This document shows, in pieces, positions 1 through 64,000 of a DNA stretch of 64,000 bases (its first letter is position 1; the number at the start of each line of letters is the position of its first letter). The translations under genes were made by a program, and so were the position numbers. The notes below the pieces were generated by a model. The model was not told the origin of the DNA. It saw only the letters and a list, made by a program, of their open reading frames with translations, and searched no databases. The DNA comes from Colius striatus. Taxonomy: Eukaryota > Chordata > Aves > Coliiformes > Coliidae. The stretch covers positions 34,378,664 through 34,442,663 of the forward strand of contig NC_084768.1 in assembly GCF_028858725.1 (NCBI RefSeq), given 5' to 3'.

Positions 1-1400
1 AGGTCCCACCCCTAAGGTCCCATCCCATCCCAACCCTAGGGTCCCATCCAGTCCCATCCCATCCCATTCCATCCCACCCCTGGGGTCCCATCCCATCCCA
101 TCCAACCCCTGGGGACCCATCCCAACCCTGGGGTCCAATCCAGTCCCATCCCATCCCACCCCTGGGATCCTATCCCACCCCTGGGGTCCCATCCCATCCC
201 ACCTTTGGGGACTCATCCCACCCCTAGGGTCCCATCCCATCCCAACCCTGGGGTCCCTTCCAGGCCCATCCCAACCCTGGGATCCCATCCCACCCCTGAG
301 GTCGCATCCCGCTCCTGGGGTCCCATCCCATCCCACTCCTGGGGACTCATCCCACCCCTGGGGTCCCATCCCATCCCACCCCTGGGGACTCATTCCATCC
401 CTGGGGTTCCATCCAGTCCCATCCCAAACCTGGAGTCCCATCCCACCCCTGAAATCCCACACCTGGGGTCCCATTCCAACCTCAGGGTCCCATCCCACCC
501 TTGGGGTCCCACCCCTGGGGTCGCATCCCACCCCTGGGGTCCCATCCCAGTCTCATCCCACCCCTGGAGTCCCATCCCAGTCCTATCCCATTGCACCTCT
601 GAGGTCCCACCCCTAAGGTCCCATCCCATCCCAACCCTAGGGTCCCATCCCATCCCACCCCTGGGGTCCCATCCCACCCCTGGGGTCCCATCCCACCCCT
701 GGGGTCCCATCCCATCCCAAACCTGGGGTGCCATCCCACCCCTGAAGTCCCATCTCTGGGGTCCCATCCCAACCTCAGGGTCCCATCCCAGTGTCATCCC
801 ACCCCTGGAGTCCCATCGTAGTCCTATCCCATCCCACCCCTGAGGTCCCACCCCTGGGGTCCGATTCCACCCCTGGAGTCCCATCCCATCCCACCCCTGG
901 GGTTCCATCCCTAGGGTCCCATCCCATCCCAACCCTGGCGTCCCAGCCAGTCCCATCCCATCCCACCCCTGGGGTCCCATCCCACCCCTGGGGTCCCATC
1001 CCTCCCCTGTGGTCCCATCCCAACCCTGGGGTCCCTTCCAGTCCCATCCAACCCCTGAGGTCCCATCCCAACCCTGGGGTCCCATCCCATCCCACCACTG
1101 GGAACTCACCCCACCCCTGGGGTCCCATCCCATCCCATCCCACCCCTGGGGACCCATCCCATCCCAACCCTGGTTTCCCATCCCGTCCCATCCCACCCCT
1201 GGGGTCCCAACCCGTCCCATCCAGTCCCATCCCAACCCTGGGGTCCCGTCCCACCCCTGAAGTCCCATCCCTGGGGTCCCATCCCCACCTCAGGGTCCCA
1301 TCCCACCCCTGGGGTTCCATCCCTAGGGTCCCATCCCATCCCAACCCTGGTGTCCCATCCAGTACCATCCCATGCCATCCCACCCCTGGGGTCCCGTCCC
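1..1400 (-). repeat. Minisatellite A (GPT intron), left edge
   Basis: Tandem repeat of CCCATCCCACCCCTGGGGT with optional extra CCCAT or variant AACCCTGGGG blocks. It lies downstream of GPT exon copy 1 in the transcript, where it is G-rich. It matches about 38790 onward of the window. Confidence 0.95.
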
Positions 1401-1422
1401 AGCCCTTGGTGCCGCAGGGTAC

Positions 1423-1666
1423 CGGTGGGGTTGCCAGGGTTGATGATGCACAGCACCCGTGGGCAGCAGTGCCGGCGGCCCTCGGCCAGCGCCCGCCGCA
1501 GCTCACTCAGCGCCAGTGCCCAGCAGCGTTCGTCGTCCAGGTAGTAGCCGAGCTGCACGGCCCCCAGCTCGGCGATGGTGGCCGAGTACAGCGGGTACTG
1601 CAGGATGGGCATCAGCACCCGCGTGCGAGAGGGCGCCCAGCCCGTCACCAGCAGCTTCAGGATTGT
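1423..1666 (-). CDS. GPT: GPT (alanine aminotransferase 1) internal exon, copy 1
   Basis: This is an 81-codon-plus-one-base exon of cytosolic alanine aminotransferase, a PLP enzyme exchanging amino groups between alanine and 2-oxoglutarate. Read on the minus strand it starts [10 protein letters not shown], continues through [20 protein letters not shown], and ends IINPGNPT. This matches the human ALT1 block around the NPGNPTG substrate/PLP-binding motif. The acceptor reads ccctcag before the exon, and the donor is ACCG followed by gtaccc. The exon leaves phase 1, which fits the next GPT exon type seen at 26432-26511. Minisatellite B lies upstream in the transcript and minisatellite A downstream. 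Downstream exons of this copy would lie left of the window. It is one of five copies of this exon. Copies 1 and 2 keep the canonical NPGNP. The exon itself is intact, but whether it belongs to an expressed gene is unknown. Confidence 0.93.
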
Positions 1667-1667
1667 C

Positions 1668-3310
1668 TGAGGGCACAGGCATGGCATGATGGGGGGCGAC
1701 GGGGGGCTGCGGACACGATGGGGGGGGACACGAGGATGGTGAGGGGAGAAGGGGATGGTGAGGGGACACGGGGATTGTGGAGGGGAGAAGGGGGTGGGGA
1801 GGGGACACGGGGGAGATGAGGGGACATCGAGATGGTGAGGGAACATGGGGCTGGTGAGGGAACACGGGGGTTTTGGAGGGGAGAAGGGGGTAGTGAGGGG
1901 AAAACGGGGTTGGTGAGGGTAAAAGGGTTGGTGAGGGGACACAGGGGTGGTGAGGGGAAAATGGGTTAGTGAGGGGACACGGGGGGGCGTGAGGGGACAC
2001 GGGGGGGTGAGGGGACACGGGGACGGTGAAGGGAGTAGGGGATAGTGAGGGGACACAGGGGTGGTGAGGGGAGAAGGGTTGTGAGGGGAGAAGGGGATGG
2101 TGAGGGGACATGGGGGTGGTGAGGGGACACGGGGGGGGTGAGGGGAAAAGGGCTCGTGAGGGGACACGGGGCAGTTAGGGGGACACGGGAGTGGTGAGGG
2201 GAGAAGGGGAAGGTGAGGGGACAAGGGGGTGGTGAGGGGACATTTGGCAGGTGAGGGGACACGGGGGTCGTGAGGGGTCACGGGGCTGGTGAGGGGACAC
2301 GGGGGGTTGAGGGGACACGGCGGGGGTGAGGGGACATGGGGATGGTGAGGGGAGAAGGGGGTGGTGAGGGGAGAAGGAGGTTGAGGGGAAAAAGGGGTGG
2401 TGAGGGGACATGGCGGGGGTGAGGGGACACTGGGATGGTGAGGGGACAAGGGGGTGGTGAATGGACACGGGGATGGTGAATGGACACGGGGATGGTGAGG
2501 GGACAATGGGATGGTGACGGGTACAGTGTGGGCACAGGGATGGTGAGGGGACATGGGACTGGTGAGGGGACACAGCGGGTGGTGAGGGGACACGGGGGTT
2601 GGTGAGGGGAGATGGGGATGGTGAGGGGACACGGGGATGGTTAGGGGACAAGGGGATAGTGAGAGGACACAAAGGTGTGGGCACAGGGATTGTGAGGGGC
2701 ACAGTGTGGGCACAGGGATGGTGAGGGGACATGGTATGGGCACAGGGATGGTGTGGAGCACGGTGTGGGCACAGGGATGGTGTGGGACACTGTACATGGA
2801 CAATGAGGGGACATTGTGTGGGCATAGGGACGGTGTGGGGGCACAGTGTGGGCACAGGGATGGTGAGGGACATGGTGTCGGCACAGGGATCATGAGGGGA
2901 CATGGTGTGGGCACATGGATGGTGAGGGGACACAGTGTGGGCATAGGTAAGGTGGGGGGACACGGTGTGGGCACAGGGACAATGAGGGGACACGGTGTGG
3001 GTACAGGGATGGTGAGGGGACATGGTGTGGGTACAGGGATGGTGGAGGGCACACTGTGGGCACAGGGACAATGAGGGGACACGGTGTGGGCACAGGGACT
3101 GCGTCGGACATGGTGTGGGCATAAGGATGGTGTGGGACAAGGTGTGGGCACAGTGATGGTGTGGGACACGATGTGCGCACAAGGATGATGTGGGACACGG
3201 TGTGGGCACAGGGATGGTGAGGGGCACAGTGTTGGCACAGGGAAAATAAGGGAAGACAATGTGGGCACAGGGATGGTGAGGGGACATGATGTGGGCACAG
3301 GAACAATGAG
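1668..3310. repeat. Minisatellite B (GPT intron)
   Basis: Tandem repeat of GGTGAGGGGACACGGGGAT. From about 2520 it shades into the variant GGTGTGGGCACAGGGATGG. It starts directly at the acceptor of GPT exon copy 1. Confidence 0.95.
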
Positions 3311-4960
3311 GGTCCCGTCCCAGTCTCATCCCACCCCTGCAGTCCCATCCCAATCCTATGCCATCCCACCCCTGAGGTCCCACCCCTGGGGTGCCATCCC
3401 ATCCCAACCCTGGGGTCCCATCCAGTCCCATCCCATCCCACCCCTGGGGTCCGATCCCATCCCTAGGGACCCATCCCACCCCTGGGGTCCAATCCGGTCC
3501 CATCCCATCCCACCCCTGGGGACTCATCCCACCCCTGGGGTCGCATCCAATCCCAACCCTGGGGTCCCATCCCATCCCACCATTGGGGTCCCATAGCACC
3601 CCTGAAGTCCCATCCCACCCCTGGGGTCCCATCCCATCCCACCCCTGGGGTCCCATCCCACCCCACCCCTGGATACTCATCCCACCCCTGGGGTCCCATC
3701 CCATCCCACCCCTGGGGTCCCATCCCATTCCTGGGGTCCCATCCTATCTCACCCCTGGGGACTCATCCCACCCCTGGGGTCCCATCCCATCCTACCCCTG
3801 GGTCCAATCCAGTCCCATCCCACCCCTGGGGTCCCATCCCATCCCACCCCTGGGGTCCCATCCCACCCCACCCCTTGGGACCCATCCCAACCCTAGGGTC
3901 TCATCCCATCCCAACCCATCCCATCCCACCCCTTGGGTCCCATCCTATCCCAACCCTGAGGTTCCATCCAGTCCCATTCCATCCCACCCCTGGGGTCCCA
4001 TCCCACCCCTGGGGTCCCATCCCACCCCTGGGGTCCCATCCCACCCCTAAGTTCCCATCCCTGGGGTCCCATCCCAACCTCCGGGTCCCATCCCACCCCT
4101 GGCTCCCACCCCTGGGGTCGCATCCCACCCCTGGGGTCCCGTCCCAGTCTCATCCCACCCCTGGAGTCCCATCGCTGTCCTATCCCATCCCACATCTGAG
4201 GTCCCACCCCTGGGGTCCCATCACATCCCAACCCTTGGGTCCAATCAAGTCCCATCCCATCCCATTCGATCCCAACCCTGGGGTCCCATCCCATTCCATC
4301 CCATCCCACCCTGGGGTCCCATCCCACCCCTGGGGTCCCATCCAGTCCCATCCCAATCCTGGGGTCCCATCCCATCCCTGAACTCCCATCCTTGGGGTCC
4401 CATCCCAACCTCAGGGTCCCATCCCAGTGTCATCCCACCCCTGGAGTCCCATCCCAGTCCTATCCCATCCCACCTCTGAGGTCCCACCCCTGGTGTCCCA
4501 TCCCAACCCTGGGGTCCCATCCAGTCCTATCCCATCCCATCCCACCCCTGGAGTCCCATCCCATCCCAACCCTGGGGTGCCATCCAGTCCCATCCCAACC
4601 CTGGGGTCCCATCCCACCCGTGAAGTCCCATCCCTGGGGTCCCATCCCAACCTCAGAGTCCCATCCCAGTGCTATCCCACCCCTGGAGTCCCATCGTAGT
4701 CCTATCCCATCCCACCCCTGAGGTGCCACCCCTGGGGTCCCATCCTACCCCCCCCCTGGGGTCCCATCCAGTCCCATCTCATCCAATTCCATCCCATCCC
4801 ATTCCATCCCATCCCACCCCTGGGGTCCCATCCAGTCCCATCTCATCCCATTCCATCCCATCCCACCCCTGGGGTCCCATCCCCTCCCACCCCTGGAGTC
4901 CCATCCCATCCCACCCCTGGGGTCCCGTCCCACCCCTGGGGTCCCGTCCCAGCCCTTGGT
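3311..4960. repeat. Minisatellite A between GPT exon copies 1 and 2
   Basis: Same family as 1-1400. It abuts minisatellite B abruptly at AATGAGGGTCCCGTCCC. The corresponding array in unit 2 (46365-49012) is longer by an internal duplication. Confidence 0.95.
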
Positions 4961-4972
4961 GCCGCAGGGTAC

Positions 4973-5216
4973 CGGTGGGGTTGCCAGGGTTGATGATGCA
5001 CAGCACCCGTGGGCAGCAGTGCCGGCGGCCCTCGGCCAGCGCCCGCCGCAGCTCACTCAGCGCCAGTGCCCAGCAGCGTTCGTCGTCCAGGTAGTAGCCG
5101 AGCTGCACGGCCCCCAGCTCGGCGATGGTGGCCGAGTACAGCGGGTACTGCAGGATGGGCATCAGCACCCGCGTGCGAGAGGGCGCCCAGCCCGTCACCA
5201 GCAGCTTCAGGATTGT
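4973..5216 (-). pseudogene. GPT: GPT internal exon, copy 2, 3' splice site lost
   Basis: This is the same 244-bp alanine aminotransferase exon as at 1423, with an open frame and canonical IINPGNPT. The base pair just upstream of the exon has changed. In the transcript direction the intron now ends ccctcaa instead of ccctcag, so the obligatory AG acceptor is destroyed, while the other four copies keep AG. The donor, ACCG then gtaccc, is unchanged. The exon sits 3550 bp from copy 1, with minisatellite B between them and minisatellite A on the left. The exon should be skipped or use a cryptic acceptor, so I call it a decaying copy. A single-base assembly error would give the same picture. Confidence 0.85.
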
Positions 5217-5217
5217 T

Positions 5218-6240
5218 TGAGGGCACAGGCATGGCATGATGGGGGGCGACGGGGGGCTGCGGACACGATGGGGGGGGACACGGGGATGGTGAGGGGAGAA
5301 GGGGATGGTGCGGGGAGAATGGGATGGTGAGAGGACACAATGGTGAGGGCACAGGGACGGTGAGGGGACACGGTGTGGGCACAGGGATGGTGTGGGGAAC
5401 AGTGTGGGCATAGGGCTGGTGAGGGGAGAAGGGGCTGGTGATGGGATACGGGGGTGGTGACGGGAGAAGGGGCTGGTGAGGGGACATGGGGATGGTGAGG
5501 GGGCACGCGACGGTGAGGGAGAAGGGAACGGTGAGGGGAGAATGGGACGGTGAGGGGACACGGGAGTGGTGAGGGGACACGGGAGTGGTGAGGGGAGAAG
5601 GGGTTTCTCAGGGGATATGGGGGGGGTGAGGGAACATGGGGATGGTGAGGGGGCACGGCGACGGTGAGAGGACACGGCGACGGTGGGGGGACAAGGGGGT
5701 GGTGAGGGGAGAAGGGGGTGGTGAGGGGACACGGGGGGGGTGAGGGGACACGGGGGTGGTGATGGGACACGGGGACGGTGAGGGGACACGGGGAGGGTGA
5801 GGGGACACGGGGGTGGTGAGGGGAAAAGGCGATGGTGAGGGGACCAGGAGGTGGTGAGGGGACATGGGAGGGGTGAGTGGACACGGGGACGGTGAGGGGA
5901 GGAGGGGATGGTGAGGGGAGAAAGGGATGGTAAGGGGACACGGGGGTGGTGAGGGGACACGGGGATGTTGAGGGGAGAATGGGATTGTGAGGGGACACGG
6001 GGGTGGTGAGGGTAGAAGGGGATGGTGAGGCGACACCGGTATGGTGAGAGGATAAGGGGATGGTGAGGGGAGAACGGGATGGTTAGGGGACACGGGGGTG
6101 GTGAGGGGAGAAGGGGATATTGAGGGGACATGGGGCTGGTGAGGGGACGGGGGGGGGTGAGGGGAGAAGAGGATGGTGAGGGGAGAAGTGGATGGTGAGG
6201 GGAGAAGGGGATGGTGTGGGGACACGGGAATGGTGAGAGG
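5218..6240. repeat. Minisatellite B right of GPT exon copy 2
   Basis: GGTGAGGGGACACGGGGGT/GGGAGAAGGGG units. It is about half the length of its unit 2 counterpart (49275-51390). Confidence 0.93.
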
Positions 6241-6440
6241 AGAAGAAAAATGCTTTTCCCAAGTGCCTTCGGGTGACATGGGACGGTGAGGGTGGGGGGC
6301 ACCCACAGGGGAGGGGGCACCCCAGGAGCACCCATGGGTGGGGAGGGGGTGGGGTGGCACAGGACACCCATCAGAGTCCAGAGATGTATAAAGAGAGTTA
6401 TTAATTAGAAGCCCCTAATTATCAACCCAGATGCTGATTT
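6241..6440. other. Unique island between minisatellites B and C, unit 1
   Basis: This is non-repetitive sequence with TATAAA and AT-rich TTATTAATTAGAAGCCCCTA. It is conserved at 51391-51590. No gene recognised. Confidence 0.5.
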
Positions 6441-6950
6441 CTCCTCGGGGTTGGGGGGGCCATGGAGGGGAAGGGGGGGGGTCCCCAAAGTGGAGGGTCT
6501 TCAAGGTGGGTGTCACAAGGAAGGGGGGTCCCCAAAGTGGTGGGTGTCCCCAGGGGAGGGGTCCCCAAAGTGGGAGTTCTTAAGGTGGGAGGGGTCCCCA
6601 AAGTTGAGGGGGATGTCTCCAAGGTGGAAGGGGGGGGGGGTCACTGAATGGGAGGGTGTCCTTAAGGTGAGGGGTCCCCAAAGTGGGAGTCCTTGAGGTG
6701 GGGGGGGGTCCCCAAGGTGGGTGTCACTAAGGTGGGGATGTCCCCAAAGTAGGGAGGGAGGGTCCCCAGGGTGAGAGGGGATCCCCAAGATGGGTGTCCC
6801 CAGGGGGAGGGGAGGTCCTCAAGGTGGGTCACCGAGGTGGGGGGGTCCCCAAGGCGCAGGGTGTCCCCAGGGTGAGGGGGGGTCCCCAAGGCGCAGGGGG
6901 TCCCCGAGGTGGATGTCACAGGGTGAGGGGGGTCCCGGGGTGGGGGGACC
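6441..6950. repeat. Minisatellite C, unit 1
   Basis: Imperfect repeats of GGTCCCCAAAGTGGGAG and GTGTCCCCAGGG spacers. It has one internal block fewer than unit 2. Confidence 0.88.
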
Positions 6951-7160
6951 CCCAGCGCTACCTCCCAGCTCTGCTCACTGCCAGGCGTGGGGGGGAGGGG
7001 GCACAGGGGGAGAGTGGGGGGTGACACCGGTGTGTGGGGGGGTCCCCCAGGGCCGGGAGGGGTCCCCACTTCCTCTGTTCCCATTTAACCCTTCACCCCC
7101 TCAGCTTTTGTATTTCCCCTCTCTCTTTTTCCCCTTTTTCCCCCTTTTTTTCCGTTTCAG
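6951..7160. other. Short unique stretch and pyrimidine tract before the candidate terminal exon
   Basis: It contains CGCTACCTCCCAGCTCTGCT, conserved in unit 2, then G-rich sequence and the long pyrimidine tract. No coding segment could be assigned. Confidence 0.4.
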
Positions 7161-7365
7161 CCTTTTATTTATTATGAAGCCGACTCCGAGCATCTCCCCG
7201 AGCCCCCCCACCCCCGCGGCTGTGGGACCCTCCCCGCGCGTGGGCCGGGGGCGTGGGGGGGGGGGGGGGATCCAGATTGGGGGGAGGGGTCCAGAGGCAC
7301 CACCCCCCCGCCCCTCCCCCCACGGCGTGTGAATAAAAAGCGTCTGGCTGGTGCTGCTCGTTCCC
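7161..7365 (+). other. Candidate terminal exon with poly(A) signal, unidentified gene, unit 1
   Basis: A long pyrimidine tract (7090-7158) ends in CCGTTTCAG, a textbook 3' splice site. One frame after it reads PFIYYEADSEHLPEPPHP and stays open into a G-run. AATAAA lies at 7332-7337, followed by TCTGGCTGGTGCTG. This has the shape of a short last exon of a plus-strand gene upstream of C8orf82. In human, ARHGAP39 occupies that place in the same orientation, but I do not recognise the protein and do not assign it. The stretch is conserved at 52469-52670. It could equally be a non-coding 3' UTR. Confidence 0.4.
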
Positions 7366-7379
7366 TCTGGAGCCCGTCA

Positions 7380-8370
7380 GTGGGGGGCTACGGGGGGCTA
7401 TATGGGCTATGGGGGGCTATATGGGCTATAAGGGGGCTATGGGGGGCTGTAGGGGCTATGCTGAGGCTATGGGGGGCTACCAAGATACTATGGGGGCTAT
7501 GAGGAGGCTATGGGGGGCTATGAAGGGTCTATGGGGGGCTATGAGGGGGATATGAGGAGGCTATGGGGGGCTATATGGGCTATAAGGAGGCTATGGGGGG
7601 CTATGAAGGGGTTATAGGGGATATGAAGGGGCTATATGGGCTATGGGGGGCTATATGGGCTATAAGGGGCTATAGGGGCTATGAGGATGCTATGGGGGCT
7701 ATGGGAGCTATGAGGGGTTTATAGGGGCTATGAAGAGACTATGGGGGGCTATGAGGGGGCTATAGGGGCTATGAGGATGCTATGGGGGCTATAGGGGCTA
7801 TGGGGGGCTATGAAGGGGCTATAGGGACTATGAGAAGGCTGTGGGGGGCTATGAAGGGGCTATAGGGACTATGAGAAGGCTATGGGGGGCTATGAAGGGG
7901 CTATAGGGACTATGAGAAGGCTATGGGGGGCTATGAGGAGGCTATAGGGGCTATGAGAAGGCTATGGGGGGATATATATGGTGTCTATAGGCTTCGGGGA
8001 TGCCTATAGGGATATATGTGGGTGCCTACAGAGTTATGGGGGTGTCTGTATGGTCATGTGTGTGTCTATAGGGATACGTGTGTGTGTGTCAGTAGGGTTA
8101 TGGGGGTGTCTATAGGGATATATGTGGGTGCCTATATGGTTATGGGGGATGCCTATAGGGATCTATGGGGGTGTCTATAGGGTTAAGGGGGTGTCTGTAA
8201 GGTTATGGGGGTGTCTCTAGGGGTACATAGGAGTGTCAGTAGGGTTATGGGGGTGTCTGTAGGGATACATGTGGGTGTCTATAGGGTTAAGGGGGTGTCT
8301 GTATGAGTGTCAGTACAGTTATGGGATGTCTCTAGGGATATATGTGGGTGTCTATAGGGTTAAAGGGGTG
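7380..8370. repeat. Minisatellite D, unit 1
   Basis: The first part (to about 7970) is GGGGCTATGAGGAGGCTAT-type repeat. The second part is GGGTGTCTATAGGGATATAT-type repeat. Both lie upstream of C8orf82 exon 2. Confidence 0.92.
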
Positions 8371-8835
8371 TCTGTAAGGATCCGAGAGGATCCCCAATGG
8401 ATCCTGGGCAGAACCCCCCAAAAAAGACCTCAACGGACCCAGGACAGAGGCTGGATGGATGCTGGATGGATCCCAACCGGATCCCAGCACAGAACCCAAA
8501 CAGATCCTGGACAGTCTCCCCCAAAAAGACCTAAATGGACCCAGAGCAGAGGCTGGATGGATCCCAAATGGATCCCGGGCAACCTCCCCCTCCCCAAAAG
8601 GCTCTGAATAGACCCAGAATATAGCCTGGATGGATCCCAGCCCAGAGACAAAACAGATCCTGGATAAACCTCCCCAAAAAGACCCTAAATGGACCCAGGA
8701 CACAACCTGGATGGATCCCAGCCCAGAGACAAAACGGATCCTGGACAAAACCCCCACAGAAAGACTCTAAATGGACCCAGGGCAGAGCCTGGATGACCCC
8801 TGGATGGATCCCAGCCAGATCCCATTTGGCCCTTG
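8371..8835. repeat. Minisatellite E, unit 1
   Basis: Roughly 75-bp tandem units containing GATCCCAGCCCAGAGACAAA, GATCCTGGACAAAACCCC and TAAATGGACCCAGG. It ends 45 bp before the C8orf82 exon 2 acceptor. Confidence 0.88.
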
Positions 8836-8879
8836 CACCTGCTTTGGGATTTTGAGGCTTTCCCCCTTTTTTTCTGCAG

Positions 8880-8928
8880 CTTTTCCTCGATGACACCAAA
8901 GTGAAGAACTTCATCACTTGCTTCAAAG
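8880..8928 (+). CDS. C8orf82: C8orf82-like (UPF0598) exon 2, unit 1
   Basis: This 49-bp exon encodes LFLDDTKVKNFITCFK plus one base, closely matching the human C8orf82 segment LFLDDSKMKNFITCFK. A pyrimidine-rich tract and ctgcag precede it, and AAAG then gtactg follows. It leaves phase 1, and its last G joins AC of the exon at 10804 to give Asp, as in the human protein. Exon 1, which should carry the EYFYY-type motif, was not found between here and the left edge. That interval is minisatellite. UPF0598 proteins are small and poorly characterised, and I assign no biochemical function. Confidence 0.9.
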
Positions 8929-8934
8929 GTACTG

Positions 8935-9525
8935 GGATCCCCCCAAAACCCCCCCAAATCCTCCCCCTCAAAAATGACCCCTCAAAATGCCCCCAAAAAC
9001 CAAAATCCCCCCAAAATTATCCCCCAGATCCTCTCTGACCCCTTCCAAAGACCCAAATCCCACCCTAAAACCCCCACAAATAAGCCTCCCAAATCCTCCC
9101 AAAAAACCAAACCCCAACTCCCCCTGACCTCAAAAGCCCCCAAATCCCAACAATCCCCCTCAAATCCCCCCAGAGCATCCCAAAACCTCCCAAATCCCCC
9201 CCAAAAAGCCTCCAAATTCTCTCCAACCCCCCAAAAAATGTCAAAATCCACCCAAACCCCCCAAAATATCCCCCCAAACAATCCCCAAAGTCTCCAAATC
9301 CCCTCAAATCACCCCAAAAAACACAAAAGCCCCCCAGAAACCCCCAAATCCTCTCCAGCCCCCCCAAAATAAATCCCCCGAAAATCCCCAAAGCCCCCAA
9401 ATCCCCCCCAAAAAACCCCAAATCCCCTCCAACTCTCTCCAAAAGCAATCAAAATCCCCCCAACCCCCCCAAATCTCCTCAGAACCCCTCCAAAAAACCA
9501 AATCACCCCAAAATCCCTCCTCCCC
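8935..9525. repeat. C/A-rich low-complexity repeat F, unit 1
   Basis: Degenerate CCCCCAAATCCCCCCAAAA repeat that begins almost at the C8orf82 exon 2 donor. It contains no G-run on the transcript strand. Confidence 0.88.
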
Positions 9526-10800
9526 ATCACCATTCAGTAGCGTTTTAGCCTTAATTAGGGTCTTTAATTAGAGACTCATCTTTATTTGGGGTCTCATCTG
9601 TATTGGGGGGGCTGTGGGGTGGGGAGAAGATACTCTCATCCCCTTCATTGCCTTTGTAGGTGCCAAAACATCCTCCTCTCAACCTAATTTGCATATTAAT
9701 CACCGCCTTAATTAACCACTTCCTGCCCTTAATTGCTCCCAGGCACTTGGTAACACTGATCCCTACTCACCCCCCCCCCCCCCCCCCCCCCCGTGTCCCG
9801 TCCCGTCCCCCCCCCCCCCCCCCCGTCCCCCAAACCTCCCTCAGCCCCTTCAAATCGCTTTCCCATTAAGGAACACCCCCCTTTCTCCGGTGTTAATTAG
9901 GGGAGGGTTAATTAACGAGGGTGTGAGGTTAATTAACGTTGCCTTCCTCACTCACCTGGAGCTGAACCCCGGCAGCCTCTATGGGAGGGTTCATTATGGA
10001 GAATTGGGGGTTAGTTAGGAGGGTTGGGGTTAATTAGGAGGGTGGGAGTTAATTAGGAGGTTTAGGGGTTAATTAGTGGGGTTACTTAGGGTCCATCCTG
10101 GCAGGTATCACCTTCCTCTTCCTCACTCCCTTAGCAGTGGTTGTTCTGAGCAGCTTTAATCATGAGAGGACTGAGGGTTGGAGGTTAATTAGGAGGGTTG
10201 GAGGTTAAATTAGGAGGGTTGGGGTTAATTAAGAGCACTGGGGGTTAATTGTGGGAAGGGGTTATCCCAGCAGACGTTGCCTTTCTCATCTTCTTCTTCC
10301 TCACCCTCCTTAGAATCGCAGTGGTTGTTTTGAGGGGGTTAACCATGGGGGGACTGGGGGTTAGTTAGGGGCGTTGGAGGTTAATTAGGGGGATTGGAGG
10401 TTAATTAGGAGCACAGGGAGTTAATTGTGGGAAGGGGTTAATGATGGTTTATCCCAGCAGACGTTGCCTTCCTCCTCATTTTCTTCTTCCTCACCCTCCC
10501 TTAGAACCGCAGTTGTTCCAAGGGGGTTAATCATGGGGACACTGGGGGTTAGTTAGGGGGGGCTGGAGGTTAATTAGGAGGGTTAGGTTAATTAGGAGCA
10601 CACAGAGTTAACTGTGGGAAGGGGTTAATGATGGTTTATCCCAGCAGACGTTGCCTTCCTCCTCCTCTTCTTCCTCACCCTCCCTTCGCAGCCCCGCAGC
10701 GGCCGTTCCCAGCGGGCTAACCACGAGCGGCGATGCGGCTTAATTAAAAGGGGGGGCTGTTAATTAAGGAGAGGCGCGGGTTAATGAGGGTCCATCCCGG
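9526..10800. repeat. TTAATTA-rich repeat G in C8orf82 intron 2, unit 1
   Basis: Dispersed tandem GGTTAATTAGGAGGG units are interrupted by the five exon-start decoys. Poly-C runs lie at 9770-9792 and 9807-9824. Confidence 0.88.
9935..10730 (+). repeat. Five degenerate copies of the C8orf82 exon 3 start (decoy acceptors), unit 1
   Basis: Five blocks at about 9935-9990, 10091-10160, 10261-10350, 10447-10538 and 10631-10730 resemble the 3' splice site and first 60-90 bases of the true exon at 10804. Four of them carry a GCAG acceptor-like end followed by GTATCACC or ACGTTGCCTTCC, a CTTCTTCCTCACCCTCCC segment and a CGCAG..G segment. The first even reads NVAFLTHLELNPGSLYG, comparable to the exon's DVTFLT...RLERNRSGRY. 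They alternate with TTAATTA-rich repeat G. Confidence 0.8.
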
Positions 10801-10803
10801 CAG

Positions 10804-11309
10804 ACGTGACCTTCCTCACGTTCTTCTTCACGCGGCTGGAGCGGAACCGCAGCGGCCGCTACGAGCGCGAATTCCCGTTCGTGTCCCGCTGCGGCGCGGA
10901 GCGCAACCTCCTGCGCTGCGAGCACAGACCCATCGTCTTCACCCGCCTCCTGCCCCCGGACGCCTCCTCCTCAGCCTCCTCCTGCTCCCGCCGCGCCGTG
11001 CTGTCGTTCTGCGGCGGCGGGGAGCGGCTGGCCGTGCCGCTCCGGCCCGAGGCGCTGGTGATGCTGCCGGAGAACGGGCGCTTGTACCACCCGGCGCCGG
11101 GCCGGGCGGGGGGCGCGGGGCCGGTGCGCTCGGCGCTGGCTCTGGAGTGGGGGTCCCGCTTGGAGTACGAGCAGGGGCCGGAGCAGCCCCCGACTCACTT
11201 TTGGTGGGAGGGGAAGAGGTATCGGCTCACGGGGGAGCTGGTGCAGCTGCTGCGGGGAGGGGAAGGGGCGGGGGAGGCGGAGAGCGGCGGGGCCGCGGGG
11301 CGGGGGTGA
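10804..11309 (+). CDS. C8orf82: C8orf82-like (UPF0598) last coding exon, unit 1
   Basis: This 506-bp terminal coding exon begins after cccggcag and stops at TGA 11307-11309. In frame with exon 2 it encodes DVTFLTFFFTRLERNRSGRY, then FPFVSRCGAERNLLRCE, SFCGGGERLAVP, NGRLYHPAPGRAGG and RSALALEW. Each block aligns in order with human C8orf82. The human-length C-terminus is followed by a short Gly/Ala/Glu-rich tail. The exon is intact and very GC-rich. Degenerate copies of its first 60-90 bases lie upstream in the intron. LRRC14 is convergent downstream. The unit 2 copy at 56142 differs by one residue (Leu here, Phe there, in the AVPxRPEA context). The UPF0598 family has no established reaction. 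Confidence 0.95.
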
Positions 11310-11958
11310 GGCTTGGAGGGGGTGGGAAGGGGCATTGCATGGCCCCGGGCGAGGAGGAGGAGGAGGCAGAGCTGGTGCTCAGCCACACCGTGTGGCTGAT
11401 GCTGTGGTGAGGTGAGCGTTGCCGGTGCCAGGGATGTGGGTGTTGTGTGTGGGTCCCCCCACTGTGATATTAAAGGTCTCTGGCAATTGAAATGAGCCTA
11501 GAGGTGATGGGTGCCACTGCAGCAGTGTGGGTGCAGCTGTGGAGAGGTTGGTGCTGCTATGGTGAGGTTGGTGCAGCTGTGGTGGGTGACACACGGTGCT
11601 ACTGCCACAGTGTGGGTGTCCCCACGGGTGCTGCCACGCTGACAGTGTTGCTGCCACACTGTGGGTGCCACTGTGGTGATGTTGGCTGGTGTGTAGAGGG
11701 AAGGGAAGTTCTTCAGAGGGATGTGGCCAGGGGCTGAGGTTGCCTGAGGGCAAGGAGCCAGCAGCGTGCCCAAGGAGGCAAGAAGGCCAGTGGCAGCCTG
11801 GCTGGGCTGAGCAGTGGGGTGGCAGCAGCCCCAGGGCTGTGCTCAGTGCTGGGCCCCTCACTCACTGCCACAGGGACACTGAGGGGCTGCAGGGAGAGAA
11901 GATGCACTGGGAAGCTCTGGGCTAAATGAGGGTACCTGAGGCAAAGGTTCAGTCTGCA
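11310..11958. other. C8orf82 3' UTR and intergenic stretch, unit 1
   Basis: No gene is seen. The first 160 bp are the putative 3' UTR. At about 11500-11690 there is a short imperfect minisatellite (GGTGCAGCTGTGG and TGTGGGTGCCACTG-type units). The rest is unremarkable sequence leading into a CR1 fragment. Confidence 0.5.
11469..11474 (+). terminator. C8orf82: Putative poly(A) signal of C8orf82, unit 1
   Basis: ATTAAA, the commonest variant of the poly(A) signal, lies 160 bp after the C8orf82 stop codon. The downstream sequence is T/G-containing. It is conserved at the same distance in unit 2 (56813-56818). Confidence 0.55.
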
Positions 11959-11959
11959 G

Positions 11960-12312
11960 AGAACGAGGCTCAGAGGAGACCTGATCACTCTGACTCCCTG
12001 GCTGTGGCTGAGAGGGTCGGTCTCTGCTCCCAAGTTAAAAGCTACAGGCCAAGAGGAAAGGAGCTCAGGGTGCCCCAGGGCAGGTTGAGGCTGGAGCTGA
12101 GGCAGAACTGTTTCCCTGAGAGGGGTGTCAGCCCCTGTGCCAGGCTGCCCAGGGAGCTGGGGGAGTGCCCAGCCCTGGAGGGGTCCCAGAGCCGTGGGGC
12201 TGAGGTGCTTGAGGGCCGTGGCTCAGTGGTGCCTGTGGCACTGTGGGGTCAGGGTTGGACTCCAGCAGCTCAAAGGGCTTTTCCATCTGTAATGATTCTC
12301 TGGTCAGTGCCC
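11960..12312 (+). mobile_element. CR1 LINE 3'-end fragment, unit 1
   Basis: The sequence follows the 3' terminus of avian CR1 elements. It runs through GGTCTCTGCTCCCAAGTTAA, AGGCCAAGAGGAAAGG, CTGTTTCCCTGAGAGGG, CAGGCTGCCCAGGGAGCTGG, TTGGACTCCAGCAGCTCAAA and a final AATGATTCT. As is usual for CR1, it is 5'-truncated and keeps the 3' end. It sits between the convergent C8orf82 and LRRC14 genes, and the same insertion is present in unit 2. Confidence 0.88.
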
Positions 12313-12536
12313 TGTGTGCCAGAACAGCAGCCAGCGCTCTCCTTGGTCCATTAAAAGCAGAAGAGCTCCATCCCCTCCGCTGAGCTCTGCCACTTCCTCC
12401 TGCCAAGCATCCCAGGAGGACTTGGGTTAATCGGGCAAGGTGGGGTTGGCTTTAATGAACTCACCATAACCGAGTGGCACAGCCCAGAGCCCGGCACAGA
12501 GCCCCAAGGTGAAGCTTCCCTGGGGGGGGGGGGATG
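12313..12536 (-). other. LRRC14 3' flank, unit 1
   Basis: This is the non-coding strip between the CR1 fragment and the LRRC14 stop codon. Its part from about 12440 is probably the LRRC14 3' UTR. It contains a short G-run at 12523-12533. Nothing else is recognised. Confidence 0.5.
12451..12456 (-). terminator. LRRC14: Putative poly(A) signal of LRRC14, unit 1
   Basis: ATTAAA on the minus strand lies about 80 bp downstream of the LRRC14 stop codon. It is conserved in unit 2 at 57823-57828. Confidence 0.5.
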
Positions 12537-13058
12537 CTACAAGCTGAAGTAGTCGATGGCTCCGTAGCGCTGGAGGCTGGTCGCCCACACGGCGTCTGCT
12601 CTACCCGCGCTCGCCAGCAGCCGGCACAGCTCCGCCGGGAAACCCTCCTCCCCCTGCGTGGGGGTGTGGTGGCCGGAGCCCCGCGGCGGCTGCGAGTAGC
12701 CCACGAGGCGCAGGTCGGGCAGGGCCGGGCCAGGCCGCCCAGCGCCGCCGCGCTCAGGGGGGTGCCGAGGAGACCGAGGCAGCGCAGGCGGCGGCAGCGG
12801 CGCAGCGCCGGCAGCAGCAGCTCCAGCTCCGCGTCCCCCAGCTGACACTCCAGCAGCTCCAGCTGCAGCAGCGAGCGCGAAGCGGCTTCCAGCAGCGTCC
12901 GCAAGGGTTGCAGGAGGCTGGGGGACGTGAGGTTGTGGCCGCTCAGGTCCAGCTGGAGCAGGGAGGGCGCGTGGAGGCTCGAGGACAGGAAGATGAGGTC
13001 GGAGGGGAGCAGGCAGCAGAAGGCCAGCGCCAGACTCTCCAGGGGAGTCTGCAGCCCG
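12537..13058 (-). pseudogene. LRRC14: LRRC14 last coding exon, frameshifted, unit 1
   Basis: This is the terminal exon of a PRAME-like leucine-rich repeat protein (human LRRC14). After a cctcccag acceptor the minus strand reads GLQTPLESLALAFCCLLPSD, LQLDLSGHNL, LELLECQLGDAELELLLPAL and LGLLGTPLSAAALGGLA. This matches the LRR run of LRRC14 in order. The end of the family protein is also clear: ELCRLLASAGRADAVWATSL and a final GAIDYFSL before TAG at 12537-12539, comparable to human ADYFSL. That tail is in another frame, however. The frame breaks near 12725-12745, within a run of GGCC/GCCC, by what looks like one missing base. The same break is present in unit 2. It may be a pseudogene or a consistent base-calling loss in GC-rich DNA. 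Confidence 0.88.
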
Positions 13059-13289
13059 CTGGGAGGACAGGGTGGGGTGGCAGAGTGAGTGGGGAACCCC
13101 CAAAGCACCCCCAAACCACCACGAGGCTCCCCCACCTCCAAATCCCCTGAGGCCCTCCCCAAACCAGCCACAGACCCCTAAAACCCTGAGGCTGCCCAAA
13201 TTCCACCCCCAGGATCCCCCAAAATCCCTCAGCTCCCTCAAAGTCTCCCCCAACCCCCGTGAGGTATCCCCAAACCTCCTGAGACCAGA

Positions 13290-13935
13290 CCCCTGAGCTG
13301 AGGCAGAGCTGCTCTGGGACTCCATCTCCTCATAAGTGTAGACAGTTGCACAGTGCCAAACTGGGCAACTCCCCTAAAACCCCCTGAGCCAAGGCAGAGC
13401 TGCTGTGGGACTCCATCCCCTCTTAAATCTTTGCCCACAGGGTGTAGACAGTTCCCCAATGCCAAACCCCAACCCCAAAACACCCTGAGGCTGCCCAAAA
13501 CATCTTCAGGCACCCCAAACCCCTCTTTTATGCCTCCCCTGAGCCGAGGCAGAGCTGCTGTGGGACTCCATCCCCTCTTAAATCTTTGCCCAAGGGGCAA
13601 ATGCCAAACCTTCCAAACCTTCCCCCCAAAACACCCTGAGCCCCCCCAAAACCCCCTGAGACCAGCCCCCTGAGGTGAGGCACAGCTGCTGTGGGACTCC
13701 CATCTCCTCTTAAATCTTTGCCCACGGGGCAAATGCCAAACCTTCCCCCCAAAACCCCCTGAGACCAGCCCCCTGAGGTGAGGCACAGCTGCTGTGGGAC
13801 TCCATCCCCTCTTAAATCTTTGCTCACAGGGCAAATGCCAAACCTTCCAAACCCTCTCCCCAAAACCCCCTGAGACCAACCCCTGAGGTAGTGCAGAGCT
13901 ACTGTTGGACTCCAGCCCCTCTTAAATCTGCCCCC
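13290..13935. repeat. LRRC14 intron VNTR, about 6 units
   Basis: About six imperfect tandem units of roughly 100 bp share GCAGAGCTGCTGTGGGACTC, CCCCTCTTAAATCTTTGCCC and CCCCAAAACCCCCTGAGACC. Unit 2 carries far fewer units at the same place (58655-58918). The array lies inside the intron between the two visible LRRC14 exons (13059-14042). Confidence 0.85.
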
Positions 13936-14042
13936 ACAGGGTGTGGGTGATGCCCCAATGCCACCCCCCCCCCACACACACACATTCCCTCCCGCTGCAG
14001 CGTGTGAAGGTTTTGGAGTCCCTCCCCCAGCGGGCAGCTTAC

Positions 14043-14430
14043 CCCAGGAGCTGCCTGAGTCTCCCAGAAAGCCTGGAGGAGTACAAATCGAGTTCCTTGA
14101 GGGCAGGCAGGGCCCGGAGGTGAGCGGCCAAGCAGCGGATGCCGGCGTCCGTGCCCGGGGGCCGTGCGGCGCACGTCCACGTTGCTGTAGGGCAGCTTGA
14201 GGCTGCGCAGCGCGGGGAAGCGGCCGAGGTGAGGCAGCACTGCGCACAGCCCCGCCAGCCCCAGGTTGTTGAAGCGTGAAACAACTCTGCAGACGGCGGC
14301 AGGCTCCAGGGAGTCCAGCAGGGAGACGACGGTGGAGACGGAGAGCTCCTCGGCGTGGAAGTCGCGGCAGAGCAGGCGCAGGGGGGCGCAGGGCGAGCGG
14401 AGGGTGGCGCGCAGCAATAGGCGCGTAGCA
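14043..14430 (-). pseudogene. LRRC14: LRRC14 upstream exon, frameshifted and 5'-truncated by satellite, unit 1
   Basis: The minus strand encodes LRATLRSPCAPLRLLCRD, FHAEELSVSTVVSLLDSLEP and RFNNLGLAGLCAVLPHLGRF, then LKLPYSNVDV. These match human LRRC14 around SPLRLCCRDLRAEDLP and RFNNLGLRGLSVIIPH. The exon's last part, ALPALKELDLYSSRLSGRLR then QLLG and gtaagc, is in a different frame. A frameshift therefore lies near 14155-14170, beside CCCCCGGG. The exon joins the 12537 exon in phase (GG + C). At its 5' side, coding homology stops at about 14430 where a 39-bp satellite begins. No acceptor and none of the N-terminal part of LRRC14 (roughly 190 human residues) were found. It is therefore broken in three ways, two of which are single-base. 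Confidence 0.87.
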
Positions 14431-15640
14431 ATAGGGCACCCCTAAGCCAGCCCCCATCAATAGGGCATCCTATAGCACCCCTAAGCCAGCCCCCATCAAT
14501 AGGGCATCCTATAGCACCCCTAAGCCAGCCCCCATCAATAGGGCATCCTATAGCACCCCTAACCCAGCCCCCATCAATAGGGCATCCTATAGCACCCCTA
14601 AGCCAGCCCCCATCAATAGGGCATCCTATAGCACCCCTAAGCCAGCCCCCATCAATAGGGCATCCTATAGCACCCCTAAGCCAGCCCCCATCAATAGGGC
14701 ATCTTATAGCACCCCTAAGCCAGCCCCCATCAATAGGGCATCCTATAGCACCCCTAACCCAGCCCCCATCAATAGGGCATCCTATAGCACCCCTAACCCA
14801 GACCCCATCAATAGGGCATCCTATAGCACCCCTAACCCAGACCCCATCAATAGGGCATCCTATAGCACCCCTAAGCCAGCCCCCATCAATAGGGCATCCT
14901 ATAGCACCCCTAACCCAGCCCCCATCAATAGGGCATCCTATAGCACCCCTAAGCCAGCCCCCATCAATAGGGCATCCTATAGCACCCCTAACCCAGCCCC
15001 CATCAATAGGGCATCCTGTAGCACCCCTAACCCAGACCCCATCAATAGGGCATCTTAGAGCACCCCTAACCCAGACCCCATCAATAGGGCATCCTATAGC
15101 ACCCCTAACCCAGACCCCATCAATAGGGCATCCTATAGCACCCCTAACCCAGCCCTCTATCTATAGGGCATCCTATAGCACCCCTAACCCAGCCCCCATC
15201 AATACGGCATCCTATAGCACCCCTAAGCCAGCTCCCATCAATAGGGCATCCTATAGCACCCCTAAGCCAGCCCCCATCAATAGGGCATCCTGTAGCACCC
15301 CTAACCCAGACCCCATCAATAGGGCATCTTAGAGCACCCCTAACCCAGCCCCCATCAATAGGGCATCCTATAGCACCCCTAACCCAGACCCCATCAATAG
15401 GGCATCCTATAGCACCCCTAACCCAGCCCTCTATCTATAGGGCATCCTATAGCACCCCTAAGCCAGCCCCCATCAATAGGGCATCCTATAGCACCCCTAA
15501 CCCAGACCCCATCAATAGGGCATCTTAGAGCACCCCTAACCCAGACCCCATCAATAGGGCATCTTAGAGCACTCCTAACCCAGCTCTTTATCTATAGGGC
15601 ATCCTATAGCACCTCTAATCCAGCCCCCCATCAATAGGGC
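14431..15640. repeat. 39-bp satellite H, about 30 units, unit 1
   Basis: Highly regular 39-bp unit with ATCAATAGGGCATCC, TATAGCACCCCTAA and CCAGCCCCC, with CCTAAGCC/CCTAACCC alternation. It starts inside the LRRC14 exon's 5' side. Confidence 0.96.
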
Positions 15641-15904
15641 ACCCCACAGCACCCCTAGATCTGCACCTCATCAATAGGGTACCCCTAACCCAGCCCTCTC
15701 TCAATAGGACCTCCCATAGCACTCCTAACCCTATCCCCCATTAATAGGGCACCCTATAGCACTCCTAACCCAGCTCCCCATCAATAGGGAACTCCAGGGC
15801 AGGACCCATGACCCACCCCTCTTAATGAGGGGTACCCCCAGCACCCCATAAAGGAAGCCTACAGCAGGATCTCCAACACCCCCCTTCCCTCCCTGGGCCC
15901 CCCT
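15641..15904. other. Degenerate H units and spacer
   Basis: Decayed ATAGGGCACC-type units, then a non-repetitive 100 bp with CATAAAGGAAGCC. No LRRC14 exon is seen here. Confidence 0.6.
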
Positions 15905-16740
15905 GTGCTGCCCTCACACCCCTCGACCCCCCTCAGCTGCCCTCACCCCCCCTCGATCCCCAGGGTCCCCTTCAGCTGCCCTCACCCCCCCCAATCCCCG
16001 GGGTCCCCTTCATCTGCCCTCAATCCCCCAGTCCCTGGGGACCCCTTCAGCTGCCCTCACGCCCCCCAATCCCCGAGGCCCCCCTCAGCTGCCCTCACGC
16101 CCCCCAATCCCCGGGATCCCCCTCAGCTGCCCTCACGCCCCCAGTCCCCGGGGACCCCTCAGCTCCCCTCACGCCCCCCCAATCCCCGGGATCCCCCTCA
16201 GCTGCCCTCACGCCCCCCCAATCCCCGGGGACCCCTCAGCTGCCCTCATCCCCCACAATCCCCGGGGTCCCCCTCAGCTGCCCTCACGCCCCCAATCCCC
16301 GGGATCCCCCTCAGCTGCCCTCACGCCCCCAATCCCCGGGATCCCCCTCAGCTACCCTCAACCCCCACAATCCCGGGGGACCCCTCAGCTGCCCTCACGC
16401 CCCCCAGTCCCCGGGGACCCCTCAGCTCCCCTCACGCCCCCAATCCCGGGGGACCCCTCAGCTGCCCTCATGCCCCCAATCCCGGGGGACCCCTCAGCTG
16501 CCCTCACGCCCCCCAGTCCCCGGGGACCCCTCAACTGCCCTCACCCCCCACAATCCCCGGGGTCCCCCCTCAGCTGCCCTCACGCCCCCCAGTCCCCGGG
16601 GACCCCTCAGCTGCCCTCACGCCCCCCAGTCCCCGGGGACCCCTCAGCTCACCTCCCGCCCCCAGTCCCCGGGGACCCCTCAGCTGCCCTCATGCCCCCA
16701 GTCCCCGGGGACCCCTCAGCTCACCTCCCGCCCGCCGCCC
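15905..16740. repeat. Minisatellite I, upstream of promoter copy 1
   Basis: Roughly 36-bp units of CAGCTGCCCTCACGCCCCC with CCCCGGGGACCCCT. Each carries a CAGCTG E-box. About 22 units lead directly into the promoter. Confidence 0.93.
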
Positions 16741-16744
16741 CGCT

Positions 16745-17046
16745 CCCGCCGGGCCCCTCACGGCCGCGCTTCCAGGCATGCGCACTGCACCCCGGCACCG
16801 CCCCTCCGCCAATCAGAGCGAGAGTTTCACCACGGAAGGCGGGCCCGGCGTCGTTACTAGGTGCCGCCTGCCATCCTCGCCCGCCCATTGGCTGCCGCCG
16901 TGTCTGTCATCGCTTCCTCCCTTCTTATTGGCTGAAGGGCGGCGGCAGCGGGAAGTTCGATCTGAGCCCCAGACGCTGCGGTCCCTGCGCGGCTCCGGGA
17001 GGTCTCGGATCGCCCCGGGCCGGGGAACGGCCCCGCTCCGCACGCC
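16745..17046. promoter_or_regulatory. Divergent LRRC14/RECQL4 CpG promoter, copy 1
   Basis: This is a 300-bp CpG-rich non-repetitive block directly before RECQL4 exon 1. It carries CCAAT at 16809-16813 and inverted CCAAT (ATTGG) at 16887-16891 and 16927-16931. It also has an NRF1-like GCATGCGCA at 16776-16784 and CGGAAG ETS-like cores, with no TATA box. NF-Y/NRF1/ETS architecture is typical of divergent housekeeping promoters, and LRRC14 lies head-to-head with RECQL4 here as in human. Confidence 0.75.
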
Positions 17047-17130
17047 ATGGAGCGGCAGCGGGAGGTCAAGGCCCTGCTGAAGAGCTGGGAAGCGGCTTTT
17101 GTCCGGGAGCAGCGGAGGAAGCCCGGCCAG
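17047..17130 (+). CDS. RECQL4: RECQL4 exon 1, first copy in unit 1
   Basis: This 84-bp coding exon of 28 codons begins with ATG and encodes MERQREVKALLKSWEAAF, ending KPGQ before gtgccc. Human RECQL4 exon 1 also has 28 codons (MERLRDVRERLQAWERAF, ending RPSQ), so start, length and phase 0 all agree. RECQL4 is a RecQ-family helicase used in DNA replication and repair, and this exon is the start of its Sld2-like N-terminal region. The exon follows a CCAAT-box promoter shared with LRRC14. It is followed only by minisatellite J, and no exon 2 was found before the next promoter copy at 19.8 kb or anywhere in this unit. Confidence 0.9.
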
Positions 17131-17189
17131 GTGCCCGCTGCGGGGGGCGGGGATGGGGAGGGGCGGCGGGGCAAAGCGGGGTTTTAATG

Positions 17190-19467
17190 GGGTTCTGAGG
17201 GGAAAGGTGGAGTTTTGAGAGGAAAAGTGAGGGGTTTTGTGAATTTCTGAGGAGCAAGTGGGAATTGGGAGGAGCTTGGAGGGGAAAAGTGGGGTTTTGG
17301 TGGAGTGTTGAGGGGAAAAGTGGGGGTTTGGTGGATTTCTGAGATACAAGTGGGATTTGAGTGGAGCTCTGAGGGGAAAAGTGGGGGTTTTGTGGAGTGT
17401 TGAGAAGAAAAGGGGTTTTAGTGGAGTTCTGAGTGAACAAGTGGCGATTTGGAGGGTTTTTGAGTCTAAAAGTAAGTTTTTGGTGCGGTTCTGAGGGGAA
17501 AAAATGGGTTTGGGCAGAGTTTTGAGGGCAACAGTGGGTTTTACTGGAGTTTTGAGTGGAAAAGTGGGGGTTTGGTGGGGTTTTGAGGGGAAAAGTGTTT
17601 TACTGTGGGGTTCTGAGGGGAATAAAGGTTTTTGTAGAGCTTTAAGGAGAAAAGAGTGGGGTTGGTTGTCTGCTGAGGGGGAACAGTGGAGATTGGTGGG
17701 GTTCTGAGGGGAAAAGTGCGGGCTTGGTGGAGTCTGGAGTTGAAAAGTGGAGGTTCGGTGGGGTTTTGAGGGCGAAAGTGGGTTTTTGATGGGGTTCTGA
17801 GGGGAAAAGTGGAGTTTTGGTGGAGTTTTGAGAGGAAAAGAGGGGAGTTTGTGAATTTCTGAGGAACAAGTGGGAATTGGGAGGAGCTTGGAGGGGAAAA
17901 GTGGGGTTTTGGTGGAGTGTTGAGGGGAAAAGTAGGGGTTTGGTGGATTTCTGAGATACAAGTGCGATTTTAGTGGAGCTCTGAGGGGAAAAGTGGGGGT
18001 TTTGTGGAGTGTTGAGAAGAAAAGGGGTTTTAGTGGAGTTCTGAGTGAACAAGTGGCGATTTGGAGGATTTTTGAGGGTAAAAGTAAGTTTTTGATGTGG
18101 TTCTGAGGGGAAAAATGGATTTTGGCAGAGTTTTGAGGGCAAAAGTGGAGGGTTTGTGGACTTCTGAGGAACAAGTGGGAATTTGGAGGAGCTTTGAGGG
18201 TATAAATGAAGTTTTGGTGGAGTTTTCAGATGAAAAGTGGAGTTTTGGTGGAGTGTTGAGGGAAAAAGTGGGGTTTTGGTAGAGCTTGGAGTGAAAAAGT
18301 GGGGGGTTGGTGGGTTTTTGAGGGTAAAAGTGGGGTTTTGGTGGGGTTTTGAGGGGAAAATGGGTTTTTTGTAGAGTTTTAAGGAGAAAAGAGTGGGATT
18401 GGTGGTCTGCTGAGGGGGAACAGTGGAGATTGGTGGGGTTCTGAGGGGAAAAGTGCAGGCTTGGTGGAGTCTGGAGTGGAAAAGTGGAGGTTCGGTGGGG
18501 TTTTGAGGGCGAAATTGGGTTTTTGATGGGGTTCTGAGGGGAAAAGTGGAGTTTTGGTGGAGTTTTCAGATGAAAAGTGGGGTTTTTTGTGGAGTGTTGA
18601 GAAGAACAGTGGGTTTTACTGGAGTTTGGAGTGAAAAAGTGGGGATTTGATGAATTTTTGAGAGTAAAAGTAGGTTTTCGGTGTGGATCTGAGGTGAAAA
18701 TGAGTTTTTGTGGGGTTTTAAGGGGAAAAGTAAGGTTCTGGTGGAGTGTTGAGGGCAAAAGTGGGGTTTTGGTGAGATTCTGAGAGGAAAGAATTGGGTT
18801 TTGATGGTGTTGTGGGGAGAAAGTGGGATTGTGGTGTAGTCTTGAGAGGAAAACTGGGTTTTGGCAGAGTTTTGAGGGCAAAAGTGGGGGATTTGTGGAC
18901 TTCTGAGGAACAAGTGGGAATTAGGAGGAACTTTGAGGGGGAAAGTGAAGTTTTGGTGGAGTGTTGAGGGGAAAAAGTGGGGTTTTGGTGGAGCTTGGAG
19001 TTAAAATTGGCTGTTCAATGGGTTTTTGAGGGCGAAAGTGGATTTTTGATGGGATTCTGAGGGGGAAAATGGATTTTTTGGTGGAGTTTTAAGTGGAAAA
19101 GTGGAGGTTTGAGAAGAAAAGTGGGGATTTGGTGGACTTAAGAGGAACAAGTGGGATTTTGGAGGAGCTTTGAGGGGAAAAGTGGAGTTTTGGTGGGGTT
19201 TTTAGATTAAAAGTGTGGGTTTGGTGTATTTTTAAGGGCAAATGTGGGATTTTGTGGACTTTGGAGTGGTAAGGTGTGGGTTTGGTGGATATTTGGGGCA
19301 AAAGCGGGGTGTCTTGTGGTTCTGAGAGAAAAAGAGAGGGTTTGGTGGTCCACTGAAAGGAAAATGAGTTTTTGTGGAGTTTTAAGGGGAAAAGTGGGGT
19401 TTTGGTGGGGTTTTAAGATGAAAAATGCAGTTTTGGTGGAGTTTTCAGATGAAAAGTGGAGTTTTGG
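17190..19467. repeat. Minisatellite J (RECQL4 intron 1), first block
   Basis: Roughly 30-33 bp units of GGGGAAAAGTGGGGTTTTGG with GAGTTTTGAG. It joins minisatellite I at 19467/19468 in AGTTTTGG/CTGCCCTCAC. Confidence 0.94.
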
Positions 19468-19836
19468 CTGCCCTCACGCCCCCCCAATCTCCGGGGTCCC
19501 CTTCAGCTGCCCACACCCCCCCCCAATCCCTGAGGCCCCCCTCAGCTGCCCTGACGCCCCCCCAATCCCCGGGATCCCCCTCAGCTGCCCTCACACTCCC
19601 CCAATCCCTGAGGCCCCCCTCAGCTGCCCTCACGCCCCCCCAATCCCCGGGATCCCCCTCAGCTGCCCTCACACTCCCCCAATCCCTGAGGCCCCCCTCA
19701 GCTGCCCTCACCCCCCACAATCCCCGGGGACCCCTCAGCTGCCCTCACGCCCCCCAGTCCTCGGGGACCCCTCAGCTGCCCTCACGCCCCCAATCCCGGG
19801 GGACCCCTCAGCTCACCTCCCGCCCGCCGCCCCGCT
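19468..19836. repeat. Minisatellite I, upstream of promoter copy 2
   Basis: About ten CAGCTGCCCTCACGCCCCC units, a shortened version of 15905-16740. Confidence 0.93.
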
Positions 19837-20138
19837 CCCGCCGGGCCCCTCACGGCCGCGCTTCCAGGCATGCGCACTGCACCCCGGCACCGCCCCTCCG
19901 CCAATCAGAGCGAGAGTTTCACCACGGAAGGCGGGCCCGGCGTCGTTACTAGGTGCCGCCTGCCATCCTCGCCCGCCCATTGGCTGCCGCCGTGTCTGTC
20001 ATCGCTTCCTCCCTTCTTATTGGCTGAAGGGCGGCGGCAGCGGGAAGTTCGATCTGAGCCCCAGACGCTGCGGTCCCTGCGCGGCTCCGGGAGGTCTCGG
20101 ATCCACCCGGGCCGGGGAACGGCCCCGCTCCGCACGCC
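19837..20138. promoter_or_regulatory. LRRC14/RECQL4 promoter, copy 2
   Basis: This copy of the 16745 promoter is nearly base-for-base, with all three CCAAT boxes (first at 19901-19905) and the NRF1-like site. It differs only at scattered bases such as the stretch just before the ATG. Confidence 0.75.
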
Positions 20139-20222
20139 ATGGAGCGGCAGCGGGAGGTCAAGGCCCTGCTGAAGAGCTGGGAAGCGGCTTTTGTCCGGGA
20201 GCAGCGGAGGAAGCCCGGCCAG
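20139..20222 (+). CDS. RECQL4: RECQL4 exon 1, second copy in unit 1
   Basis: This exact repeat of the 28-codon RECQL4 first exon lies 3092 bp downstream of the first, with its own full promoter copy and the same donor, CCAG then gtgccc. The segment repeated is minisatellite I + promoter + exon 1 + start of intron 1. No second RECQL4 exon follows. The open frame is intact, but without downstream exons it can only be an alternative first exon or a fragment. Confidence 0.88.
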
Positions 20223-20281
20223 GTGCCCGCTGCGGGGGGCGGGGATGGGGAGGGGCGGCGGGGCAAAGTGGGGTTTTAATG

Positions 20282-23200
20282 GGGTTCTGAGGGGAAAGGT
20301 GGAGTTTTGAGAGGAAAAGTGAGGGGTTTTGTGAATTTCTGAGGAGCAAGTGGGAATTGGGAGGAGCTTGGAGGGGAAAAGTGGGGTTTTGGTGGAGTGT
20401 TGAGGGGAAAAGTGGGGGTTTGGTGGATTTCTGAGATACAAGTGGGATTTGAGTGGAGCTCTGAGGGGAAAAGTGGGGGTTTTGTGGAGTGTTGAGAAGA
20501 AAAGGGGTTTTAGTGGAGTTCTGAGTGAACAAGTGGCGATTTGGAGGGTTTTTGAGTCTAAAAGTAAGTTTTTGGTGCGGTTCTGAGGGGAAAAATGGGT
20601 TTGGGCAGAGTTTTGAGGGCAACAGTGGGTTTTACTGGAGTTTTGAGGGGAAAAGTGGGGGTTTGGTGGAGGTTTGAGGGGAAAAGTGTTTTTTTGTGGG
20701 GTTCTGAGGGGAATAAAGGTTTTTGTAGAGCTTTAAGGAGAAAAGAGTGGGGTTGGTGGTCTGCTGAGGGGGAACAGTGGAGATTGGTGGGGTTCTGAGG
20801 GGAAAAGTGCGGGCTTGGTGGAGTCTGGAGTGGAAAGGTGGAGGTTCGGTGGGGTTTTGAGGGTGAAAGTGGGTTTTTGATGGGGTTCTGAGGGGAAAAG
20901 TGGAGTTTTGGTGGAGTGTTGAGGGGAAAAGTGGGGGTTTGGTGGATTTCTGAGATACAAGTGCGATTTTAGTGGAGCTCTGAGGGGAAAAGTGGGGGTT
21001 TTGTGGAGTGTTGAGAAGAAAAGGGGTTTTAGTGGAGTTCTGAGTGAACAAGTGGCGATTTGGAGGATTTTTGAGGGTAAAGGTAAGTTTTTGGTGCAGT
21101 TCTGAGGGGAAAAATGGGTTTGGGCAGAGTTTTGAGGGCAACAGTGGGTTTTACTGGAGTTTTGAGGGGAAAAGTGGGGGTTTGGTGGAGTTTTGAGGGG
21201 AAAAGTGTTTTACTGTGGGGTTCTGAGGGGAATAAAGGTTTTTGTAGAGCTTTAAGGAGAAAAGAGTGGGGTTGGTGGTCTGCTGAGGGGGAACAGTGGA
21301 GATTGGTGGGGTTCTGAGGGGAAAAGTGGGGGTTTGGTGGAGTTTTGAGGGGAAAAGTGGAGTTTTGGTGGAGTGTTGAGGGGAAAAGTGGGTTTTTTTG
21401 TGGAGTGTTGAGAAGAACAGTGGGTTTTACTGGAGTTTGGAATGAAAAAGTGGGGGTTTTGGTGGAGTGTTGAGGGGAAAAGGGGTTTTAGTGGAGTTTG
21501 GAGTGAACAAGTGGCGATTTGGAGGATTTTTGAGGGTAAAAGTAAGTTTTTGATGCGGTTCTGAGGGGAAAACTGGATTTTGGCAGAGTTTTGAGGGCAA
21601 CAGTGGGTTTTACTGGAGTTTTGAGGGGAAAAGTGGGGGTTTGGTGGGGTTTTGAGGGGAAAAGTGTTTTACTGTGGGGTTCTGAGGGGAATAAAGGTTT
21701 TTGTAGAGCTTTAAGGAGAAAAGAGTGGGGTTGGTTGTCTGCTGAGGGGGAACAGTGGAGATTGGTGGGGTTCTGAGGGGAAAAGTGCGGGCTTGGTGGA
21801 GTCTGGAGTGGAAAGGTGGAGGTTCGGTGGGGTTTTGAGGGTGAAAGTGGGGTTTTGATGGGGTTCTGAGGGGAAAAGTGGAGTTTTGGTGGAGTGTTGA
21901 GGGGAAAAGTGGGTTTTTTTTGTGGAGTGTTGAGAAGAACAGTGGGTTTTACTGGAGTTTGGAATGAAAAAGTGAGGGTTTTGGTGGAGTGTTGAGGGGA
22001 AAAGGGGTTTTAGTGGAGTTTGGAGTGAAAAAGTGGCAATTTGGTGGATTTTTGAGGGTAAAAGTAGGTTTTTGGTGTGGTTCTGAGGGGAAAAATGGGT
22101 TTTGGTGGAGTTTTAAGGAGAAAAGAGTGGGGTTGGTTGTCTGGTGAGGGGGAACAGTGGAGATTGGTGGGGTTCTGAGGGGAAAAGTGCGGGCTTGGTG
22201 GAGTCTGGAGTTGAAGAGTGGAGGTTCGGTGGGGTTTTGAGGGCGAAAGTGGGTTTTTGATGGGGTTCTGAGGGGAAAAGTGGAGTTTTGGTGGAGTTTT
22301 GAGAGGAAAAGAGGGGAGTTTGTGAATTTCTGAGGAACAAGTGGGAATTGGGAGGAGCTTGGAGGGGAAAAGTGGGGTTTTGGTGGAGTGTTGAGGGGAA
22401 AAGTAGGGGTTTGGTGGATTTCTGAGATACAAGTGCGATTTTAGTGGAGCTCTGAGGGGAAAAGTGGGGTTTTTGTGGAGTGTTGAGAAGAAAAGGGGTT
22501 TTAGTGGAGTTCTGAGTGAACAAGTGGCGATTTGGAGGATTTTTGAGGGTAAAAGTAAGTTTTTGATGTGGTTCTGAGGGGAAAAATGGATTTTGGCAGA
22601 GTTTTGAGGGCAAAAGTGGAGGGTTTGTGGACTTCTGAGGAACAAGTGGGAATTTGGAGGAGCTTTGAGGGTATAAATGAAGTTTTGGTGGAGTTTTCAG
22701 ATGAAAAGTGGAGTTTTGGTGGAGTGTTGAGGGAAAAAGTGGGGTTTTGGTAGAGCTTGGAGTGAAAAAGTGGGGGGTTGGTGGGTTTTTGAGGGTAAAA
22801 GTGGGGTTTTGGTGGGGTTTTGAGGGGAAAATGGGTTTTTTGTAGAGTTTTAAGGAGAAAAGAGTGGGATTGGTGGTCTGCTGAGGGGGAACAGTGGAGA
22901 TTGGTGGGGTTCTGAGGGGAAAAGTGCAGGCTTGGTGGAGTCTGGAGTGGAAAAGTGGAGGTTCGGTGGGGTTTTGAGGGCGAAATTGGGTTTTTGATGG
23001 GGTTCTGAGGGGGAAAGTGGAGTTTTGTGGAGTTTTCAGATGAAAAGTGGGGTTTTTTGTGGAGTGTTGAGAAGAACAGTGGGTTTTACTGGAGTTTGGA
23101 GTGAAAAAGTGGGGGTTTTGTGGAGTGTTGAGAGTAAAAGTAGGTTTTCGGTGTGGATCTGAGGTGAAAATGAGTTTTTGTGGGGTTTTAAGGGGAAAAG

Positions 23201-23935
23201 TAAGGTTCTGGTGGAGTGTTGAGGGCAAAAGTGGGGTTTTGGTGAGATTCTGAGAGGAAAGAATTGGGTTTTGATGGTGTTGTGGGGAGAAAGTGGGATT
23301 GTGGTGTAGTCTTGAGAGGAAAACTGGGTTTTGGCAGAGTTTTGAGGGCAAAAGTGGGGGATTTGTGGACTTCTGAGGAACAAGTGGGAATTAGGAGGAA
23401 CTTTGAGGGGGAAAGTGAAGTTTTGGTGGAGTGTTGAGGGAAAAAGTGGGGTTTTGGTGGAGCTTGGAGTTAAAATTGGCTGTTCAATGGGTTTTTGAGG
23501 GCGAAAGTGGATTTTTGATGGGATTCTGAGGGGGAAAATGGATTTTTTGGTGGAGTTTTAAGTGGAAAAGTGGAGGTTTGAGAAGAAAAGTGGGGATTTG
23601 GTGGACTTAAGAGGAACAAGTGGGATTTTGGAGGAGCTTTGAGGGGAAAAGTGGAGTTTTGGTGGGGTTTTTAGATTAAAAGTGTGGGTTTGGTGTATTT
23701 TTAAGGGCAAATGTGGGATTTTGTGGACTTTGGAGTGGTAAGGTGTGGGTTTGGTGGATATTTGGGGCAAAAGCGGGGTGTCTTGTGGTTCTGAGGGAAA
23801 AAGAGAGGGTTTGGTGGTCCACTGAAAGGAAAATGAGTTTTTGTGGAGTTTTAAGGGGAAAAGTGGGGTTTTGGTGGGGTTTTAAGATGAAAAATGCAGT
23901 TTTGGTGGAGTTTTCAGATGAAAAGTGGAGTTTTG
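20282..23935. repeat. Minisatellite J, second block with higher-order repeats
   Basis: Same J unit. A block containing GTTTGGGCAGAGTTTTGAGG recurs near 20600, 21117 and 21590, so a higher-order unit of about 480-520 bp exists. The right part (about 22560-23935) repeats 18090-19467 at an offset near 4.47 kb. Confidence 0.93.
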
Positions 23936-24409
23936 GCTGCCCTCACGCCCCCCCCAATCTCCGGGGTCCCCTTCAGCTGCCCACACGCCCCCCAATCCCT
24001 GAGGCCCCCCTCAGCTGCCCTCACGCCCCCCCAATCCCCGGGATCCCCCTCAGCTGCCCTCACACTCCCCCAATCCCTGAGGCCCCCCTCAGCTGCCCTC
24101 ACCCCCCACAATTCCCGGGGACCCCTCAGCTGCCCTCACGCCCCCAATCCCGGGGGACCCCTCAGCTGCCCTCACGCCCCCAATCCCGGGGGACCCCTCA
24201 GCTGCCCTCACGCCCCCAATCCCCGGGATCCCCCTCAGCTGCCCTCACGCCCCCAATCCCGGGGGACCCCTCAGCTGCCCTCACGCCCCCCAGTCCCCGG
24301 GGACCCTTCAGCTGCCCTCACGCCCCCAGTCCCCGGGGACCCCTCAGCTGCCCTCACGCCCCCCAGTCCCCGGGGACCCCTCAGCTCACCTCCCGCCCGC
24401 CGCCCCGCT
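23936..24409. repeat. Minisatellite I, upstream of promoter copy 3
   Basis: CAGCTGCCCTCACGCCCCC units with the same left junction sequence to J as at 19468. Confidence 0.93.
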
Positions 24410-24667
24410 CCCGCCGGGCCCCTCACGGCCGCGCTTCCAGGCATGCGCACTGCACCCCGACACCGCCCCTCCGCCAATCAGAGCGAGAGTTTCACCACGG
24501 AAGGCGGGCCCGGCGTCGTTACTAGGTGCCGCCTGCCATCCTCGCCCGCCCATTGGCTGCCGCCGTGTCTGTCATCGCTTCCTCCCTTCTTATTGGCTGA
24601 AGGGCGGCGGCAGCGGGAAGTTCGATCTGAGCCCCAGACGCTGCGGTCCCTGCGCGGCTCCGGGAGG
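24410..24667. promoter_or_regulatory. LRRC14/RECQL4 promoter, copy 3, truncated before exon 1
   Basis: The third copy in unit 1 keeps the NRF1-like site and all CCAAT boxes (first at 24474-24478). It breaks off after GGCTCCGGGAGGT and joins minisatellite J, so the last part of the leader and the ATG exon are missing. The join shares GGT with the J repeat. Confidence 0.8.
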
Positions 24668-25335
24668 TGGAGTTTTCAGATGAAAAGTGGAGTTTTGGTG
24701 GAGTGTTGAGTGGAAAAGTGTGGTTTTAGTGGACCTTGGAGTGAAAAAGTGGAGGTTTGGTGGGTTTTTGAGGGCAAAAGTGCGTTTTTTGTGGGATTCT
24801 GAGGAGAAAAAGGTTTTTTTGTAGAGTTTTAAGGAGAAAAGAGGGACGTTGGAGTTCTGCTGAGTTGGAAAAGATGCAGATTGGTGGGGTTCTGAGGCAC
24901 CAGTGGGATTTTGGGGGAGCTTTGAGGGGAAAAGTGGAGTTTTGTTGGTGTTTTCAGATGACAAGTGTGCTTTTAGTGGATTTTGGAGTGAAAAAGTGGG
25001 GGGTTGGTGGATATTTGAGGGCAAAGGTGGGTTTTTGATGGGGTTCTGAGGGGAAGATGGGTTTTTGTGGAGTGTTGAGGGGAAAAGTGGTGCTTTGGTG
25101 GGGTTCTGATGAAAAAGTTGGGCTTTGGTGTAGTTTTGAGGGGAAAAGTGAGCTTTTTGTGAGTTTTGAAGGGAAATGTTGGGGTTTGGTGGAGTTTTAA
25201 GGGGGAAAAAGTGGGATTTTGGTGGAGTTCTGAGGGGAAAATTGGGGAGGTGATTTGAGGGAAAAAAAGTAGTGTTTTTGTGGTGGTGTTTGGACAAAAA
25301 GATAGAATATTGGGGTTTTGGTGGTGAAATCTCTA
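24668..25335. repeat. Minisatellite J, third block
   Basis: More diverged J units running from the truncated promoter to the CR1 fragment. Confidence 0.9.
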
Positions 25336-25337
25336 CC

Positions 25338-25646
25338 AGGAGGCTGCAGTGAGCTGGAGGTCGGTCTCTGCTCCCAGCTAGTGAGTGACAGGCCAAGAGG
25401 AAAGGGGCTCAGGGTGCCCCAGGGGAGGCTGAGGCTGGAGCTGAGGCAGAACTGTTTCCCTGAGAGGGGTGTCAGCCCCTGTGCCAGGCTGCCCGGGAGC
25501 TGGGGGAGTGCCCAGCCCTGGAGGGACCCCAAAGCCCTGGAGCTGAGGTGCTGAGGGCTGTGGGTCAGTGGTGGCCGTGGCAGGGTGAGGGCTCAGGGCT
25601 GGGCTCCAGCAGCTCAAAGGGCTTTTCTAACTCAAATGATTCTGTG
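25338..25646 (+). mobile_element. CR1 LINE 3'-end fragment before the lectin exon
   Basis: This is the 3' end of a CR1 element: GGTCGGTCTCTGCTCCCAGC, AGGCCAAGAGGAAAGGGGCT, CTGTTTCCCTGAGAGGGGTG, CAGCTCAAAGGGCTTTTC and a terminal AATGATTCTGTGG. It separates the RECQL4 intron repeat from the F-type lectin exon and lies close to a likely rearrangement junction. It appears to be the same subfamily as the CR1 at 11960. Confidence 0.87.
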
Positions 25647-25661
25647 GTTTGCTCCCTGCAG

Positions 25662-25815
25662 CTGTGGCATCATCACAGATGCCAGTCCTGGGTCGCTCAG
25701 CACCATCTGCTGCCACGGCCTCCGCGGCCGCTACGTCACCGTCACCATCCTGGGCCGGGAGGAGCAGTTCACTCTCTGTGAGGTCGAGGTCTACACTGTC
25801 CACCCCGAGCCATGA
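25662..25815 (+). CDS. F-type lectin (fucolectin-like) last exon
   Basis: After a CCCTGCAG acceptor the plus strand encodes CGIITDASPG, ICCHGLRGRYVTVTILGREE and FTLCEVEVYTVHPEP, then TGA at 25813-25815. The pattern of a cysteine-containing start, GRYV.V.I.GR and LCEVEV is the C-terminal signature of the F-type lectin (eel fucolectin/tachylectin-4) domain, a fucose-binding beta-jelly-roll. Only this exon is visible. Upstream there is a CR1 fragment ending about 15 bp before the acceptor, and then RECQL4 intron repeat. The earlier exons with most of the sugar-binding site are absent from the window. It is seen only once, since the matching part of unit 2 lies beyond the right edge. It may be an orphan terminal exon left by rearrangement. 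Confidence 0.8.
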
Positions 25816-25914
25816 GGGGCTTTTAAGGGGGACAAGGTGAGGAGTTTCCCCCCTGGCACCAGGACCCTCTGACATCAGATGCCCCTGGAGGCTCCCTGTC
25901 GTCAGAACCACCCT

Positions 25915-25920
25915 AATAAA
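25915..25920 (+). terminator. Poly(A) signal of the F-type lectin exon
   Basis: A canonical AATAAA lies 100 bp after the lectin stop codon. A 39-bp-type minisatellite begins directly after it. Confidence 0.6.
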
Positions 25921-25939
25921 CATCCCCACGGGGCCTCTT

Positions 25940-26180
25940 TGTGCATCACCATCCCCACCCCGTGGGCTCCACAGGACCATGGCATCACCATCCCCACCCC
26001 GTGGGCTCCACAGGACCATGGCATCACCATCCCCATCCCATAGGCTCCAGAGGACCATGGCATCACCATCCCAACCCCACGGGACCTCCAGCCTCTTTCC
26101 ATCACCACCCTTGAGGCCCATGGGGTTCCACCATCCTCATCCCCACTCTGTGGCTCCCCAGGACCTGTGGTGGCCACCTT
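25940..26180. repeat. Short minisatellite between lectin and GPT 3' sides
   Basis: Three to four units of about 39 bp with CACCATCCCCACCCCGTGGG and CTCCACAGGACCATGGCAT. No GPT C-terminal exon is present in this gap. Confidence 0.85.
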
Positions 26181-26211
26181 GGGGTGGGGGTGGCCGTGGG
26201 AGGTCACTCAC

Positions 26212-26348
26212 TCGCCCGTGAAGCCTTTGGAGATGGAGTGGAAGGAGGTGAGTTCCACCGAGTCCAGGTAGGGCGGCCCCATCTCTGTCAGCACCTTCCT
26301 GAAGGAGTGGAAGGCCGAACCCTCAGCATACACGTTGTCCTGGTACAC
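26212..26348 (-). CDS. GPT: GPT internal exon with the PLP lysine region
   Basis: On the minus strand, after CTCCAG, the 137-bp exon encodes [40 protein letters not shown] and KGFTG plus two bases, then gtgagt. It matches human ALT1 [20 protein letters not shown] and SFHSTSKGYMGE. The lysine of SISKG corresponds to the Schiff-base lysine, and YQDNVY is the adjacent cofactor-pocket motif. It joins the exon at 26432 in phase 0 and leaves phase 2. The next GPT exons (starting CGYRGGY in the family) should lie below 26.2 kb. That space holds only a short minisatellite and the convergent lectin 3' end, so the C-terminal third of the enzyme is missing here. Confidence 0.94.
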
Positions 26349-26431
26349 CTGGAGGAGGGGGGAAACTGGTGGGGTTACCTAGATGTTGGGGTCCACCTCA
26401 CATACCCCCCGAGTCTGAGGGTCCCACTCAC

Positions 26432-26511
26432 CTCGTCAGCCATGAGGAAGAGCCTCTCCTCGAAGGCGAATTTGATGACGGCCTCAATGCACTGACGGCT
26501 CTGGACCTGCC
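26432..26511 (-). CDS. GPT: GPT internal exon ([10 protein letters not shown] segment)
   Basis: This 80-bp minus-strand exon encodes [21 protein letters not shown] and FLMADE. The acceptor is CCTCCCAG and the donor is GACGAG then gtgagt. Human GPT reads [26 protein letters not shown], whereas GPT2 differs at several of these places, so this is GPT and not GPT2. It starts in phase 1 and completes the ACC-G end of the 244-bp exon type (34575, 44531 and 49030 upstream in the transcript), giving PTGQVQ. It is present once. The equivalent exon of the left-hand GPT copies is outside the window. Confidence 0.94.
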
Positions 26512-26539
26512 CTGGGAGGGGGGAGAAGGGGGGAGGTTG

Positions 26540-27040
26540 GCATAGCGGAGTGGGGGGGTCCAGTCCCACTCCCACCATGGGTTTGGGGGGGCCCAGTCCT
26601 GCTCCTGATGGGTTTTGGGGGGCTCAATCCCTTTTCCTGATAGGTTTGGGGGCCCAGTCTTGCTCCCTATGGGTTTGGGGTATGGGCTCAGCCCCACTCC
26701 TGATGGGTTTTAGGGGACTCAGTCTAGTTTCCCATGGGTATGGGGGGGCTTAGACCCCCTCTCCTGATAGGTTTGGGGGACCCAAACTGCCTCCCTATAG
26801 ATTTGGGAGGAGAGTCATCCCCACTCCTGATGGGTTTGGGGGGGCTTAGCCCCTGCTCCTGATGGGTTTTGGGGCCTTCACCCCACTCCTGATGGATTTG
26901 AGGGGACTCAGTCCCACTTCCTATGGCTTTTGGAGGGTCTCAACCCAGTTCTTGGGTATGTTTTGGAGGTCTTAGTAGGACCAGTAAAGCACTGGGGGTC
27001 TCAGAATGGGACTGGGAGGGCACTGGGAGCTCACAGCCCT
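26540..27040. repeat. Minisatellite K in GPT intron
   Basis: Roughly 40-bp units with CTCCTGATGGGTTTTGGGGG and CAGTCCC, degenerating to the right before minisatellite A. Confidence 0.85.
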
Positions 27041-27044
27041 GGTA

Positions 27045-30000
27045 CCAGAAGTCCCATCCCAACCTCAGGGTCCCATCCCAGCCCCAGGGTCCTATCCCCA
27101 GGGTCCCATCCCAGTCCCAGGATCCCATCCCATCCCTGATATCCCACCCCTGGGGTCCAATCCCACCCCTGGGGTCCCATCCCAGTCTCATCCCACCCCT
27201 GGAGTCCCATCCCAGTCCTATCCCGTCCCACCCCTGGGGTCCCATCCCACCCCTGGGGTCCCATCCCATCCTGTCCCATCCCATCCCATCCAACCCCTGG
27301 GGTCCCAACCAGTCCCATCCCATCCCAAACCTGGGGTCCCATCCCACCCCTGGCGCCCCATCCCATCCCACCCCTGGGGTCCCATCCCATCCCACCCCTG
27401 GGGTCCCATCCCATCCCATCCCATCCCATCCCATCCCACCCCTGGTTTCCCATCCAGTCCCATCCCACCCCTGCGGTCCCATCCCATCCCACCCCTAGGG
27501 TCCCATCCCATCCCACCCCTGGGGTCCGATCCCACCCCTGGGGTCCCATCCCATCCCACCCCTGGGGTCCCATCCCAACCCTGGGGTCCCATCCAGTCCC
27601 ATCCAATCCCATCCCATCCCACCCCTGGGGTCCCATCCCATCCCACCCCTGGGGTCCCATCCCACCCCTGGGGACTCATCCCATCCTACCCCTGGTGTCC
27701 CATCACATCCCATCCCACCCCTAGGGTCCCATCCCCTCCCAACCCTTGGGTCCCATCCAGTCCCATCCCATCCCACCCCTGGGGTCCCATCCCATCCCAA
27801 CCCTGGAGACCCATCCCATCCCTGAAGTCCTATCCCTGGGGTCCCATCCCAACCTAGGGTCCCGTCCCACCCCTGGGGTCCCATCCCACCCCTGGGTTCC
27901 CATCCCATCCCACCCCTGGGGTCCCAACCAGTCCCAACCCATCCCACCCCTGGGGCCCCATCCCACCCCTGGGGCCCCATCCCACCCCTGGGGCCCCATC
28001 CCATCCCTAGGGTCCCGTCCCATCCCACCCCTGGGGACTCATCCCATCCCTGTGGTGCCATCCCATCCCACCACTGGGGTCGCATGCCATCCCATCCCAC
28101 CCCTGGGATCCCATCCAGTCCCATCCCAATCCTGGGGTCCTATCCCACCCCTGAACTCCAATCCTTGGGGTCCCATCCAAACCTCAGGGTCCAATCCCAC
28201 CCCTGGGGTCCCAGCCCTGTGGTCACATCCCACCCCTGGGGTCCCATCCCAGTCCTATCCCATCCCACCCCTGAGGTCCCACCCCTGGGGTCCCATCCCA
28301 GCCCTGGGGTCCCATCCAGTCCCATCCCATTCCATCCCATCCCACCCCTGGGGTCCCGTCCCATCCCACCCCTGGGGTCCCGTCCCATCCCACCACTGGG
28401 GTCCCGTCCCGTCAGGTCCCACCACTGGGGTCCCATCCCATCCCACCCCTGGGGTCCCATCCCATCCAATCCCACCCCTGGGTTCCCATCCGATCCCAAC
28501 CCTGGGGTCCGATCCAGTACCATCCCATCCCATTCCATCCGACCCCTGGAGTCCCATCCCACCCCTACGGACCAATCCCAACTCTGGGGTCCCATCCCAC
28601 CACACCCCTGGGGTCCCATCCCATCCCTGGGTTCCCATCCCATCCTACCCCTGGGATCCCAACCAGTCCCATCCCATCCCAAACCTGGGGTCCCATCCCA
28701 TCCCACCCCTCGGGCCCCATCCCACCCCTGAGGCCCCATTCCATCCCTAGGGTCCCATCCCATCCCACCCCTGGGGTCCCATCTCACCCCTGGGGACTCA
28801 TCCCACCCCTGGCGTCCCATCCCATCCTGTCCCATCCCACCCCACCCCTGGGGTCCCATCCCACCCCTGGGGTCCCATCCCACCCCTGGAGACTCATCCC
28901 ACCCCTGGGGTCCCATCCCATCCCACCCCTGGGGTCCCATCCCATCCCAACCCTGGAGACCCATCCCATCCCTGAAGTCCTATCCCTGGGGTCCCATCCC
29001 AACCTAGGGTCCCGTCCCATCCCTGGGGTCCCATCCCATCCCTGGGTTCCCATCCCATCCCACCCCTGGGGTCCCAACCAGTCCCAACCCATCCCAAACC
29101 TGGGGTCCCATCCCATCCCACCCCTGGGGCCCCATCCCACCCCTGGGGCCCCATCCCACCCCTGAGGCCCCATCCCATCCCTAGGGTCCCATCCCATCCC
29201 TAGGGTCCCATCCCATCCCACCCCTGGGGTCCCATCCCACCCCTGGGGTCCCATCCCACCCCTGTGGTCCCATCCCATCCCACCACTGGGGTCGCATGCC
29301 ATCCCATCCCACCCCTGGGATCCCATCCAGTCCCATCCCAATCCTGGGGTCCCATCCCACCCCTGAACTCCAATCCTTGGGGTCCCATCCAAACCTCAGG
29401 GTCCAATCCCACCCCTGGGGTCCCAGCCCTGTGGTCACATCCCACCCCTGGGGTCCCATCCCAGTCCTATCCCATCCCACCCCTGAGGTCCCACCCCTGG
29501 GGTCCCATCCCAGCCCTGGGGTCCCATTCCATCCCATCCCACCCCTGGGGTCCCATCCCACCCCTGGGGTCCCATCCCACCCCTGGGGACTCATCCCACC
29601 CCTGGGGTCCCATCCCATCCTGTCCCATCCCACCCCACCCCTGGGGTCCCATCCCACCCCTGGAGACTCATCCCACCCCTGGGGTCCCAACCAGTCCCAT
29701 CCCCTCCCAAACCTGGGGTCCCATCTCACCCCTGGCGCCCCATCCCACCCCTGAAGCCCCATCTCATCCCATCCCACCCCTGGGGACTCATCCCAACCCT
29801 GGGGTCCCATCCAGTCCCATGCCATCCCACCCCTGGGGACCCATCACATCCCATCCCACCCCTGGGGTCCCATCCCATCCCTGTGGTCCCATCCCATCCC
29901 ACCACTGGGGTCGCATGCCATCCCATCCCACCCCTGGGGTCCCAAACCTGGGGTCCCATCCCATCCCAAACCTGGGGTCCCATCCCATCCCACCCCTCGG

Positions 30001-33000
30001 GCCCCATCCCACCCCTGAGGCCCCATCCCATCCCTAGGGTCCCATCCCATCCCACCCCTGGGGTCCCATCCCACCCCTGGAGACTCATCCCATCCCTGGG
30101 GTCCCATCCCATCCCACCCCTGGGGTCCCAACCAGTCCCATCCCATCCCACCCCTGGGGTCCCATCCCACCCCTGGCGCCCCATCCCACCCCTGGGATCC
30201 CATCCAGTCCCATTCCAATCCTGGGGTCCCATCCCACCCCTGAACTTCAATCCTCGGGGTCCCATCCAAACCTCAGGGTCCCATCCCACCCCTGGGGTCC
30301 CACCCCTGGGGTCGCATTCCATCCCCGGATGGGACGCCAGGGGTCGGATGGGACCCTAGGGGTGAGATGGCACTGGATGGGACCCCAGGGGTGGGATGGG
30401 ATGGGACCCCAGGGGTGGGATGAGTTTCCAGGGGTGGGATGGGATGGGACCCCAGGGGTGGCATGGGATGGGTCCCTAGGGGTGGGATGGGATGGATCCC
30501 ATCCCATCCCACCCCTGGGGTCCCATCCCACCCCTGGGGTCCCATCCCACCCCTGGGGACTCATCCCACCCCTGGAGACTCATCCCACCCCTGGGCTCCC
30601 ATCCCATCCTGTCCCATCCCACCCCACCCCTGGGGTCCCATCCCACCCCTGGAGACTCATCCCACCCCTGGGGTCCCAACCAGTCCCATCCCATCCCAAA
30701 CCTGGGGTCCCATCCCACCCCTGGCGCCCCATCCCACCCCTGGGGCCCCATCCCATCCAATCCCACCCCTGGGGACTCATCCCAGCCCTGGGGTCCCATC
30801 CCATCCCACCCCTGGGGACTCATCCCAGCCCTGGGGTCCCATCCCATCCCATCCCATCCCACCCCTGGTTTCCCATCCAGTCCCATTCCATCCCACCCCT
30901 AGGGTCCCAACCGATCCCACCCCTGGGGTCCGATCCCAACCCTGGGGTCCCAGCCAGTCCCATCCCATCCCACCCCTGGGGTCCCATCCCATCCCACCCC
31001 TGAGGTCGCATCCCACCCCACCCCTGGGGTCCCATCCCATCCCACCCCTGGGGTCCCAACCAGTCCCATCCCATCCCAAACCTGGGGTCCCATCCCACCC
31101 CTGGGGACTCATCCCAACCCTGGGGTCCCATCCAGTCCCATGCCATCCCACCCCTGGGGTCCCATCCCATCCCACCCCTGGGGACTCATCCCAGCCCTGG
31201 GGTCCCATCACATCCCATCCCACCCCTGGGATCCCATCCCATCCCACCCCTGGGGACTCATCCCAGCCCTGGGGTCCCATCCCATCCCAGCCCTGGGGTC
31301 CCATCCCATCCCACCCCTGGGGACTCATCCCACCCCTGGGGTCCCATCCAGTCCCATCCCACCCCTGGGGACTCATCCCTTCCCACCCCTGGTTTCCCAT
31401 CACATCCCATCCCACCCCTAGGGTCCCATCCCCTCCCAACCCTTGGGTCCCAGCCAGTCCCATCCCATCCCACCCCTGGGGTCCAATCCCACCCCTGGGG
31501 TCCCATCCCATCCCAACCCTGGAGACCCATCCCATCCCTGAAGTCCTATCCCTGGGGTCCCATCCCAACCTAGGGTCCTGTCCCACCCCTGGGGTCGCAT
31601 CCCACCCCTGGGGTCCCATCCCAGTCTCATCCCACCCCTGGATTCCCATTCCAGTCCTATCCTATCCCACTCCTGAGGTCCCACCCCTGGGGTCCCATCC
31701 CAACCCTGGGTCCCATCCACTCCCATCCCATCCCACCCCTGGGGTCCCATCCCAACCCTGGGTCCCATCCACTCCCATCCCATCCCACCCCTGGGGTCCC
31801 ATCCCAGCCCTGGGGTCCCATCACATCCCACCCCTCGGGGTCCCATCCCAACCCTGGGGTCCCAGCCAGTCCCATCCCACCACACCCCTGGGGTCCCATC
31901 CGATCCCTGAGGTCCCATCCCACCCGTGGGATCCCATCCCATCCATCCCATCCCATCCCATCCCTAGGGTCCCCTCCCATCCCACCCCTGGGGTCCCATT
32001 CCATCCCCTCCCATCCCACCCCTGGGGTCCCATCCCATCCCACCCCTGGGGACTCATCCCATCCCTGGGGTCCCATCCCAACCCTGGAGACCCATCCCAC
32101 CCCTGAAGTCCTATCCCTGGGGTCCCAACCCAACCTAGGGTCCCATCCCACCCCTGGGGTCGCATCCCACCCCTGGGGTCCCATCCCAGTCTCATCCCAC
32201 CCCTGGATTCCCATCCCAGTCCTATCCGATCCCACTCCTCAGGTCCCACCCCTGGGGTCCCATCCCACCCCTGAGGTCCCATCCCATCCCACCCCTGAGG
32301 TCCCATCGCATCCCACCCCTGGGGTCCCATCCCACCACTGGAGACGCATCCCACATCTGGGGTCCCATCCCAAGCCTGGGGTCCCATCCATTCCCATCCA
32401 ATCCCATCCCATCCCACCCCTGGGGTCCCATCCCATCCCACCCCTGGGGTCCCATCCCAGCCCTGGGGTCCCATCCAGTCCCATCCAATCCCATCCCATC
32501 CCACCCCTGGGGATTCATCCCAACCCTGGGGTCCCATCACATCCCATCCCACCCCTGGGGACTCCTCCCAGCCCTGGGGTCCCATCACATCCCATCCCAC
32601 CCCTAGGGTCCCATCCCATCCCACCCCTGGGGTCCCATCCAGTCCCATCCCATCCCACCCCTGGGGTCCCATCCCATCCCATCCCACCCCTGGGGTCCCA
32701 TCCCACCCCTGGGGTCCCACACAACCCTGGGGTCCCAGCCAGTCCCATCCCATCCCACCCCTGGGGTCCCATCCCATCCCACCCTTGGGGTCTCATCCCA
32801 TCCCTGAGGTCCCATCCCACCCGTGGGATCCCATCCCATCCATCCTATCCCTCCCTTAGGGTTCCCTCCCATCCCACCCCTGGGGTCCTATTCCATCCCC
32901 TCCCATCCCACCCCTGGGGTCCCATCCGAACCCTGGGGTCCCATCCAGTCCCATCCAATCCCATCCCATCCCACCCCTGGGGTCCCATCCCATCCCAACC

Positions 33001-34560
33001 CTGGAGACCCATCCCACCCCTGAAGTCCTATCCCTGGGGTCCCATCAAACCTCAGGGTCCCGTCCCACCCCTGGGGTCGCATCCCACCCCTGGGTCCCAT
33101 CCCAGTCTCATCCCACCTCTGAATTCCCATCCCAGTCCTATCCCATCCCACTCCTGAGGTCCAAGCCCTAGGGTCCCATCCCACCCCTGGGGTCCCATCC
33201 CATCTCACCCCTGCGGTCCCATCCCACCACTGGGGTCCCCTCCCATCCCACCCCTGGGGTCCCATCCCATCCCCTCCCATCCCACCCCTGGGGACTCATC
33301 CCACCCCTGGGGTCCCATCCCAGTCTCATCCCACCCCTGGATTCCCATCCCAGTCCTATCCCATCCCACTCCTCAGGTCCCACCCCTGGGGTCCCATCCC
33401 ACCCCTGTGGTCGCATCCCATCCCACCCCTGTGGTCGCATCCCATCCCACCCCTTTGGTCGCATCCCATCCCACCCCTGGGGTCCCATCCCACCCCTGGG
33501 GTCCCATCCCAACCCTGGAGTCACATCCCACCACTGAAGTCCCATCCCTGGGGTCCCATCCCAACCTAGGGTCCCATCCCACCCCTGGGGTTCCACCCCT
33601 GAGGTCCCATCCCACCCCTGGGGTCCCACGCAGTCCCATCCCACCCCTGGGGTCCCATCCCACCCCTGGGGTCCCATCCCGTCCCATCCAGTCCCATCCC
33701 ATCTCACCCCTGGGGTCCCATCCCATCCCACCCCTGGGGTCCCATCCCACCCCTGGGGTCCCATCCCGTCCCATCCCACCCCTGGGGTCCCATCCCACCC
33801 CTGGGGTCCCATCCCAGCCCTGGGGTCCCATCACATCCCACCCCTCGGGGTCCCATTCCAACCCTGGGGTCCCATCCAGTCCCATCCCATCCCACCCCTG
33901 GGGTCCCATCCCATCCCACCCCTGGGTCCCATCCACTCCCATCCCGTCCCACCCCTGGGGTCCCATCTCAACCCTGGAGTCCCATCCCACCCCTGAAGTT
34001 CCACCCCTGAGGTCCCATCCCACCCCTGGGGTCCCATCCCATCCCAACCCTGGAGTCCCATCCCATCCCACCCCTGGGGTCCCATCCATCCCACCCCTGG
34101 GGTCCCATCCCATCCCACTCCTGGGGTCCCATCCCATCCCACCCCTGGGGTCCCATCCCACCCCTGGGGTCCCATCCTTCCCCTGTGGTCCCATCCCAAC
34201 CCTGGGGTCCCTTCCAGTCCCATCCAACCCCTGAGGTCCCATCCCAACCCTGGGGTCCCATCCCATCCCACCCCTGGGGTCCCATCCCATCCCACCCCTG
34301 GGGACCCATCCCATCCCAACCCTGGTTTCCCATCCCGTCCCATCCCACCCCTGGGGTCCCAACCCGTCCCATCCAGTCCCATCCCAACCCTGGGGTCCCA
34401 TCCCACCCCTGAAGTCCCATCCCTGGGGTCCCATCCCAACCTCAGGGTCCCATCCCACCCCTGGGGTTCCATCCCTAGGGTCCCATCCCATCCCAACCCT
34501 GGTGTCCCATCCAGTACCATCCCATGCCATCCCACCCCTGGGGTCCCGTCCCAGCCCTTG
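27045..34560. repeat. Minisatellite A, main 7.5-kb array
   Basis: The longest CCCATCCCACCCCTGGGGT array lies between the 80-bp GPT exon and GPT exon copy 3. It includes a higher-order repeat of about 1.2 kb around 28.0-30.3 kb and one small inverted segment at 30327-30495. Confidence 0.95.
30327..30495 (-). repeat. Inverted segment inside minisatellite A
   Basis: For about 170 bp the array reads GGGACCCCAGGGGTGGGATG on the plus strand, the reverse of its surroundings. Both edges are palindromic: CCATCC-CC-GGATGG on the left and GGGATGGATCCC on the right. Confidence 0.92.
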
Positions 34561-34574
34561 GTGCCGCAGGGTAC

Positions 34575-34818
34575 CGGTGGGGCTGCCGGAGTTGATGATG
34601 CACAGCACCCGTGTGCAGCAGTGCCGGCGGCCCTCGGCCAGCGCCCGCCGCAGCTCACTCAGCGCCAGTGCCCAGCAGCGTTCGTCGTCCAGGTAGTAGC
34701 CGAGCTGCACGGCCCCCAGCTCGGCGATGGTGGCCGAGTACAGCGGGTACTGCAGGATGGGCATCAGCACCCGCGTGCGAGAGGGCGCCCAGCCCGTCAC
34801 CAGCAGCTTCAGGATTGT
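34575..34818 (-). CDS. GPT: GPT internal exon, copy 3, altered NPGNP motif
   Basis: This is the 244-bp alanine aminotransferase exon with AG acceptor, gtaccc donor and an intact frame. It differs from copies 1 and 2 by CCTRV for CCPRV and by IINSGSPT for IINPGNPT. The latter comes from three base changes clustered within eight bases. NPGNPTG is strongly conserved in this aminotransferase family and contributes to the cofactor/substrate pocket, so the change may impair the enzyme. It is the copy nearest to the two downstream exons at 26.2-26.5 kb, 8 kb away across minisatellite A, and so the simplest partner for splicing. Confidence 0.92.
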
Positions 34819-34819
34819 C

Positions 34820-36454
34820 TGAGGGCACAGGCATGGCATGATGGGGGGCGACGGGGGGCTGCGGACACGATGGGGGGGGACACGGGGATGGTGAGGGGAG
34901 AAGGGGATGGTGAGGGGAGAAGGGGATGGTGAGGGGCACAGTGTGAGCACAGGGATGGTGATGGTACACGGGGGGGGTGAGGGGACATGCGGCTGGTGAG
35001 GGGACACGGGGGTGGTGAGGGGAGAAGGGGAAGATGAGAGGACATGGGGGTGGTGAGGGGATAAGGGCATGTTGAGGGGACACGGGGCGGGTGAGGGGAC
35101 ACGGGGGTGGTGAGGGGACAAGGACGTGGTGAGGGAAGAAAGGGATGATGAGGGGATACCGGGGTGGTGAGGGGAGAAGGGGATGGTGAGGGGACACGGG
35201 GGTGGTGAGGGGACATGGGCGGGTCAGGGTACAAGGCGTTGTGGAGGGGACATTGGGCAGGTGAGGGGACACGGGGCTGGTGAGGGGACAAGGGTATGGT
35301 GAGGGGACATGGGTGGGGTGAGGGGAGACGGGGATGGTGAGGGGAGACGGGGATGGTGAGGGGACATGGGGATGGTGAGGGGAGACGGGCATGGTGAGGG
35401 GAGAAGGGGAGGTTGAGGGGAAAAGGGGGTGGTGAGGGGACATGGGGCAGGTGAGGGGCCACGGGGCTGCTGAGGGGACACTGGGATGGTGAGGGTACAA
35501 GGGAGTAGTGAGGGGAGAATGGTATGGTGAATGGACACGGGGATGGTGAGCGGAGAAGGGGATGGTGAGGGGACATGGGACTGGTGAGGGGACACAGCGG
35601 GTGGTGAGGGGAGATGGGGATGGTGAGGGGAGATGGGGATGGTGAGGGGAGAAGGGGAGGTTGAGGGGACAAGGGAGTGGTGAGCGGACAAGGGGGTGGT
35701 GACGGGGCGTGGGGCAGGTGCGGGGACACGGGGGTGGTGAGCGGAGAAGGGGACGGTGAGGGGACACGGGGATGGTGAGGGGACATGGTATGGGCATAGG
35801 GATGGTGTGGAGCACGGTGTGGGCACAGGGATGGTGTGGGACACTGTTTGTACATGGACAATGAGGGGACATTGTGTGGGCATAGGGACAGTGTGGGGGC
35901 ACAGTGTGGGCACAGGGATGGTGAGGGACATGGTGTCGGCACAGGGATGTTATGGGTCATGGTGTGGGCACATTGATAGTGAGGGGACACAGTGTGGGCA
36001 TAGGTAAGGTGGGGGGACACGGTGTGGGCACAGGGACAATGAGGGGACACGGTGTGGGTACAGGGATGGTGAGGGGACATGGTGTCCGGGCACAGGGATG
36101 GTGGGGGGCCACAGTGTGGGCACATGGATTGGGAGGGGCACAGTGTGGTCATAGGGATGGTGTGGGACATGGTATGGGTACAGGGATGGTGAGGGCACAC
36201 TGTGGGCACAGGGACAATGAGGGGACACGGTGTGGGCACAGGGATGGTGTCGGACATGGTGTGGGCATAAGGATGGTGTGGGACAAGGTGTGGGCACAGC
36301 GATGGTGTGGGACACGATGTCGGTACAAGGATGGTGTGGGACACGGTGTGGGCACAGTGACAATGAGGGGACACGCTGTGGGCACAGGGATGGTGTGAGA
36401 CACAGTGTGGGCACAGGGATGGTGAGGGTCACAGTGTGGGCACAGGAACAATGA
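34820..36454. repeat. Minisatellite B right of GPT exon copy 3
   Basis: GGTGAGGGGACACGGGGAT units, then the GTGTGGGCACAGGGATGG variant. It ends in the same AATGAGGGTCCC junction to minisatellite A as at 3311. Confidence 0.94.
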
Positions 36455-39400
36455 GGGTCCCATCCCAGTCTCATCCCACCCCTGGAGTCCCATCCCAGTC
36501 CTATCCCATCCCATCCCACCCCTGAGGTCCCACCCCTGGGATCCTATCCCATCCCAACCCTAGGGTCCCATCCAGTCCCATCCCATCCCATTCCATCCCA
36601 CCCCTGGGGACTCATCCCACCCCTGGGGTCCCATTCTATCCCATCCCAACCATTGGGTCCCATCCCAAACCTGGGGTCCCATCCCATCCCAGCCCTGGGG
36701 TCCCATCCCACCCCTGGGGTCCCATCCCACCCCACCCCTGGATACTCATCCCACCCCTGGGTTCCCATCCCATCCCACCACACCCCTGGGTTCCCATCCC
36801 ATCCGACCACAACCCTGGGGTCCCATCCCAACCCTGGGGTCCCATCCAATCCCACCCCTGGGGTCCCATCCCACCCCTGGGGTCTCATCCCACCTCTGAG
36901 GTCGCATCCCACCCCTGCGGTCCCCTCCCATCCCACCCCTGGGGACTCATCCCACCCCTGGGGTCACATCCCATCCCACCCCTGGGTTCCCATCCCATCC
37001 CAACCCTGGGGTCACATCCCATCCCACCCCTGTGGTCGCATCCCACCCTTGGGGTCCCATCCTAGTCTCAATCCACCCCTGGAGTCCCATCCCAGTCCTA
37101 TCCCATCCCACCCCTGGGGTATCATCCCATCCCAACCCTGGGGTCCCATCCAGTCCCATCCCACCCCTGGGGTCCAATCCCACCCCTGGGGTCCAATCCC
37201 ACCCCTGGGGACCCATCCCAACCCTGGGGTCCCATCCAGTCCCATCCCATCCCACCCCTGGGGTCCCATCCCACCCTTGGGGTCCCATCCCATCCCACCC
37301 CTGGGGACTCATCCCACCCCTAGGGTCCCATCCCAACCCTGGGATCCCATCCAGTCCCATCCCAACCCTGGGATCCCATCCCACCCCTGAGGTCGCATCC
37401 CACCCTTGGGGTCCCATCCCATCCCACTCCTGGGGACTCATCCCACCCCTGGAGTACCATCCAGTCCCATCCCAACCCTGGGGTCCCATCCCACCCCTGA
37501 AGTCCCATCCCTGGGGTCCCATTCGAACCTCAGGGTCCCATCCCACCCTTGGGGTCCCACCCCTATGGTCACATCCCACCCCTGGGGTCCCATCCCACTC
37601 TCATCCCATCCCTAGGGTCCCATCCAGTCCCATCCCATCCCATCCCACCCCTGGGGTCCCATCCCATCCCACCCCTGGGGTCCCATCCCATCCCACCCCT
37701 GGGGTCCCATCCCACCCCTGGGGACCCATCCCATCCCACCCCTGGGGACCCATCCCATCCCACCCCTGGGGTCCCATCCCAACCCTGAGGTCCCATCACA
37801 CCCCTGGGGTCCTATCTCATCCCACCCCTGGGGACTCATCCCACCCCTGGGGACTCATCCCATGCCTGGGAACCCATCCCACCCCTGGGGTCCCATCCCA
37901 TCCCAACCCTGGGGTCCCATCCAGTCCCATCCCAACCCTGGGATCCCATCCCACCCCTGAGGTCCCATCCCATCCCACCCCTGGGGACCGATCCAGTTCC
38001 CATCCCACTCCTGGGGTCCCATCCCATCCCAACCCTGGGGTCCCATCCCACCCGTGAGGTCGCATCCCACCCCTGGGGTCCCATCCCATCCCACCCCTGG
38101 GGACCCATCCAGTCCCATCCCACCCCTAAGTTCCCATCCCTGGGGTCCCATCCCAACCTCCGGGTCCCATCCCACCCCTGGCTCCCATCCCAACCCTGGC
38201 TCCCACACCTGGGGTCGCATCCCACCCCTGGGGTCCCATCCCAGTCTCATCCCACCCCTGGAGTCCCAATCCAGGTCCCATCCCAACCCTAGGGTTCCAT
38301 CCAGTCCCATCCCATCCTATTCCATCCCACCCCTGGGTACCCATCCCATCCCACCCCTGGGTACCCATCCCATCCCACACCTGGGGTCCCATCCCAACCC
38401 TGGGGTCCCATCCCATCCCATCCCACCCCTGGGGTCCCATCCCAACCCTGGGGTCCAATCCAATCCCATCCCACCCCTGGGGTCCCATTCCATCCCACCC
38501 CTGAAGACTCATCCCACCCCTGGGGACTCATCCCACCCCTGGGGAACTATCCAACCCTGGTGTCCCATCCAGTCCCATCCCACCCCAGGGGTCCCATCCA
38601 GTCCCATCCCACCCCTGGGGTCTCATCCCACCCCTGAAGTCCCATCCCTGGGGTCCCATTCCAACCTCAGGGTCCCATCCCACCCTTGGGGTCCCACCCC
38701 TGGGGTCGCATCCCACCCCTGGGGTCCCATCCAGTCTCATCCCACCCCTGGAGTCCCATCCCAATCCTATCCCATCCCACCCCTGAGGTCCCACCCCTAA
38801 GGTCCCATCCCATCCCAACCCTAGGGTCCCATCCAGTCCCATCCCATCCCACCCCTGGGGTCCCATCCCATCCCACCCCTGGGGTCCCATCCCATCCAAC
38901 CCCTGGGGACCCATCCCAACCCTGGGGTCCAATCCAGTCCCATCCCATCCCACCCCTGGGGTCCTATCCCACCCCTGGGGTCCCATCCCATCCCACCTTT
39001 GGGGACTCATCCCACCCCTGGGGTATCATCCCATCCCAACCCTGGGGTCCCATCCAGTCCCATCCCAACCCTGGGATCCCATCCCACCCCTGAGGTCGCA
39101 TCCCGCCCCTGGGGTCCCATCCCATCCCACTCCTGGGGACTAATCCCACCCCTGGGGTCCCATCCCATCCCACCCCTGGGGACCCATCCAGTCCCATCCC
39201 ACTCCTGGGGTCCCATCCCATCCCACCCCTGGGGACTCATCCCAACCCTGGGGTTCCATCCAGTCCCATCCCAAACCTGGAGACCCATCCCACCCCTGAA
39301 ATCCCACCCCTGGGGTCCCATTCCAACCTCAGGGTCCCATCCCACCCTTGGGGTCCCACCCCTGGGGTCGCATCCCACCCCTGGGGTCCCATCCCAGTCT

Positions 39401-42400
39401 CATCCCACCCCTGGAGTCCCATCCCAGTCCTATCCCATTGCACCTCTGAGGTCCCACCCCTAAGGTCCCATCCCATCCCAACCCTAGGGTCCCATCCAGT
39501 CCCATCCCATGCCATCCCATCCCACCCCTGGGGTCCCATCCCATCCCACTCCTGGGGACCTATCCAACCTTGAGGTCCCATCCAGTCCCATCCCACCCCT
39601 GGGGTCTTATCCCACCCCTGAAGTCCCATCCCTGGGGTCCCATTCCAACCTCAGGGTCCCATCCCTCCCTTGGGGTCCCACCCCTGGGGTCGCATCCCAC
39701 CCTGGGGTCCCATCCCAGTCTCATCCCACCCCTGGAGTCCCATCCCAGTCCTATCCCATCCCACCCCTGAGGTCCCACCCCTAACGTCCCATCCCATCCC
39801 AACCCTGGTGTCCCATCCAGTACCATCCCATCCCATCCCAACCCTGGGTTCCCATCCCGTCCCATCCCAACCCTGGGTTCCCATCCCTTCCCAACACTGG
39901 AGTCCCATCCCATTCCACCCCTGGGGTCCCATCCCATTCCACCCCTGGGGTCCCAACCCGTCCCATCCAGTCCCATCCCAACCCTGGGGTCCCATCCCAG
40001 CCCTGAATTCCCATCCCTGGGGTCCCATCCCAACCTCAGGGTCCCATCCCACCTCTGGAGTCCCACCCCTGGGGTCGCATCCCACCCCTGGGGTCCCATC
40101 CCAGTCCTATCCCATCCCACCCCTGAGGTCCCACCCCTGGGGTCCCATCCTATCTCACCCCTGGGGACTCATCCCAGCCCTGGGGTCCCATCCCATCCTA
40201 CCCCTGGGGTCCAATCCAGTCCCATCCCATCCCATCCCACCCCTGTGGACCCATCCCCGCCCTGGGGACCCATCCCCCCCCTGGGGACCCATCCCCCCCC
40301 TGGGGACTCATCCCACCCCAAGGATCCCATCCCATCCCTAGGGTCCCATCCCATCCCACCCCTGGGGTCCCATCCCATCCCACCCCTTGGGACCCATCCC
40401 AACCCTAGGGTCCCATCCCATCCCAACCCATCCCATCCCACCCCTTGGGTCCCATCCTATCCCAACCCTGAGGTTCCATCCAGTCCCATCCCATCCCACC
40501 CCTGGGGTCCCATCCCATCCCACCCCTGGGGTCCCATCCCACCCCTGGGGTCCCATCCCACCCCTGGGGTCCCATCCCACCCCTAAGTTCCCATCCCTGG
40601 GGTCCCATCCCACCCCTAAGTTCCCATCCCTGGGGTCCCATCCCAACCTCCGGGTCCCATCCCACCCCTGGCTCCCACCCCTGGGGTCCCATCCCACCCC
40701 TGGGGTCCCATCCCAGTCTCATCCCACCCCTGGAGTCCCATCGCAGTCCTATCCCATCCCACATCTGAGGTCCCACCCCTGGGGTCCCATCACATCCCAA
40801 CCCTTGGGTCCAATCAAGTCCCATCCTATCCCATTCGATCCCAACCCTGGGGTCCCATCCCATTCCATCCCATCCCACCCCTGAGGTCCCATCCCACCCC
40901 TGGGGTCCCATCCAGTCCCATCCCAATCCTGGGGTCCCATCCCATCCCTGAACTCCCATCCCTGGGGTCCCATCCCAACCTCAGGGTCCCATCCCACCTC
41001 TGGAGTCCCACCCCTGGGGTCTCATCCCACCCCTGGAGTCCCATCCCAGTCCTATCCCATCCCACCTCTGAGGTCCCACCCCTGGGGTCCCATCCAGTCC
41101 CATCCCATCCCACCCCTGGGGTCCCATCCCATCCCACCCCTGGGGTCCCATCCCATCCCACCCCTGGGGTCCCATCCCATCCCAACCCTGGGGTGCCATC
41201 CCACCCCTGAAGTACCATCTCTGGGGTCCCATCCCAACCTCAGGGTCCCATCCCAGTGTCATCCCACCCCTGGAGTCCCATCGTAGTCCTATCCCATCCC
41301 ACCCCTGAGGTCCCACCCCTGGGGCCCCATCTCATCCCACCCCTGGGGTCCCATCCAGTCCCATCTCATCCCATTCCATCCCATCCCACCCCTGGGGTCC
41401 CATCCCACCCCTGGAGTCCCATCCCATCCCACCCCTGGGGTCCCATCCCACCCCTGGAGTCCCATCCCATCCCACCCCTGGGGTTCCATCCCTAGGGTCC
41501 CATCCCATCCCAACCCTGGTGTCCCATCCAGTACCATCCCATCCCATCCCACCCCTGGGGTCCCATCCCACCCCTGGGGTCCCATTCCAACCTCAGGGTC
41601 CCATCCCACCCTTGGGGTCCCACCCCTGGGGTCGCATCCCACCCCTGGGGTCCCTTCCAGTCCCATCCAATCCCTGAGGTCCCATCCCAACCCTGGGGTC
41701 CCATCCCATCCCACCACTGGGAACTCATCCCACCCCTGGGGTCCCATCCCATCCCATCCCACCCCTGGGGACCCATCCCATCCCAACCCTGGTTTCCCAT
41801 CCCGTCCCATCCCACCCCTGTGGTCCCGTCCCATCCCACCCCTGGGGTCCCATCCCATCCAACCCCTGGGGACCTATCCAACCCTGAGGTCCCATCCAGT
41901 CCCATCCCACCCCTGGGGTCTTATCCCACCCCTGAAGTCCCATCCCTGGGGTCCCATTCCAACCTCAGGGTCCCATCCCACCCTTGGGGTCCCACCGCTG
42001 GGGTCGCATCCCACCCTGGGGTCCCATCCCAGTCTCATCCCACCCCTGGAGTCCCATCCCAGTCCTATCCCATCCCACCCCTGAGGTCCCACCCCTAACG
42101 TCCCATCCCATCCCAACCCTGGTGTCCCATCCAGTACCATCCCATCCCAACCCTGGGTTCCCATCCCGTCCCATCCCAACCCTGGGTTCCCATCCCATCC
42201 CAACCCTGGAGTCCCATCCCATTCCACCCCTGGGGTCCCATCCCATTCCACCCCTGGGGTCCCAACCCGTCCCATCCAGTCCCATCCCAACCCTGGGGTC
42301 CCATCCCAGCCCTGAATTCCCATCCCTGGGGTCCCATCCCAACCTCAGGGTCCCATCCCACCTCTGGAGTCCCACCCCTGGGGTCGCATCCCACCCCTGG

Positions 42401-44515
42401 GGTCCCATCCCAGTCCTATCCCATCCCACCCCTGAGGTCCCATCCCTGGGGTCCGATCCCAACCCTGGTGTCCCATCCTATCTCACCCCTGGGGACTCAT
42501 CCCAGCCCTGGGGTCCCATCCCATCCCATCCCACCCCTGGGGACCCATCCCATCCCAACCCTGGGTTCCCATCCCGTCCCATCCCAACCCTGGGGTTCCA
42601 TCCCAACCCTGGGTTCCCATCCCATTCCACCCCTGGGGTCCCATCCCATTCCACCCCTGGGGTCCCAACCCGTCCCATCCAGTCCCATCCCAACCCTGGG
42701 GTCGCATCCCACCCCTGGGGTCCCATCCCAGTCCTATCCCATCCCACCCCTGAGGTGCCACCCCTGGGGTCCCATCCTATCTCACCCCTGGGGACTCATC
42801 CCAGCCCTGGGGTCCCATCCCATCCTACCCCTGGGGTCCAATCCAGTCCCATCCCATCCCATCCCACCCCTGTGGACCCATCCCCCCCCTGGGGACCCAT
42901 CCCCCCCCTGGGGACCCATCCCCCCCCTGGGGACTCATCCCACCCCAAGGATCCCATCCCATCCCTAGGGTCCCATCCCATCCCACCCCTGGGGTCCCAT
43001 CCCATCCCACCCCTTGGGACCCATCCCAACCCTAGGGTCCCATCCCAACCCATCCCATCCCACCCCTTGGGTCCCATCCTATCCCAACCCTGAGGTTCCA
43101 TCCAGTCCCATCCCATCCCACCCCTGGGGTCCCATCCCACCCCTGGGGTCCCATCCCACCCCTAAGTTCCCATCCCTGGGGTCCCATCCCAACCTCCGGG
43201 TCCCATCCCACCCCTGGCTCCCACCCCTGGGGTCCCATCCCACCCCTGGGGTCCCATCCCAGTCTCATCCCACCCCTGGAGTCCCATCGCAGTCCTATCC
43301 CATCCCACATCTGAGGTCCCACCCCTGGGGTCCCATCACATCCCAACCCTTGGGTCCAATCAAGTCCCATCCCATCCCATTCGATCCCAACCCTGGGGTC
43401 CCATCCCATTCCATCCCATCCCACCCCTGAGGTCCCATCCCACCCCTGGGGTCCCATCCAGTCCCATCCCAATCCTGGGGTCCCATCCCATCCCTGAACT
43501 CCCATCCCTGGGGTCCCATCCCAACCTCAGGTTCCCATCCCACCTCTGGAGTCCCACCCCTGGGGTCTCATCCCACCCCTGGAGTCCCATCCCAGTCCTA
43601 TCCCATCCCACCTCTGAGGTCCCACCCCTGGGGTCCCATCCAGTCCCATCCCATCCCACCCCTCGGGTCCCATCCCATCCCACCCCTGGGGTCCCATCCC
43701 ATCCCAACCCTGGGGTGCCATCCCACCCCTGAAGTCTCATCTCTGGGGTCCCATCCCAACCTCAGGGTCCCATTCCAGTGTCATCCCACCCCTGGAGTCC
43801 CATCGTAGTCCTATCCCATCCCACCCCTGAGGTCCCACCCCTGGGGTCCCATCTCATCCCACCCCTGGGGTCCCATCCAGTCCCATCCCATCCCATTCCA
43901 TCCCATCCCACCCCTGGGGTCCCATCCCACCCCTGGAGTCCCATCCCATCCCACCCCTGGGGTTCCATCCCTAGGGTCCCATCCCATCCCAACCCTGGTG
44001 TCCCATCCAGTACCATCCCATGCCATCCCACCCCTGGGGTCCCATCCCATCCCAACCCTGGCGTCCCAGCCAGTCCCATCCCATCCCACCCCTGGGGTCC
44101 CATCCCACCCCTGGGGTCCCATCCCACCCCTGAGGTCCCATCCCATCCCTGGGGTCCCATCCCATCCCTGTGGTCCCATCCCAACCCTGGGGTCCCTTCC
44201 AGTCCCATCCAACCCCTGAGGTCCCATCCCAACCCTGGGGTCCCATCCCATCCCACCACTGGGAAGTCATCCCACCCCTGGTTTCCCATCCCGTCCCATC
44301 CCACCCCTGGGGTCCCAACCCGTCCCATCCAGTCCCATCCCAACCCTGGGGTCCCATCCCAACCCTGAAGTCCCATCCCTGGGGTCCCATCCCAACCTCA
44401 GGGTCCCATCCCACCCCTGGGGTTCCATCCCTAGGGTCCCATCCCATCCCAACCCTGGTGTCCCATCCAGTACCATCCCATGCCATCCCACCCCTGGGGT
44501 CCCGTCCCAGCCCTT
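36455..44515. repeat. Minisatellite A between GPT exon copies 3 and 4
   Basis: A CCCATCCCACCCCTGGGGT array of 8 kb, with a higher-order repeat of about 2.3-2.5 kb between 39.5 and 43.8 kb. From about 38790 it corresponds to the left edge of the window. Confidence 0.95.
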
Positions 44516-44530
44516 GGTGCCGCAGGGTAC

Positions 44531-44773
44531 CGGTGGGGCTGCCGGAGTTGATGATGCACAGCACCCGTGTGCAGCAGTGCCGGCGGCCCTCGGCCAGCGC
44601 CCGCCGCAGCTCACTCAGCGCCAGTGCCCAGCAGCGTTCGTCGTCCAGGTAGTAGCCGAGCTGCACGGCCCCCAGCTCGGCGATGGTGGCCGAGTACAGC
44701 GGGTACTGCAGGATGGGCATCAGCACCGCGTGCGAGAGGGCGCCGAGCCCGTCACCAGCAGCTTCAGGATTGT
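44531..44773 (-). pseudogene. GPT: GPT internal exon, copy 4, 1-bp deletion
   Basis: This copy is 243 bp instead of 244. One C is missing in the CACCCGCG context at about 44724-44727, near the 5' end in transcript direction, so ACRTRV-type reading is lost and the frame shifts soon after TILKLL. A C-to-G change lies nearby (GCGCCGAGCCC). It also has the NSGSP form of the motif and CCTRV. Its flanks correspond to copy 1 at 1423, so it is the unit 2 counterpart of that exon. The splice sites are retained. Confidence 0.88.
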
Positions 44774-44774
44774 C

Positions 44775-46364
44775 TGAGGGCACAGGCATGGCATGATGGG
44801 GGGCGACGGGGGGCTGCGGACACGATGGGGGGGGACACGAGGATGGTGAGGGGAGAAGGGGATGGTGAGGGGACACGGGGATTGTGGAGGGGAGAAGGGG
44901 GTGGGGAGGGGACACGGGGGAGATGAGGGGACATCGAGATGGTGAGGGAACATGGGGCTGGTGAGGGAACACGGGGCTGGTGAGGGAACACGGGGGTTTT
45001 GGAGGGGAGAAGGGGGTGGTGAGGGGACACAGGGATGGTGAGGGGAAAACGGGGTTGGTGAGGGGACAGGGGGTGGTGAGGGTAAAAGGGTTGGTGAGGG
45101 GACACAGGGGTGGTGAGGGGAAAATGGGTTAGTGAGGGGACACGGGGGGGCGTGAGGGGACATGGGGGGGTGAGGGGACACGGGGACGGTGAAGGGAGTA
45201 GGGGATAGTGAGGGGACACAGGGGTGGTGAGGGGAGAAGGGGATGGTGAGGGGACACGGGGGGGGTGAGGGGAAAAGGGGCTCGTGAGGGGCCACGGGGC
45301 AGTTGAGGGGACACGGGGGTGGTGAGGGGAGAAGGGGAAGGTGAGGGGACAAGGGGGTGGTGAGGGGACATTTGGCAGGTGAGGGGACACGGGGGTCGTG
45401 AGGGGTCACGGGGCTGGTGAGGGGACACGGCGGGTTGAGGGGACACGGGGATGGTGAGGGGACACGGGGATGGTGAGGGGAGAAGGGGGTGGTGAGGGGA
45501 CACGGCGGGGGTGAGGGGACACTGGGATGGTGAGGGGACACTGGGGTGGTGAATGGATACGGGGATGGTGAATGGACACGGGGATGGTGAGGGGACAATG
45601 GGATGGTGACGGGTACAGTGTGGGCACAGGGATGGTGAGGGGACATGGGACTGGTGAGGGGACACAGCGGGTGGTGAGGGGACACGGGGGTTGGTGAGGG
45701 GAGATGGGGATGGTGAGGGGAGAACGGGGTGGTGAGGGGACACGGGGATGGTTAGGGGACAAGGGGATAGTGAGAGGACACAAAGGTGTGGGCACAGGGA
45801 TTGTGAGGGGCACAGTGTGGGCACAGGGATGGTGAGGGGACATGGTATGGGCACAGGGATGTTGTGGAGCACGGTGTGAGCACAGGGATGGTGTGGGACA
45901 CTGTACATGGACAATGAGGGGACATTGTGTGGGCATAGGGACGGTGTGGGGACACAGTGTGGGCACAGGGATGGTGAGGGACATGGTGTCAGCACAGGGA
46001 TCATGAGGGGACATGGTGTGGGCACATGGATGGTGAGGGGACACAGTGTGGGCATAGGTAAGGTGGGGGGACACGGTGTGGGCACAGGGACAATGAGGGG
46101 ACACGGTGTGGGTACAGGGATGGTGAGGGGACACGGTGTGGGCACAGGGACTGCATCGGACATGGTGTGGGCATAAGGATGGTGTGGGACAAGGTGTGGG
46201 CACAGTGATGGTGTGGGACACGATGTGCGCACAAGGATGATGTGGGACACGGTGTGGGCACAGGGATGGTGAGGGGCACAGTGTTGGCACAGGGAAAATA
46301 AGGGAAGACAATGTGGGCACAGGGATGGTGAGGGGACATGATGTGGGCACAGGAACAATGAGGG
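44775..46364. repeat. Minisatellite B right of GPT exon copy 4
   Basis: Counterpart of 1668-3310 with small block indels. Confidence 0.94.
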
Positions 46365-49012
46365 TCCCATCCCAGTCTCATCCCACCCCTGCAGTCCCAT
46401 CCCAATCCTATGCCATCCCACCCCTGAGGTCCCACCCCTGGGGTGCCATCCCATCCCAACCCTGGGGTCCCATCCAGTCCCATCCCATCCCACCCCTGGG
46501 GTCCGATCCCATCCCTAGGGACCCATCCCACCCCTGGGGTCCAATCCAGTCCCATCCCACCACTGGGTTCCCATCCCATCCCACCCCTGGGGTCCAATCA
46601 GGTCCCATCCCACCCCTGGGGTCCCATCCCATCCCACCCCTGGGGACTCATCCCACCCCTGGGGTCGCATCCAATCCCAACCCTGGGGTCCCATCCCATC
46701 CCACCATTGGGGTCCCATAGCACCCCTGAAGTCCCATCCCACCCCTGGGGTCCCATCCCATCCCACCCCTGGGGTCCCATCCCACCCCACCCCTGGATAC
46801 TCATCCCACCCCTGGGGTCCCATCCCATCCCACCCCTGGGGTCCCATCCCACCCCTGGGGTCCCATCCTACCTCACCCCTGGGGACTCATCCCACCCCTG
46901 GGGTCCCATCCCATCCTACCCCTGGGTCCAATCCAGTCCCATCCCATCCCACCCCTGGGGTCCCATCCCACCCCACCCCTTGGGACCCATCCCAACCCTA
47001 GGGTCCCATCCCAACCCATCCCATCCCACCCCTTCGGTCCCATCCTATCCCAACCCTGAGGTTCCATCCAGTCCCATTCCATCCCACCCCTGGGGTCCCA
47101 TCCCATCCCACCCCTGGGGTCCCATCCCACCCCTGGGGTCCCATCCCACCCCTAAGTTCCCATCCCTGGGGTCCAATCCCAACCTCCGGGTCCCATCCCA
47201 CCCCTGGCTCCCACCCCTGGGGTCCCGTCCCAGTCTCATCCCACCCCTGGAGTCCCATCGCAGTCCTATCCCATCCCACATCTGAGGTCCCACCCCTGGG
47301 GTCCCATCACATCCCAACCCTTGGGTCCAATCAAGTCCCATCCCATCCCATTCGATCCCAACCCTGGGGTCCCATCCCATTCCATCCCATCCCACCCTGG
47401 GGTCCCATCCCACCCCTGGGGTCCCATCCAGTCCCATCCCAATCCTGGGGTCCCATCCCATCCCTGAACTCCCATCCTTGGGGTCCCATCCCAACCTCAG
47501 GGTCCCATCCCAGTGTCATCCCACCCCTGGAGTCCCATCCCAGTCCTATCCCATCCCACCTCTGAGGTCCCACCCCTGGGGTCCCATCCCAACCCTGGGG
47601 TCCCATCCAGTCCTATCCCATCCCATCCCACCCCTGGGGTGCCATCCAGTCCCATCCCAACCCTGGGGTCCCATCCCACCCGTGAAGTCCCATCCCTGGG
47701 GTCCCATCCCAACCTCAGGGTCCCATCCCAGTGCTATCCCACCCCTGAGGTCCCACCCCTGGGGTCCCATCCCATCCCACCCCTGGGGACTCATCCCACC
47801 CCTGGGGTCGCATCCAATCCCAACCCTGGGGTCCCATCCCATCCCACCATTGGGGTCCCATAGCACCCCTGAAGTCCCATCCCACCCCTGGGGTCCCATC
47901 CCACCCCACCCCTGGGGTCCCATCCCACCCCACCCCTGGATACTCATCCCACCCCTGGGGTCCCATCCCATCCCACCCCTGGGGTCCCATCCCACCCCTG
48001 GGGTCCCATCCTACCTCACCCCTGGGGACTCATCCCACCCCTGGGGTCCCATCCCATCCTACCCCTGGGTCCAATCCAGTCCCATCCCATCCCACCCCTG
48101 GGGTCCCATCCCACCCCACCCCTTGGGACCCATCCCAACCCTAGGGTCCCATCCCAACCCATCCCATCCCACCCCTTCGGTCCCATCCTATCCCAACCCT
48201 GAGGTTCCATCCAGTCCCATTCCATCCCACCCCTGGGGTCCCATCCCATCCCACCCCTGGGGTCCCATCCCACCCCTGGGGTCCCATCCCACCCCTAAGT
48301 TCCCATCCCTGGGGTCCAATCCCAACCTCCGGGTCCCATCCCACCCCTGGCTCCCACCCCTGGGGTCCCGTCCCAGTCTCATCCCACCCCTGGAGTCCCA
48401 TCGCAGTCCTATCCCATCCCACATCTGAGGTCCCACCCCTGGGGTCCCATCACATGCCAACCCTTGGGTCCAATCAAGTCCCATCCTATCCCATTCGATC
48501 CCAACCCTGGGGTCCCATCCCATTCCATCCCATCCCACCCTGGGGTCCCATCCCACCCCTGGGGTCCCATCCAGTCCCATCCCAATCCTGGGGTCCCATC
48601 CCATCCCTGAACTCCCATCCTTGGGGTCCCATCCCAACCTCAGGGTCCCATCCCAGTGTCATCCCACCCCTGGAGTCCCATCCCAGTCCTATCCCATCCC
48701 ACCTCTGAGGTCCCACCCCTGGGGTCCCATCCCAACCCTGGGGTCCCATCCAGTCCTATCCCATCCCATCCCACCCCTGGGGTGCCATCCAGTCCCATCC
48801 CAACCCTGGGGTCCCATCCCACCCGTGAAGTCCCATCCCTGGGGTCCCATCCCAACCTCAGGGTCCCATCCCAGTGCTATCCCACCCCTGAGGTCCCACC
48901 CCTGGGGTCCCATCCCATCCCACCCCTGGGGTCCCATTCCATCCCACCCCTGGGGTCCCATCCCATCCCACCCCTGGGGATCCATCCCACTCCTGGGGTC
49001 CCGTCCCAGCCC
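46365..49012. repeat. Minisatellite A with 1143-bp higher-order duplication
   Basis: Sequence from about 46.7 kb repeats at an exact 1143-bp offset through about 48.8 kb. The unit 1 counterpart (3311-4960) has it once. Confidence 0.93.
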
Positions 49013-49029
49013 TTGGTGCCGCAGGGTAC

Positions 49030-49273
49030 CGGTGGGGCTGCCGGAGTTGATGATGCACAGCACCCGTGGGCAGCAGTGCCGGCGGCCCTCGGCCAGCGCC
49101 CGCCGCAGCTCACTCAGCGCCAGTGCCCAGCAGCGTTCGTCGTCCAGGTAGTAGCCGAGCTGCACGGCCCCCAGCTCGGCGATGGTGGCCGAGTACAGCG
49201 GGTACTGCAGGATGGGCATCAGCACCCGCGTGCGAGAGGGCGCCCAGCCCGTCACCAGCAGCTTCAGGATTGT
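49030..49273 (-). CDS. GPT: GPT internal exon, copy 5, altered NPGNP motif
   Basis: This is a full-length 244-bp copy with AG acceptor, gtaccc donor and an open frame. It has CCPRV like copies 1 and 2 but IINSGSPT like copies 3 and 4, a mosaic that suggests exchange among copies. Position and flanks make it the counterpart of copy 2 (4973), which lost its acceptor. Earlier GPT exons, those before TILKLL, should lie to the right, but none was recognised between here and C8orf82 at 54.3 kb. Confidence 0.91.
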
Positions 49274-49274
49274 C

Positions 49275-51390
49275 TGAGGGCACAGGCATGGCATGATGGG
49301 GGGCGACGGGGGGCTGCGGACACGATGGGGGGGGACACGGGGATGGTGAGGGGAGAAGGGGATGGTGCGGGGAGAAGGGGATGGTGAGAGGACACAATGG
49401 TGAGGGCACAGGGACGGTGAGGGGACACGGTGTGGGCACAGGGATGGTGTGGGGAACAGTGTGGGCATAGGGCTGGTGAGGGGAGACGGGGATGGTGAGG
49501 GGACATGGGGCTGGTGAGGGGAGAAGGGGCTGGTGATGGGATACGGGGGTGGTGACGGGAGAAGGGGCTGGTGAGGGGACATGGGGATGGTGAGGGGGCA
49601 CGCGACGGTGAGGGGAGAAGGGAACGGTGAGGGGAGAATGGGACGGTGAGGGGACACGGGGACGGTGAGGGGACACGGGAGTGGTGAGGGGACACGGGAG
49701 TGGTGAGGGGAGAAGGGGTTTCTGAGGGGATATGGGGGGGGGGTGAGGGAACATGGGGATGGTGAGGGGGCACGGCGACGGTGAGGGGACACAGGGGTGG
49801 TGGGGGGACAAGGGGGTGGTGAGGGGAGAAGGGGCTGGTGAGGGGATACGGGGGGGGTGAGGGGACATGGCGACGGTGAGAGGAGAAGGGGACGGTGAGG
49901 GGACACGGGGGGGTGAGGGGATAAGGGGTTGGTGATAGGAGAAGGGGGTGGTGAGGTGACATTGGGATGGTGAGGGGAGAAAGGGGTGGTGAGGGGAAAC
50001 GGGGCTGGTGAGGGGACACAGGGGTTGTGAGGGGAGAAAGGGGTGCTGAGGGGACACGAGGTGTGTGAGGGGACACGGGGGTGGTGAGGGGAGAAGGGGA
50101 TGGTCAGGGGTCACGGGGCTGGTGAGGGGACACGGGGGGTTGAGGGGACACGGCGGGGGTGAGGGGACATGGGGATGTTGAGGGGACACGGGGCTGGTGA
50201 GGGGACACGGGGGGTTGAGGGGACACGGCGGGGGTGAGGGGACATGGGGATGTTGAGGGGACACGGGGATGGTGAGGGGACACCAGGATGGTGAGGGGAG
50301 AAGGGGGATGGTGATGGGAGAAGGGGAAGGTGAGAAGACACGGGGAGGGTGAGGAGATACGGGGGTTGTGAGGAGAGAAGGGGGTGGTGATGGGAGAAGA
50401 GGTTTCTGAGGGGACACGGGGGCGGTGAGGGGACACGGGGGTGGTGAGGGGAGAAGGCGATGGTGAGGGGGACACGGGGACAGTGAGTGGACACGGGGGT
50501 TGTTAGGGGACACGGGGGTGGTGAGGGGAGAAGAGGTTTCTGAGAGGACACGGGGGGGGGTGAAGGGATACAGGGGCGGTGAGGGGACATGGGGGTGGTG
50601 AGGGGACACGGGGGGGTGAGGGGAGAAGGAGTTGCTGAGGGGACATGGGGCTGGTGAGGGGACACGGGGGGGGTGATTGGATAGGGGGGGTGGTGAGGGG
50701 AGAAGGGGGTGGTGAGGGGACACGGGGGGGGTGAGGGGACACGGGGGTGGTGACGAGAGAAGGGGGTGGTGATGGGACACGGGGAGGGTGAGGGGAGAAG
50801 GGGGTGGTGATGGGACACGGGGAGGGTGAGGGGAGAAGGGGGGTGGTGATGGGAGAAGGGGTTTCTGAGGGGATACATGGGGGGGTCAGGGGACACGGGG
50901 GCGGTGAGTGGACATGGGGGAGGTGAGGGGACACGGGTGTGGTGATGGGACACGGGGGGGGTGAGGGGACACGTGGGTGGTGAGGGGAAAAGGCGATGGT
51001 GAGGGGACCAGGAGGTGGTGAGGGGACATGGGAGGGGTGAGTGGACACGGGGATGGTGAGGGGAGGAGGGGATGGTGAGGGGAGAAAGGGATGGTAAGGG
51101 GACACGGGGGTGGTGAGGGGACACGGGGATGTTGAGGGGAGAATGGGATTGTGAGGGGACACGGGGGTGGTGAGGGTAGAAGGGGATGGTGAGGCGACAC
51201 CGGTATGGTGAGAGGATAAGGGGATGGTGAGGGGAGAACGGGATGGTTAGGGGACACGGGGGTGGTGAGGGGAGAAGGGGATATTGAGGGGACATGGGGC
51301 TGGTGAGGGGACGGGGGGGGGGTGAGGGGAGAAGAGGATGGTGAGGGGAGAAGTGGATGGTGTGGGGACACGGGAATGGTGAGAGGAGAA
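49275..51390. repeat. Minisatellite B right of GPT exon copy 5
   Basis: Counterpart of 5218-6240, expanded about twofold with AGAAGGGGTTTCTGAGGGGA-type units. Confidence 0.94.
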
Positions 51391-51590
51391 GAATAATGCT
51401 TTTCCCAAGTGCCTTCAGGTGACATGGGACGGTGAGGGTGGGGGGCACCCACAGGGGAGGGGGCACCCCAGGAGCACCCATGGGTGGGGAGGGGGTGGGG
51501 TGGGACAGGACACCCATCAGAGTCCAGAGATGTATAAAGAGAGTTATTAATTAGAAGCCCCTAATTATCAATCCAGATGCTGATTTCTCC
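51391..51590. other. Unique island between minisatellites B and C, unit 2
   Basis: Counterpart of 6241-6440. No gene seen. Confidence 0.5.
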
Positions 51591-52255
51591 TCGGGGTTGG
51601 GGGGGCCATGGAGGGGGAAGGGGGGGGGTCCCCAAAGTGGAGGGTCTTCAAGGTGGGTGTCACAAGGAAGGGGGTCCCCAAAGTGGTGGGTGTCCCCAGG
51701 GGAGGGGTCCCCAAAGTGGGAGTTCTTAAGGTGGGAAGGGTCCCCAAAGTTGAGGGGGATGTCTCCAAGGTGGAAGGGGGGGGGGGGGGGTCACTGAATG
51801 GGAGGGTGTCCTTAAGGTGAGGGGTCCCCAAAGTGAAGGGAGGCGTCCCCAAAGTGGGAGTCCTTGAGGTGGGGGGGGGTCCCCAAAGTTGAGGGGGATG
51901 TCTCCAAGGTGGAAGGGGGGGGGGGGTCACTGAATGGGAGGGTGTCCTTAAGGTGAGGGGTCCCCAAAGTGAAGGGAGGCGTCCCCAAAGTGGGAGTCCT
52001 TGAGGTGGGGGGGGGTCCCCAAGGTGGGTGTCACTAAGGTGGGGGTGTCCCCAAAGTAGGGAGGGAGGGTCCCCAGGGTGAGAGGGGATCCCCAAGATGG
52101 GTGTCCCCAGGGGGAGGGGAGGTCCTCAAGGTGGGTCACCGAGGTGGGGGGGGTCCCCAAGGCGCAGGGTGTCCCCAGGGTGAGGGGGGGTCCCCAAGGC
52201 GCAGGGGGTCCCCGAGGTGGATGTCACAGGGTGAGGGGGGTCCCGGGGTGGGGGG
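51591..52255. repeat. Minisatellite C, unit 2
   Basis: GGTCCCCAAAGTGGGAG repeat with one roughly 120-bp block present twice (about 51765 and 51885) against once in unit 1. Confidence 0.88.
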
Positions 52256-52468
52256 ACCCCCAGCGCTACCTCCCAGCTCTGCTCACTGCCAGGCGTGGGG
52301 AGGAGGGGGCACAGGGGGAGAGTGGGGGGTGACACCGGTGTGTGGGGGGGTCCCCCAGGGCCGGGAGGGGTCCCCACTTCCTCTGTTCCCATTTAACCCT
52401 TCACCCCCTCAGCTTTTGTATTTCCCCTCTCTCTTTTTCCCCTTTTTCCCCCTTTTTTTCCGTTTCAG

Positions 52469-52670
52469 CCTTTTATTTATTATGAAGCCGACTCCGAGCA
52501 TCTCCCCGAGCCCCCCCACCCCCGCGGCTGTGGGACCCTCCCCGCGCGTGGGCCGGGGGCGTGGGGGGGGGGGGGGGGATCCAGATTGGGGGGAGGGGTC
52601 CAGAGGCACCACCCCCCCGCCCCTCCCCCCACGGCGTGTGAATAAAAAGCGTCTGGCTGGTGCTGCTCGT
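52469..52670 (+). other. Candidate terminal exon with poly(A) signal, unit 2
   Basis: This is the counterpart of 7161. It has the same pyrimidine tract and CCGTTTCAG acceptor, the same PFIYYEADSEHLPEPPHP frame, and AATAAA at 52641-52646. The product is not recognised. Confidence 0.4.
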
Positions 52671-52684
52671 TCCCTCTGGAGCCC

Positions 52685-53660
52685 GTCAGTGGGGGGCTAC
52701 GGGGGGCTATATGGGCTATGGGGGGCTATATGGGCTATAAGGGGGCTATGAGGGGCTGTAGGGGCTATGCTGAGGCTATGGGGGGCTACCAAGATACTAT
52801 GGAGGCTATGAGGAGGCTATGGGGGGCTATGAGGGGGATATGAGGAGGCTATGGGGGGCTATATGGGCTATAAGGAGGCTATGGGGGGCTATAGGGGCTA
52901 TGAAGGGGTTATAGGGGATATGAAGGGGCTATATGGGCTATGGGGGGCTATATGGGCTATAGGGGCTATGAGGATGCTATGGGGGCTATGGGAGCTATGA
53001 GGGGTTTATAGGGGCTATGAAGAGACTATGGGGGGCTATGAGGGGGCTATAGGGGCTATGAGGATGCTATGGGGGCTATAGGGGCTATGGGGGGCTATGA
53101 AGGGGCTATAGGGACTATGAGAAGGCTGTGGGGGGCTATGAAGGGGCTATAGGGACTATGAGAAGGCTATGGGGGGCTATGAAGGGGCTATAGGGACTAT
53201 GAGAAGGCTATGGGGGGCTATGAGGAGGCTATAGGGGCTATGAGAAGGCTATGGGGGGATATATATGGTGTCTATAGGCTTCGGGGATGCCTATAGGGAT
53301 ATATGTGGGTGCCTACAGAGTTATGGGGGTGTCTGTATGGTCATGTGTGTGTCTATAGGGATACGTGTGTGTGTGTCAGTAGGGTTATGGGGGTGTCTAT
53401 AGGGATATATGTGGGTGCCTATATGGTTATGGGGGATGCCTATAGGGATCTATGGGGGTGTCTATAGGGTTAAGGGGGTGTCTGTAAGGTTATGGGGGTG
53501 TCTCTAGGGGTACGTAGGAGTGTCAGTAGGGTTATGGGGGTGTCTGTAGGGATATATGTGGGTGTCTATAGGGTTAAGGGGGTGTCTGTATGAGTGTCAG
53601 TAGGGTTATGGGATGTCTCTAGGGATATATGTGGGTGTCTATAGGGTTAAAGGGGTGTCT
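52685..53660. repeat. Minisatellite D, unit 2
   Basis: Counterpart of 7380-8370 (GGGGCTATGAGGAGGCTAT, then GTGTCTATAGGGATATAT units). Confidence 0.92.
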
Positions 53661-54225
53661 GTAAGGATCCGAGAGGATCCCCAATGGATCCTGGGCAGAA
53701 CCCCCCAAAAAAAAGACCTCAACGGACCCAGGACAGAGGCTGGATGGATGCCGGATGGATCCCAACCGGATCCCAGCACAGAACCCAAACAGATCCTGGA
53801 CAGTCTCCCCCAAAAAGACCTAAATGGACCCAGAGCAGAGGCTGGATGGATCCCAAATGGATCCCAGCCCAGAGACAAAACAGATCCTGGACAACCCCCC
53901 CCCAAAAAGACCCTAAATGGACCCAGGACACAACCTGGATGGATCCCAGCCCAGAGACAAAACAGATCCTGCACAACCCCCGCCCCCCAAAAGACCCTAA
54001 ATGGACCCAGGGCAGAGCCTGGATGGATCCCAGACAAACCCCCCCCTCCCCAAAAGGCTCTAAATGGACCCAGGACACAACCTGGATGGATCCCAGCCCA
54101 GAGACAAAACGGATCCTGGACAAAACCCCCATGAAAAGACTGTAAATGGACCCAGGGCAGAGCCTGGATGGCCCCTGGATGGATCCCAGATGGCCCCTGG
54201 ATGGATCCCAGCCAGATCCCATTTG
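53661..54225. repeat. Minisatellite E, unit 2
   Basis: Counterpart of 8371-8835 with one to two extra 75-bp units. Confidence 0.88.
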
Positions 54226-54276
54226 GCCCTTGCACCTGCTTTGGGATTTTGAGGCTTTTCCCCTTTTTTTCTGCAG

Positions 54277-54325
54277 CTTTTCCTGGATGACACCAAAGTG
54301 AAGAACTTCATCACTTGCTTCAAAG
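54277..54325 (+). CDS. C8orf82: C8orf82-like (UPF0598) exon 2, unit 2
   Basis: This is the counterpart of the exon at 8880. It encodes LFLDDTKVKNFITCFK plus one base, with one silent change (CTG for CTC). The acceptor ctgcag and donor AAAG/gtactg are retained. Exon 1 was not found in this unit either. Confidence 0.9.
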
Positions 54326-54331
54326 GTACTG

Positions 54332-54930
54332 GGATCCCCCCAAAAGCCCCCCAAATCCTCCCCCTCAAAAATGACCCCTCAAAATGCCCCCAAAACCCAA
54401 AATCCTCCCAAAATTATCCCCCAGATCCTCTCTGACCCCTTCCAAAGACCCAAATCCCACCCTAAAACCCCCACAAATAAGCCTCCCAAATCCCCCCAAA
54501 AAACCAAACCCCAACTCCCCCCGACCTCAAAAGCCCCCAAATCCCAACAATCCCCCTCAAATCCCCCCAGAGCATCCCAAAACCTCCCAAATCCCCCCCA
54601 AAAAGCCTCCAAATTCTCTCCAACCCCCCAAAAAATGTCAAAATCCACCCAAACCCCCCAAAATATCCCCCCAAACAATCCCCAAAGTCTCCAAATCCCC
54701 TCAAATCACCCCAAAAAACACAAAAGCCCCCCAGAAACCCCCAAATCCTCTCCAGCCCCCCCAAAATAAATCCCCCGAAAATCCCCAAAGCCCCCAAATC
54801 ACCCCCAAAAAAACCCCAAATCCCCTCCAACTCTCTCCAAAAGCAATCAAAATCCCCCCAACCCCCCCAAATCTCCTCAGAACCCCTCCAAAAAACCAAA
54901 TCACCCCAAAATCCCTCCTCCCCATCACCA
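54332..54930. repeat. C/A-rich repeat F, unit 2
   Basis: Counterpart of 8935-9525. Confidence 0.88.
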
Positions 54931-54934
54931 TTCA

Positions 54935-56140
54935 GTAGCGTTTTAGCCTTAATTAGGGTCTTTAATTAGAGACTCATCTTTATTTGGGGTCTCATCTGTA
55001 TTGGGGGGGCTGTGGGGTGGGGAGAAGATACTCTCATCCCCTTCATGGCCTTCGTAGGTGCCAAAACATCCTCCTCTCAACCTAATTTGCATATTAATCA
55101 CCACCTTAATTAACCACTTCCTGCCCTTAATTGCTCCCAGGCACTTGGTAACACTGATCCCTACTCCCCCTCCCCCCCCCCCCCCCAACCTCCCTCAGCC
55201 CCTTCAAATCGCTTTCCCATTAAGAAACACCCCCCTTTCTCCGGTGTTAATTAGGGGAGGGTTAATTAACGAGGGTGTGAGATTAATTAACGTTGCCTTC
55301 CTCACTCACCTGGAGCTGAACCCTGGCAGCCTCTATGGGAGGGTTCATTATGGAGAATTGGGGGTTAGTTAGGAGGGTTGGGGTTAATTAGGAGGGTGGA
55401 AGTTAATTAGGAGGTTTAGGGGTTGATTAGTGGGGTTACTTAGGGTCCATCCTGGCAGGTATCACCTTCCTCTTCCTCACTCCCTTAGCAGTGGTTGTTC
55501 TGAGCAGGTTTAATCATGAGAGGACTGAGGGTTGGAGGTTAATTAGGAGGGTTGGGGTTAATTAAGAGCACTGGGGGTTAATTGTGGGAAGGGGTTATCC
55601 CAGCAGACGTTGCCTTTCACATCTTCTTCTTCCTCACCCTCCCTTAGAATCGCAGTGGTTGTTTTGAGGGGGTTAACCATGGGGGGACTGGGGGTTAGTT
55701 AGGGGCGTTGGAGGTTAATTAGGGGGATTGGAGGTTAATTAGGAGCACAGGGAGTTAATTCAGGGAAGGGGTTAATGATGGTTTATCCCAGCAGACGTTG
55801 CCTTCCTCCTCCTCATCTTCTTCCTCACCCTCCCTTAGAACCGCAGTTGTTCCAAGTGGGTTAATCATGGGGACACTGGGGGTTAGTTAGGGGGGCTGGA
55901 GGTTAATTAGGAGGGTTGGAGGTTAATTAGGAGCACACGGAGTTAATTGTGGGAAGGGGTTAATGATGGTTTATCCCAGCAGACGTTGCCTTCCTCCTCC
56001 TCCTCTTCTTCCTCACCCTCCCTTCGCAGCCCCGCAGCGGCCGTTCCCAGCGGGCTAACCACGAGCGGCGATGCGGCTTAATTAAAAGGGGGGGCTGTTA
56101 ATTAAGGAGAGGCGCGGGTTAATGAGGGTCCATCCCGGCA
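54935..56140. repeat. TTAATTA-rich repeat G in C8orf82 intron 2, unit 2
   Basis: Counterpart of 9526-10800. The poly-C stretch (about 55164-55186) is much shorter than in unit 1. Confidence 0.88.
55285..56070 (+). repeat. Five degenerate copies of the C8orf82 exon 3 start, unit 2
   Basis: The same decoy series as in unit 1 lies at about 55285, 55446, 55598, 55783 and 55965 onward, before the true exon at 56142. Spacing differs slightly by small indels. Confidence 0.8.
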
Positions 56141-56141
56141 G

Positions 56142-56647
56142 ACGTGACCTTCCTCACGTTCTTCTTCACGCGGCTGGAGCGGAACCGCAGCGGCCGCTAC
56201 GAGCGCGAATTCCCGTTCGTGTCCCGCTGCGGCGCGGAGCGCAACCTCCTGCGCTGCGAGCACAGACCCATCGTCTTCACCCGCCTCCTGCCCCCGGACG
56301 CCTCCTCCTCAGCCTCCTCCTGCTCCCGCCGCGCCGTGCTGTCGTTCTGCGGCGGCGGGGAGCGGCTGGCCGTGCCGTTCCGGCCCGAGGCGCTGGTGAT
56401 GCTGCCGGAGAACGGGCGCTTGTACCACCCGGCGCCGGGCCGGGCGGGGGGCGCGGGGCCGGTGCGCTCAGCGCTGGCTCTGGAGTGGGGGTCCCGCTTG
56501 GAGTACGAGCAGGGGCCGGAGCAGCCCCCGACTCACTTTTGGTGGGAGGGGAAGAGGTATCGGCTCACGGGGGAGCTGGTGCAGCTGCTGCGGGGAGGGG
56601 AAGGGGCGGGGGAGGCGGAGAGCGGCGGAGCCGCGGGGCGGGGGTGA
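56142..56647 (+). CDS. C8orf82: C8orf82-like (UPF0598) last coding exon, unit 2
   Basis: This is the counterpart of the exon at 10804, with the same 506-bp length and the same stop. It begins DVTFLTFFFTRLERNRSGRY after cccggcag. The only amino-acid change seen is Phe for Leu in AVPFRPEAL, and Phe is also the human residue. The frame is intact. The strong conservation contrasts with the broken LRRC14 and GPT exons around it. The function of UPF0598 proteins is unknown. Confidence 0.95.
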
Positions 56648-56812
56648 GGCTTGGAGGGGGTGGGAAGGGGCATTGCATGGCCCCGGGCGAGGAGGAGGAG
56701 GAGGAGGAGGCAGAGCTGGTGCTCAGCCACACCGTGTGGCTGATGCTGTGGTGAGGTGAGCGTTGCTGGTGCCAGGGATGTGGGTGTTGTGTGTGGGTCC
56801 CCCCACTGTGAT

Positions 56813-56818
56813 ATTAAA
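56813..56818 (+). terminator. C8orf82: Putative poly(A) signal of C8orf82, unit 2
   Basis: ATTAAA lies about 165 bp after the stop, matching unit 1. Confidence 0.55.
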
Positions 56819-57331
56819 GGTCTCTGGCAATTGAAATGAGCCTAGAGGTGATGGGTGCCACTGCAGCAGTGTGGGTGCAGCTGTGGAGAGGTTGGTGCAG
56901 CTGTGGTGGGTGACACACGGTGCTACTGCCACAGTGGGGGTGTCCCCATGGGTGCTGCCACGCTGACAGTGTTGCTGCCACACTGTGGGTGCCACTGTGG
57001 TGATGTTGGCTGGTGTGTAGAGGGAAGGGAAGTTCTTCAGAGGGATGTGGCCAGGGGCTGAGGTTGCCCGAGGGCAAGGAACCGGCAGCGTGCCCAAGGG
57101 GGCAAGAAGGCCAGTGGCAGCCTGGCTGGGCTGAGCAGTGGGGTGGCAGCAGCCCCAGGGCAGGGATTGTCCCCTGTGCTGGGCCCTGGGGAGGCTGCAG
57201 CTCCAGGGCTGTGCTCAGTGCTGGGCCCCTCACTCACTGCCACAGGGACACTGAGGGGCTGCAGGGAGAGAAGATGCACTGGGAAGCTCTGGGCTAAATG
57301 AGGGTACCTGAGGCAAAGGTTCAGTCTGCAG

Positions 57332-57684
57332 AGAACGAGGCTCAGAGGAGACCTGATCACTCTGACTCCCTGGCTGTGGCTGAGAGGGTCGGTCTCTGCT
57401 CCCAAGTTAAAAGCTACAGGCCAAGAGGAAAGGGGCTCAGGGTGCCCCAGGGGAGGTTGAGGCTGGAGCTGAGGCAGAACTGTTTCCCTGAGAGGGGTGT
57501 CAGCCCCTGTGCCAGGCTGCCCAGGGAGCTGGGGGAGTGCCCAGCCCTGGAGGGGTCCCAGAGCCGTGGGGCTGAGGTGCTTGAGGGCCGTGGCTCAGTG
57601 GTGCCTGTGGCACTGTGGGGTCAGGGTTGGACTCCAGCAGCTCAAAGGGCTTTTCCATCTGTAATGATTCTCTGGTCAGTGCCC
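57332..57684 (+). mobile_element. CR1 LINE 3'-end fragment, unit 2
   Basis: This is the same CR1 insertion as at 11960, in the same place between C8orf82 and LRRC14, so it predates the unit duplication. Confidence 0.87.
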
Positions 57685-57822
57685 TGTGTGCCAGAACAGC
57701 AGCCAGCGCTCTCCTTGGTCCATTAAAAGCAGAAGAGCTCCATCCCCTCCGCTGAGCTCTGCCACTTCCTCCTGCCAAGCATCCCAGGAGGACTTGGGTT
57801 AATCGGGCAAGGTGGGGTTGGC

Positions 57823-57828
57823 TTTAAT
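57823..57828 (-). terminator. LRRC14: Putative poly(A) signal of LRRC14, unit 2
   Basis: Minus-strand ATTAAA lies about 80 bp beyond the LRRC14 stop, as in unit 1. Confidence 0.5.
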
Positions 57829-57908
57829 GAACTCACCATAACCGAGTGGCACAGCCCAGAGCCCGGCACAGCGCCCCGAGGTGAAGCTTCCCTGGGGGGG
57901 GGGGGATG

Positions 57909-58430
57909 CTACAAGCTGAAGTAGTCGATGGCTCCGTAGCGCTGGAGGCTGGTCGCCCACACGGCGTCTGCTCTACCCGCGCTCGCCAGCAGCCGGCACA
58001 GCTCCGCCGGGAAACCCTCCTCCCCCTGCGTGGGGGTGTGGTGGCCGGAGCCCCGCGGCGGCTGCGAGTAGCCCACGAGGCGCAGGTCGGGCAGGGCCGG
58101 GCCAGGCCGCCCAGCGCCGCCGCGCTCAGGGGGGTGCCGAGGAGACCGAGGCAGCGCAGGCGGCGGCAGCGGCGCAGCGCCGGCAGCAGCAGCTCCAGCT
58201 CCGCGTCCCCCAGCTGACACTCCAGCAGCTCCAGCTGCAGCAGCGAGCGCGAAGCGGCTTCCAGCAGCGTCCGCAAGGGTTGCAGGAGGCTGGGGGACGT
58301 GAGGTTGTGGCCGCTCAGGTCCAGCTGGAGCAGGGAGGGCGCGTGGAGGCTCGAGGACAGGAAGATGAGGTCGGAGGGGAGCAGGCAGCAGAAGGCCAGC
58401 GCCAGACTCTCCAGGGGAGTCTGCAGCTCG
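57909..58430 (-). pseudogene. LRRC14: LRRC14 last coding exon, frameshifted, unit 2
   Basis: This is the 522-bp counterpart of 12537-13058, with the same LRR stretch (LQLDLSGHNL, LECQLGDAELELLLPAL) and the same GAIDYFSL end in a shifted frame. The frame break lies at about 58097-58117, at the identical GGCCCGGCCC site. One residue at the exon start differs (Glu for Gly before LQTPLES). The shared break means either an inherited lesion or a systematic sequencing loss. Confidence 0.87.
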
Positions 58431-58654
58431 CTGGGAGGACAGGGTGGGGTGGCAGAGTGGGGAACCCCCAAAGCACCCCCAAACCACCACGAGGCTCCCC
58501 CACCTCCAAATCCCCTGAGGCCCTCCCCAAACCAGCCACAGACCCCTAAAACCCTGAGGCTGCCCAAATTCCACCCCCAGGATCCCCCAAAATCCCTCAG
58601 CTCCCTCAAAGTCTCCCCCAACCCCCGTGAGGTATCCCCAAACCTCCTGAGACC

Positions 58655-58918
58655 AGACCCCTGAGCTGGGGCAGAGCTGCTCTGGGACTCCATCTCCTCA
58701 TAAATGTAGACAGTTGCACAGTGCCAAACTGGGCAACTCCCCTAAAACCCCCTGAGCCAAGGCAGAGCTGCTGTGGGACTCCATCCCCTCTTAAATCTTT
58801 GCTCACAGGGCAAATGCCAAACCTTCCAAACCCTCTCCCCAAAACCCCCTGAGACCAACCCCTGAGGTAGTGCAGAGCTACTGTTGGACTCCAGCCCCTC
58901 TTAAATCTGCCCCCACAG
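58655..58918. repeat. LRRC14 intron VNTR, about 2-3 units, unit 2
   Basis: This is the same roughly 100-bp unit as at 13290 (GCAGAGCTGCTGTGGGACTC), but with only two to three copies against about six in unit 1. It accounts for most of the length difference of this intron. Confidence 0.85.
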
Positions 58919-59021
58919 GGTGTGGGTGATACCCCAATGCCACCCCCCCCCCACACACACACATTCCCTCCCGCTGCAGCGTGTGAAGGTTTTGGAGTCC
59001 CTCCCCCAGCGGGCAGCTTAC

Positions 59022-59409
59022 CCCAGGAGCTGCCTGAGTCTCCCAGAAAGCCTGGAGGAGTACAAATCGAGTTCCTTGAGGGCAGGCAGGGCCCGGAGGT
59101 GAGCGGCCAAGCAGCGGATGCCGGCGTCCGTGCCCGGGGGCCGGGTGGCACACGTCCACATTGCTGTAGGGCAGCTTGAGGCTGCGCAGCGCGGGGAAGC
59201 GGCCGAGGTGAGGCAGCACTGCGCACAGCCCCGCCAGCCCCAGGTTGTTGAAGCGTAAAACAACTCTGCGGACGGCGGCAGGCTCCAGGGAGTCCAGCAG
59301 GGAGACGACGGTGGAGACGGAGAGCTCCTCGGCGTGGAAGTCGCGGCAGAGCAGGCGCAGGGGGGCGCAGGGCGAGCGGAGGGCGGCGCGCAGCAATAGG
59401 CGCGTAGCA
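59022..59409 (-). pseudogene. LRRC14: LRRC14 upstream exon, frameshifted and satellite-truncated, unit 2
   Basis: This is the counterpart of 14043-14430. It encodes PLRLLCRDFHAEELSVSTVV and RFNNLGLAGLCAVLPHL, then SNVDVCHP. It has the same frame break near CCCCCGGG (about 59134-59149) before the GTDAGIRCLAAHLRALPALK segment. Coding homology again ends where the 39-bp satellite starts. Missense differences from unit 1 (VRRVVLRF against VCRVVSRF; DVCHP against DVRRT) show real divergence between the two copies. Confidence 0.86.
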
Positions 59410-60020
59410 ATAGGGCACCCCTAAGCCAGCCCCCATCAATAGGGCATCCTATAGCACCCCTAAGCCAGCCCCCATCAATAGGGCATCCTATAGCACCCCT
59501 AACCCAGACCCCATCAATAGGGCATCCTATAGCACCCCTAACCCAGACCCCATCAATAGGGCATCCTATAGCACCCCTAACCCAGCCCCCATCAATAGGG
59601 CATCCTATAGCACCCCTAACCCAGCCCCCATCAATAGGGCATCCTATAGCACCCCTAACCCAGCCCTCTATCTATAGGGCATCCTATAGCACCCCTAAGC
59701 CAGCCCCCATCAATAGGGCATCCTATAGCACCCCTAACCCAGACCCCATCAATAGGGCATCCTATAGCACCCCTAAGCCAGCCCCCATCAATAGGGCATC
59801 CTATAGCACCCCTAAGCCAGCCCCCATCAATAGGGCATCCTGTAGCACCCCTAACCCAGCCCCCATCAATAGGGCATCTTAGAGCACCCCTAACCCAGCC
59901 CCCATCAATAGGGCATCTTATAGCACCCCTAAGCCAGCCCCCATCAATAGGGCATCTTAGAGCACCCCTAACCCAGCTCTTTATCTATAGGGCATCCTAT
60001 AGCACCTCTAATCCAGCCCC
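59410..60020. repeat. 39-bp satellite H, about 15 units, unit 2
   Basis: Same 39-bp unit as 14431-15640 but about half the copy number. It again starts inside the LRRC14 exon's 5' side and is followed to about 60297 by the same degenerate units and spacer. Confidence 0.95.
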
Positions 60021-60297
60021 CCATCAATAGGGCACCCCACAGCACCCCTAGATCTGCACCTCATCAATAGGGTACCCCTAACCCAGCCCTCTCTCAATAG
60101 GACCTCCCATAGCACTCCTAACCCTATCCCCCATTAATAGGGCACCCTATAGCACTCCTAACCCAGCTCCCCATCAATAGGGAACTCCAGGGCAGGACCC
60201 ATGACCCACCCCTCTTAATGAGGGGTACCCCCAGCACCCCATAAAGGAAGCCTACAGCAGGATCTCCAACACCCCCCTTCCCTCCCTGGGCCCCCCT

Positions 60298-61320
60298 GTG
60301 CTGCCCTCCCCCCCCGACCCCCCTCAGCTGCCCTCACCCCCCCCTCGATCCCCAGGGTCCCCTTCAGCTGCCCTCACCCCCCCCAATCCCCGGGGTCCCC
60401 TTCATCTGCCCTCAATCCCCCAGTCCCTGGGGACCCCTTCAGCTGCCCTCACGCCCCCCAATCCCCGAGGCCCCCCTCAGCTGCCCTCACGCCCCCCCAA
60501 TCTCCGGGGTCCCCTTCAGCTGCCCTCAACCCCCTAATCCCCGGGGTCTCCCTCAGCTGCCCTCACGACCCCAATCCCCGGGGACCCCTCAGCTGCCCTC
60601 ACGCCCCCAATCCCCGGGATCCCCCTCAGCTGCCCTCACGCCCCCAATCCCCGGGATCCCCCTCAGCTGCCCTCACCCCCCACAATCCCGGGGGACCCCT
60701 CAGCTGCCCTCACGCCCCCAATCCCTGAGGCCCCCCCTCAGCTGCCCTCACGCCCCCCAATCCCCGGGATCCCCCTCAGCTGCCCTCACCCCCCACTCCC
60801 CGGGGACCCCTCAGCTCCCCTCACGCCCCCCCAATCCCCGGGATCCCCCTCAGCTACCCTCACACTCCCCCAATCCCCGGGGACCCCTCAGCTGCCCTCA
60901 CCCCCCACAATCCCCGGGGTCCCCCTCAGCTGCCCTCACCCCCCACAATCCCCGGGGTCCCCCTCAGCTGCCCTCACGCCCCCAATCCCCGGGATCCCCC
61001 TCAGCTGCCCTCACGCCCCCAATCCCCGGGATCCCCCTCAGCTGCCCTCACCCCCCACAATCCCGGGGGACCCCTCAGCTGCCCTCACGCCCCCCAGTCC
61101 CCGGGACCCCTCAGCTGCCCTCACGCCCCCAATCCCGGGGGACCCCTCAGCTGCCCTCATGCCCCCAATCCCGGGGGACCCCTCAGCTGCCCTCACGCCC
61201 CCCAGTCCCCGGGGACCCCTCAGCTGCCCTCACGCCCCCAGTCCCCGGGGACCCCTCAGCTGCCCTCATGCCCCCAGTCCCCGGGGACCCCTCAGCTCAC
61301 CTCCCGCCCGCCGCCCCGCT
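60298..61320. repeat. Minisatellite I, unit 2
   Basis: CAGCTGCCCTCACGCCCCC units leading into the unit 2 promoter. Confidence 0.93.
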
Positions 61321-61622
61321 CCCGCCGGGCCCCTCACGGCCGCGCTTCCAGGCATGCGCACTGCACCCCGGCACCGCCCCTCCGCCAATCAGAGCGAGAG
61401 TTTCACCACGGAAGGCGGGCCCGGCGTCGTTACTAGGTGCCGCCTGCCATCCTCGCCCGCCCATTGGCTGCCGCCGTGTCTGTCATCGCTTCCTCCCTTC
61501 TTATTGGCTGAAGGGCGGCGGCAGCGGGAAGTTCGATCTGAGCCCCAGACGCTGCGGTCCCTGCGCGGCTCCGGGAGGTCTCGGATCCCCCCGGGCCGGG
61601 GAACGGCCCCGCTCCGCACGCC
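61321..61622. promoter_or_regulatory. LRRC14/RECQL4 promoter, unit 2
   Basis: The unit 2 copy of the divergent CpG promoter has CCAAT at 61385-61389, two inverted CCAAT boxes and the NRF1-like GCATGCGCA. It is present once in the part of unit 2 visible here. Confidence 0.75.
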
Positions 61623-61706
61623 ATGGAGCGGCAGCGGGAGGTCAAGGCCCTGCTGAAGAGCTGGGAAGCGGCTTTTGTCCGGGAGCAGCGGAGGAAGCCC
61701 GGCCAG
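61623..61706 (+). CDS. RECQL4: RECQL4 exon 1, unit 2
   Basis: The same 28-codon first exon occurs in the second tandem unit, with an identical translation and donor. It is followed by intron 1 minisatellite J to the window end, so any remaining RECQL4 exons would lie to the right. This is the only exon 1 copy in the window that could still be attached to a complete RECQL4. Confidence 0.9.
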
Positions 61707-61764
61707 GTGCCCGCTGCGGGGGGCGGGGATGGGGAGGGGCGGCGGGGCAAAGCGGGGTTTTAAT

Positions 61765-64000
61765 GGGGTTCTGAGGGGAAAGGTGGAGTTTTGAGAGGAA
61801 AAGTGAGGGGTTTTGTGAATTTCTGAGGAACAAGTGGGAATTGGGAGGAGCTTGGAGGGGAAAAGTGGGGTTTGGTGGAGGTTTGAGGGGAAAAGTGTTT
61901 TTTTGTGGGGTTCTGAGGGGAATAAAGGTTTTTGTAGAGCTTGAAGGAGAAAAGAGTGGGGTTGGTTGTCTGCTGAGGGGGAACAGTGGAGATTGGTGGG
62001 GTTCTGAGGGGAAAAGTGCGGGCTTGGTGGAGTCTGGAGTGGAAAGGTGGAGGTTCGGTGGGGTTTTGAGGGCGAAAGTGGGTTTTTGATGGGGTTCTGA
62101 GGGGAAAAGTGGAGTTTTGGTGGAGTGTTGAGGGGAAAAGTGGGGGTTTGGTGGATTTCTGAGATACAAGTGCGATTTTAGTGGAGCTCTGAGGGGAAAA
62201 GTGGGGGTTTTGTGGAGTGTTGAGAAGAAAAGGGGTTTTAGTGGAGTTCTGAGTGAACAAGTGGCGATTTGGAGGATTTTTGAGGGTAAAGGTAAGTTTT
62301 TGGTGCGGTTCTGAGGGGAAAAATGGGTTTGGGCAGAGTTTTGAGGGCAACAGTGGGTTTTACTGGAGTTTTGAGGGGAAAAGTGGGGTTTGGTGGAGTT
62401 TTGAGGGGAAAAGTGTTTTACTGTGGGGTTCTGAGGGGAATAAAGGTTTTTGTAGAGCTTTAAGGAGAAAAGAGTGGGGTTGGTGGTCTGCTGAGGGGGA
62501 ACAGTGGAGATTGGTGGGGTTCTGAGGGGAAAAGTGGGGGTTTGGTCGAGTTTTGAGGGGAAAAGTGGAGGTTCGGTGGGGTTTTGAGGGTGAAAGTAGG
62601 GTTTTGATGGGGTTCTGAGGGGAAAAGTGGAGTTTTGGTGGAGTGTTGAGGGGAAAAGTGGGTTTTTTTTGTGGAGTGTTGAGAAGAACAGTGGGTTTTA
62701 CTGGAGTTTGGAGTGAAAAAGTGGGGGTTTTGGTGGAGTGTTGAGGGGAAAAGGGGTTTTAGTGGAGTTTGGAGTGAAAAAGTGGCGATTTGGTGGATTT
62801 TTGAGGGTAAAGTAGGTTTTTGGTGTGGTTCTGAGGGGAAAAATGGGTTTTGGTGGAGTTTTAAGGAGAAAAGAGTGGGGTTGGTTGTCTGGTGAGGGGG
62901 AACAGTGGAGATTGGTGGGGTTCTGAGGGGAAAAGTGCGGGCTTGGTGGAGTCTGGAGTTGAAAAGTGGAGGTTCAGTGGGGTTTTGAGGGCGAAAGTGG
63001 GTTTTTGATGGGGTTCTGAGGGAAAAGTGGAGTTTTGGTGGAGTTTTGAGAGGAAAAGAGGGGAGTTTGTGAATTTCTGAGGAGCAAGTGGGAATTGGGA
63101 GGAGCTTGGAGGGGAAAAGTGGGGTTTTGGTGGAGTGTTGAGGGGAAAAGTAGGGGTTTGGTGGATTTCTGAGATACAAGTGCGATTTTAGTGGAGCTCT
63201 GAGGGGAAAAGTGGGGGTTTTGTGGAGTGTTGAGAAGAAAAGGGGTTTTAGTGGAGTTCTGAGTGAACAAGTGGCGATTTGGAGGATTTTTGAGGGTAAA
63301 AGTAAGTTTTTGATGTGGTTCTGAGGGGAAAAATGGATTTTGGCAGAGTTTTGAGGGCAAAAGTGGAGGGTTTGTGGACTTCTGAGGAACAAGTGGGAAT
63401 TTGGAGGAGCTTTGAGGGTATAAATGAAGTTTTGGTGGAGTTTTCAGATGAAAAGTGGAGTTTTGGTGGAGTGTTGAGGGAAAAAGTGGGGTTTTGGTAG
63501 AGTTTGGAGTGAAAAAGTGGGGGGTTGGTGGGTTTTTGAGGGTAAAAGTGGGGTTTTGGTGGGGTTTTGAGGGGAAAATGGGTTTTTTGTAGAGTTTTAA
63601 GGAGAAAAGAGTGGGATTGGTGGTCTGCTGAGGGGGAACAGTGGAGATTGGTGGGGTTCTGAGGGGAAAAGTGCAGGCTTGGTGGAGTCTGGAGTGGAAA
63701 AGTGGAGGTTCGGTGGGGTTTTGAGGGCGAAATTGGGTTTTTGATGGGGTTCTGAGGGGAAAAGTGGAGTTTTGGTGGAGTTTTCAGATGAAAAGTGGGG
63801 TTTTTTGTGGAGTGTTGAGAAGAACAGTGGGTTTTACTGGAGTTTGGAGTGAAAAAGTGGGGGTTTTGTGGAGTGTTGAGAAGAAAAGGGGTTTTAGTGG
63901 AGTTTGGAGTGAAAAAGTGGGGATTTGATGAATTTTTGAGAGTAAAAGTAGGTTTTCGGTGTGGATCTGAGGTGAAAATGAGTTTTTGTGGGGTTTTAAG
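61765..64000. repeat. Minisatellite J (RECQL4 intron 1), unit 2, to window end
   Basis: GGGGAAAAGTGGGGTTTTGG units. The block from about 63290 matches 18070 and 22540. The array runs off the right edge. Confidence 0.93.

Follow-up and report, generated by a model that had tools for sequence, protein, structure and literature searches.

Subtelomeres of human chromosomes carry duplicons and D4Z4-type macrosatellites, in which tandem or patchwork units that include gene pieces are exchanged between chromosome ends. In the case of D4Z4, a unit of 3.3 kb holds the double-homeobox open reading frame of DUX4. In birds, a survey of 117 vertebrates found a bias towards interchromosomal duplication near chromosome ends (PMC13431229), PO41 is a subtelomeric tandem repeat of chicken and quail with a 41-bp unit (PMC4301066), and HINT1W is a 5.6-kb gene-bearing satellite of the chicken W (PMC9974502). 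Finally, “sequence stuttering” was described for chicken dot-chromosome genes, the introns of which are swollen by imperfect repeats, each tens of bases long (Hron et al. 2026, PMC12954441). As described there, stuttering repeats flanking exon sequence in GC-rich genes with variable lengths, is strictly local and concerns live genes, no pseudogenes of lost genes having been met.

Here, we describe a repeat covering a window of 64,000 nucleotides (the whole stretch of DNA analysed) and extending to many other chromosome ends. Because of its copy number, its terminal position, its uniform orientation, the telomere caps and a common inner junction, it is very probably a subtelomeric macrosatellite with a unit of about 42,000 bases that has spread among chromosome ends and undergone partial homogenisation. 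As in human duplicons and D4Z4, subtelomeric units with gene pieces are common to several ends and exchanged among them. The array is set apart from D4Z4 by unit size (about 42 kb against 3.3 kb) and by gene content. It also differs from both human systems in having a single syntenic block in tandem at no fewer than 23 ends, in carrying fragments of C8orf82, LRRC14, RECQL4 and GPT, and in its load of minisatellites, tandem repeats detected by TRF making up 78% of the length of one unit (unit c below).

Among avian systems, the array resembles the interchromosomal subtelomeric segmental duplications of the survey, which is statistical and does not mention LRRC14 or GPT in its main text (PMC13431229). 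It is like PO41 as an avian subtelomeric tandem repeat, a likeness of description and not of sequence, and like HINT1W as a long gene-carrying unit tandemly amplified in a bird, but HINT1W occupies one chromosome and contains a complete gene. It resembles stuttering in its swollen minisatellite introns and repeated exons, although the likeness in exons is partial: what is copied here is the whole exon with its flanks, and not only an exon edge into its own intron. In contrast to stuttering, the array forms a degraded satellite that many chromosome ends have in common. Moreover, while stuttering concerns live genes of dot chromosomes, C8orf82 is found here on two small contigs and at the ends of contigs measuring 12.9-122.6 Mb, and both LRRC14 and GPT are broken genes on C12, the contig carrying the window. 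Among the open-licence PubMed Central articles listed by our literature searches, the titles and abstract openings describe no such repeat, and a word search for RECQL4, LRRC14 and GPT in the main texts of PMC13192246, PMC11061957 and PMC8449477 was negative.

The final 147 kb of C12 contain four units in series (a to d), gap-free and spaced by 40.9, 34.8 and 45.3 kb. Flank, junction and units form a single gap-free stretch, and C12, the terminus of which falls within the array, is the sole end read through from flank into array. The window comprises parts of units b, c and d, with the following features:

1..6245, no strand: distal part of unit b, with minisatellites and two GPT exon A copies (in order TCCCA-type, exon A, GGGGACAAGGGGATGGTGA-type, TCCCA-type, exon A, GGGGACA-type)
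1407-1723, minus strand: GPT exon A, unit b
4957..5273, minus strand: GPT exon A, unit b copy 3, NPGNPTG motif present
6246..7382, no strand: start of unit c; the inner edge of the array begins within the equivalent stretch on the 6 ends compared
8880..8928, plus strand: what we take to be C8orf82 exon 2, with AG acceptor and GT donor
10804..11309, plus strand: C8orf82 last exon, unit c, open frame, Pfam PF14956
12540..13070, minus strand: LRRC14 last exon, unit c, frameshifted
14042..14436, minus strand: LRRC14 penultimate exon, unit c, 5′ end cut off by the 39-bp minisatellite, frameshifted
14436..15789, no strand: 39-bp minisatellite, 34.8 copies
16966..17100, plus strand: RECQL4 exon 1 (Sld2-like start), unit c; second copy at 20058-20192
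17206..19813, no strand: 31/62-bp then 39-bp minisatellite, between the RECQL4 exon 1 copies
24631-24668: RECQL4 exon 1 remnant of 38 bp, unit c
25640..25830, plus strand: F-type-lectin-like exon piece, matching FBP32 (3cqo, E 5.8e-16)
26211..26378, minus strand: GPT exon C, unit c
26420..26530, minus strand: GPT exon B, unit c
27141..34558, no strand: TCCCATCCCACCCCTGGGG-type minisatellite, 7.4 kb
34559..34875, minus strand: GPT exon A, unit c copy 1, NPGNPTG motif altered
44515..44830, minus strand: GPT exon A, unit c copy 2, frameshifted
49014..49330, minus strand: GPT exon A, unit c copy 3, motif altered
51392..64000, no strand: first part of unit d, including minisatellites
56142-56647, plus strand: C8orf82 last exon, unit d
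57912-58442 and 59021-59409, minus strand: LRRC14 pieces, unit d
61542-61676, plus strand: RECQL4 exon 1, unit d

The earlier note on this DNA had seen GPT exons, C8orf82, LRRC14 and RECQL4 exon 1 twice in direct orientation, and both self-BLAST and landmark order confirm it. Among many direct matches, 5274-13489 aligns with 50429-58853 at 91.3% identity (gaps counted) and an offset of 45.2 kb, and the two C8orf82 copies are 45.3 kb apart. The first run reads GPT exon A (1407, 4957), C8orf82 (8880, 10804), LRRC14 (12540, 14042) and RECQL4 exon 1 (16966); the second reads GPT exon A (34559, 44515, 49014), C8orf82 (54257, 56126), LRRC14 (57912, 59021) and RECQL4 (61542). As had been claimed, exons are near-identical between units and minisatellite lengths are unequal (e.g. 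7665 against 3942 bp over the RECQL4 block); the two C8orf82-bearing units of the window, c and d, differ at 16 of 2677 bases (0.60%, substitutions only). The human order C8orf82-LRRC14-RECQL4-GPT and its relative strands are also kept within the directly duplicated block. The description “whole conserved gene block” was too strong, since the units carry fragments. The repeat runs on past both window edges, a continuation that the note had overlooked.

The genes of the array are mostly debris, and TRF shows their introns packed with imperfect tandem repeats, each repeat being tens of bases long. LRRC14, which we assume from human sequence and synteny, yielded in Pfam just an LRR below cut-off. 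It is 5′-truncated with two identical frameshifts in all four C12 units, and word searches in 178 kb of C12, with words of human sequence that diverged exons may escape, found no N-terminal exons. RECQL4 exon 1 matches 2kmu with an E value of only 0.0045, synteny supporting the assignment, and it occurs once or twice in C12 units, plus a 38-bp remnant; the doubled exon and remnant of unit c are additional to the features of the earlier note. A PF16124 profile search recovered one RecQ gene, on C9, and a RECQL4 helicase query gave two weak matches, one near this gene and the other on C23. The latter is RECQL5, its nine best chains being helicase Q5 (best E 3.4e-18) against E 1.3e-06 for the RECQL4 chain. 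As for GPT, the joined exons match alanine aminotransferase 2 (3ihj, E 7e-66); only three middle exons (A, B and C) were recognised in the array, and a C-terminal query matched only the GPT2 locus. Exon A is present in four, three and three copies in units a, b and c, and copy 1 of unit b and copy 2 of unit c have a frameshift in common and zero substitutions between them. In the whole assembly, we recognised no parent locus that is intact.

Genome-wide, the C8orf82 exon is present in at least 60 copies (from 66 matching rows, all counts being from one assembly). On large contigs, 57 copies are distributed over 23 ends of 17 contigs, all within 238 kb of the contig end and all in the same orientation to the tip; the other three are on two small contigs. 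Orientation to the tip also agrees for the 45 LRRC14 copies of large contigs, and unit spacing has a median of 41.9 kb (n=34, range 29.7-53.9). So many copies, at many ends and in one orientation, fit neither with a duplication that is simple and local nor with a misjoining of the two parental copies. The segmental duplication considered in the earlier note therefore holds in kind, but not as a two-copy local event. A recent local tandem duplication of a functional gene block would explain the direct orientation and the near-identical exons of the window units, but it is improbable: it is contradicted by the copies on other contigs, by the truncation and common frameshifts of LRRC14, and by the reduction of GPT to internal exons.

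Telomere repeats cap 7 of the 15 termini probed, the others being N (5), inside the array (2) or other sequence (1). On C3, they are found at 5.0-5.8 kb, after 5 kb of N, and the first GPT exon of the array follows at 26 kb. On the inner side, an AT-rich repeat joins the unit at the identical base on 6/6 ends compared (C12 end, both C8 ends, and the starts of C11, C13 and C14), picked for an AT-rich repeat about 4 kb from a C8orf82 copy among the matches listed (25 of 289 candidates scored). On C39, C40, the C3 end and the C6 start, which are outside this set, the AT-rich repeat is separated by roughly 14 kb or more from the nearest C8orf82 copy among those listed, and a comparison between the C3 start and the C12 stretch gave no matching rows. 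Each unit includes two copies of an interspersed piece that we assume to be CR1-like, and one could imagine a mobile element, and not exchange between chromosome ends, as the carrier of the units. Such a carrier would be expected to insert elsewhere and in both orientations, whereas every C8orf82 copy of the large contigs is terminal and oriented alike and the compared ends have their inner junction in common, which makes this extremely unlikely.

The C12 units differ pairwise by 0.45-1.25% in substitutions (about 2650 bp). Over the best 20 of 66 rows plus two C12 units, a set biased to intact copies, the mean between-end difference is 0.4-1.9% in non-tandem stretches; in the tandem stretch 9306-9494, within-end difference (4.7%) exceeds between-end difference (3.8%). 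In the tree of these 22 copies, ends cluster: label changes number 10, against a minimum of 9 and a mean of 15.6 after shuffling. However, C12 unit d is paired with one C18 unit, C17 is paired with another, and C24 is nested in C13. These cross-chromosome pairs are supported and thus indicate that copies move between chromosomes. The second proposal of the earlier note, that the assembler had set two haplotypes one after the other, could draw on the termination of C12 inside the array, where assemblers fail, and on pairs such as the C8 start and small contig C45, which may be retained haplotigs (each with an LRRC14 stop, at equal match range and identity). A false duplication would consist of two alleles of one locus with no other copies, but C12 has four serial units at this divergence, one of which nests with the unit of another chromosome, and the junction and orientation common to other ends contradict it as well. 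We consider it very unlikely. The macrosatellite or duplicon reading agrees with the long head-to-tail units, their place beside telomeres on several chromosomes, their constant orientation to the telomere and the exchange among non-homologous ends.

C8orf82 could be considered a functional multicopy gene, expressed from the arrays and kept by selection. Its identity is given by Pfam DUF4505 (E 1.2e-47), its last-exon match is uninterrupted in 48/60 copies, omega is about 0.6, and its coding diversity (0.61%) is below that of the 3′ stretch 11310-11900 (1.43%), non-tandem intron 2 (1.67%) and the LRRC14 last exon (1.73%). However, this diversity exceeds that of two other non-coding stretches (0.35% and 0.47%), and the 8 nonsynonymous to 6 synonymous changes of the 22-copy set are indistinguishable from neutral (p=0.39, in a test of low power). 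Moreover, six copies have a TGA and six are frameshifted, and exon 1 was not found in the 178 kb of C12 with the same kind of words. Altogether, selection for a C8orf82 product appears unlikely, and in all likelihood the array supplies no protein that is needed. If functional at all, it would be chromosome-end buffer sequence.

How such a macrosatellite arose can be proposed as follows, and we infer here how recombination acted, in which order the events took place and that the founder came from a dot-chromosome-like region. The founder would be a GC-rich gene block, already degraded, that lay near a chromosome end and adjoined an AT-rich tandem repeat. The introns and exons of the block would have expanded into minisatellites before multiplication. 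Unequal exchange may then have multiplied it head to tail, giving units of about 30-54 kb. The terminal block, together with its inner junction, could have reached other ends through break-induced replication or unequal terminal recombination. Ongoing exchange within and between ends would keep the non-minisatellite parts similar, minisatellite lengths drifting freely. More tentatively, the arrays might be the fossil of a gene block otherwise lost here: GPT (ALT1), LRRC14 and their neighbours would have decayed within a terminal region that was GC-rich and prone to stuttering, and at least 23 ends, perhaps with those of both sex chromosomes among them, would have adopted the remains as their common terminal satellite. 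That C39 and C40 are the sex chromosomes is a guess, from contig size and alike ends only. If true, this possible history would directly connect the loss of genes in birds and the instability of stuttering with the origin of a subtelomeric satellite.

Chromosome ends can be built from a degraded gene block turned into a long tandem unit and exchanged across many chromosomes, and the units are orientable markers with which exchange among ends could be traced. In practice, annotation and copy-number pipelines could call false genes by the dozen in these arrays, under the names of C8orf82, LRRC14, RECQL4 and GPT, and caution is needed when these genes seem absent or multiple in such assemblies. 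The window also contains five GPT exon A copies and the F-type-lectin-like piece, both overlooked in the earlier note. Finally, judged by eye, two GPT rows are found on C24 at 277-293 kb from the end, and two on C15 at 320 and 361 kb from the start, in opposite orientation.

Self-comparison of the window gave a direct repeat with a 45 kb offset, which bears out the tandem gene block described in the earlier note. The window lies 14-78 kb short of the terminus of its contig, C12 (34,456,810 bp; C-numbers denote assembly contigs). Landmark mapping over 178 kb free of N (the window, 100 kb leftward and the 14 kb to the terminus) placed C8orf82 at 34313675, 34354606, 34389451 and 34434789, that is, in four successive units (a to d) spaced by 40.9, 34.8 and 45.3 kb; the window takes in the end of unit b, all of unit c and the opening stretch of unit d. 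The earlier count of two units was right but understated. Tandem rows make up 78% of the length of unit c. The last RECQL4 remnant stands 1009 bp from the lectin-like piece in all four units, and distances containing minisatellite vary, as had been claimed (3348-7665 bp across the RECQL4 block, for example).

Features of the unit, in unit order, and of the inner edge of the array
C8orf82 exons 2 and 3, + strand
LRRC14 last two exons, - strand
RECQL4 exon 1, one or two copies, with a 38-bp remnant, + strand
F-type-lectin-like exon piece, 25640-25830 in the window, + strand
GPT exons C and B, - strand
GPT exon A, - strand, 4, 3 and 3 copies in units a, b and c
Inner edge of the array, AT-rich tandem repeat, L009:1-770 (a stretch of C12), C12:34308664-34309433

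The human order proposed for the block was recovered, relative strands included, in reverse; the human gene at the place of the lectin-like piece is MFSD3. A repeat of about 290 bp, which we take to resemble the CR1 3′ end, occurs at 12015-12300 and 25359-25640 (88% identity) and directly outside the array at 69-72%.

The genes of the unit are mostly debris. In the C12 units, LRRC14 begins mid-exon against a 39-bp minisatellite and carries two identical frame changes in 4/4 units, the expected frame being that of the human protein. C8orf82 exon 1 was not found on C12 in a search with short words of the human sequence; among the 60 copies of its last exon, 48 give an unbroken match, six contain TGA and six are frameshifted. 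For GPT, only three internal exons were recognised, and among the 10 exon A copies on C12 the NPGNPTG motif is kept in 3 and altered in 5, the remaining 2 copies being frameshifted. A C-terminal query, human GPT2, matched a single locus, on C16, which served as positive control; as the same gene matches exons A, B and C (63-65%), it is taken as GPT2. A human RECQL4 helicase query gave two weak matches: that on C9 lies near a RecQ gene detected with PF16124, and that on C23 was rejected as RECQL4, the gene being RECQL5.

Across the genome (1.21 Gb, 191 contigs), the C8orf82 query returned 66 rows representing 60 copies, all such counts being lower bounds. Three are on small contigs; the other 57 are on 17 contigs >1 Mb, where they occupy 23 ends, all within 238 kb of a terminus and directed towards the tip (57/57). 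LRRC14 gave 50 rows and 48 array copies, one spanning two rows, with consistent orientation in 45/45 copies on large contigs; a row at C6:1.96 Mb (41% identical) was taken for a paralogue. GPT exon A gave at least 150 rows (150 of 185 candidates scored), one being the C16 gene, and exons B/C gave 132, by eye at contig ends except the C16 gene. Among the matches listed, exon A also occurs, by eye, without a listed C8orf82 copy at four more ends (the starts of C15, C19 and C26 and the end of C24); its two rows on C15 lie 320-361 kb in and are oppositely oriented. The repeat is a subtelomeric macrosatellite; structures of this kind are known, but its form is unusual, and our literature search of titles and abstract openings found no paper describing it. 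Haplotypes placed in series by the assembler are a very unlikely explanation, and of the proposed segmental duplication the duplication stands, its local scale being too narrow.

Of 15 termini probed, seven show telomere repeat (C3, C8, C15, C17 and C39 ends; C7 and C23 starts), five N (C8, C11, C13, C14 and C40 starts), two array minisatellite (C18 end, C6 start) and one other sequence (C13 end). The C3 start has 5 kb of N, then telomere repeat, with the array's first GPT exon at 26 kb; there (L053:5006-6500) telomere repeats are followed by degenerate ones, which give way to a GGTCAAGGGTCAAAAGG-type repeat ahead of the array.

At the C12 inner edge, the AT-rich repeat changes to unit at a single base. 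Among the matches listed, it lies about 4 kb inward of the innermost C8orf82 on five further ends, and the junction base is identical in all six compared (C12 end, C8 end and start, C11, C13 and C14 starts); C39, C40, the C3 end and the C6 start bear the repeat too, at a greater distance from the nearest C8orf82. Since a common junction is not expected from independent insertions, the whole terminal block probably moved as one piece among these six ends. Also among the matches listed, the AT-rich repeat is commonest at the C6 start (177-320 kb) and occurs at the C4 start, C164 and C165 without a listed C8orf82 copy.

In a biased sample of 22 C8orf82 copies (the best 20 among the 66 rows, and two units from C12), divergence within versus between ends was 0.16% versus 0.50% at 11900-12460 and 0.37% versus 0.63% in C8orf82 coding sequence; it was lower within ends in most stretches, and the reverse in one tandem stretch (4.7% versus 3.8%). 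On the tree, 10 changes of end label are required, against a minimum of 9 and a mean of 15.6 after shuffling (0/200 shuffles reached so low a value); the supported groups that cross chromosomes are C12-C18, C18-C17 and C24 within C13. Tandem multiplication of units and exchange of copies between chromosome ends, by an enzymatic route that we infer, account for the junction, divergence and tree patterns.

The same 22 copies carry 8 nonsynonymous and 6 synonymous coding variants in C8orf82 (omega ~0.6), with no departure from neutrality (p=0.39). Coding diversity (0.61%) is within the range of the other sequences measured, namely non-tandem stretches at 0.35, 0.47, 1.43 and 1.67% and, at 1.73%, the last exon of LRRC14, so the data fit constraint or none, and the near-identity of exons is explicable without selection.

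GC-rich dot chromosomes are often badly assembled, and the fact that no intact parent locus was recognised in the assembly is therefore no proof that GPT, LRRC14 or RECQL4 was lost. The simplest history, on our analysis, would be a terminal block that stuttered, decayed and afterwards became common to many chromosome ends. PMC12954441 describes "sequence stuttering" on chicken dot chromosomes, which the unit resembles in its repeat-swollen GC-rich introns and repeated exons.

The C39 end and C40 start (contigs of 42.3 and 89.0 Mb) bear similar arrays, both with a stop in LRRC14 and, among the matches listed, the AT-rich repeat at mirrored distances; judged by their sizes, they could be W and Z with a common pseudoautosomal tip. 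The small, unplaced contigs C45 and C42 bear array copies whose lesion kinds match the C8 start and end, respectively, and may thus come from an alternative haplotype, or else be parts of those ends that the assembly left unplaced.
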